The notes beneath the pieces are model-generated. The model made no database searches and had not been told where the DNA came from. It saw nothing but the letters and a program-made list of their open reading frames with translations. The translations under genes and the position numbers were made by a program. From the NCBI RefSeq assembly GCF_002878395.1, contig NC_061121.1, positions 131,857,709-131,921,708 of the forward strand: a DNA stretch of 64,000 nt. Direction: 5' to 3'. Within the stretch, counting starts at the first letter, position 1, and each line of letters begins with the position of its first letter. The DNA comes from Capsicum annuum (Eukaryota; Streptophyta; Magnoliopsida; Solanales; Solanaceae). This document shows, piece after piece, positions 1 to 64,000 of the stretch.

Positions 1-2292
1 TCATGAAGAAAATTGGATAGCCTAGGTAATTAAAAGGAAATTCTCCTCTTAGTATACATGTAGTTACTTCTGTCATCACCACAGTTCTATTTGACACTTC
101 TTTATGCATATATAATGCACTCTTCCCTTAGTTGATTTTCTGGCCTGATGCAGCTTCATATCCTTCCAATGTTCAGGATACCATCTGTAAAGTTCTTATT
201 TCAACTTTGCATAATATGATCATATCATCAGGAAAAGCTAAGTGATTCAGTTTAGGAATTCCTCTTAGCATTCCAAACAACCTGAATTTCTTAGATAACA
301 TAAGCTTCTTCATGTTTACTGATAGAACTTTAGCAGAAATGATAAATAAAGTTGGTGATAAAGGATCACCTTGATTTAATCTTCTTGAAGACTTGAAGAA
401 TCCCTTAGGTTGCCCATTTAATAGTATGGAGTACCAATTGTTTTCCAATAACCTGAACACCATATCAATTAACATTTCAAAAAACCCCATCTTCCTCAAT
501 ACCTTTGTCAAGAATAACCATTCTACCCTATCATAAGCCTTCATCATATCCAGTTTCAAGACCATATTAGGTGGCTTTCCTTTTTTTTCTAATTTCTAAG
601 ATAATTTCTTGTACAATCAACACATTCTCAGCAATACTTCTACCTTATACAAAACTTGCCTGCTCTGGTGAGATTAGTTGAGGAAGTAGACGCTTTATCC
701 TCTCATGAACTATTCTTAATAATATATTGTTAACAAAATTACTCAATGAAATGGGTCTCAAATCTGAAAATAAATTCGCCACCAATTTTTTTGGTAATAA
801 TACCAAGTTGGTATGTGTGCTGAATTTTGGAAAAGTATGGCCACAGAAGAAGGCTACCACCATATTCTGAATATCCATCTTGATGATATCCCATGCATCT
901 TAATAAAATGCTCCAGTCATTCCATCAGGTCCCCCAGCACTGTTCCTATTTAGGCCCATTAAGCAGATCTAACCTCCTCTTATGTGGGTATTTTCATTAT
1001 TTCAGTGTTCTGTTCTTTAGTTACCATAGTAGGAAATTCATCAATCATTGAAAAGTCTTCTATATCTCCTTCTTTGTTAAACTATTTTTGAAAAAAAGTG
1101 ACAATTGATTCTGTAATCTTACTTGCTTCTTCCACCCAATCTCCTTCTTTATTTTGTATTCTTTTGATCTTGAGCCTGTTCCTTCTTGAGCTTATTCCTT
1201 CTTTCTTTACTATAGCGTGAAAGAATTTGGTATTGCTTTCACTATCTTTAAACCACTCATACCCAGCCTTCTGTCTCCAATATTCTTCTTCCCTTTTCAG
1301 CTGAATACTTAACTCTGAACGTGATTTAAACAACTACTCTCTATTAGATCCACTTGGATTTTCTTCAAATTGCTTTTCTTTTACCTTGATAATATCTTCA
1401 GAGTTGCAATTTCCTGGAATATATTACCAAAAATGTCCTTGCTCCACCTTGTTAAAGTAGACTTAGTGTTTTTAAGTTTCTGATGAAACACTATGAAAGG
1501 ATCTCCTGTCATCTCTGTTTTCCAGCTATCCCTGATGATCTTCAAACAAGACTCTTCCTTTAACCATAGATTTAGGAATCTAAAAGATTTGATTATCTTC
1601 TCCTTTTCCACTCTGCACTGTAAGAATAAAGGAGCATGGTCTGACTCACTCCTTGGTAGATGTTTAACCTCTATTACCTGAAATACACTCTATAACCTAT
1701 CATTAAACAAAATTCTATCATTCCTTTTGAATATGCACTCCTCATCAGTTTTCCCATTCCATCAGGTATATTTACTCTATTTAAAAAGAGGTTCTTCAAT
1801 ATTACACATACTAATACACTGATTAAACTCTTGTATTTCATTAATTATAACTGGTAAGCCCCCTAATTTTTCCTCTTCATTCCTTATCACATTGAAGTCT
1901 CCCCCTATTAGCCATGGACTTTGATATGTATCAGCCATATCTACTAAGGAATCCTATAAAACCTGTTTTTTATTGGCATTACACTTAGCATATACCAGAG
2001 TAACTATGACTGACAGATCAGCACTATGTAAGTTTACTGATAATTTCTGCTCTTCATCCTTCAAAACTATCACTTCTATATCTTTATGAATAAATGCCCA
2101 AATTTTACCTGAAACATTCACTAAAGCATGTTTCAATCCTAATATCCTCCTATAATCTTCTATTTGTAGTCTATCCTGGAAGGGTTCCATGATCCCTATG
2201 AAATAGAATTGAAATCTCCTGTGTATTGTACTTAATCTATTGAAGGCCTATTGAGTGTTAACTGACCTTATGTTCCATATTATAGCATTCAT
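1..2292 (-). pseudogene. LINE ORF2: endonuclease and reverse transcriptase, broken
   Basis: ORF2 probably starts at the ATG at 2292. The opening MNAIIWNIRSVN is the usual start of a plant LINE endonuclease. Pieces follow in order down the minus strand. At 2190-1954 is the endonuclease core, with the LVYAKC motif. At 1611-1381 is the connector with WSKDIFGNIF. At 1333-1082 is the segment WFKDSESNTKFFHA that precedes RT. At 878-645 are the RT fingers with DLRPISLSNF. At 565-173 is the RT palm with KLDMMKAYDRVEW and QGDPLSPTLF. The catalytic box reads FPDD instead of FADD/YADD, so the active site is altered as well as the frame being broken. Pieces are separated by stops and frame changes. The RNase H-like end and 3' UTR lie beyond base 1. 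Confidence 0.88.
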
Positions 2293-2299
2293 AATGATT

Positions 2300-3918
2300 T
2301 AAACTTGGATGACTGGCTCCTTGTATTCATAGCTGCTGAACTTATACTATTATTCTTTTTCTTTGTCTTCTTTTGTTTAGCCTTTAAGGCTACAACTTAC
2401 TTTGGAGATAAGTCAGCTTCTTTAGCTACTTGATCTATATTATCATCCATTACATTATCATCCAAGTCTTATTTATCCTTGTTACATGGTTCAACCAAAC
2501 TTAGTGATTTTATTGCCAAGGGTGAGATCCCCTCCAGCACCAACAATTCTATGGCCTCGTTATTATATACCTACAACTGCTTATCATCTGTACCCTGTTG
2601 TTCCTCTTAATTGAACTTCTACTTATTTATTGCATTGGTGTTGTCCTTCTGCATTGCTTCTATTAACAACTCTTCATTTTATTCCTCTTTGTTATGTTTT
2701 ATTTCTATTGTTTGATACTTCTCTGTTGGTTGTTGTCCACCATTTATTTTTTCTGTGCTTTTGCCAAATATTTTATCGACCCATTCTTTTGTACTGAGTT
2801 TGTCCTTATCTGCTTTGACATTAATTTTGTCTGCCTGAATTTATTTACTATTGTGTGTAACCTTATCAACCTGCTCCTCCAATGCCCCAAATGAATTGGA
2901 TACTTCCACCTCCTTTTGCTTGTTTTCCTCCACTTCACCAAGTATATGGCCATATTTATCTCTCTTATATTTATTTTTTCTCCTCAGCCAATATTGATTT
3001 TCAGTGTTTCCCTTGACTTTATCCTGGTTGTGCTGACTATTCCTCTGTGGATTTTTATCACTGCTATCTGCATTTACTTCTATTTTTTTCCTCTTTTTGC
3101 TTCTCAAATAGTTCTGGATGAGCAGTCCAGTAAGTATCGGCATCATGACTTTGTAAACAACAATCTTTACAATACTTGGGCATATAGTCATACTGAATCT
3201 GTACCCATTTTGACTTGATCTCACCTGTTGTATCATTCTTCTCATTTATTCTTATTCTTTGTGGTAACTCTACAACTAAATCCACCTCCACCTTAACTCA
3301 TGCACAACTTGGTCTTGTATGATTCTTTGTTTCTAGGTCTACAGTGAGTGGATTCCTTACTGCTGATGCAATGGAAAAAATTGCATCTTTTGCAAAAAAA
3401 TTAGAAGGCAGTTTTAGGAAAGAAATCCATGCTACTGTAATTGTAGTTTCCACATCAGGTTCAAACCATGGATCCCACTTTAGCATCCTCGTCTGCCAAT
3501 ATCTCCTATTCGTACTGATATAGAAGGTTGTTGTCTATACCAATTGAATGTAAAATGCTTCTAACCTTATCAATACATGTCTCTCATCCAAAACTCCTAT
3601 ATTGCATTGTCCCTTGATTCCACATTGGTTTGGAATTGATTTTCTTAGATTATCAAAATGAGGTTTTCCATATGAGAACTTTCCAACGATAGCAAATTAA
3701 ATTTTTTCCTGCATGATTAGATTTTGAAATTCTGATGATTTCCACGTGATTGATGGCTCACCATGCAGCATTATTACCGGCTTACGTGAAACCCTAATAC
3801 TAATACTATCTACTATTTTTGGCTTCAGTAGATCTATATACTTGATATTACTATGTTTTTTCTGCATGTGCTGAGTCGTATCATTTGGTGGGATAGTCTC
3901 ACCAGATAGGGTGGCCAT
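2300..3918 (-). pseudogene. LINE ORF1: DUF4283/zinc-knuckle nucleic-acid binding protein, broken
   Basis: The ATG at 3918 opens a frame that gives the N-terminal part (3918-3697). A DUF4283-like core follows at 3486-3298, containing MLKWDPWFEPDVETT and FFAKDAIFSIASAV. A zinc-knuckle region lies at 3291-3064, with YMPKYCKDCCLQSH. The usual last cysteine of the CCHC knuckle is replaced by tyrosine. The basic, lysine-rich C-terminal tail spans about 3245-2744. In plant LINEs this protein binds the element RNA as a chaperone. Plus-strand frames in this stretch (for example 2694-2894 and 2916-3218) are its shadows. Confidence 0.82.
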
Positions 3919-3960
3919 GTTGGCCGAAAAATCACGTTTTTAGGTTATACGGCAAGGGTT

Positions 3961-4299
3961 ACGATTGGGTGTTCCAAGTGATTTATTATGTATTTGTATT
4001 CGAGACTCATCGTTTTAAACTAGGTTAATAGAGATGTAATACAAGTTAATTTATGGTTGGTGAGGCTACATTGAGATGAATAAAAAATAAAAGGCATCTG
4101 GTAGACAAAACAAAAGAAGTCACTTCATTAAAAAGGCATTACCAGTTACACAGCAGAGATTAAAACATTAAAATAACCACAAGGTGCCACAAACAAAAAA
4201 TCATAGAAACCAAAACAAAATAGAACAAGGACCAAATGAGGCTTATAAGGAACTAAACCTAAGTAGAGAGAGGTTTGGGGGCCAAGTACCTAAGAAGCA
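3961..4299. other. Spacer between LINE and env-position ORF
   Basis: No coding frame is recognisable. The sequence is A-rich on the plus strand (4070-4250). If the LINE inserted into the copia element, this is the part of the copia 3' region that precedes the insertion point. I saw no similarity to the copia LTR at 12089-12902. Confidence 0.5.
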
Positions 4300-6532
4300 T
4301 GTCCATACAAGCACTCTCTACAATATGGGCATTTAAGAGTCTTTGGTGAGGTCATTGACTTCATCTTGGAGACCTAGAACCTCACCAGTCACTACACGCC
4401 TCCCTTCAATTGAGTGATCTCAACATCATGAGTGGCCACTGTCACCCTTATTTTTTCAACTTCCTACTTAAGCATTCTTGAACATCCAACAACTCAGATA
4501 CTTGGGACTTGGTTCCAACCTTCCCTTCTACATATTCATTTTTAATCAATGTGTTCATAGTGAACATCTGCTTTATTGTACCTACTACTCTACCCCACCA
4601 CATATTCAACCTTGAAATATTTGAACCTTTTAGTGAAGAAGTACCCATAGGAAAGCTCATGCTTGCCATCTTTAATATGCATCACTTTATACAAGTGTTC
4701 AATTATCAAAGCAGGTAGGTTGATCAACCTAAATATACTGATAACTTCTATTAAAAAGAAATCCATAGCAAAGGCAATTATTCTTTTCTTTGAGAAGGGC
4801 GATCAAACTTTGTTGACAAATTCAAAGAGTAGCTAGAACTCTCCATTCAAAAAAAATTTCCTAACTCTAGCCTTGGAGTCACCACTAACCTTAAAGGTAG
4901 ACTGAACAAAACAAAGAAAGGGTTGCTTATCTTTAACAAACTTGATCCCATCTACATGGACACCTAGAATTTCCCTAAGCATCTCCTCATTCAAAAAAAT
5001 CTCTACTCTATTCACCATTCCAGTAAGACTTAATACATTCATAGAGAACTCCATTGTAAAGAAGAAGCCCTCGACTTCATCTTCATAAATAGTGGGCACA
5101 CGAGTCTCAAAGAGATCCACCCATTCTTAACGTTCCATAAATTGAATCAGCTCACTCATCCCTGGTTCATTACAATTTTGGAGTCAAAATCTCTCGTAGT
5201 CAATACCTTTTGTGATTTGAGGATTGAATTCCACTATTCCCCAGTAAGACTAAGAACATTCTTCTAAACCTTTCTATTTTAGATGCGGAACCTAGTCCCT
5301 CAATAATCTAACCAATATTCTAAGACATTTGTGGTTCAGTCGCAGAACCAGGTCCCTTGGCTACTTCTCCCATTTTTCTCTTGCCTGATAAATACTTATT
5401 CTTACTTCACTCTTTAACTTGGATGTTGTAAACTTATAAGGTTTTTAAACTCCGACCTCCTTACACTTCTTGGTGGTAACAACAATCATGATATCATTAT
5501 CAGTTTTCTCATCCTTATCTTCTCCCTCCACTTTAATCACTTTCTCAAAAGGAGAAATAATTTTGCTACTTGCAACCTTTCTTTTTACATTCTTTTTTAT
5601 AGTAGTAACCTTTTTTACATTCTTTCAAGGCATCACTCATCAACTTTTTATTAGCCTCATGAGTACTATAAGATCTATTAATAGGATTTTCAAAAATTGG
5701 CTCATTTTTTGAATGCTTCTTTCTCCCAATTCTGTTCTAGGAGAGATTAGTATAGTCATCCTCTTCATTATTATCTTACATAGGACTATGAATAATTTCC
5801 TTGTCAACCACTATAGACAGGGGGTACCATCATATTTGGGACTAGGGGACTTGGGAGGAGAATCAGCAGAGGGAGGAAAAAAGTTTGAGAACCCAAAGGC
5901 CGCATTATCAAGATATCGGCTACCAATCTTCTCCATCCTCAAAACTACTTGGAGGTTTCCCATGCTCCTCGGTAAAATCTCCATTGAAAAAGTTTTCTTC
6001 CACCAAAAAAAAGCTTAATTATTGCAAGGAGAACTGGTCCCTTTGACACTTCAAGTTCGGTGTTAGACTTAGGAAGAAGACCGGATGATGAGGCTTTAGA
6101 AAGGACAATTGAAAAAACTAAAACTAAGGATTTTAATTCAAGAAAGTTTTCTTCAATGGTTTCTGAGATAGTAAGTTGTGAAAAGCTGGTTCTACTGGCA
6201 CTTCTTCACTGATGGGTGAACCAAAGGAGCCTTCAGTGACATATTTTGGTGAAGGAGTTTCCTTAGAAAAGAAATTTTTGAATTAAGGTAAGAGATTTGC
6301 CAAGGGTGGTTCAATAAGAGAAACATTATATTCTGAGTGTATCTTGGCTGGAGAAGATGAAAGAAATTTTCTTTGTGGGTGAGAAAGTAGAAGAAGAATA
6401 GATAAGAAAAAATAAATAGTGATGGTTGTTATTACTGAAATGAAGGTTCATAAGAGAATTCTTTGATTTGGTGATAATAATAAATATAGAGTGGTTAGAA
6501 AGAGGGTATTTGATAACGTTTAAGGGAGGCAT
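4300..6532 (-). pseudogene. Extra ORF in env position of sirevirus-like copia (putative plant transposon protein domain)
   Basis: This is a decayed minus-strand frame starting near 6532. A serine/threonine-rich N-terminal part (6532-6020) is followed by a lysine-rich stretch (about 5712-5420), then a globular part at 5120-4448 with MVNRVEIFLNEEMLREILGV and MWWGRVVGTIKQMFTMNTLI. These phrases match what I recall of the 'putative plant transposon protein' (Transposase_32-like) domain common in Solanaceae repeats. The function is unknown. The ORF lies on the same strand directly downstream of copia pol, where sireviruses carry their env-like gene. It also shares the short GACCAGGTCC-type motif found repeatedly in the copia part (5347-5357, with a weaker form at 6031). 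I therefore read it as part of the same element. Stops and frameshifts break it. Confidence 0.55.
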
Positions 6533-6844
6533 CCTTTGGGGTTAAAGTGAGATGGCATGCTTGGTCCTTATTAGGCACGCGCTTCACTTGAGGGTGTGAT
6601 GTGACAACATCAGAAAGAAGACAGATGGACATGAAGGGTCACACGACACCTTTAAGTAATTTTGTAAATATTTTAAAGACATACAACACATAGGTACTAA
6701 CTTTGTAGTATAGACCAGGTCCCTACTTCAGAAGTTCCTTCCTTTCTTAAGTTTGTCCCACTGCTCCTTCAATCTGACTAGTCCACCATAGGTATATACC
6801 TAAAAAAGGTATGAGAATGAATTAGACTTGTCCATAACTCACAC
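6533..6844. other. Non-coding spacer between pol and extra ORF
   Basis: About 300 bases without a recognisable frame. It contains one GACCAGGTCC core (6712-6723) and a GC-richer patch with GGCACGCGCTTCAC (6574-6590). No LTR or polypurine tract was recognised. Confidence 0.4.
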
Positions 6845-9800
6845 ATGGATACCTGCCTTCTAATTTTAGCCAACATAGAGATAAAAAGTGAAAATAGTTA
6901 TACAAAAACTCAATTAATTTTCATTAGACCAAGTTTGAGCCTTTTCTTCTCAAAATGGTCCCTATGTAATACTTTGGTGAATATATCAGCCACTTGGTCC
7001 TCACTTTTGCAGAACTTTACAAATTGTTCCTTTTTCAACTATGTCTTTCAGAAAGTGATGTCTCACATCAATGTGCTTGATTCTCTTGTGTTGTATTGGA
7101 TTCTTTGCTATATTGATAGCATTGGTGTTGTCACAGAGTAAGGGAATGGAGTCTAAGAAAATTCCAAAATCTTTTAATTATTACTTGATCCATAAAAGTT
7201 GAGCACAATATGAGGCAACAATAATATATTTAGCTTTATCTATGGATAGAGCCACTGAGTTCTAGTTTTTGCTGCCCTAGGAGATTAGGCTTGATCCCCG
7301 GAAGTGAGCCATTTCTGAGGTGCTTTTTTTTTTTACCAGGTACCCTGCATAATCTATATCAACACGACCAGTTAAATTAAAAGAGTCACATGAAGGAAAG
7401 CATAGGACCAGGTCACTTGTACCTTCAGATACCTTAAGATTCTCTTAGCTGTTTTCAAGTGATACTCCTTTGGACAATCCTAGAATCTTACACACATTCC
7501 AACATTAAATACAATATCAGGTCTACTAGCTATCAGGTGTAGAAGGGCTCAAATGATCCTTCTATACATTATTTCATTCACCTTAGGTCCTGATTCATTA
7601 ATGTCCATATTGTAGCTAGTTCCTGTAGGGGTGTCAATTGACTTGGCATCATTTATATGGAATATACTCAATATTTCTTTGATTTACTCTTTTGGTAGAT
7701 CATAGTCCCTACATGATTCTGTTTGATTTGCAGTCCCAAGAAAAAATTTAACTCTCCTGTCATACTCATCTCAAATTCACTTCCCATAAGCTTGGCAAAG
7801 TCTTTATGCAGAGTGTCTGAGGTTTCTCCAAAAATAATGTCATCCATATATACTTAAACTATCAGCATATTTGTTCCTCTTAACTTTAAAAAGAAGGTGT
7901 TAACAATTTTCCCTCTCTTGAACCCATTCTCAAGAAGAAATTTAGAGAGTGTCATACCAGGATCTAGGAGCTTACTTTAAGCCATATAGAGCCTTGTCAA
8001 GTTGCATGACATGGTTGGGATGATTAATATCCTAAAACCCTGGGGTGTTGTTTCACATATACCTCCTCTTTCAAGTAACCATTCAAGAAAGCACTCTTAA
8101 CATCTATCTAAAATAGTTTAAACTTCACATAGGCAACAAAGGAAATAAGAATTCTAATTGCTTCCATTCTTGCTACTGGGGCAAATGTCTTTTCATAATA
8201 AATGTCTTCCTCTTGATTATATCCTTGCACTACCAATCTAGGCTTATTTCTGACAATGGTTCCATGTTTATTTTTTTTATTCCTATAGAACCACCTGGTC
8301 CCTATGATGGTTCTATCTGTAGGTCTGGGACCAAGTGTCACACCTTACTTCTGTGAAACTGATTTAGTTTTTTTTTTCATAGTAATGACCCAGTCAACAT
8401 CCTTCAGTGCTTCTTTGACATGGTTTGGTTCAATGGTGGAGATGAAGGCTTAGAAGGCAGCTTGATTTCTTATCTTAGATCCAATTTGCATTCCATAGTC
8501 CATAGGTGATGTGAGATTCTCCAAAGAATAGGAGGGATTGTGCTTCCACTTAGATCCTTTAATGTTTGACTCCAATAGATTGGGGCTAGATTCTTCACTT
8601 GCTTGATTATTAAGCTGCTGAGAGTGTGAGCCTACGTTATCATGATCATTGTCTAAAGGATCTAGTCCCTCATTAACTTTGACATTATTATCCTCATGAC
8701 ATTCACCATTCTGATTCTTATTCTTTTTTTTTATTTTTCTGATCTCTTCCCCCAACATTTAATGTGTTTCTTTGAATTTGAACAAGCTCCTCCAGTTCTG
8801 CATCATACTTATACCTTAAGTCCTTTGTGCTTCCTGATTCATTAAAGATAACATAAACTACATATAAGGTTTTTTGGTTAAAGATCATGTATGCTTTACT
8901 GGTTGATGAATACCCAACAAACACACCCTCATCACTCTTGGGATCAAACTTCCCAAGATCATCTTTGTCGTTGTTTAAAAAAAAAGCACTAGCATCCAAA
9001 AGCCCGCAAGTACAAAAGCTTAGGTTTTCTGTTATTTATCAACCCATAGGGAGTCTTGTTCAACATGGACTTGATTATGCATCTGTTAGTTACATAGAAT
9101 ACAATGTTGACTGCCTTAGAAATTCTTAAGAAAGCCAGAATTAATCAGTATTGTTCTAGCAATATCAATCAGTGTCTTGTTTTTCTTTCCACAACTCTAT
9201 TTTGTTGGGAAGTTCTACGTGTTGAGAAATTGTGATTGATTCCATGCTCTCAACAAAACTAGTTCATCTTAATAGTTTCAAACTCAGTTCCATGATCTAA
9301 TCTTATCTCAGCAACCTTCGAGTTATACTTAACTTGAATCTTCTTGACAAAGGTGATGAATAATTCAAAAGTTTCATCTTTGGACCTTAAGAATATGTTC
9401 CAGGTGAATCTTGAAAATTCATCCATCATTACAAAAATATGCCTCTTTTCTCCTCTGCTTTGAACCCTGATAGGTCTACATAAATCTATATTCAACAATT
9501 CAAGATGTTTCTTTTATTTGAATGAGGACCTTGTCTTCTTTTCTCTAGCACAAGTATGACAAACCTTATCTTCTATAAATTTGATTTTAGGAATCCCATG
9601 GACCAGGTCCTTTATGACCAATTTGTTCAGCAATGATGAACTCACATGTCGTAGCCTTTGATGCCATAACTCAGTGTTGTCACTCCGTGTACTAAGACAT
9701 GTTAGATCATTACTTGATACATAGGTTAAATCTGCCACATATATGTTCTTGCATCTTTTTGCTCTCAGAACCATTTCACCTGAACTGAGACTAGTCATAA

Positions 9801-9983
9801 TGTATCCATCTGACAAAAGTTTACTTCATTTCCCTTGTCACAAATTTGTGACACATTGAGAAGACTATACTTCATTCCATTGACAAAATACACATTTTCA
9901 ATGTCATGATTAGGAGATCTCCCAATTATGCCCACACCTTCAATATTTTCCCTTTTCATTTCCAAAGGAGACACGTACACCAT
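6845..9983 (-). pseudogene. Ty1-copia pol (integrase, reverse transcriptase, RNase H), sirevirus-like
   Basis: The domain order down the minus strand is typical for Ty1-copia. At 9983-9795 is the segment NVYFVNGMKYSLLNVSQICD that leads into gag-pre-integrase. At 9816-9514 is the HHCC zinc-binding domain, with WHQRLRH and CHTCAR. At 9498-9259 is the integrase core, with VMMDEFSRFTW and RLDHGTEFE. At 8999-8718 is the integrase C-terminal part, with KFDPKSDEGVFVGYS. At 8341-8108 RT starts with GTRWFYRNK and TFAPVARMEAIRIL. The RT active site YMDDIIFG is intact near 7860-7830. RNase H follows at about 7260-6950, with NAINIAKNPIQHKRIKHIDV. The frame is interrupted many times, so no functional polyprotein is made. 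It belongs with the LTR, primer site and gag just upstream on the same strand. Confidence 0.92.
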
Positions 9984-10177
9984 AGAGTTCCTTCAATGAA
10001 AGAAAGTTTTTTGTTCTTCCAGTCATATGCTTAGAGCAACCACTATCCATGAACCAACATTGATTATTTCCTCTTACTCTCACCTACATTAGCAATCATT
10101 TGTTAGACTTAGGAATCCATTTGAGTTTGAGTTCCCAATATAATGATAATAGAGAAATCAATGATTTATTAGTCCAT

Positions 10178-12028
10178 CTAGGTAGTCTTGAAGGACCATT
10201 TTAACATGAGGACCAAGTTCCTAGTGCCTTGGACCAGTTTTCCTGTTAAACTTATTCTTCTTAAGATTGTACAACTTTGCTCAAACCCCTTTCTAGGATC
10301 ATAATCCCTTTTTAGATGCCAGTCTCTACTATAATGGGTACACAACAGATTGTCAAATACAAAGACATACTTGTTATAGGGGTTGTATGGGGATTTGATA
10401 GCTTTCCTACCTAGATCTTGCACACCATTGAGTATTTGATTTGTTAGATTGGATAGTAGTTTGAAGGAGACAATCCATTTAACAGATTTTTGAAGGTCTT
10501 CTTTGACTTGGACTAGGTCCCTCTCTAGTTGGGAATTTCTATTTAAGGAGGCTACAAGAAGTTCTTTAGAATTTTTTAACCTCTCCTCAAGTTCTAACTG
10601 AAAACTACTGGCTTTCCCTTTTTCTTTAAATTGATCTACAAAAATCTCAACACTAGTCATTGAGATCATCATTTTCTTTTAACAACGCATTTAGTTTTCC
10701 CCCCAACTCAAACACTTTGACAGCAAAAGAGATTTTTTTTAATTTTCAAACACTTTAAGAGTTTCACTCTAGAGATCCTTCTCATTAATAAGCTCAACAA
10801 AAGAGTCTATTAAAGCACTTGCTATACCTTTGATCCTTTTTAAAGAGTAATTATTGAGATTTAGTTTGATATTAAGAAGAGTTACCTCTTCATCATCGGA
10901 TTTAGCCATGAATACAAAAGTGAATCAAAGGCAATATTTGGATTTTCAATAATCATCATTGAAATTTCCTCAAGGAGTTGGGAGTTATCAGAATTACTAG
11001 ATGAGTCTCCTCAGGCTGTTAGGGCTTATTTCACAACGTAATCAACAACTTCTCTTTCTCTGACTTTGTCTGGAATTTAGTCCTTCTGCTTTCCTTTATC
11101 TGGTTCACCTCTCTTATAATCCTTATGCTTTACCTTCTGCATCGGGTAATCCCTGATAAAATGATCATCCTTTTCGTACTTATACATACGTCATTTCCTA
11201 TAGTTGATCTGCTTGAGTTTCCTTGTCTTTGAAATCCTTTATTTCTCCTCATAATCATGAGAAATATCTTGTTTATGTATGCCACATCTTCATCCTCTTC
11301 ACGGTCTTCACCTTTGGCTGCTTTAAGTGCCAAAGTCTTCTCTTTCTTGAGTCTTTTCTTATCCTACTCTTGCTACTTCTTTATTTCATAGGTCTTAAGG
11401 TGTCCTATGAGCTCGTCCATTATAAGGATTTTCAGGTGCCTTGCTTCAATAATAGCATTGACCTTACGTCCTTTGACTTGGGAAGAATACTAAGCACTTT
11501 TCTTACTTGCTTAGAAGACCTGATGTCCTTACCTAGACTGTGCAATTTACTTGTGATGGATGTAAATATTATACGCATTTTCTGAATAGTTTCTCCCTCT
11601 TTTATGGTGAAGGTTTCATATTATGTGCTAATCATGTCAACCTTTAACTCTTTTACTTGGCTGGTACCCTCATGTGCAATTTTCAGACAACCCCAAATCT
11701 CTTTAGTAGACTCGTACACAGAGATCCTATTATACTCATCAGGTCCTATACCACATACTAGAAACTTCTTTACATTTTAGTTTTTTTGATTTTCTTGCGA
11801 TTATCTTCATTATACTCCCTTTGAGTCTAGGGGACTAATCTAGTGAATCCTCTTCATTCACTTCTCTTATGGGAATATGTGACCATCTAGGATTACATCT
11901 ATTAGTTCACTATTTTCTGCCATTATGAGATTATACATTCTTGTTTTCCACTAACCACAGTATTAACCATTGAATATTAGAGGTTTAGTGGTGGACTGTC
12001 TTTCTTTCAGGTTTGGAAGAGTAGCCAT
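10178..12028 (-). pseudogene. Ty1-copia gag, broken
   Basis: The frame opens at the ATG at 12028 with MATLPNLKERQS, about 50 bases downstream of the primer-binding site, as expected for a copia gag. The conserved N-terminal half (to about 11000) has many stops. The C-terminal half is clearest at 10672-10178. It begins with a coiled-coil-like stretch (ELEERLKNSKELLVASLN, then LERDLVQVKEDLQKSVKW). A zinc-knuckle remnant CTHYSRDWHLKRDY follows, where the usual CCHC has lost two cysteines. Phrases such as KLLSNLTNQI and NKYVFVFDNLLC match sirevirus-like gag proteins of Solanaceae. The long coiled-coil gag C-terminus is itself a sirevirus trait. Confidence 0.8.
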
Positions 12029-12074
12029 TTTTGAACTGGATCCTCTCTTGGGGTTAACCTTTTAGATATAGCTA

Positions 12075-12086
12075 GCTCAGATACCA
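12075..12086 (-). other. Primer-binding site of the sirevirus-like element (initiator tRNA-Met type)
   Basis: Read on the minus strand the bases are TGGTATCTGAGC, one mismatch from the TGGTATCAGAGC complement of the initiator tRNA-Met 3' end. It lies two bases inside the LTR end, which fixes both LTR border and element direction. Confidence 0.85.
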
Positions 12087-12088
12087 AT

Positions 12089-12902
12089 TGATGGATTCTA
12101 TGGGTCCACCGAATACAAGAGGACCTGGTCCCTAAGATATTAGTGCAGTGCAAAATGAAAGGTAAGAAGGATAATAAGAACACACCAAGTTTATGCGGAA
12201 ACCTCTTGCTCAAGGAAAGTAAAATCCATGACCTGCCATTAGGATTTTCAGACTCCACTATTCTTCAAGCAAATAAGTGATTGAAAACTCATATAATCAC
12301 CAGCTCTTGTAATAACTCTATTACAAGACAAGTGTGATAACTCTAACACATTTACAATTGACTAACTCTAGTAACAAATCCTAGGCAGCAATACCACAAA
12401 CGATGAGAACAATCACTTTACCAATTTACAAATGACTCGACCAACTAACTATAACTGCCTTGACTCGAACTAAGACTTGGACAAGCTATACATATACTAT
12501 CTTTTATAACTTGGGAGTAGATTTACAATATGAAACCAAAAAAAAATAAAAACACAACACACACAAGATTAAGATGAGCAAGCAATCAGGTCCCTTATAT
12601 AAGTTGTGTTCAAGATGACTTTTGCTTTTGAGAATTTTAATATTGATGTTTGCAAAAAATAATATATGATTCTTTTATATGATACAACAAAACCAAGGTG
12701 TCATCCTATTGGTCAAGGTTCAGCTACTCGACTGTCATGCCACCAACTTTCTACAGGAAAGTAGAACTTCCAAATATGGTCAAGCAAGTCATTATAAAGG
12801 GATAACTTCAAATGATATTGGGTCCCATAGATATTGAATAAGTTGTTTATCAGGTCCCTTATGGAATAATTTGTAGATTATCAAAATTTCAAAGGTGTAA
12901 CA
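12089..12902 (-). repeat. 5' LTR of the sirevirus-like copia element
   Basis: The LTR runs TG...CA on both strands: TGTTACACC on the minus strand at 12902 and a terminal CA next to the primer-binding site at 12089. Length is about 814 bp. It contains GGACCTGGTCC (12120-12131) and partial copies near 12590 and 12851. No second LTR copy is visible in the window. A plus-strand copia frame begins immediately after base 12902, which supports this border. The border rests on TG/CA and context, not on an LTR-LTR alignment. Confidence 0.7.
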
Positions 12903-15821
12903 TATCTCATTTTAAGGCTAATGTATTTTCTCCATCTTCGGTTAATCCTTGTGTTGTTTCATCCACTTATAGTTTTTTTGATGTTCCACATTCTACTATA
13001 TTGCTATATTGTAATAGCACTTCTCATTTGAATAAAATTGATGTTGTTTGGCATTAAAGAATAGGTCATATGCCTTTTGGAAAAACGATTACTATTCCTT
13101 ATTTACCTTGTAAATTCTCTTCTAAACAGTGTTGTTCTTGTCTCATTTGTCCTATTTCAAGACAACAAGGGCTCCTATCCTATTCCACCTCTTTGTTCCA
13201 TCTTGTCCATATTGACCTCTGGGATCTCTATCGCACCTACACCTACAATGAATTTAGATACCTTCTTACCATTGTAGATGATAAAAGTAGAATGACAAAC
13301 ACCTTTTTTCTTTTCTGTAAAAGCAATGCATTCTCTGTGATTAAGGTTTTTATTACTATGATTAACACTCAGTTTCATACTTCAATCAAAGTTATCAGAA
13401 CTAACAATACCTTTGAGCTAGGTTCTGCTTCCACCCATACTTAGTTTCTCATTTCTCTAGGCATACTCCACCAAACTTCTTGCTCTCACACACCCAATAA
13501 AATGGGGTGGTTGAAAAAAAGAATAAATATTTTTTGAAAACCTCTAGAAGATTTCTTTTTCAATCCAAGTTACCTATAAGTGTTTTCTCACTACCACCTA
13601 TTTAATGAATATGTTTCCATCTTTTTGTTGTTTTTAAACAAAACCCCTTATAAAGTTTTATATGGTCACCCTACTTATTTTTATTTAAGGTCTTTTGGGT
13701 GTCTTGTCTTGTATATGCTATAGTTTCCCTTTCTTTAAGAGACAAGCTCCAACCTAGAGTAATTTTTTCCATTTTTCTTGGCTATTATTTTTGCAAGAAA
13801 GCTTACAAACTCCTTAATATTTTCACCAAATCTATCTTCATCTCAAGGGAGGTGTCTTTTGATGAACATACCCTCCTTCCTACCTCCTCATATTCTAAGT
13901 TTTTTTCTTCTTCTCACATTTCACCTTCTCATTTTACTAAACATGTTTCCTCTTCCTCTTTAATTTCTCTTGGTTCTTCAGATGCACCTTCTCTCTTTGT
14001 TATACACCATATTTTGAGGAGGTCTACTAGGCATATTGCCCCTCCATTTTACCTCCAAAATTATTTGTGTTATTCTACATACACATTCACCATTTCTTTC
14101 TCTCATGTGGTATGCTTATGAGAACTAGTATCCTATCATCAAGTAGTGTATAATCCTACATGTCCAGATTCCATAATGAAAGAATTTTAGTTTTCAAAGG
14201 CAAATCAGACCTGGGAAATTATTTCTTTACCACCACATAAGAAAGTTATCTCATGTAAATGGGTATATAAGATTAAAATGAAAGTTAATGATAGCATTGA
14301 GAGGTATAAAGCTAGGCTTATAGTGAGAGATGTCTCCAAAGAACCCTAAGGGATTCCTCGATTCGAGCCGAAGAAGCTCATCCATTCGTTGGGTGATCCC
14401 TTGCTCTCACGCTTGAGTGTCAAGCAACTCTTATAGATAGATAGGATAGGAAGCTGATTTAGGTGATACTGAGACTTTCTATACTGTGGTGAAATTCACA
14501 ACCATCAAGGTTCTTCTTGCCTTTGTTGTCAAGAATTCTTAGATAGTATACCAACTTGATGCCAATAATGTCTTCTTATATATGAATCTTTCTGAGAAGG
14601 TATATATGAAACTTTCGCTTAGTCTCACTATTTCTTCATCTTCCTCTTCCCTCTTGTTTTTAAACTTAAGAAGTCTCTTTATGGGCTTAAGCATGCCTTC
14701 AAGTAGTGGTTTACTACACTATCTACTATTTTATTTTCTAGAGGTTACTCCTCCAGCATGAATAACTATTCTCTTTTCACTAAGTCTTTTGGTTCCTCTA
14801 TTATTTTAATTTTGTCTATGTTGATGATATTTTGCTTGCTGGTGATGATGTAGTATAAATGGATTCTTTTAAATATTTTTTTGGATTGCCAAATCAGATT
14901 TAAGAAACTTGAGGATACCCATTATTTTTTAGGCCTTAAGGTTTCCAAGGTTGCTAATGGTATTATAATTTATCAATGTAAGCTCTCCAAAGACGTACTA
15001 TCTGAATTTAGTTGTTCCTCTACAACTCTTGTTGCCACTCCATTGGATATTACTTCTAAACTTACCTTTGTATTAGGTGATTTTCTTTGGGACCCTTCCA
15101 ACTATAGAGGATTGGTTAGAAAGTTCAACTTCTTGCAACATACAAGACCCGATATCTCCCTTTTAGTACAATATCTAAGTCAGTTCTTAAATGCTCCTAG
15201 ATCTACTCATTTCTTAACTGGTTTGCATGTTTTGAGGCACTTAAACAAGTATCCTGACAAATGTATTTTATTTAATAATTCTTTATATTTTTGGCTCATG
15301 CATTCTCTTATTCTGATTGGGCTACTTACCCAACTTCTAGAAGGTCTGTCATTGCCTATTTTATCACATTGGGTGGAAGTCCATGAAATAACTTACTGTC
15401 TCCTTATCATTTACAGAAGCTAAATATAGAGCCTTGAGAAAGATTGTAGCTAAACTCACTTGGTTGGTTTGATGCTTGCTAATCTGGTGTTTCAGTTTCC
15501 TCTTTAATTTCTTTTTTCTGTGATAAAAGAGTTGCTATCAGTATTGCCAAGAGCTCTATTGCTCATGAGTGCACCAAATATATTGAGCTTGACTATTATT
15601 TTGTTCGTGAAAAGCTTGTTATTAGTTTGCTTACACTTTATCATATTGCGTTTCAGTCTCAACTTGTTGACATTTTGACGAAGCCTCTTCCTGGTGTTCA
15701 TCATCAGTTCCTTCTTTTCAAGATGGGTGTTTTCTCACCCCCTAGCTTGTTGAGGCATGTTAACATACATCATGAACTACATTCACCAGGTCCTATTGAT
15801 ACTGACCCATGCCCAGACTAA
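12903..15821 (+). pseudogene. Second Ty1-copia element, 3' half of pol only (plus strand)
   Basis: Starting directly at the neighbouring LTR edge, the plus strand encodes the following. Gag-pre-integrase and the integrase N-terminus lie at 13050-13444, with the CSCLICPISRQQ zinc part, DLWD and LLTIVDDKSR. The integrase C-terminus lies at 13699-14121, with FLGYYFCKKAYKLLN. RT (14190-14880) has WVYKIKMKVND and an intact YVDDILLAG box near 14818. The post-RT connection and RNase H (14881-15720) have DCQIRFKKLEDTHYFLGLKV, HTRPDISLLVQYLSQF and DILTKPLPGVHHQFL. Many stops and frameshifts break it, and a 104-bp foreign segment interrupts RT. The 5' LTR, gag and protease are absent, presumably left of the window because the sirevirus-like element split this copy. 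Confidence 0.88.
14346..14449. other. GC-richer insertion inside copia RT
   Basis: The RT reading frame stops at KARLIVRDVSKE (up to 14345) and resumes at ADLGDTETFYTVVKFTTIK (from 14450). The roughly 104 bases between have no counterpart in copia proteins. They are close to 50% G+C in an AT-rich neighbourhood and end in a GATAGATAGGATAGG run. The style resembles organellar, especially mitochondrial, intergenic DNA, but I cannot confirm the source. Confidence 0.6.
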
Positions 15822-17100
15822 AGCACATAACTCATTAATTATTTTGTATTGTACCTTTTTATATATAGTGTAGTTGACTTATACAGTGACAATTGATTCT
15901 TTTTTCAGTTTCTAATAAGAAGATATTTTTCTCTCTTTACTTTCTTTTTCACCGACTTCAAATTGGGTTTCCTCCATGGAATTCTTCGAGTTTTTGCTTG
16001 TTTTCTTCACAAATTGATATTTTTAAAGAGAAACTACTTTTTTTTAACTTTTGAAAAATTGCTTCTGCTATTCCCTACAAGCATTTTTTTCTCCCAAATA
16101 TTTGGCCAGACACCTTACTTTTCAGAAAAATAAGCACTTTGAGAAAAAAAAAAAGTTTGATCAAACAGTCTTATAACACATTACCGTCCAGCCAAATAAT
16201 TCGTGACCTCTTAAATGAGATAAATCACTTCTGCTAATATTACTTTTACTACTAATATTTATTTTTAATGAAAATTGGCCTTTTATTTTTAGCTATTAAT
16301 CTTACTAGTTTAACTGCACATGCCTCGCACATGTAATGTTTAATTATTTAAAATTAAATAATTTTATCTATTACGGAGATTTTTAGTGAAGTGTAAAAAG
16401 TTGAACTCACTTTTCAAAGATTCTTCATATTTTAATATAATAATATCTATCTAGGAAATTAAAATAGGAGAGAGACATTTCTAACAACTCAAAGTAAATT
16501 ATCAATGATCCTACACGTTAAGATACTTTTCTCCACTCAATCAATGTTCACCGAGGATCGAAGATCTATTACTTGAAGGAATCCACATCTAGCATGTTGC
16601 GAATCTTAAAAAGCCTCTTACGAATCTTTGTTGGAAGATGGAAGACTCCTTGCAAATATTTGGATGCGTCTTATAATCTACCACTCTTCCATGATTTTGA
16701 TAGATAAATTGTTGGTATGGTTGCTGTCATTAAAAAGTAAAGTAAATCCTAATCATGATAAGTTCCTAAAGCATAAGTTCATGTCTACAGTGTACCACAG
16801 ACAATTGAAATTAACTAAATTGATACTTTATACACATAATGTTATGGAATCTAGGGGGTTGGTAATTCCTTGATATTTTTGAAATCCAAAACTGAATACT
16901 CAAACTTTTCTTGGACAAGAACCTTAAGATAAACAGTGCAACAACATAAAATCATATGCAAAATTAAGGTAAGAGTCAAATTTAACACATATATAAAATT
17001 ACTCAATTAAAAAAAATTCAGTATGAATTCTTACCCTATCATACCTCTTAATTTTCAATAAAGCTCAAAATTTGATACTTCAAACATTTTATAATTCAAG
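15822..17100. other. AT-rich intergenic DNA, probably including copia 3' LTR remnants
   Basis: No supported gene. The first few hundred bases after the RNase H end may be the remnant of that element's 3' LTR. A stretch near 16080-16180 with TTTGGCCAGACACC and AATAAGCACTTT resembles a common plant MITE end (GTTTGGCCAAA...AAGTGCTT type), but the second end is not clear. The open frame at 16628-16873 has no recognisable domain. Confidence 0.35.
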
Positions 17101-17129
17101 CTCAAAGATTAATGGATCTCGACCCTAGC

Positions 17130-17275
17130 GTGTAACTCATCGAGATGGATTTTATACTTAAAATATTCTACAGTTCAAGAATCTTCATATAACTTATCGA
17201 GATGGATTTTATACTTAAATATTTTATAGTTTAGAGTGAATAGACATACAACTCATCAAGACAGGGTAAAGCTTA
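17130..17275 (+). repeat. Short tandem repeat, about 59-bp period
   Basis: A block containing TCGAGATGGATTTTATACTT occurs at 17140-17159 and again near 17199-17218. A third, weaker copy (CAACTCATCAAGACAGG) lies near 17250. Direct tandem arrangement. Confidence 0.7.
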
Positions 17276-17833
17276 TTTATTTAATTTTTATTGGATTCAA
17301 AATAAATAGAGGGGCTGGTGACGAAGTTTTCAATGAATTTTAGGACTCTTTGCATATATTAAACATTATATTTTTATTGTGACATAATTGTCCAGAAATA
17401 TAATTTATATAGATCTGGCATATTGCAATAAGCCGTGAGATGTTTTAAGACTTCTAACTATTTGAAACATGAATGAGTTTCGTAAGAATACAATCGAGTA
17501 ATAAGATTAATTTAATTGAATATCCCTAATTAAAAATATTTATATTTAATTATTTTTAAAAATTAAATTTATAATGAATCCTAATGGATATAAGAATGTC
17601 AAACAAAGAAAACTTAGATGAATTCCAAACCTAGAAGTAAGTATACAACAAAATTTTCATTTCTTTTCAATCAAAAGTATAATGATTATAATGTATTTTT
17701 GGTGTAAATTAATGTTAGTTCTTATATTTTGTTCTATCTATAATTAGGAATTCGTATATAATAGTTTAATTATGGAAGTTTTAATTGATTTCACACTCCT
17801 AAAACATTCTTCATTCAAAAGGAAAATTAATTA

Positions 17834-18035
17834 TTGTTCTACTATTGAAAATAAACATCTAATTATTTTTCTATAATTTAGAATTCTTTCTTTATATTTT
17901 AAATTTTAAATTTCTTATTTATTTAATGAAATATTGTTCTACTATTAAAAATAAACACCTAATTATTTTTCTATAATTTAGAATTCTTCCTTTATATTTT
18001 AAATTTCTTATTTATTTAATGATTTATATTCTTAT
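17834..18035 (+). repeat. Tandem duplication of a 100-bp AT-rich unit
   Basis: The segment beginning TGTTCTACTATTGAAAATAA at about 17834 is repeated from about 17935, with a few substitutions and an 11-base deletion (TTTTAAATTTT missing from copy two). Both copies end TTTCTTATTTATTTAATGA. Confidence 0.8.
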
Positions 18036-18357
18036 TATGTACTTAATACTTTTAGAAATTGACATTTTTAAAATTTTTCTTATTCTAACGCTTTTATATT
18101 TATTTTAAAATTTTTCAAATCTTTTTAAAATTAAATTTAGTTGATTTAAAATTTTTAAACTAATGAAAAAAATATTAATTGTCATTAGTTTTGATGACTT
18201 CTAATAAGGAAATGTTTTATCATAAATATATTTAATTAATTTTTAAATCTTAAATATTAGAAAAAAATATTGAAAAGACGATTTTGTCTAAAGTAAAGAC
18301 TTTTTAATGAAGAGTAAAAAGTTCAAACAATATACCTAAGGTACTTTACACTTTTAA

Positions 18358-18448
18358 TATATTGTAGATGTAGATATAGATGCAGATGTAGATTTAAATA
18401 TAAATATAGATATAGATATAAATATAGATATATTATAGATATAGATTA
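18358..18448 (+). repeat. GATATA-type hexanucleotide microsatellite
   Basis: Imperfect run of AGATAT/AAATAT/AGATGT hexamers over about 90 bases, ending at TATAGATATAGATT. Confidence 0.85.
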
Positions 18449-19090
18449 GCGGTTATTCAATGCTCCCTCCATTTTATTTATTATTAAATAAAAGCAATTT
18501 ATTAATATATTATTAATTAAATTTTCCTTTTTTTTATGATATTGAATAGTGACATAATAGAAAATTTTTGTTATATTATTTTTAAAAAATTTAAAAAATA
18601 AATATTTAAAAATATAAACATAATTCAAATGAAACAAATTTAAAAAATTGAAAGGAATACTTCTGTAAATCTGTGGGATACGTAAGGAAGAAATTTACAT
18701 CTTGATTTTCAAAAATTCCAAATCAACCTGATCCGCCAGGTTTGAAACACTATAACCCCAAGTATTACCTATTTTCACTATTTAACAAAGAATGACCTAT
18801 TTTTCCTTTAGATTAATTTAAAAATATATAATTTTTTTTTAATTTTTATAATATTTTAATTTTCAACTTTGCACGTTACATATTTGAAATTACAAGATTA
18901 AAAGACATTTTAATATATTTAACATAATTTTAATTTAAGGTCATAAAATTCAAAAGTATTCTTTATTTTTTTAAACTTTATGACAAATTAAATTGATTAT
19001 AAGAAAGAATTAGTTTCTAGAAGTTTCCGACGGTTCAAACCATGCTTGCTGTCTCGGCAATCTTGTTTCTTTTTCACCAAGACAAACACT
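18449..19090. other. AT-rich upstream region of GAPC
   Basis: No gene seen. The words TGCTCCCTCCATTTTATTTA at 18462-18481 resemble the start of a Stowaway-type MITE (CTCCCTCC...), but no convincing matching right end was found before 18700. The rest is a long A+T-rich run preceding the compact promoter. Confidence 0.4.
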
Positions 19091-19093
19091 ACT

Positions 19094-19143
19094 CACGTGA
19101 CACCACTCACGTGCTTCGCCCCCCCTGCTTACCCCTTTATATT
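19094..19143 (+). promoter_or_regulatory. GAPC core promoter: two G-boxes and TATA box
   Basis: Two perfect CACGTG G-boxes lie at 19094-19099 and 19108-19113, both in the context CTCACGTG and 14 bases apart. A C-rich stretch follows, then TTTATATT at 19136-19143 as TATA box. Transcription probably starts about 30 bases later, giving a leader of roughly 80-90 bases to the ATG at 19256. G-boxes bind bZIP and bHLH factors (light, sugar, stress, ABA). That this pair regulates GAPC is inferred from position. Confidence 0.7.
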
Positions 19144-19255
19144 CCCCACTACAGAACCTACACTTCTTGCAACTTACATTTGACTCTTGGTATTCTCTTA
19201 CTTTATTACAGAACCAAATTTCTTTCATTACAGTTTTCTCCCCATTTTTTCCGCC

Positions 19256-21441
<2,186 letters not shown>

Positions 21442-21738
21442 GGCTTTGATGCTGGAGAAAGGACAGCCTGTTTCGTTTTTTGTTGAATCATTGAAGTATT
21501 TAGTTTTCTGGCCGGGAGTGGTCTTCTTGTTTAGTTTAAAATGTAATGGAATAACCAGAGAGGAACCTGTGTCATGTTTGAGGAATCTTGGTCTTTTTAC
21601 CTTTGATTTGTTGTGGCAGAATGGAACTTTACTTTTTCCAATATCAATTAGTTAACCATCGCTTGGCTGTAAATTTTTATATTATGAGTGAGGTGTGTAT
21701 GTCATATTTTTGTGGGGCTTATTATTATTTGACAACAC
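21442..21738 (+). promoter_or_regulatory. GAPC 3' UTR and polyadenylation region
   Basis: A T-rich 3' UTR follows the TGA, with near-upstream-element-like A/T words (AATGTAATGGAATAA at 21540-21554, TGTAAATTTTTATATT near 21669). The segment 21574-21738 recurs in diverged form at 26628-26808. A MULE-like TIR starts at 21739, so this gene's downstream flank has been invaded. The exact cleavage site is not determinable. Confidence 0.6.
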
Positions 21739-21939
21739 AGTTCGGAACTAAAATATGCTGCGAAATTAAAAAAAATATCAATCCATGTCGTAAAAAAAGT
21801 ATTAAAATTGACTTTATCACTTTGCACAATATCTGTAGATTTTAATAAAAGGTTGATGCCCTTAAAAAAGTTGAAGTTGAGATTGGGCATTTAGATTTTA
21901 ATGGAAGATTGATGCCCTTAAAAGAGGTATTGGGCTTTT

Positions 21940-22400
21940 ATAAGTATACAATTTATATGGATTGTGCACTTATTTATTCAATATTGTGTACTTATTTAGT
22001 ATATAATTTATTTATTAATAGATATATATTTATTTTCATGGGAGAATTTACTTTTTTAAAAAATTGCACACTTTTTATTGTATAATTTATTTATTTATAG
22101 ATTGTATATTAAAAAAGTGCATAATATAATTAATTTTTTATTGTGCAGTTTTTTAGTGCACAATTCATTTATTTATATCGTTCATTTTTATGCACATTCT
22201 ATAAATAAATGGAGTGCACTAAAAAAGTGCACAATATATTAATTTTTTATTATGTATTTTTTTTAGTGTATAATTTATTTATTTATATGGTCCATTTTTA
22301 TGCACATTCTATAAATGAATGGAGTGTACTAAAACGAAAGTGCACAATCCAAAAATAATATATTATGCACAAAAGCTAACAGAAAAAATGACCAAATCTA
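21940..22400 (+). repeat. E1 left array of GTGCACT/AGTGCAC palindromic subrepeats
   Basis: Repeated units of about 110-120 bp combine TTGTGCAC or AGTGCACAAT words with TTTATTTATAGAT / ATCTATAAATAAATGG spacers. Near-duplicate copies are around 22140-22260 and 22250-22380. The words face each other and can fold into stems. Confidence 0.75.
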
Positions 22401-22511
22401 TATATAAGATAGCCTAAGTCCCAAAATCTTGAAAGTAGTGGCTAGAGTTGAAAATACAAACTTTTTGCTGAAACAACAATTAGCTTAAAAAGGCGAGATG
22501 AAAAGACTACA

Positions 22512-22622
22512 TCATTGACCCTCACCACCTGTATATGTTTCTTTTCCCTTTGATTCTTGAAGGGAGAGTTCAAAAGCACGAACCGCATCCTTATTCTCGT
22601 CTGCTGAGAATTGGTCCAAGTT
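22512..22622 (-). pseudogene. Possible captured terminal exon of an unidentified host gene
   Basis: On the minus strand a pyrimidine-rich stretch ends in TTTGTAG at 22629-22623, like a 3' splice site. It is followed by an open frame starting NLDQFSADENKDAVRAFELS and ending in GGEGQ and a TGA at 22512. It is more G+C-rich than its surroundings and unrelated to MULE or PIF proteins. The pattern (acceptor plus last exon plus stop inside a small TIR element) is what Pack-MULE capture leaves. I do not recognise the donor gene. Confidence 0.35.
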
Positions 22623-22859
22623 CTACAAAGGAGTTAATTGTGTGTCAAGGAAATGAACAAGCAAAAACTTTGAAATTTCTGTTTTCCTTACAAATTCTTA
22701 AGAAAAAGTGAATTCATTTCAAAATGGACTCTTTCCTGCGCTTCTCATCCTCAAAATAGCTGCCACCTTCCGGCCAAAACATTAGAAAACGAGGTAAAGA
22801 AAATCCCTACATTATAGCTGGTCTTAACCCAAATCATATAAAGATTATCTTTTATCCAC

Positions 22860-23082
22860 TGAATGTGGTTAAAAAAATGCACAATCGAAAAATAATATAC
22901 TGTGCATTTTTTTGTGCACAATCTATAAATAAATGGATTGTACACTAAAAAAGTGCACAATCTTTAAGAAAAAATTAAATTGGACCGTGAAATAAGTGTA
23001 TATCTATAAGTAAATAGATTGTGCACTAAATAAGTGTACAATGTTGAATAAAAAGAATTGTGCACTAAATAAGTGCACAATC
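22860..23082 (+). repeat. E1 inner palindrome cluster
   Basis: Several copies of GTGCACTAAATAAGTGCAC-type palindromes. The best is 23057-23081: arms ATTGTGCACT and AGTGCACAAT separated by AAATA. Others are near 22900, 22940 and 23020. The cluster ends where the PIF/Harbinger-like element begins. Confidence 0.8.
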
Positions 23083-23087
23083 TAGAT

Positions 23088-26000
23088 GTGTTTGGTATGA
23101 TGGAAAATATTTTCGTGAAAAATAAGTTGATTTTTTACTTATTTTCTCATGTTTTGGTTGGTGGGTGGAAAATATTTTTCTAAAAAATGTTTTTAGTTGT
23201 TTGATTGGTGAGAGAAAAAATAATTTTTGAAAAATACTGCTGAACAATTAACTAGTATATCAGGCAACTCAACATTCTGTCGGAACTAATTTAACCATAG
23301 CGAATTATACCAATATCGAGTATCAAAATATTACAAGACTCTAAAATTTAAGCAACTATTACTTACATAATTCAAGCTTCCTAATCAATTCCCACAAATG
23401 CACAAAAGAGATAAATTTGAAAGCAAATACACGATACATTATCAAAAACAAAAGAAAGGAGAGAAGTTTGGAAGCAAAAACATGATACATTATCAAAAAC
23501 AAAAGCGTGCATAATAGTTGCTTCCAAATCCTATGAAGCTAAACCAACCAATAGATGTCACTATTGGTGTTGCTTGAATCGTCCCAATCACACCTTACGA
23601 AGATTTTGATTTTTGACCATGAATGCCTTAGCTAAAGTGTCGCTTTGCACCAAATAATCAAAAGCATCACCGAGGAACTCTTCATTATAACCTTTCATTA
23701 CCATAACTTCTTCATACAACTTTGTCACATCTAGACGACTATCAACCATTCTATCGATTGCCGTTGCCACTTCTCCAAATTTTATTGATATATCACCTAC
23801 AACATCTTGCACCTCAAAAGAATGTTTTATTTTGCGACTTGCCTTGATTTGAGAAGTTTCGATTACTTGCACATCCTTTTCAATGGATGGTCCTACAAGG
23901 TCATTATTATTATCTTTCTCAGAAAAACTATCAAAATCTGTATCTTTGAATGATTTAGCACAATCTTCCCTAGCCTAATCATTTCCACACACAAGAGACA
24001 TTTCGTCAAACATTTTAATTTTTTTGTTGATGAACTTGTTATGATTGGAAAGTGCCTACAATACAAAGATTAGAGAAAATTTGGTGTCAAATTTATTTGA
24101 TTCTAATATATTAATGTAACATAAACAGTTGGGCTTAAAAATAAAATCAATGTTAAACACTTCACAGCTTCATAAAGAATCATTCACGAGATCCACACGA
24201 AAGTGACCAGGTTCGCGAGAACCCTCACTTATACCTCTAAATCCGCCCATGGTTAGGATAAAAAAGGGACACCATTTCTTGGAAGTTGTAGTTCATAATG
24301 TTGTATCAGAATAAAGTGAGTGTTGAAGTAGCCTTTTCAAGGACTTTGTGCCATGTCTGCCCTAGTTTCCTAGTATGACTAACATTAATATTCTCATATG
24401 ACACTGAGAACATTTTTTACACGAGTACCAAACTTATAGAATAGGAAGTGATGGAAATTTACAAGGTGTTGGCCTCTTTGTCAGTGTTGAACCAAATACA
24501 GGGCACCTGGTTAGTAGCAACGATCGAATGAACATGCGATGTTACCCCACTTATATTCATGAGAAGAAAGAATCATTCGCTAGAGAATAAATAGTAACAA
24601 TCACCAAATATGATCTTGAATGGCAGAATATATTGCAGCTGTTCTAATACACTAGTATAGTAGCAGAAAAAAGAAAATTCATTTGTTTCCTTTTCAGTTC
24701 AAATCAGCCATATAAGCTAAACATAGCACACTAAATTATCTTCAGCAATTTTTGACAATTACCATCTTTTAAAGCCAACAGTGGGCTAAATTAAACTGCT
24801 CAGTTTAAATCTAGAAGCATCACATCCTGCAAACAGGACATTCTTTTGTCTTTTGGTTACGAATACTGGAAGTCACAAACACCTCACTTCATTGGATGCT
24901 CATATAAATTTCATCTAAAGCTATTTCCAGGTCCTAATATATTCAAAAGATTGGAGTTGGTAATTGAATCTCAGCGAGGAAAATAAGCAATGATTAGACC
25001 CATAAATCAGAATAAGTTAGTACCAAGTATCCCATGACATTAGTTAAGATACGAATAAGCTGGTTCGGATACCAGGTTAATTAAAAAAAGTAAAAAAAGG
25101 ATATTGTTACGAAATAATACTTTGTCCTGATTACTACTAGAAGATGATTTTAGATTTAATCAGGTTAGAATTTGATGCATTTTGTTGCTGAATAAAGATT
25201 ACCAAATAAATCAGATTGGTAAAACCACTTTTTATTTTCACCAACTCTTACTTTTTTGTACAGCTACATAGGTTTGATTATGTAAAATTTGATCCATTTT
25301 CTCAATTAACGAAAGGCACGAAACAAATCAAATTGGTATAACCAATTCATGCTTTCACTAGTAACTTCTTTTTTTTTTTCGGAAATAAGGTTACGTACGT
25401 GTTATATAAACTACACCTAGTAGGTGCATTGAGGTGTGTGATAAAAAAAGCAAAATCTCAAAACGTCACTACACAGGCAAGGAGTAGAGGAATTTTATCA
25501 TATCAACTTCAATATACATTTGTCATCTTACACCAGTGTGCTAAAGTAAAGATGCATCTGTATTTGGTGTTCCTCAAGATTTCATTACACGGTTGTATGG
25601 ATCGTATTCCAAAGTGTTTCATGTCTCTCTGTTTAGATCTTTTTGTACCAGCAAAGAAGTTAACTTTTTGTTTTTCACAAATTAATGCCTCTAAAGCTCC
25701 GATAATTTTTCAAATGAAATTATAACAAATAAAACACGACTTACCATAAATGTAATCAAGATCTGTGGGATTTTAATAGTCCAAATTCAATAACATTAAC
25801 ACATCTTTGGGAAACAATATTGTTACTGGAAATATTCACAAGTCAACTTCATAAAATTGGCGTCAATTATTAAAACTAAGATACTCATATAGCTTCAGTC
25901 TAATGCTAATCGCTCAACTAACTCACAATAACTTATCAATTTTCATAGATAAGTTAACCCATATTTCAATTTTTGAGCAAAATTGAACTCAAATAAGAAA

Positions 26001-26430
26001 TTCAAATTTTAATTTTTGAATAAAATTGGCCTCAAATCAGAAATCCAAACAAGCAAAAGAAAAAAAATTGAAGAAATTTTTGACCAAACACCATAAAAAA
26101 AATTAGTTATGAACATACCTTTGAAATTCTTGCACTGGGGGAGAAGAGAGAGAGAAGGGAGAAAGCCCTAAAATTGAAGATGACGTGATCTGCTTGTGGG
26201 TGCAATGAAGAAGAGGGGTGGGGGTATAATCCTATCAGGGAGGGTGCGACTTCATATTTTTTATCTGGAAAATGACTTTCCTTGACTTATCAGGAAAGTC
26301 ATTTTCCCTCAAATGATGAAAAATAAGTCACCTTGAAAAATATTTTCTCAAAATTTTTTTATAACCAAACATGAAAAAATGAAAAAATATTTTCTAGAAA
26401 ACATTTTCCATCATACCAAACATACCCTCC
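23088..26430 (-). mobile_element. PIF/Harbinger-like element (ORF1 only), about 3.3 kb
   Basis: The left end at 23088 reads GTGTTTGGTATGATGGAAAA. The right end read inward on the minus strand reads GGTATGTTTGGTATGATGGA, so long similar TIRs (about 40 bases or more, with GAAAATATTTTC-type interior words) bound the region. The GGGTNTGTTTGGT start is typical of PIF/Harbinger and Tourist elements. Inside is a Myb/SANT-like ORF1 gene; no DDE transposase remains. The expected 3-bp target duplication could not be identified. The element interrupts E1, so it is younger than E1. Confidence 0.72.
23588..26225 (-). pseudogene. Myb/SANT-like protein gene (PIF/Harbinger ORF1), partial
   Basis: The last exon on the minus strand (24060-23588) encodes an acidic linker (TDFDSFSEKDNNNDLVGPS) and the conserved C-terminal helix region LDVTKLYEEVMVMKGYNEEF followed by LGDAFDYLVQSDTLAKAFMV, ending with a TGA at 23588. 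This matches the C-terminal half of the Myb/SANT-like proteins encoded as ORF1 by PIF/Harbinger transposons, which bind the TIRs and help the transposase enter the nucleus. There is one in-frame stop (GND*ARED, about 23977). At 26225-26117 a CT-rich non-coding segment ending at a GTATGTTC donor looks like the 5' UTR exon. The Myb DNA-binding exons expected between are not recognisable, so the gene is probably internally deleted. Confidence 0.7.
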
Positions 26431-26442
26431 ATAAAAAAATGA

Positions 26443-26546
26443 ATTGTGCACTTATTTAGTGCACAATCTGAACTTCACTTTTTTTGACGTCGTCCAGATG
26501 TCTTCCGTTAAAATCTAAAGGTATTGTGCACTTATTAAGTGCACAA
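26443..26546 (+). repeat. E1 right palindrome pair
   Basis: Two near-perfect palindromes flank the subterminal block. At 26443-26467 the arms are ATTGTGCACT/AGTGCACAAT around TATTT. At 26524-26546 the arms are TTGTGCACTT/AAGTGCACAA around ATT. Their spacing from the TIR end parallels the palindromes of E3. Confidence 0.85.
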
Positions 26547-26627
26547 AGCCTCTTTTGATATTTTTTTTATATGGCATAGATTGATACTTTTTTTTAGTTT
26601 CTTGACATATTTTGATTCCGGACTAAT

Positions 26628-26808
26628 CTTTGAGGAATCTTGCTCTTTTTACTTTTGACTTGTTATGGCTGAATGAAATTGTTTTTTTTTCTAATATCAG
26701 TTTGCTAACCATCGCTTGATTGATTTTTTTTATGATGAGTGAGGTGTGTCATGTCATATTTGTGTGAGGCTTCTCATTATTCGACAAGTGCACATCCATG
26801 TCATTATT
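26628..26808 (+). repeat. Diverged second copy of the GAPC 3' UTR
   Basis: The stretch from TTTGAGGAATCTTGCTCTTT to TTCTCATTATTCGACAA aligns colinearly with 21574-21734 of the real GAPC 3' UTR. Shared words include CTAACCATCGCTTG, TATGAGTGAGGTGTGT (with one change) and GTCATATTT. It starts four bases after the E1 right TIR and is followed by another TIR-like end. No GAPC coding sequence precedes it. Confidence 0.85.
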
Positions 26809-26813
26809 ATTCG

Positions 26814-26870
26814 AGTTCGAAAGCAAAATATGTCATGAAACTAAAAAGTATAAATAATATAAATATCAAT
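26814..26870 (+). repeat. Third copy of the E1-type TIR end
   Basis: AGTTCGAAAGCAAAATATGTC at 26814 followed by ATGAAACTAAAAAGTATAAA matches the outer 40 bases of the E1 TIR in left-end orientation. It could be the left terminus of E2 or a duplicate of the E1 end carried with the 3' UTR copy. Confidence 0.65.
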
Positions 26871-27301
26871 CTTTTAAAATTAATTACACTTTCTCCTACC
26901 TTTTTAATTAGTTTACTTTCTGTTCCTATTAATATACATCTGTCAGCTGACATATACATAGCAACTTTACCGACATATATATAGCAATTTTTGTATATGC
27001 GAATATGTTAAAGTCCTTCAAAAAAGGAAATAACGAATTTCCTGCCATTAATAATGTAATTAACACAACTAATTTTAATAATTTAATTATTGCATCCCTT
27101 AAATTATGTAACAACAACTGAATTTTAAAATTTGAAAACCACAAATACATAAAACTCAAATTTGATGAAAAATTGTAAATTAAATACAATTTGAGCTCTT
27201 TTTTTTTTTTTTTTGGAAAAAAAATTTATTTGAAATTAAAGAAGATGAATATTGTTATTCTTTTAAGGTACTCTGGTCAATGAAGATTCAAAATAGAATA
27301 T

Positions 27302-30300
27302 GTGAATTATAAAAGTGAAGGGATCGTTGTTGCTGAATCAGTAAATTATTCGAGGTTGATTTCATCAATTGCTACCGAATTAAATATTGACGAAACTCAA
27401 AAAAATATTGATGTATGTTATGTTGTCGACGATAATGAATCACCTTTTCATATCCAGAATGATAATAACATTCGATTGTATGTCGAGATAAAAAAATCTC
27501 AACCAGTGAGTGACGTATCCATTGTGCATATCAACTATTGATAAATGTGCAGAGGACATAGAGTTCGATAGAGAAACGTGATCTGTTATTTGCGTGGAGA
27601 GTGTTGTATCTGATGCTATGGCTCTCGTTGTTGCTGAGACACAAAATCAATATACTTTATATGTGCCAGAGTTTGAAATTGATAACTTAATATGTGATAG
27701 TAAGAGTATTGATATGAAGGTGAAACAGATGTATAAGGATAAAAAGACGTCCGTTTCAGTGATGTCAAAATATATGGTGAATCGTGGATTCAATGTCAAA
27801 GAAAAAAGTTCAAACAAAAAAGGTAATATGCTATCTTGTTCTGTTAGTAAATTTATTCTTCATGTGTTTAAATGCTAAATTGAACCATATTTTATAACTA
27901 TAAATATTAATTTATAACTGAGTAACACATAATGTTAATTCTTGTATGTCATAGATTGTATTTATTTTTCTGATTATAATGTTATATAGAGTTGTATGAA
28001 ATTTAGATTGTTGCGAAAGAAAATTGCAAAAAATAAAATCTGGGTGTCATATGAAGAACTGATTGTAACTTAACATATACATTCTATGTATTTTGTATAT
28101 GTTAAGCTATACTACTGTAAATAGACACGTGAAAATTCTATTTACAATTACAATTGAATAAGTTGTTATCTGGTTGCATATACATAAGCATTTTCATGTA
28201 TATTCTAGTGTAACAAACATAAAATTTCGTCAATATTTTCTACAATAAAAAATATTTTATAATAAGTCGCATGTACATGGACTGTATTTATAAAAAATGC
28301 TTAATGAAACAATTTTTGTTTTGTTGATTGTTTTATACATATTGTTTAGCATTATACATATTGTTTGGCACTAACAATAATCTATGTTTAATTTGTTTAT
28401 AATTGTATAGTAGATTTTCTGTGTTGTATATGTGTTTTATACATATGGTTACATAAACTGTGATGTGTATGTGTTTTTTTATTGAAGTATAACGAATTTA
28501 TAACATACAAAGCCTAAAAATTTATGAATCGATACAAATTCTAATCATTTGAATGACTTTTTTATATTTCAGCTATGTCCTCGGATGCTACAATGAGGAT
28601 TGTAAGTGGACGTTGGAAGCATCTAGTTATAAAAAAATAAATATTTTTATAATTTGAAAATTTAATCCAAAACATACATGCCCTTTGAGTGATAGGGTAC
28701 TAAGAATATTTTGGCGACTACTGCTTTTGTCTGTAAATTCATGGCTCCTAAGTTAGTTAACATAAGAGAAGGCACACACCCCGGAACATCATAAAAAATG
28801 AATGCTGTATATGGTGTGGATATAAATTATATAAAGGCATGACGTGCAAAGGACCGTGCCATAGCGAAGTTTAGGGGCGGTCCGATTGATGGTTATAGAC
28901 AGATGTTGAAATACATTTATATGTTAAACAATGTGTATTCTAATTCACACATTGCAATGCACAAGTCATGAGATAATCGGTTCATGTATTTGTTTATAGC
29001 GTTGCATCCCATGATAAGGATTTTTAGTATTGCAGACCCGTTGTTGTTGATGGTGCGTATTTAAGTGGATCATATAAAGGGACTTTCCTCTCAGTAAAAA
29101 CTTTGGATGATGCAGGTATGTAAAAAGTTAACATATATTATTTTTTTAACATACATTGTATTACATGTAAATAGTTATTTAAGTGTATGAAAAAATGATT
29201 TATACCAATTTTTTTTATTTTTTTGAAAAAAAAACTTTGTGTTGTCTTTTACTAATATAGTTTATACATAACATAGGATACATATTACCGCTTGTGTATA
29301 TGGGTTTGGATACTGAGAATGACAACTCATGGACATGATTTTTCAATCAGTTCAAAACTACATTCGGAGAACGTGACAACATATGTGTTGTATCTAATAG
29401 GACCAAAAATATTATCAAATTTGTCAGTGTTGTACATCCAAATATCCCACATCTTGCATGCATTTGGTATCTCTGAAAAAATATTTGTAGTTACTTTCGT
29501 AAGAGTAAAGAAAGTATCAGTGATTTGTATTGTTCAATGGCTAAGGCTTATAGAAAAGATAATTTTGACTATCTAATGAAGAAAATTGAACAAGCTGATT
29601 CGAGAGTGAAAAAATATCTACAAGAAGCTAAATATGAAAAGTGGAGTAGGTGTCATTCACCGGTAAACAGAAGTTGGATGATGACTTCGAATATTGCTGA
29701 ATATGTTAATGGGTGTTTGGTAGAGGCTGGGAATTGCCAATATATGAATTCTTATAAGAGGTGCGAATGTTATTTTATTCTTGAAACTGTCAAAATAGTG
29801 AGATAACTTCTTATACAAGTACGATTTTGGGACATAAATTTGAAGAAATTTTAACTCTTAACGGTGTGAAAGTTTTGAGAATGACGGTATGTATAAAATT
29901 TCAATTTTTTACTATGTATTTATATGTAGTATTTGATTTACTGTAAAAAATTAAATTTAATTTTTTTTTTAGAAAAAATTGCCTGGTTGAATTTTGTTTT
30001 TATTTGTTCAGGTGGAGGCTTCCTCAATCTATATATACTCGATTTATGAATCTGGAAGGAGGTACATTGTTGATCTTGAAAGTGGTTTATGCAACTGTGC
30101 ACGATTTTAAATTGATCAAATACCATGTTCTCATGCTATCATTGTCTTGAAGTCTAAACATGTAAAATTTTTTTGTCCATGTTATTCAGAATACTACAAG
30201 CCAAATACTTTGGTGAAGACTTATGAAGTTTTAATTATTCCGATGTCAGATAAGAAATATTGAAAAATTTTCAACAGTGTATATGAGGATGAAGTGTTAC

Positions 30301-30458
30301 CACTGATATACAAAAGACTTTGGGGAAGATCGAAGAAAGAGAGGAGGAAGAAGTCCAGCAAAACACTTTCATTAAGCACAAACCGTTGTGGACAATGTAG
30401 ACATGAAGGGCACAATAGGCATTCCTGTAATTTTTTTCAAAGGAGAACTGACTTATAG
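27302..30458 (+). pseudogene. MuDR-family transposase (MULE), intron-containing, broken
   Basis: The N-terminal part lies at 27302-27541. The MuDR N-terminal domain is at 27594-27810, with IDNLICDSKSIDMKVKQMYK and MSKYMVNRGFNVKEK. Its zinc-binding continuation is at 28573-28710, with LGCYNEDCKWTLEAS and HTCPL. The DDE core starts near 29035, with RPVVVDGAYLSGSYKGTFLS (first Asp), ends at a GCAG|GTATGT donor near 29115, and resumes at 29275 with ILPLVYMGLDTENDNSWTWF. ORF pieces 29292-29806 cover the later core. A SWIM zinc finger, CNCARF...IPCSHAI, lies near 30090-30140. A C-terminal zinc knuckle, CGQCRHEGHNRHSC, is complete at 30380-30425. Several in-frame stops and frame changes make it inactive. 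Role in family: cut-and-paste transposase. Confidence 0.88.
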
Positions 30459-31820
30459 TTTTTCTATACTCTTGAAGAGTAATCATTGAATTTTTGTTAT
30501 CAATTTTTTAGAAATTACTTCATTGAACAGTTTTAGTTTCGTATTTATATGTTTAAATAAATTTGAGTTTACTTCAGTTTAAAATTTAAGTTTGAAGTAT
30601 TTTTTTCTTATTTGTGTTGTGTATGTATTTACAACGTTAATTAGATGTTTCATTATTGCTTGTACACATCTCAATTAGGACAATCAGTGTAATTGTCAAC
30701 GTGAGTTATAACACTATATTTTAGTAGAAATAAAATTATATGTATATTTAAACAGTTATATATATAGAGATTATATAGTTATGAGATGTTGATGTTAATA
30801 TATCTAACAGTGTTATGTATATAAGGTGAAATATACCTAACACATTGTATGTATGTTTTGCAATATACATAACACATTTATACATAACCTTTGTATAGAC
30901 TTTAACACATCTATGTATATTATCTAAATTACAAATATAGTTATTTATATTATCTAACATACATAAATAAGTTAACTCGTATTATCTAATATACATACAG
31001 TGTCATACATATAGTGCTATGTATATGTAGACACATACACACATATAAAAAAAATACAGTTTATTAGTTTTTCTATATTCTTGAAAACTAGTCATTTGGT
31101 TATCATTATCAAGTTGTAATTAATGATTTTATTTAATAGTGTAGTTTGTGTGTTCATAAGTTGAAATAAATATAATTCTTATCCAGTGTACGATATAAGT
31201 TTATTAATTGATCGTTTCATTGACGATTCCACATGCATTTCTTCTTTCATAATGTTTGAAATCATTTGTGGATAATCATGACTTAACTAAGAGGATCCAA
31301 GTAGCTATTAATGTGCATAGTTAAAATATGTATACATTAAAGTTATGGTACATGTACATATGTAAAAATAGATATTTAATGAATTCGTAATTAATTTGCG
31401 TTGTATATAAATTCTATGTATAGGCAACCATATACACATTTACAACCTGTAAGAATTATATGGGATTGACAAATTTATATAAAAAATATTTAGAATTGTT
31501 GTACAGTGGTTATATGTATAATGTTCAAGCTATGAAATTATTTTTGCAAACTTAAATATATGTATATCCTATATTACACATATAACAATGTATGTATATG
31601 CAGTCAGAAAATCTATGTATATGTACTCAAACAAATAATTTGATATCTAATGTACAAGACACAATAGTCATGCAATTTTTTTTTACCCATAATTCATATG
31701 CATTGGTTAAAATGTGTTATAACAGTATTGTACCATACAAAACATCTTAAGTAGTTTAGCATTCAACATTCCTAATAAATTCATAGGAAAAAGAAGTCTT
31801 TGCCATAATCATCTTTAAGA
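30459..31820. repeat. Intergenic zone of E2 rich in TATGTAT/ATACATA palindromic words
   Basis: No gene. Words such as GTTATGTATATAAGG, ATACATAACACA and TATGTATATTATCTAA recur throughout. They also recur in the introns and flanks of the Ulp1-like gene at 32800-33350, 35520-35880 and 37560-38060. Confidence 0.75.
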
Positions 31821-34149
31821 CTACTCAATGCTAACTATTTCACTTTCATCAGAAAGTGGTATATTTTTTGTCCTTGGTTTTGGAGGATCATCATTTTCAC
31901 TTACATAACATTTCTTTGCTTTATGAATACCATAATTTAGAAGGAGTGACGCGTATCGCATTCGATGGTATTCTGCTTCAAAATTAATAGAAGGCACGTC
32001 TATTCCTTCACTTAGGTATTCTACATACCTAACAACAAATACACCACAATCCCTGACATGCAAAAAAAATAAATACATTATTTTATAGTACTTACAAGCA
32101 AAGAAATAAACACGTTATTCTGTATAACACATATATAGTAATAGTTCATAAAAAAATATAGAAGAATCCTTACAAGCTGTCACATTCTTGTTGCATAATG
32201 TTTTGCACATACTCAACCTCAAATGAATGTTGATTCACTAACTGTGTCCTTTGACTCATCTTATCTCTATATGCTTCAAGATTTTTCCAATTTGTACGAG
32301 ATGTTTCTTTAAAAAATTCACTGTCAGACAGGTAAGTTGACAACATCACAACAAACTTGTGAATCTCAACCGATGATTTCATATTTCTTAGCTTGGACAG
32401 TGAGTCGTAGACTCGTATGCGTCTATCCTTTAGAGCAATAATAACTAATACCCAGTGAAACTTTTTGTTGTAATTGAGAGGAACATACACTCCATCAACT
32501 AGGTGCCATGGTAAACCAGTTGAAATGCAAAATTTCTTGATTATGTTTCTTATTGCCTCTTTATTTTGGGCCACAACAATAGACTGAGCATAATCGTGCT
32601 GTGAAGAAAGTACTGTATCTGAATCATCAATATTTATGGTACGTCTTCTCAATGTAGTCTTTAAAAAAGTAATTTGTTGTTGTGAATCTATATTATTGAT
32701 CTACCCGTAATTTTAATTTCTTGCGCAAGTGATAGAATATCACATCAATATGCTACAAAATTGAAATACAAAAAGACGCATTATGTCATAGATAATTGTA
32801 AAAGTAATATACATAACATGCAGAGTAAAAAAAGACTTTGGAAATACATTTCAATAATCATGCATATACATATAATAAGGAATACATATAGAAAATACAT
32901 AAAAATATTGCACTTTTCACTCGGGCAAATTGTGTACATATTTACATGTTTGTAATAAGTTATATGAGAAAAAAAAGTATACATAACTATTAAGGTAATG
33001 TATATAACCTGTGGGAATAGGTATTTATAAATTGAAAGTGCACATGCATTACATGATGGGATATACATGAGTAGACATTCATTAGCAGACATATATGTCT
33101 ACTAGAAATCATATACATAGAATAAGGCAAACATATAGCAAATACAAACATGTATTGTACTTTTCAATTGGGTATATATATAGGTAACCGTCAAAAATAG
33201 GCATACATAAGCTTTCCAGGAAGGAAAAAATATATATGCTGGTAATTCACATACATAACATGCATACATATACATAATTTTTCAGTGCAAACATAAATAA
33301 TCATTGTACAAATGACTCTGTAAAAAAACTTAACAAATTTTTTGTACATGTAAGTCTATTTATCTTAGGAATATGTATGTAAATATGAAAGATTATTAAA
33401 ATAAAAAGTTTAAATACCTCGTCGTTTCAATATGCATTTGTTTGAGACATCAAGTAAAATCAATTCTGTGATCGTGCCTGAGCAACAACAAAATTGATTT
33501 TTTAAACTCCAAGAGCAAATGCTTTTGCTCTATAGTGATCATCATTTATTTTTATATAAAATATTAAATTTTGTTAGTACGAAAAAAATAGTATCCGTAT
33601 ATTGAAAAAGAATTTTCAGTTTAATAATGATAAAACTTACTTTTTAGCATGAAACTTGAATAGACCTTCATCAACCCACTGCTTGTACTCTTCAATTACA
33701 TCCCTCGACATATTGTCAGATATTATGAAATCATTAAATGCAAATTTTTGTTTCATTTCTACGGTTTGATCCTCAACGATTTTTGAATCAAAAGGAAATT
33801 TTATCAGGTATGGTGACTTAAAAACTTTAGATTTAGTCCTGGTCCTCTTAGTAGGATTTTTCGCAGCTTGATGAGCTGCAACAACGACATTAGGAAAATC
33901 TTGAGGAATCTGACTATCAGATATGGAGTGCTGATTCATGATTTTTTCTGAAGGATTAATGACTTTCAGAGGTAGTTCATCCACCGGTGCTGCCACACCT
34001 TCAATTATGACATCTAATTTGGCTTGAGCAAATTCAGGAATTGAACTCGAGTAATCATCCTAATAGTAAATATTATGTATTTAGTGTTAGTTTTGGTTAA
34101 ACACATTAGTAAAAGTAGTGTTATGTGTAAAATGTTAGACATGTATATT

Positions 34150-34610
34150 GAAAAAACAGACTTTATGTATTTATCGGATGATCTTTATGGATATGCTCTG
34201 TACTATATGTTCCAACATTTGCTTTATCTGATTTTTGATTTACTACAGCTTCGACGAGAGCATTTAATATGGCAGTTCCAATATCTACACTACATCTTTC
34301 AATATCCTTGTAGAGATAATATAAAACATATACAAAAGTAAGTTTATTATTTTAATTGCAAGCGTTAAAATATGAGATTTTTAACATATTTGACCTATAT
34401 ATTGAAAAAAATGACTACATATTTACCGGATGATCTTTATGGATATACATGGTACTAGATGTTTCAATATTGGTGTTATCCGACTGCTAATTTACCACAG
34501 CTTCGATAAGAGCATCTAATGTGGTAATTTCAATATCCTCACTACATCCTTCAATATCCTTGTAGAGATAACATAAAACATATGCAAAATTAAGTCAATT
34601 TATTATTTGA
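34150..34610 (-). repeat. Tandem exon duplication in the Ulp1-like gene
   Basis: Two direct copies with a 252-bp period (GGATGATCTTTATGGATAT at 34176 and 34428) each contain a minus-strand exon-like frame. One reads DIEGCSEDIEITTLDALIEA and the other DIERCSVDIGTAILNALVEA, both ending in HIHKDHP or YIHKDHP. The copies differ at many positions, so the duplication is not recent. Confidence 0.8.
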
Positions 34611-35499
34611 ATTGTAAGTATTAAAATATAAGATGTCTAACCTCGGATTGTGGTTGTATGAGAATGCGGTTCCAATCAAAATAAGCATCCTCCATTGTAT
34701 CATCTCCAGACTTTATGCCTATTGATTTATCAATGTTGTCGGCAACCTACAAATTAAAAATGAGCACTTCATGATTTACTAAAGCGTTCAAATTTTGATA
34801 TACTGCATATTTATATTATAATAATATACATATAACATATCACATATACATTGTAATACTAATAGAACTGTCAGGCACATCATTCAGCTTTCACCACATT
34901 CTCAATTCAAAATATATCATAAAATTAAAGAATTAAAGAAAACTTAAGATAAATTCACAAATATAACAAACTATGTAAAATTATTATTTATGAAAAAAAA
35001 ACATTTTTTGCCTTGGCTTTCAAGGTTGTGACGATAGCAATATCTTCAACATTGTCTTTAGATGGTATATCTCCCATTTTAGAAACTCCCACTTCCTGAT
35101 GCTGTTGAAATTAATATGTTATATGATTAAGAATAATTTTGATAGCATCAATCTATGATAAGTAAAATGCATATTTTAAAAAAAAGTATCCCTTTTTCTT
35201 TGTCTTCAACATTTGACATGATATTCATCTCATCAACTTGCTATTGTGATGGTTTATCTTTGATTTTTGAACCTTTCAGATCATGATCTTGTTGATTTTG
35301 CTATAGAAGATATGTATATTAGATTTGAAAACACCAATTTGGACTAAAAAATATGCAGAAATAACCTTAAAATAATTTTAAGGTATACTTACATTGAGTG
35401 CTCCCTTTCCTGCACAAATATTTGATTCTTCATCATCTTTATTTAATAACAAAAACATAGATGACATCCAAAATAAGATAGTTATTTTTTAATATAAAA

Positions 35500-35885
35500 T
35501 GACTTATTTTATCTGAAGTTATTTCATAATATATATGTGGAACAAAAAAATATACATCACACAGTTATGTATATTCTCTAACACACATAACACAGTTTAC
35601 TCCTGCTATCTAATAAACATAACAGTATTATGTTTATAAGGTACAATTTACATAACTAATTGTATGTATGTTATCTAATATACATAACACAGGTATGTAT
35701 CTTATCTAACATACATAACACAGCTTACAACTGTAATCTAAATATACATAACAGTATTATGTATTTTATTTAATATACATAACACATTGTATGTATGTTG
35801 TATAATATACATTACACATTTATGTATACTATCTAAAATACATACAAAAAATTTAAAATACATAACATAGTTATAATCTAGAAAA
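35500..35885 (+). repeat. E2 palindrome array
   Basis: At least seven spaced units of the form TATGTAT(A/G)TT-ATCTAA-(C/T)ATACATAACAC, each able to form a stem, lie in an intron of the Ulp1-like gene. Units near 35560, 35660, 35695, 35755, 35790 and 35820 are easiest to see. Confidence 0.8.
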
Positions 35886-37559
35886 TGATAAATACATAAA
35901 TATAAATTAAATAGAAATACAAATTCGTTAATTATATAATGTAGATCAAATTTAAATTACATTTTTTGTGTGTGTCTTGTGTGTCAACATGTGAATTAGT
36001 TCGACGTATTGTATATCCATTTTGTCATTTGAGTCTATATTTTGTTTAACAATTAAATCGAGAAGAATGTTGAATTTTTTGTCAACTTGCATAATTAAAG
36101 ACAATAAACATGTTAGTATTTTCACAAATTATTTTATAGTGTTGACCATATGAATAAACTTACATAAGACTATAAAAATAACTTTATCTAATCCCATTTT
36201 TCATCAAAATTGTCTTGACGGACAGACTTGCTGGATGATGATGATGGAATTATCTTTGTTGCATCAACACCCTCTGAATCAGAAGTTAGTGTTTTTTCAG
36301 TTGGCATAATTCTTCTTGAAACAGTCGATGGTGTTTTCTCACGATCTTGCATCTCGACAGTTTCAGCATCAAACAAGATTGTCCTACGCCTTTTCGTAGA
36401 TTGTGATACTAATACATCTGTAATTAAACCTGTCTTCTTAAGAATTTCTGGAGATGGGACTGTACTGAAATCCTTAAAATATTGTATGTCGGAGTTCGAT
36501 TATGAATGTATGTTGACAGCAGACCTTTTACTAGTACGATCGATAACAGTATCATGTGAGAATGCAGATTCAGCATCGCTTAATTCAAAGCCCTCAATCA
36601 TTGGAAATTCAAGACTTTACACTTCTTTACGAGTTGGCAATAAATTACTGTATACGAACTATTAAGCAAAAAAAAATGGCAACATTAACATTCTGTTAAA
36701 GTCAACACATTGAAATATAAACATACACTTGAAATAATATACTATATACTTACCTTGCTAAGCATACCTCCCATAAACTTCTCGTGCTTTATCTTGACCC
36801 CGATCACCTTTTAGTTAAAAATTCGTGGAATTATATTTCTCACCCGCTCAACTATCGTATTATCTACCTCAGAATAACATTCAAATATCCAAACATTCAG
36901 CACATGAGGCATTCCCCCCATCGAGTATAATTATTTTTCAACAAATTTTTTTTATCTCCACGTTACAAGAAGCTTTTGAAATAAGCTCGAGAATTATTCG
37001 TACCTACCATCCTCAACCATCACAAAGTTTGATCTGCTAATAGTAGCATCACGTATTTGTGAATATACGAAAGTGTAAATGGTGTAAAGTATTGACATGT
37101 TCAAAGCATTGATATTATTGTCAAAGTTTTCCAACTTGAATCACTGTACAAAAAGACACCTTTTGACAGAATTTTTTGCAGCTGAAAAATACTTTGCCAT
37201 TAATACGAACTTTGATTTTTCAGTATAAAGGTATTCCTCGATATTCCCTGTACATTTAAGATCGAATATTATGGCAAAATCAATAATAGAAAGCTTGAGA
37301 ATGATTTCCTGCACGTAAATGTGAATTTTATCCGGGTTGTCTTGCTCTATCTCAAGCATAAGTAAATATTTGAAAATTTGACCCTGATGATTACACTGCG
37401 GTATGTCTAAAAATGAACCAAAAATTATTTGACGGAATAGATTTTAAACTTCATCACCAAGATAATTCTTTATGTTTGATTGAAAATTACGGTTTCAATA
37501 ACTACAGAAATGCAACGAATGTGCAGGGAAATTTTTTATCTTGTATTTTATACCCTATT

Positions 37560-38240
37560 AAAAATAAAAAAAGACATCATATGTGAGCATATATTGTCAA
37601 CTCATATACAATACTTGTGTATATTAATAGCAGATACATAAAAAGTGAAGTGTATGAACTATGGATTCCATTACACATCTAATAGTATATCACAGCTAAT
37701 GCATATGATAAATATATACATAGAAGATATCCATTGCCTCAACTGCCCATAACAAAACTGAAAACATATACATAGAAAATAAGATGTATATGAACTAGAC
37801 ATCTCACTAAAAGTTTAAAAACATATGGTAATTTTTGTATATGTTAGTCATATACACATAGAATGTCCAGTGCCTCAAACTAACACAACAAACCATATTA
37901 CCAAACATAACTTATGTATATGTACTGAATAATGTATGTACAACACATACATACTTACTAATGTATAAACACCCATTAATCAGTTATGTATATGAACTAT
38001 ATAGATCATTGTAGTTCAAACAAACACATCACCACATATGTATATGCCCAATATATATAAAGATTTATTTTATATTTCCATATGCAACTTCTGACAAAAA
38101 ATCAAACTGACAAAAAAGTTCATAATCTACATAACAACTAACAATCATCCCATATTAATTAACAATTTTAAAACCTTACTGAAAAAAATAAAAAAACACC
38201 TAGAACAAAATTCAAAAAAAAAATTAAAATCTAAAAAATC
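37560..38240. repeat. E2 intron with dispersed ATATACAT words
   Basis: Non-coding stretch between the first two Ulp1-like exons on the minus strand. It is dense in TATGTATATG and CATATACATAG words and A-rich at its right end. No other feature seen. Confidence 0.6.
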
Positions 38241-38490
38241 ATAAATACCTTACGTAGACGTGCAATATTATTTTTATTGACTTTTCTTGAGGATTTTTGA
38301 CTTTTCAGTAGCAACTTTGTTAATCTTTTTCATCTTGTTGGGTTGTTATGATATTTAGATTTGTTTTCATCAAAGTTAAGTTTCTCATAATCAAAAACTC
38401 TGGGAACAAACCCAACTACTAAATTTGTTGGTTCATTATGCTCTAACTGAGTTAATCCTAAAGTAAAAGAAGGAGAATCATCTATTTACT

Positions 38491-38949
38491 AAGTGCTATG
38501 TTGTTCATTTAGTACTTCAAATAGAAGATTTTGAAAAGAAAAAAGGATAATCCAGATATAAAAAATTAATTTTTGGTAAAGTAGAAACCCAGAAAATCAT
38601 TTAATCAAAACATGCAATAATTTGTTCATTGAAAAATCTCCAAATTTTGATTAAGTAAAGATAGAAGAAAAATTACTAATCTCAGATCTTAAAAATCGGA
38701 ATGATAAAGAGAGATTAAGTTAAAATTGAATGCTATCAATTGGACTCAAACATGGTTAATTTCAAAATGGTAACCGGTCCTTGATTGAATCATTCCTTTT
38801 TAGGGTAAAAATGGTGAAAGAAAGAAGCCTACTTTTGTATATGTACTTTTAGAGAGAGAAACATATAAAATGGGATTTATGTAATATGTTTAGGGAGTTG
38901 GAATTTTTTGTAATAATGAAAACATAAGTTGTGTGTTTGTGTAATTTTT
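38491..38949. other. E2/E3 junction region
   Basis: Non-coding, presumably 5' flank of the Ulp1-like gene and end of E2. No TIR matching 26814 was found. Confidence 0.4.
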
Positions 38950-39149
38950 AGAACTAGACCAAAAAAAGTACCAAAATATGCCATGTATATAAAATGTGAC
39001 CATAATATGCTTAACTCACTTTTAACGGCAGTTGCCAAACGAAGTTAAAAATTCTGAAAAAGTACATAACTCACTTAAGTTATGCAGTTTTTGGTCTACA
39101 TAACTCACTTAAAAAGTGAGTTGTATAGTAGAAGTTACATGCATTTTTT
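38950..39149 (+). repeat. E3 left TIR
   Basis: Contains two ATATGCCAT/ATAATATGC words, then the palindrome at 39102-39122 with arms AACTCACTT and AAGTGAGTT around AAA. Its inner border is cut by the gypsy LTR at 39150. Confidence 0.8.
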
Positions 39150-41585
39150 TGTAACACCCCGAGAGTACACCCTGAGCGTTAAATAATGCTTATAGTATCG
39201 ACGGACCACAAGCTAACCCATAAGCTGGTACCTGCTGTGAGCACCGGATAATATGATCATAAATATGGAAGAATACTGACATGACATAAGGTTTTAATAA
39301 CAGAATTCAAAATTAAATATGAGTTTATAGAAATAACTGACTGAATCTGATAAAATAATGATAAATTGGATAACTAACTATAATATCTGAATACTGAATA
39401 ACTGACTCTAATGTCTGATAAGCCTCTAAAATTGAATGACTGTGAGTTGATGGGATAGGCCCCAACAAACTCTAACTAACTACTAAACTGAGACATGAAA
39501 TAAAGTCTGTCCTCAAAGAATGAGGACTCACCACTGCTACTGCTGAAGATCTGATAAGTCTAATTATGAGTTGATAAATGAGCATCAGAACCTATGATAT
39601 AATACATCATAGCATAAAAAAAGGTATGCGATTAGTACTTTAAATGTACTAGTATGCTCAATGAGGTAGGCTGATATACAATGTTTCATGAACAAAACTA
39701 ATAATTAACTGAATATGCATGTAAAACATAGAGTAGTGAATAAAGAGCATGAAATCTGTAGGTACTGAGAATATATGCAAATCTATAAATACTGAGTATG
39801 CATGAAAATCTGAAAATACTGAGGATGCATGACCAAGCATATAACATAAACTGAGTAAAATCTGTAAAATAAAATACTGAAATAACTAAAATCTGTATGC
39901 TTTGGTCAAACAATACTAATACTGAATAACTGAACTAGGACTATAACTGTGACTATATCTAAGACTGTATCTGAGACTGTAGGAGGTATCATCTAACTGA
40001 TATTTCCCAATTTGAGCTAATCGGGGTCCGACCTGTAACTCCAGTTGGAAGGGTGTTAATACCATGCCATGGGTACTAACACTGGCCTTCTGGATCCACT
40101 AAACTGATATAATGTCCAAAGAACTAAGGGTGTTAAGCCTGAATTGACGGGTGATCCTTGGAAGATGGTTAAGCCTAATCTGATGGGTGACTTCTCGTAT
40201 CCTACACTGGCTACGTAGTTCTGGAGTATAGGGACTATTACTAATGAATATCCCTATCTGACGGGGAATTCGCTATCCATACACTCGCTCGATGCTAAAT
40301 CTTACTCCCAATTGAAAGACACTGAAATACTGAACTGTTCTGAGTTTAACTGACTGATAGCTGACTATTCTAATAATGCTCATAGTATATTCTGAAGATT
40401 ATTCTATAATTTATTGAGACTAGACTAAATAAATAGCTATGGTTTTTGGATATTCAATACCCCTAGGACTCAAAACAACAATGGTAAAATGATACTAAAT
40501 CTTGGGGGACAAAGCATGAAAGCTTTTAATAAATCTATCACTCTTGTAGGCATTTTATCTAACACTTGTACTTCATAGTTTAGTCAATTCATGGAAATAG
40601 TATAAAACTTGAAATAATAGCATGAATTCAATATTTATAACACGAAATCATGATCTAATTTGAAGAATTACAATAATAAAAAATGGGGGATTTGATAACG
40701 ACGATAATTCCATTAAAGTATGGTATAAAATCAATATTCATGGAGTTTGTGGAGATTCATAGTTTTAAATAACAATTTAATATCATAAATCTTGAAAAGA
40801 TGATAGATTTGTAAGTAAAAAGAATACTTGGACTCCATGGATGAAAGGAATCCATGGATGAACATCTAACATACTTGGGATAATGAATTTGGAAGGATTG
40901 ATGGTGAGTTCTTGAGATTTGGCCGTGATTCTTTAGAGCTAGGGTTTCTTGTTCTTAAAGAGAGTTGATTTTAATTTTAGAGAATAATGAAAAAGTGAGC
41001 AAATAATGCACTCTTAGGGATAAATCCCATGTTTAGGTGGATTTGAGGTCATGGGAAAAGACCAGCGGCCCCTGGAATTTCAAATCGCAAAACTGGAAAA
41101 ATTCCTGATTTTTGGCCTTGGCGCAATGCAGCACTATCGCATCCTGTCATTGGAATAAGAAAACTGGGAACTGAGGGCTTGGCGTGATGTAGAGGTTTTG
41201 CAGTGCCCTTTTGATTCTAAAATTCACCCTTGGCGCGATGCGCCATTATCGCGATAGGACACTGGAAAAGGACTATTGGGATTTTGGCTGATGGCGTGAC
41301 ACGTTGGTTTCGCAAAGCTTTACTAGAAATTAGCAATCGTAATTTATGCTGGTTTCACGATGTGATAAGGGTTAAGATGATGGTGTTTAACGACTGAGAC
41401 TTAAAATCGCCATAACTTCTTACTCGGTTATCGGGTTTGGGCAAATTTTATATCGTTTGTAAGCTAATTGAATTTCCTACTCAATGGCAGACTCTAAAAT
41501 GACAAATAATGAGTGTTTTGAAATTATATATATGAATTTTCATGTATTGGGACTTAGATTATGCTAAGAAAAAGTGGGGTATACA
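39150..41585 (-). repeat. 3' LTR of the gypsy element
   Basis: Matches 46603-49027 colinearly over its full length. Contains a run of CTGAATA/ACTGA words and, near 41060-41300, CpG-rich GGCGCGATGCGCC-type words unlike the AT-rich surroundings. Small frames at 39658-39913 are not genes. Confidence 0.92.
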
Positions 41586-41601
41586 AATATCTCCCCTTTA
41601 G
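41586..41601 (-). other. Polypurine tract of the gypsy element
   Basis: On the minus strand TAAAGGGGAGATATTTG runs directly into the 3' LTR. Position and purine content fit the plus-strand primer site. Confidence 0.65.
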
Positions 41602-41799
41602 TATCATTTATCCTCGAATGAGACTGGTCAAGATGAGGGAAAACTGATGGAATAAGCTTAGACACTGAACATGCATATCTGATGCATGGAATACATGACT
41701 GAACTGACTCATTAATGTACGACTTATATGAACATGATGTGCAATTGAAATTGAGCATAATAGAGAGAAATCTTAAGAGGATTAGTACCTTATACTGAA

Positions 41800-44700
41800 T
41801 CTGAATTTGCGAAGAAAAGATGAGGGTACTTGGTCCGCATATCTGCCTCTGCTTCCCAAATAGCTCCCTCAACGGACTGATTCCGTCAAAGAAATTTGAC
41901 CAATGGAACTTCTTTGTTCCTTAGTCTACAAACTTGATGATCAAGAATTTCGACTGGGACTTCTTCAAAGGATAGACTGTTCTGAATATCTACACTTTCT
42001 AAGGGAACAACTACAGCTGGATCACTAATACACTTTTTCAACAATGAGATATGGAAGGATAGATCTGAAGGCAACTCAAGCTCATAAGCTACCTTTCTAA
42101 AATGACTGAGAATTCTGAAGGAATTGACATATCGGGGACTGAGTTTCCCTTTCTTATCGAGTCTCTTCAGTCCCTTCATGGGAGAGATTTTCAAGTACAC
42201 AAAATCACCGACCTCAACCTCGAGATCCCTTCTCCTCACATTTGCATATGATTTCTGTCGGCTCTATTCAGCCTTAAGACTTTCTCTGATCAACTGAACC
42301 TTTTCTAATGCATCAAACACTAAGTCAGGCCCTACTACTACGGCCTCACCTACTTTAAACCAACCAATTAGAGATCTACATATCCTACCATAGAGAGCCT
42401 CAAATAGAGCCATACGAATACTGGAATGATAGCTGTTATTATATGCGAATTTAATCAAAGGCAAGTGGTGATCTCAACTACCTTTAAAATCAACTACGCA
42501 TGCTCTCAGTATATCTTCTAGAGTCTGAATGGTCTATTCTTCTTGACCATCTGTCTGAGTGTGGAAAGTCATATTGAGATAGACTTGGGTACTAAGACTA
42601 TTTTGGAATACTTTCCAAAAGTGAAAGGTAAACTGGGTATATCTATCTGAGATGATAGATAAGGGAACACCGTGCAACCTGACCACCTTTCTAAGATAGA
42701 GTAGGCATAGTCCTCGGCTGAATAAGAGATGTAGACTGAAAAAAAAAGAGCTGATTTGGTCATCTTGTCTATGATAACCCAAATAGAATCATTCGGTGAT
42801 GAGTACGAGGCAAACCTATCACAAAGTCTATGTTAACTTCCTCCCATTTCTAAGTGGGAATATTGAACTCCTGTATGGACCCACTAGGCTTCTGGTGCTC
42901 AATCTTAAGTTGCTGGCATATAGAGCACTTAGCCATAAACTCTGTAATATCCCTCTTCATCCTACTCCACCAATAAATCTCCCACAAATCATGGTACATC
43001 TTAGTGGCCCCTAGATGAATAGAGTAGTGCGCACCATGCGCCTTTATAAGAATTCAGTGCTTTAAGTCATCTACATTGGGCACACATAGCTAACCCTGAC
43101 AACACAGTACACCATCTCCCCCTTGGGATAAAACCTCCACTTTTTGGTCTCGACTGATTCTTTCAACTTAACTAAACTGGGATCTCTATCCTGCTTTTCC
43201 TTTACCTCAGAAACTAGAGATGTTCTAAGATACTCTGCACCCATGCACTACCTTCTGCTGAATCAAGTAAGTGGATACCTAGTCGGGCAAACTGATGGAC
43301 TTCCTCAGCTAACTTCTTCTTACCATCCTCAACATAAGCAACACTACCCATAGATATTCTACTGAGAGCATCAGCCGCTATATTGGCCTTGCTCGGATGA
43401 TACAGAGAACTCATGTCATAATCTTTAATAACTCTAACCACCTTCTCTAATACAGATTTAAATATTTTTGAGAGAATACATACTGCAGGCTCTTATGGTC
43501 AGTGAACACAACAATGTGCACCCCATACAAGTAATTCCTCTAAATCTTTAAGGTAAATACTACTGCTGCTAACTCAAGATCATGAGTCGAATAATTCTTC
43601 TCAAGGGGTTTAAGTTGTCTGGAGGCATAAGCTATGACCTTACCTCTCTACATGAGGACACAACCCAAACCTACTTTGGATGCATCACAGTACATAACAA
43701 ACCCATCTAAACCATCTGGCAAGGTAAGAATTGGTGCTGAGATGAGTCGAGTCTTCAACTCCTGAAAACTCTTCTTGCAGGAATCTAACAACTAAAACTT
43801 AACTTTCGTCTGATTTAATCTGTACATGGAGGATGAAATTGATGAAAATCCTTCAACAAACCAATGGTAATAGCCAGCTAAACCCAAGCAACTCCTGATG
43901 TCTGATGGGTCTAGGCCAGTTTCTCACTGCTTCAGTCTTTTAAGGATTAACTCTAATGCCATAACTGAAAATAATATGGCCAAGAAAAATTATTGATCTT
44001 AGCCAGAATTCACACTTATTGAATTTAGCGAATAGCTGGTGAGCTCTAAGAGTCTACAACACTATTTTGAGATGGTTTGCATGATCAGTTTCACTACGGG
44101 AATAAATAAGAATATCATAATTGAAGACTATGACAAACATGTCCAAGTACTGCTTGAACACTTGGTTTATCAAGTCCATGAAGGCTACAAGGTCATTCGT
44201 GAGACCAAAGGACATGACTAAAAATTTGAAGTGACCATATCGGGTTCAGAAAGCTGCTTTTGGAATGTCATATTCTCTGACTCTGAGCTGATGATAGCTT
44301 GATCTGAGGTCTATCTTTGAAAAATAGCTGGCACCTTGAAGTTGATCAAATAAGTCATCGATTCCAGGAAGGGGATACTTATTCTTGACTGTGACTTTGT
44401 TCAACTGACGGTAATCTATGCACATTCTGAGAGAATCGTCTTTCTTACGCACAAATAGAATAGGTACACCCTACGGGGAGATGATGGGTCTGATGAATCC
44501 CTTATCTAGAATATACTTTGACTATTCTTTTAACTCCTTGAGTTCTACTGGATCTATTCTGTATGGCGGATCAGATGTGGGCTGAGTATCTGGAAGAAGG
44601 TCTATTCCAAAGTTGATTTCCCTTTCAGGAGAAACTTTGGGAATATCTTGAGGAAATACATTTGTGAATTTATTGACTACTGGAATTGACTCAATAGTTG

Positions 44701-45180
44701 AAGTTTCTGAGTTAAGAGTCTTTGACTCGCACAAGATAGTAAAAACACCCCTTCGATATCTCTGTCTCGCTCTAAGGTACAAAATCAGCTGACCCCTAAG
44801 AGATGTGGTAATACCTCTCCATTCAAGGAATGGTTCATATGGGAACTGAAAATGAACTATTCTATTTCTACAATCAACTGAGGCATAGCATGAGTGGAGC
44901 CAATCCATGCCGAGAATGACGTCAAAATCTGTCATCTCTAACTCCATGAGATTAACTGAGGTAACTTTCTGAGATAACTTTTTGAGATATTGTGATCGGA
45001 TAGTTCCTGTATACCTGTCTGTATATAATGGAAACACCTATTAGGGCAGACACTAAAATTAGCTCTACTAGAGTTTCGATACTGAATCCAAAATTGACGG
45101 CTATATATGGAGTTACAAAAAAAAGAGAAGCTCCAGGGTTTAGTAAAGCATAAACATGTAAGTGAAAGACCTGTAACATA
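41800..45180 (-). pseudogene. Ty3-gypsy pol: protease, RT, RNase H, integrase, chromodomain-like end; broken
   Basis: The protease end is at 45180-44850, with FDVILGMDWLHSCYASVDC. The RT approach is at 44522-44650. RT at 44452-43960 has [20 protein letters not shown] and [20 protein letters not shown], but its active site reads [10 protein letters not shown] where VFIDDILIYS is expected, so a catalytic aspartate is lost. RNase H is at about 43730-43440, with YCDASKVGLGCVLM and [12 protein letters not shown]. The HHCC and integrase parts span 43000-42264, with CSICQQLKIEHQKP, NTFHTQTDGQ-like words and LPLIKFAYNNSYHSSI. The integrase C-terminus is at 42239-41886, with EVGDFVYLKISPMKG. A chromodomain-like tail, EGAIWEAEADMRTKYPHLF, ends near 41820. 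Frameshifts and stops are scattered throughout. Confidence 0.92.
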
Positions 45181-45189
45181 CCAGTATCT

Positions 45190-46380
45190 ACGTTAGGAGA
45201 ATTTTCCTAATCTTGGTGAAAATAAAGAGCATATAATTTGTTCGAACGCTGACCACTGGTAACACTAAAAACGGTACCCTACTGAGTTGGGTGATCGGAT
45301 GGAATTGACGACTGATGGGACTAGCCCTGTTGGCGCACGTCCCTACCTTTTTGAGAAACTACCCAGTACTCCCAAATCTGATGGCCTGGCTTGCCACACC
45401 CGAAGCACACATCACCCTAATGGTATCTGCCACACTTCTAACATAGAGGATTTGTATGAGCACTGCTAACACTGACTTGGTACTTAGAGCCTAATTCTCT
45501 ATCCCTATTATTATTTTTGAATTTGGGTACGGGAGAACTAGCTAAAGAGGGTTCTGGGGCTGAAGACCTCAGATGAAACTGAGGACGGTTACCACCCTAT
45601 AACTTTGGTTGACTGAAGTTAAAACTACCCATCCTAGCCCTTTTGTTTTCTCTCTCTCTCCTTAATCTTTTGCTCATCTATCTATTGAGCATGGACTATT
45701 AGCCTAGACAAGTCCATCTCACTATTCAGCATTATAGTCCTGCTCTACTTAACCACACTATCAGATATGCCAGACACAAACTTACTTATCTTAGACCTGT
45801 TATCAGCTACTACATGAGGAACATATCTAGCTAACTGAGTAAACTTGAGGGAGTACTCCCTCACGCTCATGCTGCCCTATCTCAAGTTAATAAACTCTAA
45901 CACCTTGGACTTTCTCAACTCCCATAGGAAGAATCCGTCTAAGAAAGCTGTGGAAAACTCTTTCCATTACAGACCCTGCATCTACACCCCTATCAACCTT
46001 CCACTGCTTAAACTAAGTATGGGCTATATCCTACAACTGATATGTAGCCAACTTAGCACTCTGACTAGATGTCACCCCCATAGAATTTGTGACCTTCTGA
46101 ACCATATCTAAGAATTCTTATGGATCTTCTTCAGACTTGGATCTCGTGAAAGAAGGAGGATTCATCCGGGTAAAATCTCGACTTTTGGTTGCAGTAGTAT
46201 TGGCCACTGGGTTGAGTGGAACAATAGTTGGCCATTTATTTTGTGCTAATACAGAATTCGCTAGAATGGTGAACACAACTCTGAATTCTATGTAAGAGAC
46301 ATGCTCATCTAGAGGATCTGTCTGATGGGCTGAGGCTCTGGTTGGTTTCCTATTCTTTTTCCATTCTTCTTGGAAGGCAT
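45190..46380 (-). pseudogene. Ty3-gypsy gag, broken
   Basis: Starts at the ATG at 46380 (MPSKKNGKRIGNQPEPQPIR). The capsid-like core near 46220-45900 has NPPSFTRSKSEEDP and EFLDMVQKV. A zinc-knuckle remnant, CFGCGKPGHQIWEY, lies near 45410-45370 with the last cysteine changed to tyrosine. Several stops and frame changes are present. The plus-strand frame at 45845-46111 is its shadow. Confidence 0.8.
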
Positions 46381-46586
46381 GTTCTATAAACGAAAGAAAG
46401 AATTGGATTAGATAGGGAGTTTAACTTGAGCTCATGCTCACTCGCACGACATGAATACTGAAAGAAGGAAAACTTTTTCTAAACTCCTTGTAGCCTCCTG
46501 CCCATAAGTGTGACGCGCTGCACACCCATGCACAAGACTCTACTTGATGTGGCTTTCAGACTTCCTAGGACACTTTAAAACCTTAG

Positions 46587-46598
46587 GCTTTAATACCA
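46587..46598 (-). other. Primer-binding site of the gypsy element
   Basis: Minus-strand TGGTATTAAAGC next to the 5' LTR resembles TGGTATCAGAGC (initiator tRNA-Met) with two changes. It is four bases inside the LTR. Confidence 0.65.
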
Positions 46599-46602
46599 AG
46601 TT

Positions 46603-49027
46603 TGTAACACCCCGAGAGTACATCTTGGGCGTCACACGGTGCTTACAGTCCCGAGAGTCCACAAGCTAACCCATAAACTGGTACCTGCGGTGAGTACTGG
46701 ATAACATGATCATAAATATGGAAGACTACTAACATGCTATATGGTTTTAATAATTGAATTCATAACTGAAATATGAGTCTATAAAAATAACTGATTGAAT
46801 TTGATATAATAATGATAAACTAGATAACTAAATATAATGTTTGAATACTGAATAACTGACTCTAATGTCTGATAAGTCTCTAAAACTAAATGACTGTGAG
46901 TTGATGGGACAGGTCCCAACCAACTCCAACTAACTACTAAATTAAGACATGAAATAAAATAAGTCTGTCCTTGAAGTATAAGGACTCACCACTGCTACTG
47001 TTGAGGATCTGATAAGTCTAATAGCGAGCCAGGAACTGAGCATTAAAACCTATGATATAATACATCATAGCCCAAAAAAAAAGGTATACGATCAGTACTT
47101 TGAATATACTGGTATGCTAAATGAGGTAGGTTGATATGCATGGTTTCTTGAATAGAACTAATAATTAACTGAATATGCATGTAAAGCATGGAGTACGGAA
47201 TAGAGAACATGAAATTTGTAGTTACTGGGAATATGTGAAAATCTATAAATATTAAGTATGCATGAAAATCTGTAAATACTGAGGATGCATAACCAAGCAT
47301 ATTACATAAACTGAGTAAAATCTGTAAACTAAAATACTGAAATAACTGAAATCTGTATGCTTTAGTCAAACAACACTAAGACTGAATAACTGAACTGGGA
47401 CTGTAACTGAGACTGTGGGAGATATCATCTAATCGGTATTCCCTAATTATAGTTAATCAGGGTCGAACCTGTAACCCTAGTTGGAAGGGTATTAATACTG
47501 TTCCACGGGTACTAACACTGGCTATGTAGATACACTAAACTGATATAATGTTCAAAGGACTAAGGGTGTTAAGTCTGAACTGATGGGTGACCCTTGGGAA
47601 ATAGTCAAGCCTAATCTGACGGGTGACTTCTCATATCCTACACTGGATACGTAGTTTTGGTATATAGGGACTGCTACTAACGAATCTCCCTATCTGACGG
47701 TTAATACGGCATCCCTACACTCGCTCGATGCTAAATTTTACTTCCAACTGAAAGACACTGAAATACTAGACTGTTCTGAGTTTAACTGACTGATAATTGA
47801 CTATTCTGATAATGCTCATAGTATATTCTGAAGACTCTTCTGTAATATATTGATACTAGACTAAATAAATAACTATGGTTTTCGGGTATTTAATACCCCT
47901 AGGACTCAAAACAATAATGGTAAAATGACACTAAAGCTTGGGGGACAAAGCATGAAGGCTTTTATTAAATCAATCACTCTTGTAGGCATTTTATCAAACA
48001 CTTGTACTTCATAGTTTAGACAATTCATGGGAATAGTATAAAACTTGAAATAATAGCATGAATTTAACATTTATAACACTAAATCATGATCTAATTCGAA
48101 GAATGACAATAATGAAACATGGGAGATTTGATAACAATGATAATTCCATTAAAGTATAGTATAAAATCAATATTCATGGAGTTCATGGAGATTCATAGTT
48201 TTAAATCACAATTTAGTATCATAAATCTTGAAAAGATGATAGATTTGTAATTAAAACAGATACTTGGACTCCATGGATGAAAGGAAACTATGGATGAATA
48301 TCTAACATACCTAGGATAATAAATTTGGAAGGATTGATGGCGTGTTCTTGAGATTTAGCCTTGATTCTTGAGAGTTAGGGTTTTTTTTGTTCTTGAAGAG
48401 AGTTGATTTTAATTTGAGAGAATAATGACAAAGTGAGAAAATAATGCACTCTTAGGGTTAAATCCCTTGTTTAGGCAGATTTGATTTCATGGGAAAAGAC
48501 CAAACGACCCCTGGAATTTCAAATCGCAAAACTAGAAAAATTTCTAATTTTTGGCCTTGGCGTGACGCGTGCGCTATCGTGCCGTATCACTAGAATAAAA
48601 AAACTGCGAGCTGAGGACTTGGCGTGACACGGAGGAATCGCGGTGCCCTTTTGATTCTGATATTCAACCTTGGCGCGATGCGCCATTATAGCGACAGGAC
48701 ACTAGAAAAGGACTATTAGGATTTTGGCTGACGGCGCAATGCGGTGGTTTTGTGGAGCTTCACTGAAAATTGACAATCGTCATTTATGATGGCTCTACAA
48801 CGAGCTAAGGGTTGAAATGACGGTGTTTAATGACTGAGACTTAAAATCGTCATAACTTCTTACCTGGTTATCGAATTTGAGCGAATTTTATATCATTGGA
48901 AAGCTAATTGAATTTCCTACGCAATGGCAGGCTCTAAACTGACAAATAATGAGTGTTTTGAAAATTATATATATAAATACTCATGTATTAGGACTTAGAT
49001 TACGCTAAGAAAATGCGGGGTATTATA
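46603..49027 (-). repeat. 5' LTR of the gypsy element
   Basis: Full-length partner of 39150-41585. The CpG-rich words recur at 48550-48750 (GGCGTGACGCG, GGCGCGATGCGCC), so they are inherited features of the LTR. Confidence 0.92.
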
Positions 49028-50090
49028 TTTTTTCTACATATAAAGTGATTTATGCATTGGATATATTATTTTACCCTTTTCTCACTTTACCATTTATCTT
49101 CAATTTTCTCACTTTATGCTTTTTCTCCAAAACGGAAAACCTTCAAATACCCACAAAACTCCACTAGTCCCCCCATTAATTCAGCGTAATAACACATATA
49201 AAATTATAAAATTGATTCCTTACTGGTCCCCATCCAACACAAGTTTTGTTGATTAGTGATCATTGGTCCTTATTTTTTTGTGCCTCAAAATTTAAAAAGT
49301 CAGGAATTTTTCTAATTTTGCATATTTTTTAATACTAAATTGAAGTATGAATTTAGAATTGATGTGGTGTTTTATAGTAGCTTGTGGAATTGGCAGTACT
49401 TATAGGACAAGTTATTCATTCTTTTGAATGAGATGTTCTAAACTTAGAAACTTTTATCAAATGAGACAAGTTGTATGTTCTCACTTTTGAAAATAAAAGT
49501 CTTTGTATTAAAAAGGGAAAAGAAGATAAGAAAATGACATGAAAACCAGTGTCTTGTTCACTTATTATTAGTTATTAGGTAAAAGAACTTTGCTCTTTAT
49601 TGTTAAACAATGTATATGTAGCGTCAACATATACAGTTATCTAAAATGTAAAATGTAACAAGTTTCATATATTAGAACAAAACACTTTAAAAATCATGGT
49701 AAAGGTTATATGACCAAAGAAAATAAAAACAAACTCAATTCCCTGGTGCCTACAGTTTTGTGACTAATATTACTTCTAAATTAGGCGTAAAGAAGTTACC
49801 ATTGATTGTTTTCCCTACTCATTATTGCCTTCTAGTATTAAAATTTTTTCTAGATGTTCCATTTTTCTTTATATGGAGAGCACATGAAGTTAGCTCTTTT
49901 TTATTTTCAAAAGTATAGTTGGATCTTATTTTCTCTTTAATATTTCAATCATAATCACATGTTATTCATTATCGATTTGCCATTGTTTAGGAAACACATT
50001 TCCATTGATCATAGGAAAAAATTGCACATACCTTAATTATTTCATTGAATATGTGTTAATTTTCACTATCTGACCAATATTTAACATTAA
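49028..50090. other. E3 interior, non-coding left part
   Basis: AT-rich stretch between the gypsy insertion and the PMD gene. CT-rich words at 49075-49135 (TTTTCTCACTTTACC) could be the 5' leader of the PMD gene. Nothing else recognised. Confidence 0.4.
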
Positions 50091-51221
50091 ATGTACCGAT
50101 ACATTATACTGCACACCTTGCACCCAGGGCCTATTGATTCTTCATTACTTACATTACAACTATCTCACCAATCGCAGTACTTATGGGATGGAGAGATTCA
50201 TCCCACCAAGACTGTGTGTCCAGAGAAGGTTGAGTCAACATAAGTCATATTTTACAACCCCCGACTCCACAATTGCATCATACATTATGTATTGAGGGCG
50301 GGGTTATATGACATTATTAGAATAGGAAAGATTTAGTTTGATCACCCACTAGTAACTGCTATGGTCGAGAGGTGGAGGTTAGAGACTCATACTTTTCATA
50401 CACCTTTTGGAGAGGTTAGTATTACACTACAGGATGTTGAAGTGTTATTTGGGCTACGTACTGATGGAGATGCAGTTGCATATGCCAATGTAATGGATTA
50501 TAATTTAGATTGGCGTACTATGTTAAGAGATTTCACTAGCTTGGAGGTTGAACCGATGGTCATTATTGGGCATTGTCATATTTTTATTATTACAATTTTG
50601 AATTATCTTTGGCAACAACTTTTACTTTATGTCATTACTATCGAGACGCCTATGGACCGGGTTCAGAGCATTGCTCGACTGTACATTTTGTTGCTTATGG
50701 GTGAAATTCTTTTCACAAATACATCAGCCAGTCTATTGATCTTGTGATACTTATATTTTTTTTGGGACCTGGATAGGGATGGGGATATAGCTGGGGCAGC
50801 GCTGTTCTAGCATACTTATATAGGTCTCTTTGTCGAGTATCTATGTGCGCTAGTCAGCTAGAGGGATTTGTTCCTCTCCTTCAGGTAACCTTTCTTATTA
50901 TGCAAACTTAAGTTGATTAATTATTTATTTAACTAAAAATAATTTTGGTGTAACCATTAGATTTGGACTTGGGAGAGGATTCGACTATCCAGGCCAGAAT
51001 CGATTGGGCCAATTGCTGATGATGAGCTCATGTTTTCATATGCTAGAAAATGGACATGTGGAATTCAATATGATTCAGAGGCACACCATGTTGTAGTCCC
51101 AATGAGAGATCAACTTGATCATATGATAGAGGCTTAGATATGTTTTATTTATGTTGTACTGTGTTATGTTGCGTGTGAGATCATATTTATAGGGGAGAAA
51201 TGTATTGTGTGCAATTTTTAT

Positions 51222-51570
51222 TTTATTGAAATGTGCCGTGTGGGGTCATTTTATGTTGTTGTTAATGTTATGTAAATTATTGATTGTATAGGCATGTGAG
51301 ATGTCTTTTCTTGTTGAAATACCATTTTATGTTGTTGTTATTGTTAATGTAAAATTATTACTTGTATAGGCTTGTGGGAAGTCCTTTTTTATTGAAATGT
51401 GCTGTGTGGGGCCATTTTATATTGTTGTTATTGTTAATATAAAATTATTGCTTGTATAAGCATGTGAGAAGTCATTTTTTATTAAAATGTGCCATGTGGG
51501 GCCATTTTATATTGTTGTTATTGTTAATGTAAACTTATTGCTTGTATAAGCCTGTGGGAAGTTATTTTTT
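51222..51570 (+). repeat. Minisatellite, about 4 copies of a 75-110-bp unit
   Basis: Units share TGTTGTTATTGTTAATGTAA, TTGCTTGTATAAGC, GTGGGAAGTC and ATTGAAATGTGC(C/T)GTGTGG words, with internal length differences. Confidence 0.85.
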
Positions 51571-51594
51571 TATTGGTTTCGAGGAAGCTGTGTA

Positions 51595-51732
51595 TGAAGA
51601 TTAGTTAAATGGATTAAGGAGGCCATTTTATGTAAGAAAAATATTGAGGATTACAGAGTTGAGTGAAGATTAGTTAAATGGATTAAGGAGGCCATTTTAT
51701 GTAAGAAAAATATTGAGGATTACAGAGTTGAG
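51595..51732 (+). repeat. Perfect tandem duplication, 69-bp unit
   Basis: TGAAGATTAGTTAAATGG at 51595 and again at 51664. Both copies run to ATTACAGAGTTGAG without a visible difference, so this duplication is recent. Confidence 0.92.
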
Positions 51733-51947
51733 TGAGATGAAAGTTGAATTCCAGTTATTGATGAAATGCAAATGAATGTGTGTGCGTGTTTTGTGTAAAG
51801 GATTTTGGTTGTAAGGCTAAAATTAATGGTGTTGTACTTCCAAGTTGGATACTTAAGTGTTGGAAGATCAACAGTGACCTTTTTATATATTTAGAATGAG
51901 GTTTAACATTAATAAATCTTTTTTTTTGAATAGTCATAATTAAGTTA

Positions 51948-52185
51948 TACTCCCTTCGTTCCAAATTATCCTTCTCAAATTGAGATGACACATTGATTAA
52001 GAAGAATAATTAATAACATGACTAGTTTATCACAGTACCCTTATTAAATGATGTTTACATTTTAATTTGAAGAAAAAGTAATTAATGCAAAGGGTAAAAC
52101 ATGAATTTTTTTTGTCTCTTCTTGATTAATGAAAAAGGGAAGTAAAATGAGAAATCAAATTAGAAAATTTGGGACGGAGAGAGTA
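51948..52185. mobile_element. Stowaway-type MITE, 238 bp
   Basis: Left end TACTCCCTTCGTTCCAAATT, right end (reverse complement) TACTCTCTCCGTCCCAAATT: 17 of 20 positions agree. The CTCCCTCCGTCCCAAAT motif and terminal TA are diagnostic for Stowaway (Tc1/mariner-type) MITEs. No coding capacity. Confidence 0.9.
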
Positions 52186-52554
52186 TGTCGTTGAGGATTC
52201 TAATGGAATGGATAGGATGAAGTGTTAACAATTTCCTTGAAATTTATATGCATGGTTAAGGTAAATATTTTCGTTACGTTATTGAGTTTAAGTTATATAC
52301 ATCGTTATTGTTAAAATTCTTTTAGATGTAACGGTCAAAGACATTCCTATACTGTTCATTGTTCCATTTACCTACCTAAACTACCACCGATGTTGTATTA
52401 ATTAAACCTCACATCGATGCTGAGTATTGTTGTCACTTGAAAATAAATAGTTGGTCAACTTTGTGTGGATATGTATTTTAATATAAAGGTAGTGATAGTT
52501 TGAATACATAAAGGAAAATAATGAATAGTTAAGGCATCGCTAAGAAATTATAAT

Positions 52555-52640
52555 TTAGATGTGTACTTGACCATTAACTGAAAAATTTATAGTATAATTA
52601 GATGTGTACTTGACCATTAACTGAAAAATTTATACTATCA
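52555..52640 (+). repeat. Tandem duplication, 43-bp unit
   Basis: TTAGATGTGTACTTGACCAT followed by TAACTGAAAAATTTATA occurs at 52555 and 52598, nearly identical. Confidence 0.9.
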
Positions 52641-54831
52641 AGCTACACAAAAAGAATATCCATAGGTGATTAGTGTAAATATCTAATTACGATAATAGTG
52701 TAATAACTTAAATTATATCAGTAATTTATATTTCTAGAGGAATTATTATTAGTGAAAGTTCTAATGTCAAACTTAATTAATAGAAGATAGTAATACTATT
52801 AAAATAACAGCTGGTAAAACTTATAATAATTGTTTCTTATGAATTTATTTAGTGCGTAATCTAAAATGCTAGATAATTGTTGGACAATTTAAAACCACTC
52901 CTTTTATTCTCATTGTATATAATTAAAATTATCTCTATAGATTTCAAGTACCTTTCGATAATGAAAGCAGGTATAATTGTGTGTGCAATTATATGGATAG
53001 TCCGGTGTATAGAGGAATGTAACCAATAAAGTTTTAAGAAATATGTAGTATAACATTAAATGATCTTCAATACGTAAAGAAAAATTGATACTTTGTTTTC
53101 TATTTCATTGTAATTTTATTGTAGTTTGTATGGACACCCTATGATGATATCCTTGACACTCTACCTCCCCGTTGTAAGTCTGATAGACAGACATGGCGAA
53201 CACATTCAGAGATCTTATGTTTAGATAATATAGAGTGTCACGTAGCAGATCAAGTGATGCGACATTTTAGTCGTCCACAACATGTTCCACTATTTCCTAG
53301 TTGGGATCCATACCATTATAAGCTTGATGACAGAAATAAAGTTGATCAGAGTTTTCTAGCTCTGGTAAATAATAGTATTGATCATTGGAACAATTGGTTG
53401 TATAGGGTTGAAGAGACACATGGCAATGCAGACTTGACTACATATGTAGAGTGGTTTCAGCATCATGGATGGTTGCTATTATGCAACCCTACTCGTAGAG
53501 CTTCTAGCTAAGTGTCGATGGCGCCTTCACACTTAACGATGACCAGAGGGCTCCAACATTTATATCAGTAGGCATTACAGTGGACGTTGGACCCCGCACA
53601 CCATGCTTGTGGTACTTATGTTAGTCAGCATATTGTGGGTATTTTGACCAGGCTGATTAGGTTCATGAGGTGTCCAGTTTCCAGACATTGAGTATGTGGA
53701 GCCACTTGTGAGTCCTAGATGAGAAGGGAGAGGATGTGGATGTAGACGTGGATGTGGACACGGATCTGGAGGTGTTGTACCTATGCAGAGGTATGGAAGA
53801 GGATGGGGTCGTCTTTCTGTTAAGCCAAAGCCTCAGATAAATCTAGTTGTAGATCCCGAGCTCCACCCAGCAACAGAGGTTGAGTATATTCCAGATATAG
53901 GTACAGCTCAGATACCGTCATTTGATCCATCACTGTATACGCCAACTTGTTCATCCATGCCACAGCCTCATCACTTCTCTACATATATTGCACCATCTTG
54001 GGTTGATGAAGAGGTTCTCCAATCCTATGATGACATGTATTATTGAGATGTGGCTACTCCTTTACATTTGAGTTTTGGGTCGATAGAGTTTGGAGATATG
54101 TCAGTTAGTATTAACAATAACTTGTTTATCTTTTTTTCTCTGCTAATTTTTATCCTTATAATACATTGTGTTATTAGTCTCAGGATCTACTAAACATGTC
54201 TTTGTCCATACCAGTTGGGGTTTCTGAGGTATCTGCCCATTCTATGCCACATGGAGAGGCTGAAGAGATGGAGGAGCAGGTAACTATTAACTATATGCAG
54301 TTATAAATTTGTGAAAATGTTTATTAAATGTAGATACTGATTTTATTATTCATTAGATACTTCATTTGAGTCTTTGTTCCATCTCCGAGTATCCATCCGA
54401 ATCAGCGGTGCCTTGTACTTCTTAGCCGGTCACTAATCACACTATTGGTATGCAGGTCAATAATTACAACACTAAAGATAAAATTGCTTGTTGTTTGTAT
54501 TTTTAATCAGTTAAAATTTGTTCGTCATGTATTTTTTTAGGTTCTTGAGGCAACACATTCTATTATATCAGATGCATCTCATGCACCAACTGACGTTACA
54601 AAGGAGACACAAGTTATTATTATATTATCTCATAATTATTTATTATGAACTTACTTTATATTACGTATTTATGTATAATTATTTTTTACAGGATGCGGTA
54701 TATAAGAGCAATTGTAAAAAAAGCGTTATGCTGATCTGGTAGCTACTATTATGAGAAAATATCACAACGACGGAGATGATGATGCTCGTGGGGGGCTTAG
54801 ACCATATACGACGATATGATTTAGGGCTTGT

Positions 54832-55140
54832 GGCACGTAGTTATGTTACTTATTTAATCATGAAATTAATTATTTATTGTAAAATACTTCTTTGTAAATA
54901 TCATTTTTGTAAATATATTTTGTGAATGTAAAATCTTTTAAATTTTATTTTGCAAAAAAGAACGATTTGAAATCACGTGTCGTATAAAGATGTCAACACA
55001 TAAATTTAAATAATTAAATTTAATACATAAACTTAATTAAAAATTATGAATTTAATATTTGAAAAATGTAAATATAAAAACATTTCAATGAAAATGTAAA
55101 GTTTATACGATAGCTACACCTACAGTTTTTACTCTTTATA
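54832..55140. other. AT-rich spacer after the PMD gene
   Basis: Probably the 3' UTR of the PMD gene and spacer. Nothing else seen. Confidence 0.4.
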
Positions 55141-55154
55141 AATAGATAATTTTA

Positions 55155-56055
55155 ACTCTTTGTAAATAGATAACTCACTTAAAATGTGAGTTTTACAAAA
55201 AAAAAAAGGAGGATAACTCACCTTTTTAGTGAGTTATACACTTTTTTTTGGATTGAATGATAACTCAAATCTGTACGATATCTGCACCTACAATAAATAG
55301 ATATCTCACTTAAAATGTGAGTTTTACAAAAAAGAATAAGGATAACTTACTTTTTAGTGAGTCTTACTGTTTTTTTTGGACTGATTGACAACTCAACTTT
55401 ATACATATCTGCACCTATCTGAACCTACAAGTACTCTTTGTAAATAGATAACTCACTTATAATGTGAGTTTTACACTCTTTTTGAATTGACAACTCAACT
55501 TTATCTGGACCTATAAGTATTCTTTGTAAATAGCTAACTCACTTAAAATGTGAGTTTTACAAAAAAGAAGGACAACTCACTTTTTAGTTAGTTTTACACT
55601 TTATTTTAATTGAATGACAACTCAAATCTGTACGATATCTGCACCTACAATAAATAGATAACTAACTTAAAATGTGAGTTTAACAAAAAAGAAGAAGGAT
55701 AACTCACCTTTTTAGTGAATCTTACTCTTTTTTTAGACTGATTGACAACTCAACTTTGTACATATTTACACCTATCTGAACCTACAAGTACTTTTTATAA
55801 ATAGATAACTCACTTAGAATATGAGTTTTACACACAAAAAAGAAGAATAACTCACTTTTTTAGTGAGTCTTACACTTTTTCTTGGATTGATTGACAACTC
55901 AACTTTATACAATATCTACACCTACAAGCACTCTTTGTAAATAAATAACTCACTTAAAGTGTGAGTTTTACAAAAAAAAAAAAAAAAGGACAACTCACCT
56001 TTTTAGTGAGTTTTACACTATTCCATAACTCACTTAAAATGTGAGTTTTACCAAA
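55155..56055 (+). repeat. E3 palindromic tandem array (AACTCACTT/AAGTGAGTT)
   Basis: Eight units of variable length, 80-150 bp. Each has a palindrome of the form ACTCACTTAAAATGTGAGT (near 55165, 55301, 55447, 55529, 55660, 55803, 55943 and 56023). Most also have a second palindrome ACTCACC-TTTTT-AGTGAGT, then GACAACTCAA, GATATCTGCACCTACA and CTCTTTGTAAATAG words. The same palindrome occurs in both E3 TIRs and at 60420-61300. Confidence 0.92.
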
Positions 56056-56281
56056 AAAAATATTGAATATGAACACAATTTTTACAAAAAGCATGAATTT
56101 CTTAACTTCTTCACTTTTTTCTTTACATTATAAATAATACATTTTGAACATGAACAAAATATTTTTTTTACAACAATGAATCACAAAGCTCAAATGAAAA
56201 ACTGCTTTAGTATTGGAAAAAACAAACATGAGGGTATTTCAAAGAACGCTGCAAAGGTATTTGGGTGCTACACCAATTTAT

Positions 56282-56715
56282 CAGGAAAAAATGCTATGGA
56301 CGTATTCGTCCGCTACAAATTAAACCTATTTCTATTTATCATGATTTAGAAATTGTTGGGAATATTATTGTAGGATAAGTTTAGTCCTCTAAAATTAAAG
56401 ATTCTATTATTTGGGGTGAAACACTCCAGTGGTCCAAACTATATTCTAAACGGTGTGATTATGAGGTTTCATGTCGCTGGCATGGTTTGACCATTCCACA
56501 GGCAATTTCTGTGACTTTTCAAACATGTAAATTAAGGAATAAAGAATAAGTTATTGAGAGCCTGAATTAGGAAATATTAGAAATGAAAAAAATATTGGAG
56601 CTCTTTCATGCATTAGACGATCTGAAGTATCAAAGAGCAGATGAAAAGAAGCACTGAAAATTATTCAAAGATCAAAGACTACAAAAAGATAATACCTATC
56701 CAGTATACCAATAGT
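56282..56715 (+). pseudogene. Degenerate unknown ORF inside E3
   Basis: One plus-strand frame stays open apart from a few stops over about 430 bases. It gives protein-like sequence: GRIRPLQIKPISIYHDLEIV, DSIIWGETLQWSKLYSKRCD, and an acidic/basic helical end with ELFHALDDLKYQRADEKKH. I do not recognise a family. It lies between the palindrome array and the transposase and could be an accessory gene of E3 or a captured fragment. Confidence 0.35.
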
Positions 56716-57034
56716 AAACGAATGAAGAAATATTTACCTTGAACATTGAGTTTTGGAGTACCTTATTGTTGTATAAATCAACTGAATTTAGATGGGCTAA
56801 CACAACAAACTGATTTAAATTGGGGTCTAAATTATAGCAACAAAGAGGAAGATGATGTAGTTCCTAAACAAACGAAAAAGATATGTAATTTTTTATATTA
56901 TATGTTTTGTTGTACTCTAATGTTATAAAAATTAAATATTTCATCTCTGATTAAAATACTGATGCTATTTATTAATATGAAACTACATGATACAATAACA
57001 TGTAAATAAATCATAACAACACATACAATTGTCA

Positions 57035-60020
57035 TTATCTCCTAGAAGTACTAGCACTACCGGAGGTATTTCATGCTCCATATGCATTACGCTCTTTTGA
57101 TAGACAATTACGCTTATCATGTCCTGGCTGTTTACCAGTAGAACATTTATGAGAAAGACTACTTTGTGAAACATCCATTTCATTGGGAGTGCGTGTGTTT
57201 GACTTGACCTTTATTTTGTGCAAAAAAAGATTATTTGCAATCATTGGGAACGGACTATATGGCCAATAGTTCTAGTTACCAAGTGGATTCAACTTTCCCA
57301 CGTAAACCCGCATGTAGCACGTCACAGAGAATTCTAATGCAATATAATCCTACACAGGATTTCCAACAAACTCAAGCACCCTAATTGCATGAGAATATAA
57401 AAAGTGATTTGATTTTCATTTACCGTACGTACATGATCTTTGCGTCTCATTAACAATTTATTTGTTAACACCCTTTCCATGGTGGGAGTTGAATGTCCCA
57501 ATTTCAAATGTGTTATCTGGCATAAGATAATTTTGGATACTGTGCATTGATGTCTTTTTTCTATATTTCTTAAATTTTTTGAATGGATTTGATATCCATT
57601 TTTGTTTGTCACTCAATAATTGTTTTACATACTTTGATCTCTAAATAAAATGATCCACAATTATATTGTAAGACATTTTGACCATTGCAATCACTGGTAG
57701 TCCCTTAGCTGCCTTCAATAAGCTATTGAATGACTCAGAGCAATTTGTTGTAAGCATGACCCATCTTCTGCCGCCATCCTTGTGCAAAGTCCATTTTTCC
57801 AATTCGATATTCATAAACTACTCATATGGTGGCAAGTGTGTCTCTTTTATCAACTCCATTAGTAACAAGAATTTTTTCTCGTGGGTAGCAGTTGCAGCTG
57901 CCTATAGGAGATTGTTTAGTTGAATAATTTTGTACACTCTCTGATAATTCGCCTTTAAGTGCCTTAAACAGTAGTGGATATAGGAAAATGGATCGTGCTA
58001 ATTACGCTCTATCGAGACACTTCCAAGTATTCCATGATATTTGTTAGATATCAAGGTAATACCTTGACAAGCACACACAACATACTCATGCGAACAAAAA
58101 TTTAGTCCATGTATCAAGGCTCTCATTCGCTACTATAGCAAAAGCTAATGGAAATATGGATCCATTTCCGTATATACCTACCATAATCAATAATTTAATA
58201 TTATACTTACCATATATATATGTATCGTCTATTGATATCACTGGCTGAGAATAACAAAAACCGTCAATACGTGACTTAAACATCCAAAACACATAATTGA
58301 AAATATGTTCATCAACTCCCTCATGTCGTTTAAATTACAATTCATCAATGAATCCTGTATTGAAATATTTCATAGTAGCCATGAACCTTCACAATTCACG
58401 AAAGGAGCCCTCTCTATTTTCATAGACTAGTTCAAAGGCATGCTTTTATCCAAGATAAGCCTTGCGATGACTTATTATTTTGTGGTATTTATTGAGAATG
58501 GATGATTGGAAATCTTTGATAGGATACTTATGAACAATTACGCATTACAATTATAAATAAAATAACGTATTAATTTGTATCTTCAGATAAATTTTAAAAA
58601 ATAGTACCTTGGTGTCTTTTCAATATATGGTACAGGAATAGTTGCAATCATATTTATATCCAAATTGAAGTGACCTCCGCGACAGTCACCTATATTACAA
58701 GTGTGCTTTTCAATGTATTTTTTAATTTTCATAACTCATTACTACTATCCTTAGTAGCACAAAGTTTGAATAAACAACCTTGATCTGCACGCTTGCAATA
58801 AATTCTAAACATCTTTTTCCGGCTTAACGACAAAGAATTCTCTACCTTCTTTAAAATGATTGAGCCTAACCGCTCTTTGTAGATCTTTTTTTTATTTAAA
58901 CAACATCTTGCTTGCAAGATAAAAATTATCATTTAGAAAATCCACCGGTTCACGTCACATATTCGTAGAATTAAAATCATTTTCATGAATATCTATAAAA
59001 ACATCTGATCCTTCCTGAAAATGATGAAGAAATAAAATTTTATTAGAATAAAAATGAGGCCTATTGATTGGTAGTGACATTGGTGCCGATGTGGAATTGA
59101 TTTTTGTTGAGGATAAGGGATCATGGACATGACTCTTTGTTCAGAGTTTGACAACACATCATTGTCACTCGATGATGAGTCATAAGGGCATTCACCGCCC
59201 TCAGAATTATTAGGCTCACTATTATCGCCCTGTGACAATTCACCATAATTTGGCTGGTCACTATTTTCAATATCATCTGGCACAACATGTTTACCTCGTG
59301 TGACATTATCCCTACATTTCAAATAACAAAATAATTTTAATACATTTCAAAAGCATAAATAATAAATACATGAAATTAACCATCATAAATTATTATCAAT
59401 GATATTTTAGGCCTACCGATAATAGTCGTCATTATCCAAACTCAGTAATAAAGGAACATTTATAGATGTTCCAGCATTGTCCATCCATTCAAGCTGAGAT
59501 GATTGATCATAATTATAATGATTTCCAAAAAATTCATCTTTATTCCTGTCACGCAGAGTTAAGCCCCTAAATTAAATGTAACATATGAAATATGAAATAG
59601 TCAAAATTATTGAAAATATTTAATATCAAGAATAACACAAATTAAGAAACATCACCAGTCATTTTCATTTAAAGTATCGTTCAAATAAAGTATTGAGGAT
59701 TGTGTTGGCATGTTACTCGACACGATGTATTGCGGGGCATTCATTTCAAAAAAAGTATTATACTGAGTTAAACGAGCATCAACAATATTCGTTGGATCAT
59801 CAAATTGTGTATACAAATTCATCTGTGTTTGAGAGTGCGCATGATGATTTTTATGCTTCTTCTTAAAATAAAATTGAAGAATGCTCAGCTTTATTTGACT
59901 AGCATAGTCACAAGGAGCCCTCAGAAATTCAGTCAATGACTCATTGTCACTGATAATTCATTCTCCATAATTTACCAATCCTTGTGATGCAAATGAATTT
60001 GAATACTGTCCAACTATAAA
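57035..60020 (-). pseudogene. MuDR-family transposase of E3 (MULE), broken
   Basis: The N-terminal exon lies at 60020-59652 (NSFASQGLVNYGE, ESLTEFLRAPCDYASQI). An acidic linker lies at 59322-59060, with SQGDNSEPNNSEGGECPYDS. The MuDR domain at 58932-58640 has NSLSLSRKKMFRIYCKRADQ and, in a shifted frame, KHTCNIGDCRGGHFNLDINM. The DDE core at 58550-58086 has PVISIDDTYIYGKYNIKLLI (first Asp) and GNGSIFPLAFAIVANES. The later core at 57960-57640 has WVMLTTNCSESFNSLLKAAK. The C-terminal zinc knuckle, CSTGKQPGHDKRNC near 57150, has lost its second cysteine. The gene ends at a TAA at 57035. It differs clearly from the E2 transposase, so E2 and E3 are separate MULE lineages. Frameshifts and stops make it inactive. 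Confidence 0.88.
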
Positions 60021-60394
60021 TAAATCAAAATCATCATTTTTTTTTCATTCTTCTAAAAATAGATTCTACGAATTCTCTGTAACCAATTGAAATTAGATAC
60101 TTGACGTTGAACTTAGGAGAGATACTATGATATATTGTATTTTCCTCGTGGATAATTTTTTCATCCCCAAAAAGTGCAACTTTAACACTTTCAATATTCT
60201 TTCTTTAAGCTTTGATTAAGTTTTGAAAAGAAGAATCTAATTTGAACAAGTTTGAAAAAGAAAAATTGAATTTAAAGAAGAAAAATTCAGTTTCAAAAGA
60301 GAAGTTGAGTGGATAAAGAATGAAGAGTCTTGAATGTATACTTCTGTTTAAATAGGAGAAAAATGAAAGTTGGTGGAAAAAGTTACTTACACAC

Positions 60395-60501
60395 AACTCA
60401 TATATTTTTAGAGTTATAGTGGATAACTCACTTAAATAATTAGTTATGCATTTTATTTCTACATAACTCATATAATTAGTGAGTTTTATATGATAAATGT
60501 G

Positions 60502-60548
<47 letters not shown>

Positions 60549-61300
60549 TGAGTTTTATAGAAATAAGAAGGATAACTCATTTTGTTTTTTGTGAATTTTA
60601 CACTTTTTCTAATGGTATTTTTTAGGACTGACAAACGTTTTTGATGAACATGTCAACTTTGTATGATATATTTTGAAACTACATATAACAACTCTCTATG
60701 TGTTTTTTTTTGAAATTTTTTTTAGTTGTATGGTATATATAACAATTAATGAGCATATATTCCATCCACGCATCTAGTTGTGTAGTATATAATTTATTTT
60801 GCATAATTTATATATTTTTAACACCATATTCATATTTCATATCACTAATAAAGTTATGCACTTATCACACATATTTTAAGAGCTATATTTAATGGATAAC
60901 TCATTTTTTTTTACTTATTTTGAATAACTCACACAATCAATGAGTTTTACTTCCTCCATTTCGTATTAGTTGACCTTCTTTCTAAAAAAATAAAACTTTA
61001 AAAAGATAAATTGAGTGTTCACTTAATATGTAAGTTTTATAACGTAAGTTCTATAACTTTTATTATATTTATATAGAAAAAAATGCATAACTCAGTTTTT
61101 AAGTGGGTTATGTAACTTTTATTATATAACTCACTTTTATGTAACTTCTATTATATAACTCACTTTTTAATTGAGTTATGTAAAAAAAAATGTATAACTC
61201 ACTTTTACTTTTTCAATATTTTAACTCTTTTTGGCACCTGACGTTAAAGACAATTCATATAATTCACTTAAAAAGTGAGTTAAGCAAATTATGATCACAT
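60395..61300. repeat. E3 right subterminal zone with AACTCACTT palindromes
   Basis: Dispersed palindromic words (ATAACTCACTTAAATAATTAGTTAT at 60422-60446 and similar forms near 60465, 60900, 61090, 61150 and 61262) in AT-rich DNA. No gene supported. Confidence 0.8.
60505..60545 (+). repeat. (TA)n microsatellite
   Basis: About 20 uninterrupted TA dinucleotides. Confidence 0.95.
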
Positions 61301-61362
61301 TTTATATACATGACATATTTTAGTACTTTTTTAGTTTCATGGCATATTTTGGTTTCGGACTC
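61130..61362 (-). repeat. E3 right TIR
   Basis: Reverse complement matches 38950-39149. Read inward it starts GAGTCCGAAACCAAAATATG, the same outer sequence as the E1 TIR (AGTCCGGAATCAAAATATG). Confidence 0.8.
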
Positions 61363-61432
61363 TTATTATTCTTCTTACTCCAGCTCTTCTCTAATTGGCA
61401 TGTCATACTTTTTATTTTCTAATTTGTTTACA

Positions 61433-61466
61433 CATGTTATTTGATTTCATAAAATCAAATAACATG
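61433..61466. repeat. Perfect 15-bp inverted repeat with 4-base loop
   Basis: Arms CATGTTATTTGATTT and AAATCAAATAACATG around CATA, no mismatch. It lies just outside the E3 right TIR. It may be a MITE remnant or cruciform site; no terminator function is expected in plant DNA. Confidence 0.9.
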
Positions 61467-62040
61467 AATAAAACAGGGTGAAAAAATTAGTAATGTCGGA
61501 CTGGTTCCTTTTGAATCATTTGCATTTATTAGATGAAAAATTAATAAGAAATTATTATATAGAGTGAAAAATTATCATTGCTTGGATAGTTGAATTTTCG
61601 GCAATTATAGGTGAAAATGTTAAAATTAGAAGAATTAAAAAATTTAATATTTACATTGAAGAATTTCTAAATTTTACATGTAATTATTCAAATTCGAGTT
61701 TATCATACCAAATTTTTTTTCATTTTTTTATTACTAAAGATTATCTAATTTTAAAGTTTATCACAAATAGATTAGTCTTTTATTTATTTATCACTGTAAA
61801 GTCGTTCCTTTTTAAATTACCACATAAGAGCAATTTATTTTAGTTTTAAACTGATATATTTTATAATTAGTTTATACTAACTTGAGAAAATTGAAGGAAA
61901 TGTGTCTTTTTTAGTATTGAAAGAAAGATTTGTGATATTGACCAATTTAAAGGGTCAAACATAATTAGAAAATTTGATCAAGTTAATTGTGGACTTGATT
62001 AATATTTTTAAAACTTTTTAATTTTTTTAAAAATTCAAAT
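61467..62040. other. AT-rich flank of the E4 gene
   Basis: No gene seen. It presumably contains the promoter of the following gene, but no clear TATA/start pair can be chosen in such AT-rich DNA. Confidence 0.4.
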
Positions 62041-64000
62041 CAATCCACACCCTTCTTCTCTTCAAATCAACCGTCCCTCCCCCCTCTTTCGATAGTTTCT
62101 CTCAAGCTTCTCCAAACCAATAGTTCTGTAAATTTACCTCTTCAATCCTCGACGACATCAACCTCCGATGATAAATAGTTGGACTTTGAATTTCTTCAAC
62201 CGTCAATCGACGTGACAACATTGCTTTCCGATGACAACAACTTCGAGTTCTTCATTGCCCCTTATTTTTTTTCACAGGTAAAAAATTAGGGTTTTTTAGT
62301 TATAAAGAAAAAGCGGAACTTGATCCAACTTCTCTTCCAGTATTGGTTAACAATTTCAATATTTGTTGCTTAAATTTGAAATTGAGACTAAAAAGAATCC
62401 TAATATCTGGTATTTCTTCTCTTCTCTTTTCGGAGTAAAATATGATTTTTTGTTGTTATTGTAGTTCTTATTGTCGAACTATTAATTCGATTTATTGGTG
62501 TCTGTTGAGTTTTTTGAAGTTTGATTTTTGTTGTTTCTATTTGTACAATCAAAACAACATGTTGGTGTTTTTGGTCACAGTTGATATTGTTGGTGTATGT
62601 GTTGTGTTAGTGTTGCTGGGTTGATTTATTATTGTTCTTGAAAAAATGGTGTATTTGATATTAAATGGTGATATTGCCGTTGTTCTATTGAACAAAATCT
62701 TGACTATCTGATGCAACAGATTTACTAGCTGATGCAATAAATGAACCATTTGATGCAATAGATGAACCATCTGATACAACAAATTTACCATTGAATGCAA
62801 CTGATGAACTATCTGCTGGGTGAAATCCTATCAACTATTCCAACAGGACGACATGTCCAAGACTTAGATTTCTTTCAGCAGATCATTCATCTGTTGCGAG
62901 AGATTACCCTTCTATTAGAAGAAACCCAAACAATGTTGATAGTTGATAACAGTTCCAACTGGTGACTCGTATGTTACAACAGATGAATGATCTATTGCAC
63001 AGACCAATCATCTATTTCAACAGATGAATGATCTGTTGAAAGAAATCACAACAATATTAAAAATGTTTTTATTATTTCGAACAGATTACTCATCCGTTGC
63101 AAAGGTTAGTTATATGTTGCAACTGATAACCCACCTATTACAACAACTGCGTGATCTATTCAAACTAATATTTTATGTGTTGTACATGTTAGATTTACTG
63201 TTATCATTTTTTAACGATGCATTAATCAATTATAATCTTTTCTATTTTCCTGTTATTTTCAGATAATATGGCTCCCAAAAGAAAAGAAATCCAATCAAGT
63301 CCTAGTAAAGGAATAAGTGAAGCAGCTAGGCTACATCCACTACTCTATGAGCTTGCTTTACAAGCGATATCACACTTAGAAGCAAAAGATAATGAGCATA
63401 GGGATGAGGAATATTTCCAAAGAGATAATTTAAATGCTATAGCCCTTCTACTGAAGAGTTGGTCAAAACCTTCAGCATTGATAGTTATTTCGCGAGAATG
63501 CAGTGCGATGGTGCTACAGATTTAACTGGCGATTCGGTGGTTAAGTCAGACATGAGAAAATCTTTTGACACCTTCAGAAAAATACTTCGAGATAAAAAAT
63601 TGGATGCTTATTTCAGGGACAACTGCTTAGGGCAATATCTTGATTTGCCAGAGGAAAACAATGCTTATTTCTAAATGTCCATGGTATATGATCTTTTCAA
63701 CGTAGGTTTATGTATGAAAATGAAGATAATATGGATGAGGTGTGGAAAAATTACTGTGGTATCCTGTTTTTTTTTGGTTGGAAGGAGTTTGCCATAGTTA
63801 CTGGACTAAAATGTTATCCTTCTTCTTCTTATCAGCTTATACTTATTATAATCCAAAAAAGTACCCCACATACCCAAAAAAGGTAAAGGCGAATCAAGTT
63901 ATGGTGATGACTTGGTGTCCCTTATTGGTCCAAGCTTCAAAAATAAAAAATTGATTGAAGAGTTGAAAGGTAAAAGACTTTCAAAGAAGTACAAACAATC
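62041..64000 (+). pseudogene. E4: DUF1985/Ulp1-like gene, 5' part, runs off the right edge
   Basis: A CT-rich leader (62041-62277) ends at a CACAG|GTAAAAA donor. A roughly 1-kb intron ends at TTTTCAG (63262), and the ATG lies at 63268. The protein opens [20 protein letters not shown], a start I recall from pepper Ulp1-like repeats. After a frameshift near 63445 it continues with [20 protein letters not shown] and [24 protein letters not shown] at 63672 and a frameshift near 63700 precede DEVWKNYCG-like and FFGWKEFAIVTGLKCYP words of DUF1985. The C48 protease end should lie beyond base 64000. The E2 gene has a different N-terminus, so the two are separate lineages. At least two frameshifts and one stop make it a pseudogene here. 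Confidence 0.78.
62690..63155 (+). repeat. E4 palindromic repeat (CAACAGAT/ATCTGTTG) in the 5' intron
   Basis: A 20-24-bp spaced repeat of GATGCAACAGAT / GATGAACCATCT / GATGAATGATCTGTTG words. Clear palindromes lie at 63018-63038 (arms CAACAGAT and ATCTGTTG around GAATG) and 62978-62998 (one mismatch). An inverted version, CAGATCATTCATCTG, lies near 62878. All are confined to the intron. Confidence 0.85.

Follow-up and report, generated by a model that had tools for sequence, protein, structure and literature searches.

Private palindromic dyad arrays in neighbouring MULE-like regions of the pepper genome, candidate landing sites for element-encoded PMD and DUF1985 proteins

Each of four neighbouring regions (E1 to E4) in a 64-kb window of pepper DNA, the window being the whole stretch analysed, contains one dominant dyad, in which two opposed arms flank a gap whose length is kept and whose sequence is variable. 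The sites are 21-23 bp long and follow a common two-armed plan; their sequences are largely unrelated, and the claim of a sequence-only reading of this DNA that each region has its own private dyad type is confirmed, a motif-free scan recovering the same four families. Comparison of two PMD (plant mobile domain) MULEs further points to a change of dyad cassette while the PMD and transposase genes stayed. We regard as evenly balanced the proposition that the cassettes are landing arrays of the kind used by the VANC proteins of Arabidopsis VANDAL elements, which would be bound by a dimer of an element-encoded PMD (E1-type, E3) or DUF1985 protein (E2, E4), keeping the family unsilenced.

The features of the window are given in Table 1. 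The sequence-only reading described four MULE-like elements. For E1 to E3 a common MULE-like TIR speaks for this, of which E2 has the left copy only; of E4, nothing but a DUF1985 gene cut by the window edge is visible, and no Pfam transposase was found in its in-window part (61300-64000). This gene has 513 protein matches, the best 120 of which were examined. No Pfam domain was detected in six frames of E1 (21900-26799), no DUF1985 in E1 (same interval) or E3 (49000-60950), no PMD in E1, E2 or E4 of the window, and no target duplication at E1 or E3 of the window. The broken DUF1985 pieces of E2 and E4 score 33.3 and 26.6 bits, below the Pfam cut-off of 35.1; among relatives, P0011, P0023, P0108, P0141 and P0199 lie above it, and P0002, P0008 and P0189 below.

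Table 1 Positions of elements, genes and dyad cassettes within the 64-kb window
Feature	Position	Strand	Details
E1, non-autonomous MULE-like element	21739..26624		TIRs 21739-21799 and 26564-26624; inverted match 61 bp, 79%
E1 cassette, left	21984..23080		TTGTGCACT-N5-AGTGCACAA dyads
E1 cassette, right	26444..26546		two perfect dyads adjoining right TIR
E2 left TIR	26806..26852	+	stretch at 26824 used as TIR query
E2 MULE transposase pieces	27284..30455	+	Pfam MULE 29246-29482, PF10551 1.5e-07; outer limits from open frames
E2 dyads in gap between the two E2 genes	30800..31024		
E2 DUF1985 + Ulp1 (Peptidase_C48) gene, broken, with introns	31824..38596	-	exon blocks from pepper relatives
E2 domains	DUF1985 36991-37362; C48 within 32170-32700		
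E2 cassette	35549..35858		array with 31/63 period, flanked by exon blocks of DUF1985-C48 gene
E3, PMD-MULE	38962..61369		TIRs 38962-39023 and 61271-61369
E3 cassette, left subterminal	39013..39122		
LTR retrotransposon interrupting E3	39148 to at least 49000		
E3 PMD gene, broken	50109..54837	+	PF10536 up to 4.7e-27; relatives
E3 cassette, internal array	55155..56062		between PMD and transposase genes
E3 MULE transposase, broken	57074..59957	-	Pfam MULE 58095-58241, PF10551 7.3e-07; outer limits from open frames
E3 cassette, right subterminal	60425..61281		
E4 cassette, 21-bp array	62693..63127		CAACAGAT-N5-ATCTGTTG
Beginning of E4 DUF1985 gene, cut by window end	63214..63998	+	PF09331 partial; tblastn block

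The E2 dyad reads ATACATAAC-N3/4-GTTATGTAT, and the genome pattern of the E3 dyad is TAACTCAC-N7-GTGAGTTA. Gap length is sharp in E1 (5), E3 (3, between the arms as drawn in the sequence-only reading) and E4 (5), and looser in E2, where gaps of 2, 3 and 4 are about equally frequent among half-sites with at most two mismatches. The reverse arrangement of the arms is approximately as common in E2 (gap 10) and E4 (gap 0) because the arrays are tandem, and the dyad centre is therefore ambiguous in these two regions. While the palindromic plan proposed earlier stands, perfect palindromes with those arms are few (3 in E1, none in E2, 1 each in E3 and E4) and most copies are imperfect; the arms are opposed, as dyads, rather than arranged as directional repeats of one orientation. 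Amplification as tandem repeats is seen in all four cassettes (periods of 39/110 bp in E1, 31/63 bp in E2, 128-357 bp in E3 and 21/42 bp in E4), and copies within one array are not independent of each other. Cassettes occupy element ends, the space between genes or between exon blocks, or the region 5' of a gene, and their supposed restriction to non-coding DNA mostly holds: against a hand-made coding mask covering 49% of E2 and 31% of E3, coding DNA contains 1 of 43 half-sites in E3, but 8 of 48 in E2. Of the distances up to 130 bp between neighbouring dyads, 55 of 108 for E1 dyads, 62 of 127 for E3 dyads and 11 of 30 for E4 dyads (with a further 7 at 21 bp) measure 38-43 bp, a spacing that would suit side-by-side binding; the corresponding figure for E2 is 0 of 10, with 4 of 10 at 32 bp.

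With at most three mismatches allowed in the two arms together, most dyads fall inside their own region (E1 9/10, E2 16/18, E3 21/22, E4 7/9). The earlier observation of no cross-occurrence needs one amendment, as the E2 core TACATAAC is present six times in E3 and once in E3's inserted retroelement, and 2 of the 18 E2-like dyads lie in E3. Fixed-gap dyads in the window (gap 3-4 for E2, 2-3 for E3) number 7, 12, 21 and 8 for E1 to E4; Markov resampling of 1-kb blocks, repeated 20 times, gave means of 0.05, 0.15, 0 and 0.8. This excess over resampled sequence does not extend to the loose count for E4, which is within the range of shuffles (9 against 6-14), although its fixed-gap dyads are denser locally than expected, 7 of them lying within 500 bp where the controls have no more than 1. 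The motif-free scan returned 21 copies for E3, 13 for E2, 11 for E1 and 9 for E4; the largest families in four shuffles had 9, 7, 6 and 6 copies, so that the E4 count, taken by itself, does not stand out from chance. It also returned weak, dispersed families and, mostly in E2, AT-rich ones that may be low-complexity sequence (copy numbers 20, 20, 10 and 9). The motifs, concentrated in non-coding DNA, are private to their elements, with the E2 core in E3 as the exception.

Across the 3.2-Gb pepper genome, exact dyads number 538 (E1), 1,300 (E3) and 16,215 (E4), compared to 0, 6 and 9 for reversed-pattern controls, and among the first 50 listed copies of each the gap is N5 in 47 for E1, N7 in 44 for E3 and N5 in 48 for E4. 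Some copies accompany genes of the same kinds as in the window: E4 dyads lie 5' of a DUF1985 gene (L032), E2 dyads between DUF1985-C48 pieces (L024), and E3 dyads on both sides of a fragment from the C-terminal portion of the PMD protein (L023). Gene models P0091, P0141 (DUF1985) and, more weakly, P0121 run through cassettes, P0091 being a relative of the E3 PMD protein that itself has no Pfam match. A further candidate link, E3-type dyads around a DUF1985 gene (L025), was dropped, since what matched was P0081 residues 1-145, a segment that L031 has as well, and a reverse transcriptase is present in the element.

The evidence for cassette replacement comes from an element at C1:161.72 Mb, which, like E3, contains both PMD and transposase, and in the same order. 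Its transposase region (called by similarity to E3, the Pfam scan having covered part of the element) is 75% identical to that of E3 over 4.1 kb of nucleotide sequence, yet it has 12 E1 dyads and no E3 dyads, against 0 and 21 in E3. The E1-type side of this comparison is a single full element, whose right TIR was not identified. Exact E1 dyads occur within 15 kb of one of six C1 transposase copies (at least 64% identity), namely this one, and there are no exact E3 dyads at the two other C1 copies covered by the E3 dyad listing. The PMD pieces are 64-73% identical in nucleotides and 43-49% in the three longest translated matches, whereas the transposase proteins are 63% identical over 167 aa (with 8 stops); the lesser likeness of PMD parallels VANC, which is less conserved than VANA (PMC5735166). 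The earlier proposal of element-specific recognition sites that are amplified and replaced between lineages is supported: these two elements have related genes but no dyads in common, gap length is kept while gap sequence varies, and the elements that contain or adjoin the cassettes carry DUF1985 or PMD genes.

A rather unlikely alternative, though the best of those considered, is that the dyads serve transposition as subterminal sites, recognised either by the transposase itself or by an accessory protein. Small E1- and E3-type copies of about 1.1-2.2 kb retain dyads at both ends adjoining the TIR, including copies in which no gene was detected, and some have clean 9-bp target duplications. 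Of 25 related loci examined (L001-L004 being left out of the counts because they overlap L014), four have perfect duplications at the TIR ends (L016, L018, L019, L032), two have one mismatch (L026, L031), and none was read in the other 19. Mosquito MULEs offer a parallel, as 10 of 12 long-TIR families have short subterminal tandem repeats, which are family-specific, may serve such a role, and are retained in non-autonomous copies; these are 9-15-bp repeats within the TIR rather than dyads, and internal arrays are not mentioned in the available text (PMC5225508). Against transposition sites, the two elements with similar transposase regions have wholly different dyads, E3 has an internal array, the main E2 array lies between exon blocks and the E4 array 5' of a DUF1985 gene, and the common TIR is a likelier transposase site.

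It is improbable that the cassettes are neutral minisatellites grown inside ageing elements. Their clear tandem growth, the non-independence of array copies and the broken E2 and E3 genes of the window would fit, but the same dyad recurs in separate clusters and at numerous places in the genome, where its gap sequence and its surroundings differ, and four largely unrelated sequences conform to one 21-23-bp two-armed plan.

Less probable still is that the sites are hairpins, formed by arm pairing in RNA or in extruded DNA and feeding silencing small RNAs or fold-back structures: complementary arms with short loops would allow this, but 8-9-bp arms fall short of what dicing requires, a hairpin needs no fixed gap length, and most changed pairs have one-sided, uncompensated arm changes (E1 144/154, E3 282/329, E4 149/170), for which reason the self-silencing hairpin source suggested earlier is not favoured. 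In its support, both-sided changes in E3 exceed independence (47 against about 26 expected, 30 of them complementary), and RdDM targets the non-coding regions of VANDAL (PMC10398659).

If the cassettes are landing arrays, each of them, with its two-armed sites confined for the most part to a single element family, would receive a DNA-binding protein encoded by that family, probably PMD for E1-type and E3 and DUF1985 for E2 and E4. The reader is predicted to bind the dyad as a dimer and, once bound, may shield its family from silencing, the part that VANC plays for VANDAL, while co-evolution of cassette and protein could provide escape from host small RNAs or competing elements. More tentatively, and in our judgement somewhat short of even, transposons may encode in PMD a second type of sequence-specific anti-silencing protein, independent of the first; every PMD-MULE lineage would then match a PMD to a 23-bp dyad of its own and would escape the host and other lineages by exchanging barcode and reader jointly, with transposase and ends retained. 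Two points tell against a PMD reader: PMD is not known to bind DNA, and the host PMD proteins of Arabidopsis act the other way, MAIN and MAIL1 promoting silencing.

The view that no MULE feature of this kind had been described is contradicted by VANDAL elements, whose private, tandemly amplified motifs are bound by their own DUF1985 protein, VANC, with removal of silencing; VANC21 and VANC6 both act on private non-coding motifs that expand as tandem repeats (PMC5735166). Pepper cassettes resemble these in belonging to MULEs, in their private short motifs within introns, intergenic and terminal non-coding DNA, in tandem growth, in differing between related elements (PMC5735166, PMC10398659), and, for E2 and E4, in a DUF1985 protein, whose window pieces fall below the Pfam cut-off. 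However, the published motifs are single directional 8-9-mers, arrayed in one orientation for VANC21, whereas those of pepper are dyads with opposed arms; VANDAL elements are termed non-TIR (PMC13317346), whereas E1-type and E3 elements have TIRs and carry PMD with no DUF1985 found. Palindromic dyads, and PMD in place of DUF1985 in E1-type and E3 elements, set the pepper cassettes apart from VANDAL/VANC, and no palindromic cassette of this kind was found for plant MULEs in the accessible parts of the open-licence PMC literature.

PMD proteins in MULEs are known as PMD-transposase fusions in grasses and Amborella, for which an anti-silencing use has so far been speculation (PMC5418596); in the pepper PMD-MULE, a eudicot case, PMD and transposase are separate genes on opposite strands, with a DNA cassette. 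Landing arrays would extend the VANC idea beyond Arabidopsis, to pepper as well as to elements with PMD, and, were PMD an anti-silencing class, the Arabidopsis host factors MAIN and MAIL1, PMD proteins that promote silencing (PMC5418596), would be related to a system by which TEs counter silencing. Because three of the dyads are short and well defined and have hundreds to thousands of copies, binding and methylation are directly testable, with sister elements of related genes and different dyads providing a natural swap experiment.

The E2 gene, which joins DUF1985 and Ulp1 (C48) within a MULE, resembles those of the Kaonashi (KIU) elements of Arabidopsis and of other MULEs with Ulp1, and KIU VANDALs also act through specific motifs according to a review (PMC13317346); E2 differs in being from pepper and in its dyad cassette. 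The structures modelled for the DUF1985-C48 protein and for PMD (mean pLDDT 38 and 50) were set aside as too poor for a fold search. A PDB sequence search gave no match for the PMD protein, and for the C48 part it returned Ulp1/SENP proteases only.

We find that each of the four neighbouring elements (E1-E4) carries its own family of dyads (two opposed arms around a gap of fixed length and variable sequence), as the sequence-only reading had proposed. Dyads with at most three mismatches lie in their home element in 9 of 10 cases for E1, 16 of 18 for E2, 21 of 22 for E3 and 7 of 9 for E4, and fixed-gap dyads (7, 12, 21 and 8, respectively) exceed the means of 20 Markov resamplings (0.05, 0.15, 0 and 0.8). 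That reading also saw no crossing of families between elements and held them confined to non-coding DNA; the first point holds for most dyads, yet the E2 core TACATAAC recurs in E3, while the second becomes a depletion. Given a coding mask hand-drawn from protein matches and open frames, and array copies that are non-independent in the P values, 8 of 48 E2 half-sites with at most one mismatch are coding, against 49% of bases (P ~4e-6), as is 1 of 43 for E3, against 31% (P ~3e-6). The main E2 array sits between exon blocks of the DUF1985-C48 (Ulp1 peptidase) gene. Half-sites with at most two mismatches each give sharp gap histograms for three of the elements. E1 has 7 pairs at gap 5 and 1 at gap 4, with no others under 15; E3 has 17 at gap 3 and 2 at gap 2, with no others under 19; and E4 has 9 at gap 5 and one at each of gaps 2 and 7, with no others under 14. 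The E2 histogram is broad, showing 6 pairs at each of gaps 2, 3 and 4 and many at other gaps. A motif-free scan is led by E3 with 21, followed by E2 (13), E1 (11) and E4 (9), with shuffle maxima of 9, 7, 6 and 6; four further families, mostly in E2, also rank high, two of them AT-rich with 20 copies each and two smaller, and these may reflect low complexity. Lone long palindromes outside the four families occur at 26267-26307 (arms 16), 28069-28106 (13) and 61433-61466 (15).

The dyads are a real, genome-wide feature, the scope for E2 being the window and one further stretch (L024). Across the 3.21-Gb genome, in which the window occupies C11:131857709-131921708, and with gaps of 0-10 or 0-12 permitted, exact dyads number 538 for E1 (control 0), 1,300 for E3 (control 6; arms TAACTCAC) and 16,215 for E4 (control 9), E4 thus outnumbering E3 about 12 times and E1 about 30 times. 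The modal gap is found in 47, 44 and 48 of the first 50 listed copies of E1, E3 and E4, and E3-type dyads comprise two subtypes (CACTT/AAGTG and CACAA/TTGTG). Among 30 stretches taken around E1- or E3-type clusters on C1, four of which are halves of two places, 27 hold a single dyad type (at most two mismatches). The others, with E1 and E4 dyads (L010, L032) or E2 and E3 dyads (L024) more than 1 kb apart, are read as neighbouring elements, which the ends bear out for the E1 element of L032 only. Many C1 clusters sit in short elements of ~1.1-2.2 kb that have dyads next to each end. Where the TIRs end, target duplications of 9 bp are perfect at 4 of 25 loci (L016, L018, L019, L032), carry a single mismatch at 2 (L026, L031) and were not read in the other 19; the pattern supports MULE-type insertion. 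By reading of frames, pararetrovirus-like open frames lie between two E1-type clusters (L005:2238-5911, L006:139-2441).

Elements and genes in the window
Feature	Coordinates	Strand	Remarks
E1	21739-26624		ends match each other, 61 bp, 79%
E2	from 26806		left end same type as E1's; right TIR not found
E2 MULE transposase		+	
E2 DUF1985 + Ulp1 (C48) gene		-	
E3	38962-61369		both ends present; split by LTR retrotransposon
E3 PMD (plant mobile domain) gene		+	
E3 MULE transposase		-	
E4			cassette, then start of DUF1985 gene at window's edge
LTR retrotransposon inside E3	39148 to at least 49000	-	Gypsy-type domains; LTR pieces 86% alike over 2.4 kb

A search with the stretch at 26824 places the TIR core CAAAATATGTCATGAAACTAAAAA at 26591 and 61328 (1 mismatch), 38972 (5) and 21749 (6), and further at 61299 (5, adjoining the E3 end) and at 34908 (4) and 23324 (6), the last two not being element ends. 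A six-frame scan of E1 gave no Pfam domain. All 83 protein matches of the E2 query carry Capsicum names, and one annotated C. annuum protein, P0001, matches eight pieces, six in E2 and two in E1 (seven at 96-100% identity, one at 68%). P0001 joins E2 exons and E1-internal pieces, drawing on 22515-22622, 23594-23974 and 31893-35467; since one E1 piece recurs in a second protein, P0066, its gene model is probably a chimera. The window's E2 and E3 genes are broken, and these copies are therefore unlikely to be active. A direct repeat (82%; 21601-21735 and 26654-26787) directly upstream of the left-type TIRs of E1 and E2 suggests local duplication or tandem insertion. The PMD gene region contains a perfect 69-bp tandem duplication (51595-51735) adjoined by a 90-bp repeat, and reading of frames identifies remnants resembling a Copia retrotransposon (13058-15821) and a LINE (173-595).

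The suggestion that no MULE feature of this kind had been described does not stand, as private motif arrays targeted by VANC proteins are already published (PMC5735166). VANC proteins carry DUF1985 and act on private motifs; VANC21 binds non-coding DNA within introns, between genes and at the termini, target arrays expand by tandem repeats, VANC expression strips methylation from matching families, and conservation is higher for the VANDAL transposase than for VANC (PMC5735166). RdDM targets the same VANDAL non-coding regions (PMC10398659), and Ulp1-carrying VANC (KIU) elements reportedly act likewise (2026 review, PMC13317346). We predict that the dyad cassettes are a variant of such target arrays, the new points being the PMD pairing and the dyad form. 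E2 and E4 fit the VANC system directly, whereas in the E1-type element and E3 a PMD gene stands where DUF1985 would be expected; MULE anti-silencing by PMD is speculation in the literature (PMC5418596), and a promoter motif named 'DOWN' has been linked to MAIN/MAIL1-dependent genes (PMC7156037). The described motifs also differ from the two-armed plan, since the main texts of both VANC papers mention neither palindrome nor dimer; it would suit binding by protein dimers, and the 38-43-bp distance between neighbouring dyads, which E2 lacks, may reflect side-by-side binding.

Dyads also accompany element-encoded proteins elsewhere: in L032, 16 E4 dyads (at most three mismatches) lie on the 5' side of a DUF1985 gene, in L024 E2 dyads separate pieces of DUF1985-C48, and in L023 E3 dyads flank a piece that aligns with the PMD protein's C-terminal part, while most of the other C1 clusters read show no DUF1985 or PMD gene. 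Independent gene models also run into the cassettes: the end of C. annuum P0091, an E3 PMD relative with no Pfam match of its own, translates E3 dyads, and the start of C. chinense P0141 (DUF1985) translates E4 dyads, as does that of P0121 more weakly. A role in transposition would also fit, given the dyads at ends of small copies and the family-specific subterminal repeats of mosquito MULEs (PMC5225508). Function as hairpins is weakened by arm changes that are mostly one-sided, although both-sided changes in E3 exceed independence (47 vs ~26, 30 of them complementary).

Cassettes appear exchangeable between related elements. A second PMD-MULE, at C1:161720500-161735000 (L007 and L008), has E1 dyads near both ends and a PMD gene and E3-like transposase in E3's order; its right TIR was not identified. 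Its transposase region is 75% identical to that of E3 over 4.1 kb and its PMD pieces 64-73%, yet it contains 12 E1 and no E3 dyads, against none and 21 in the window's E3, and in the non-coding stretches compared nothing is shared beyond the terminal repeat and some short repeats, most of them simple. For five further transposase copies of this kind on C1 (64-83% identity), the matches listed place no exact E1 dyad within 15 kb. Since the window's E1 matches one end of the C1 element (78% over 200 bp) as well as its arrays, E1 is best read as non-autonomous kin of that element.
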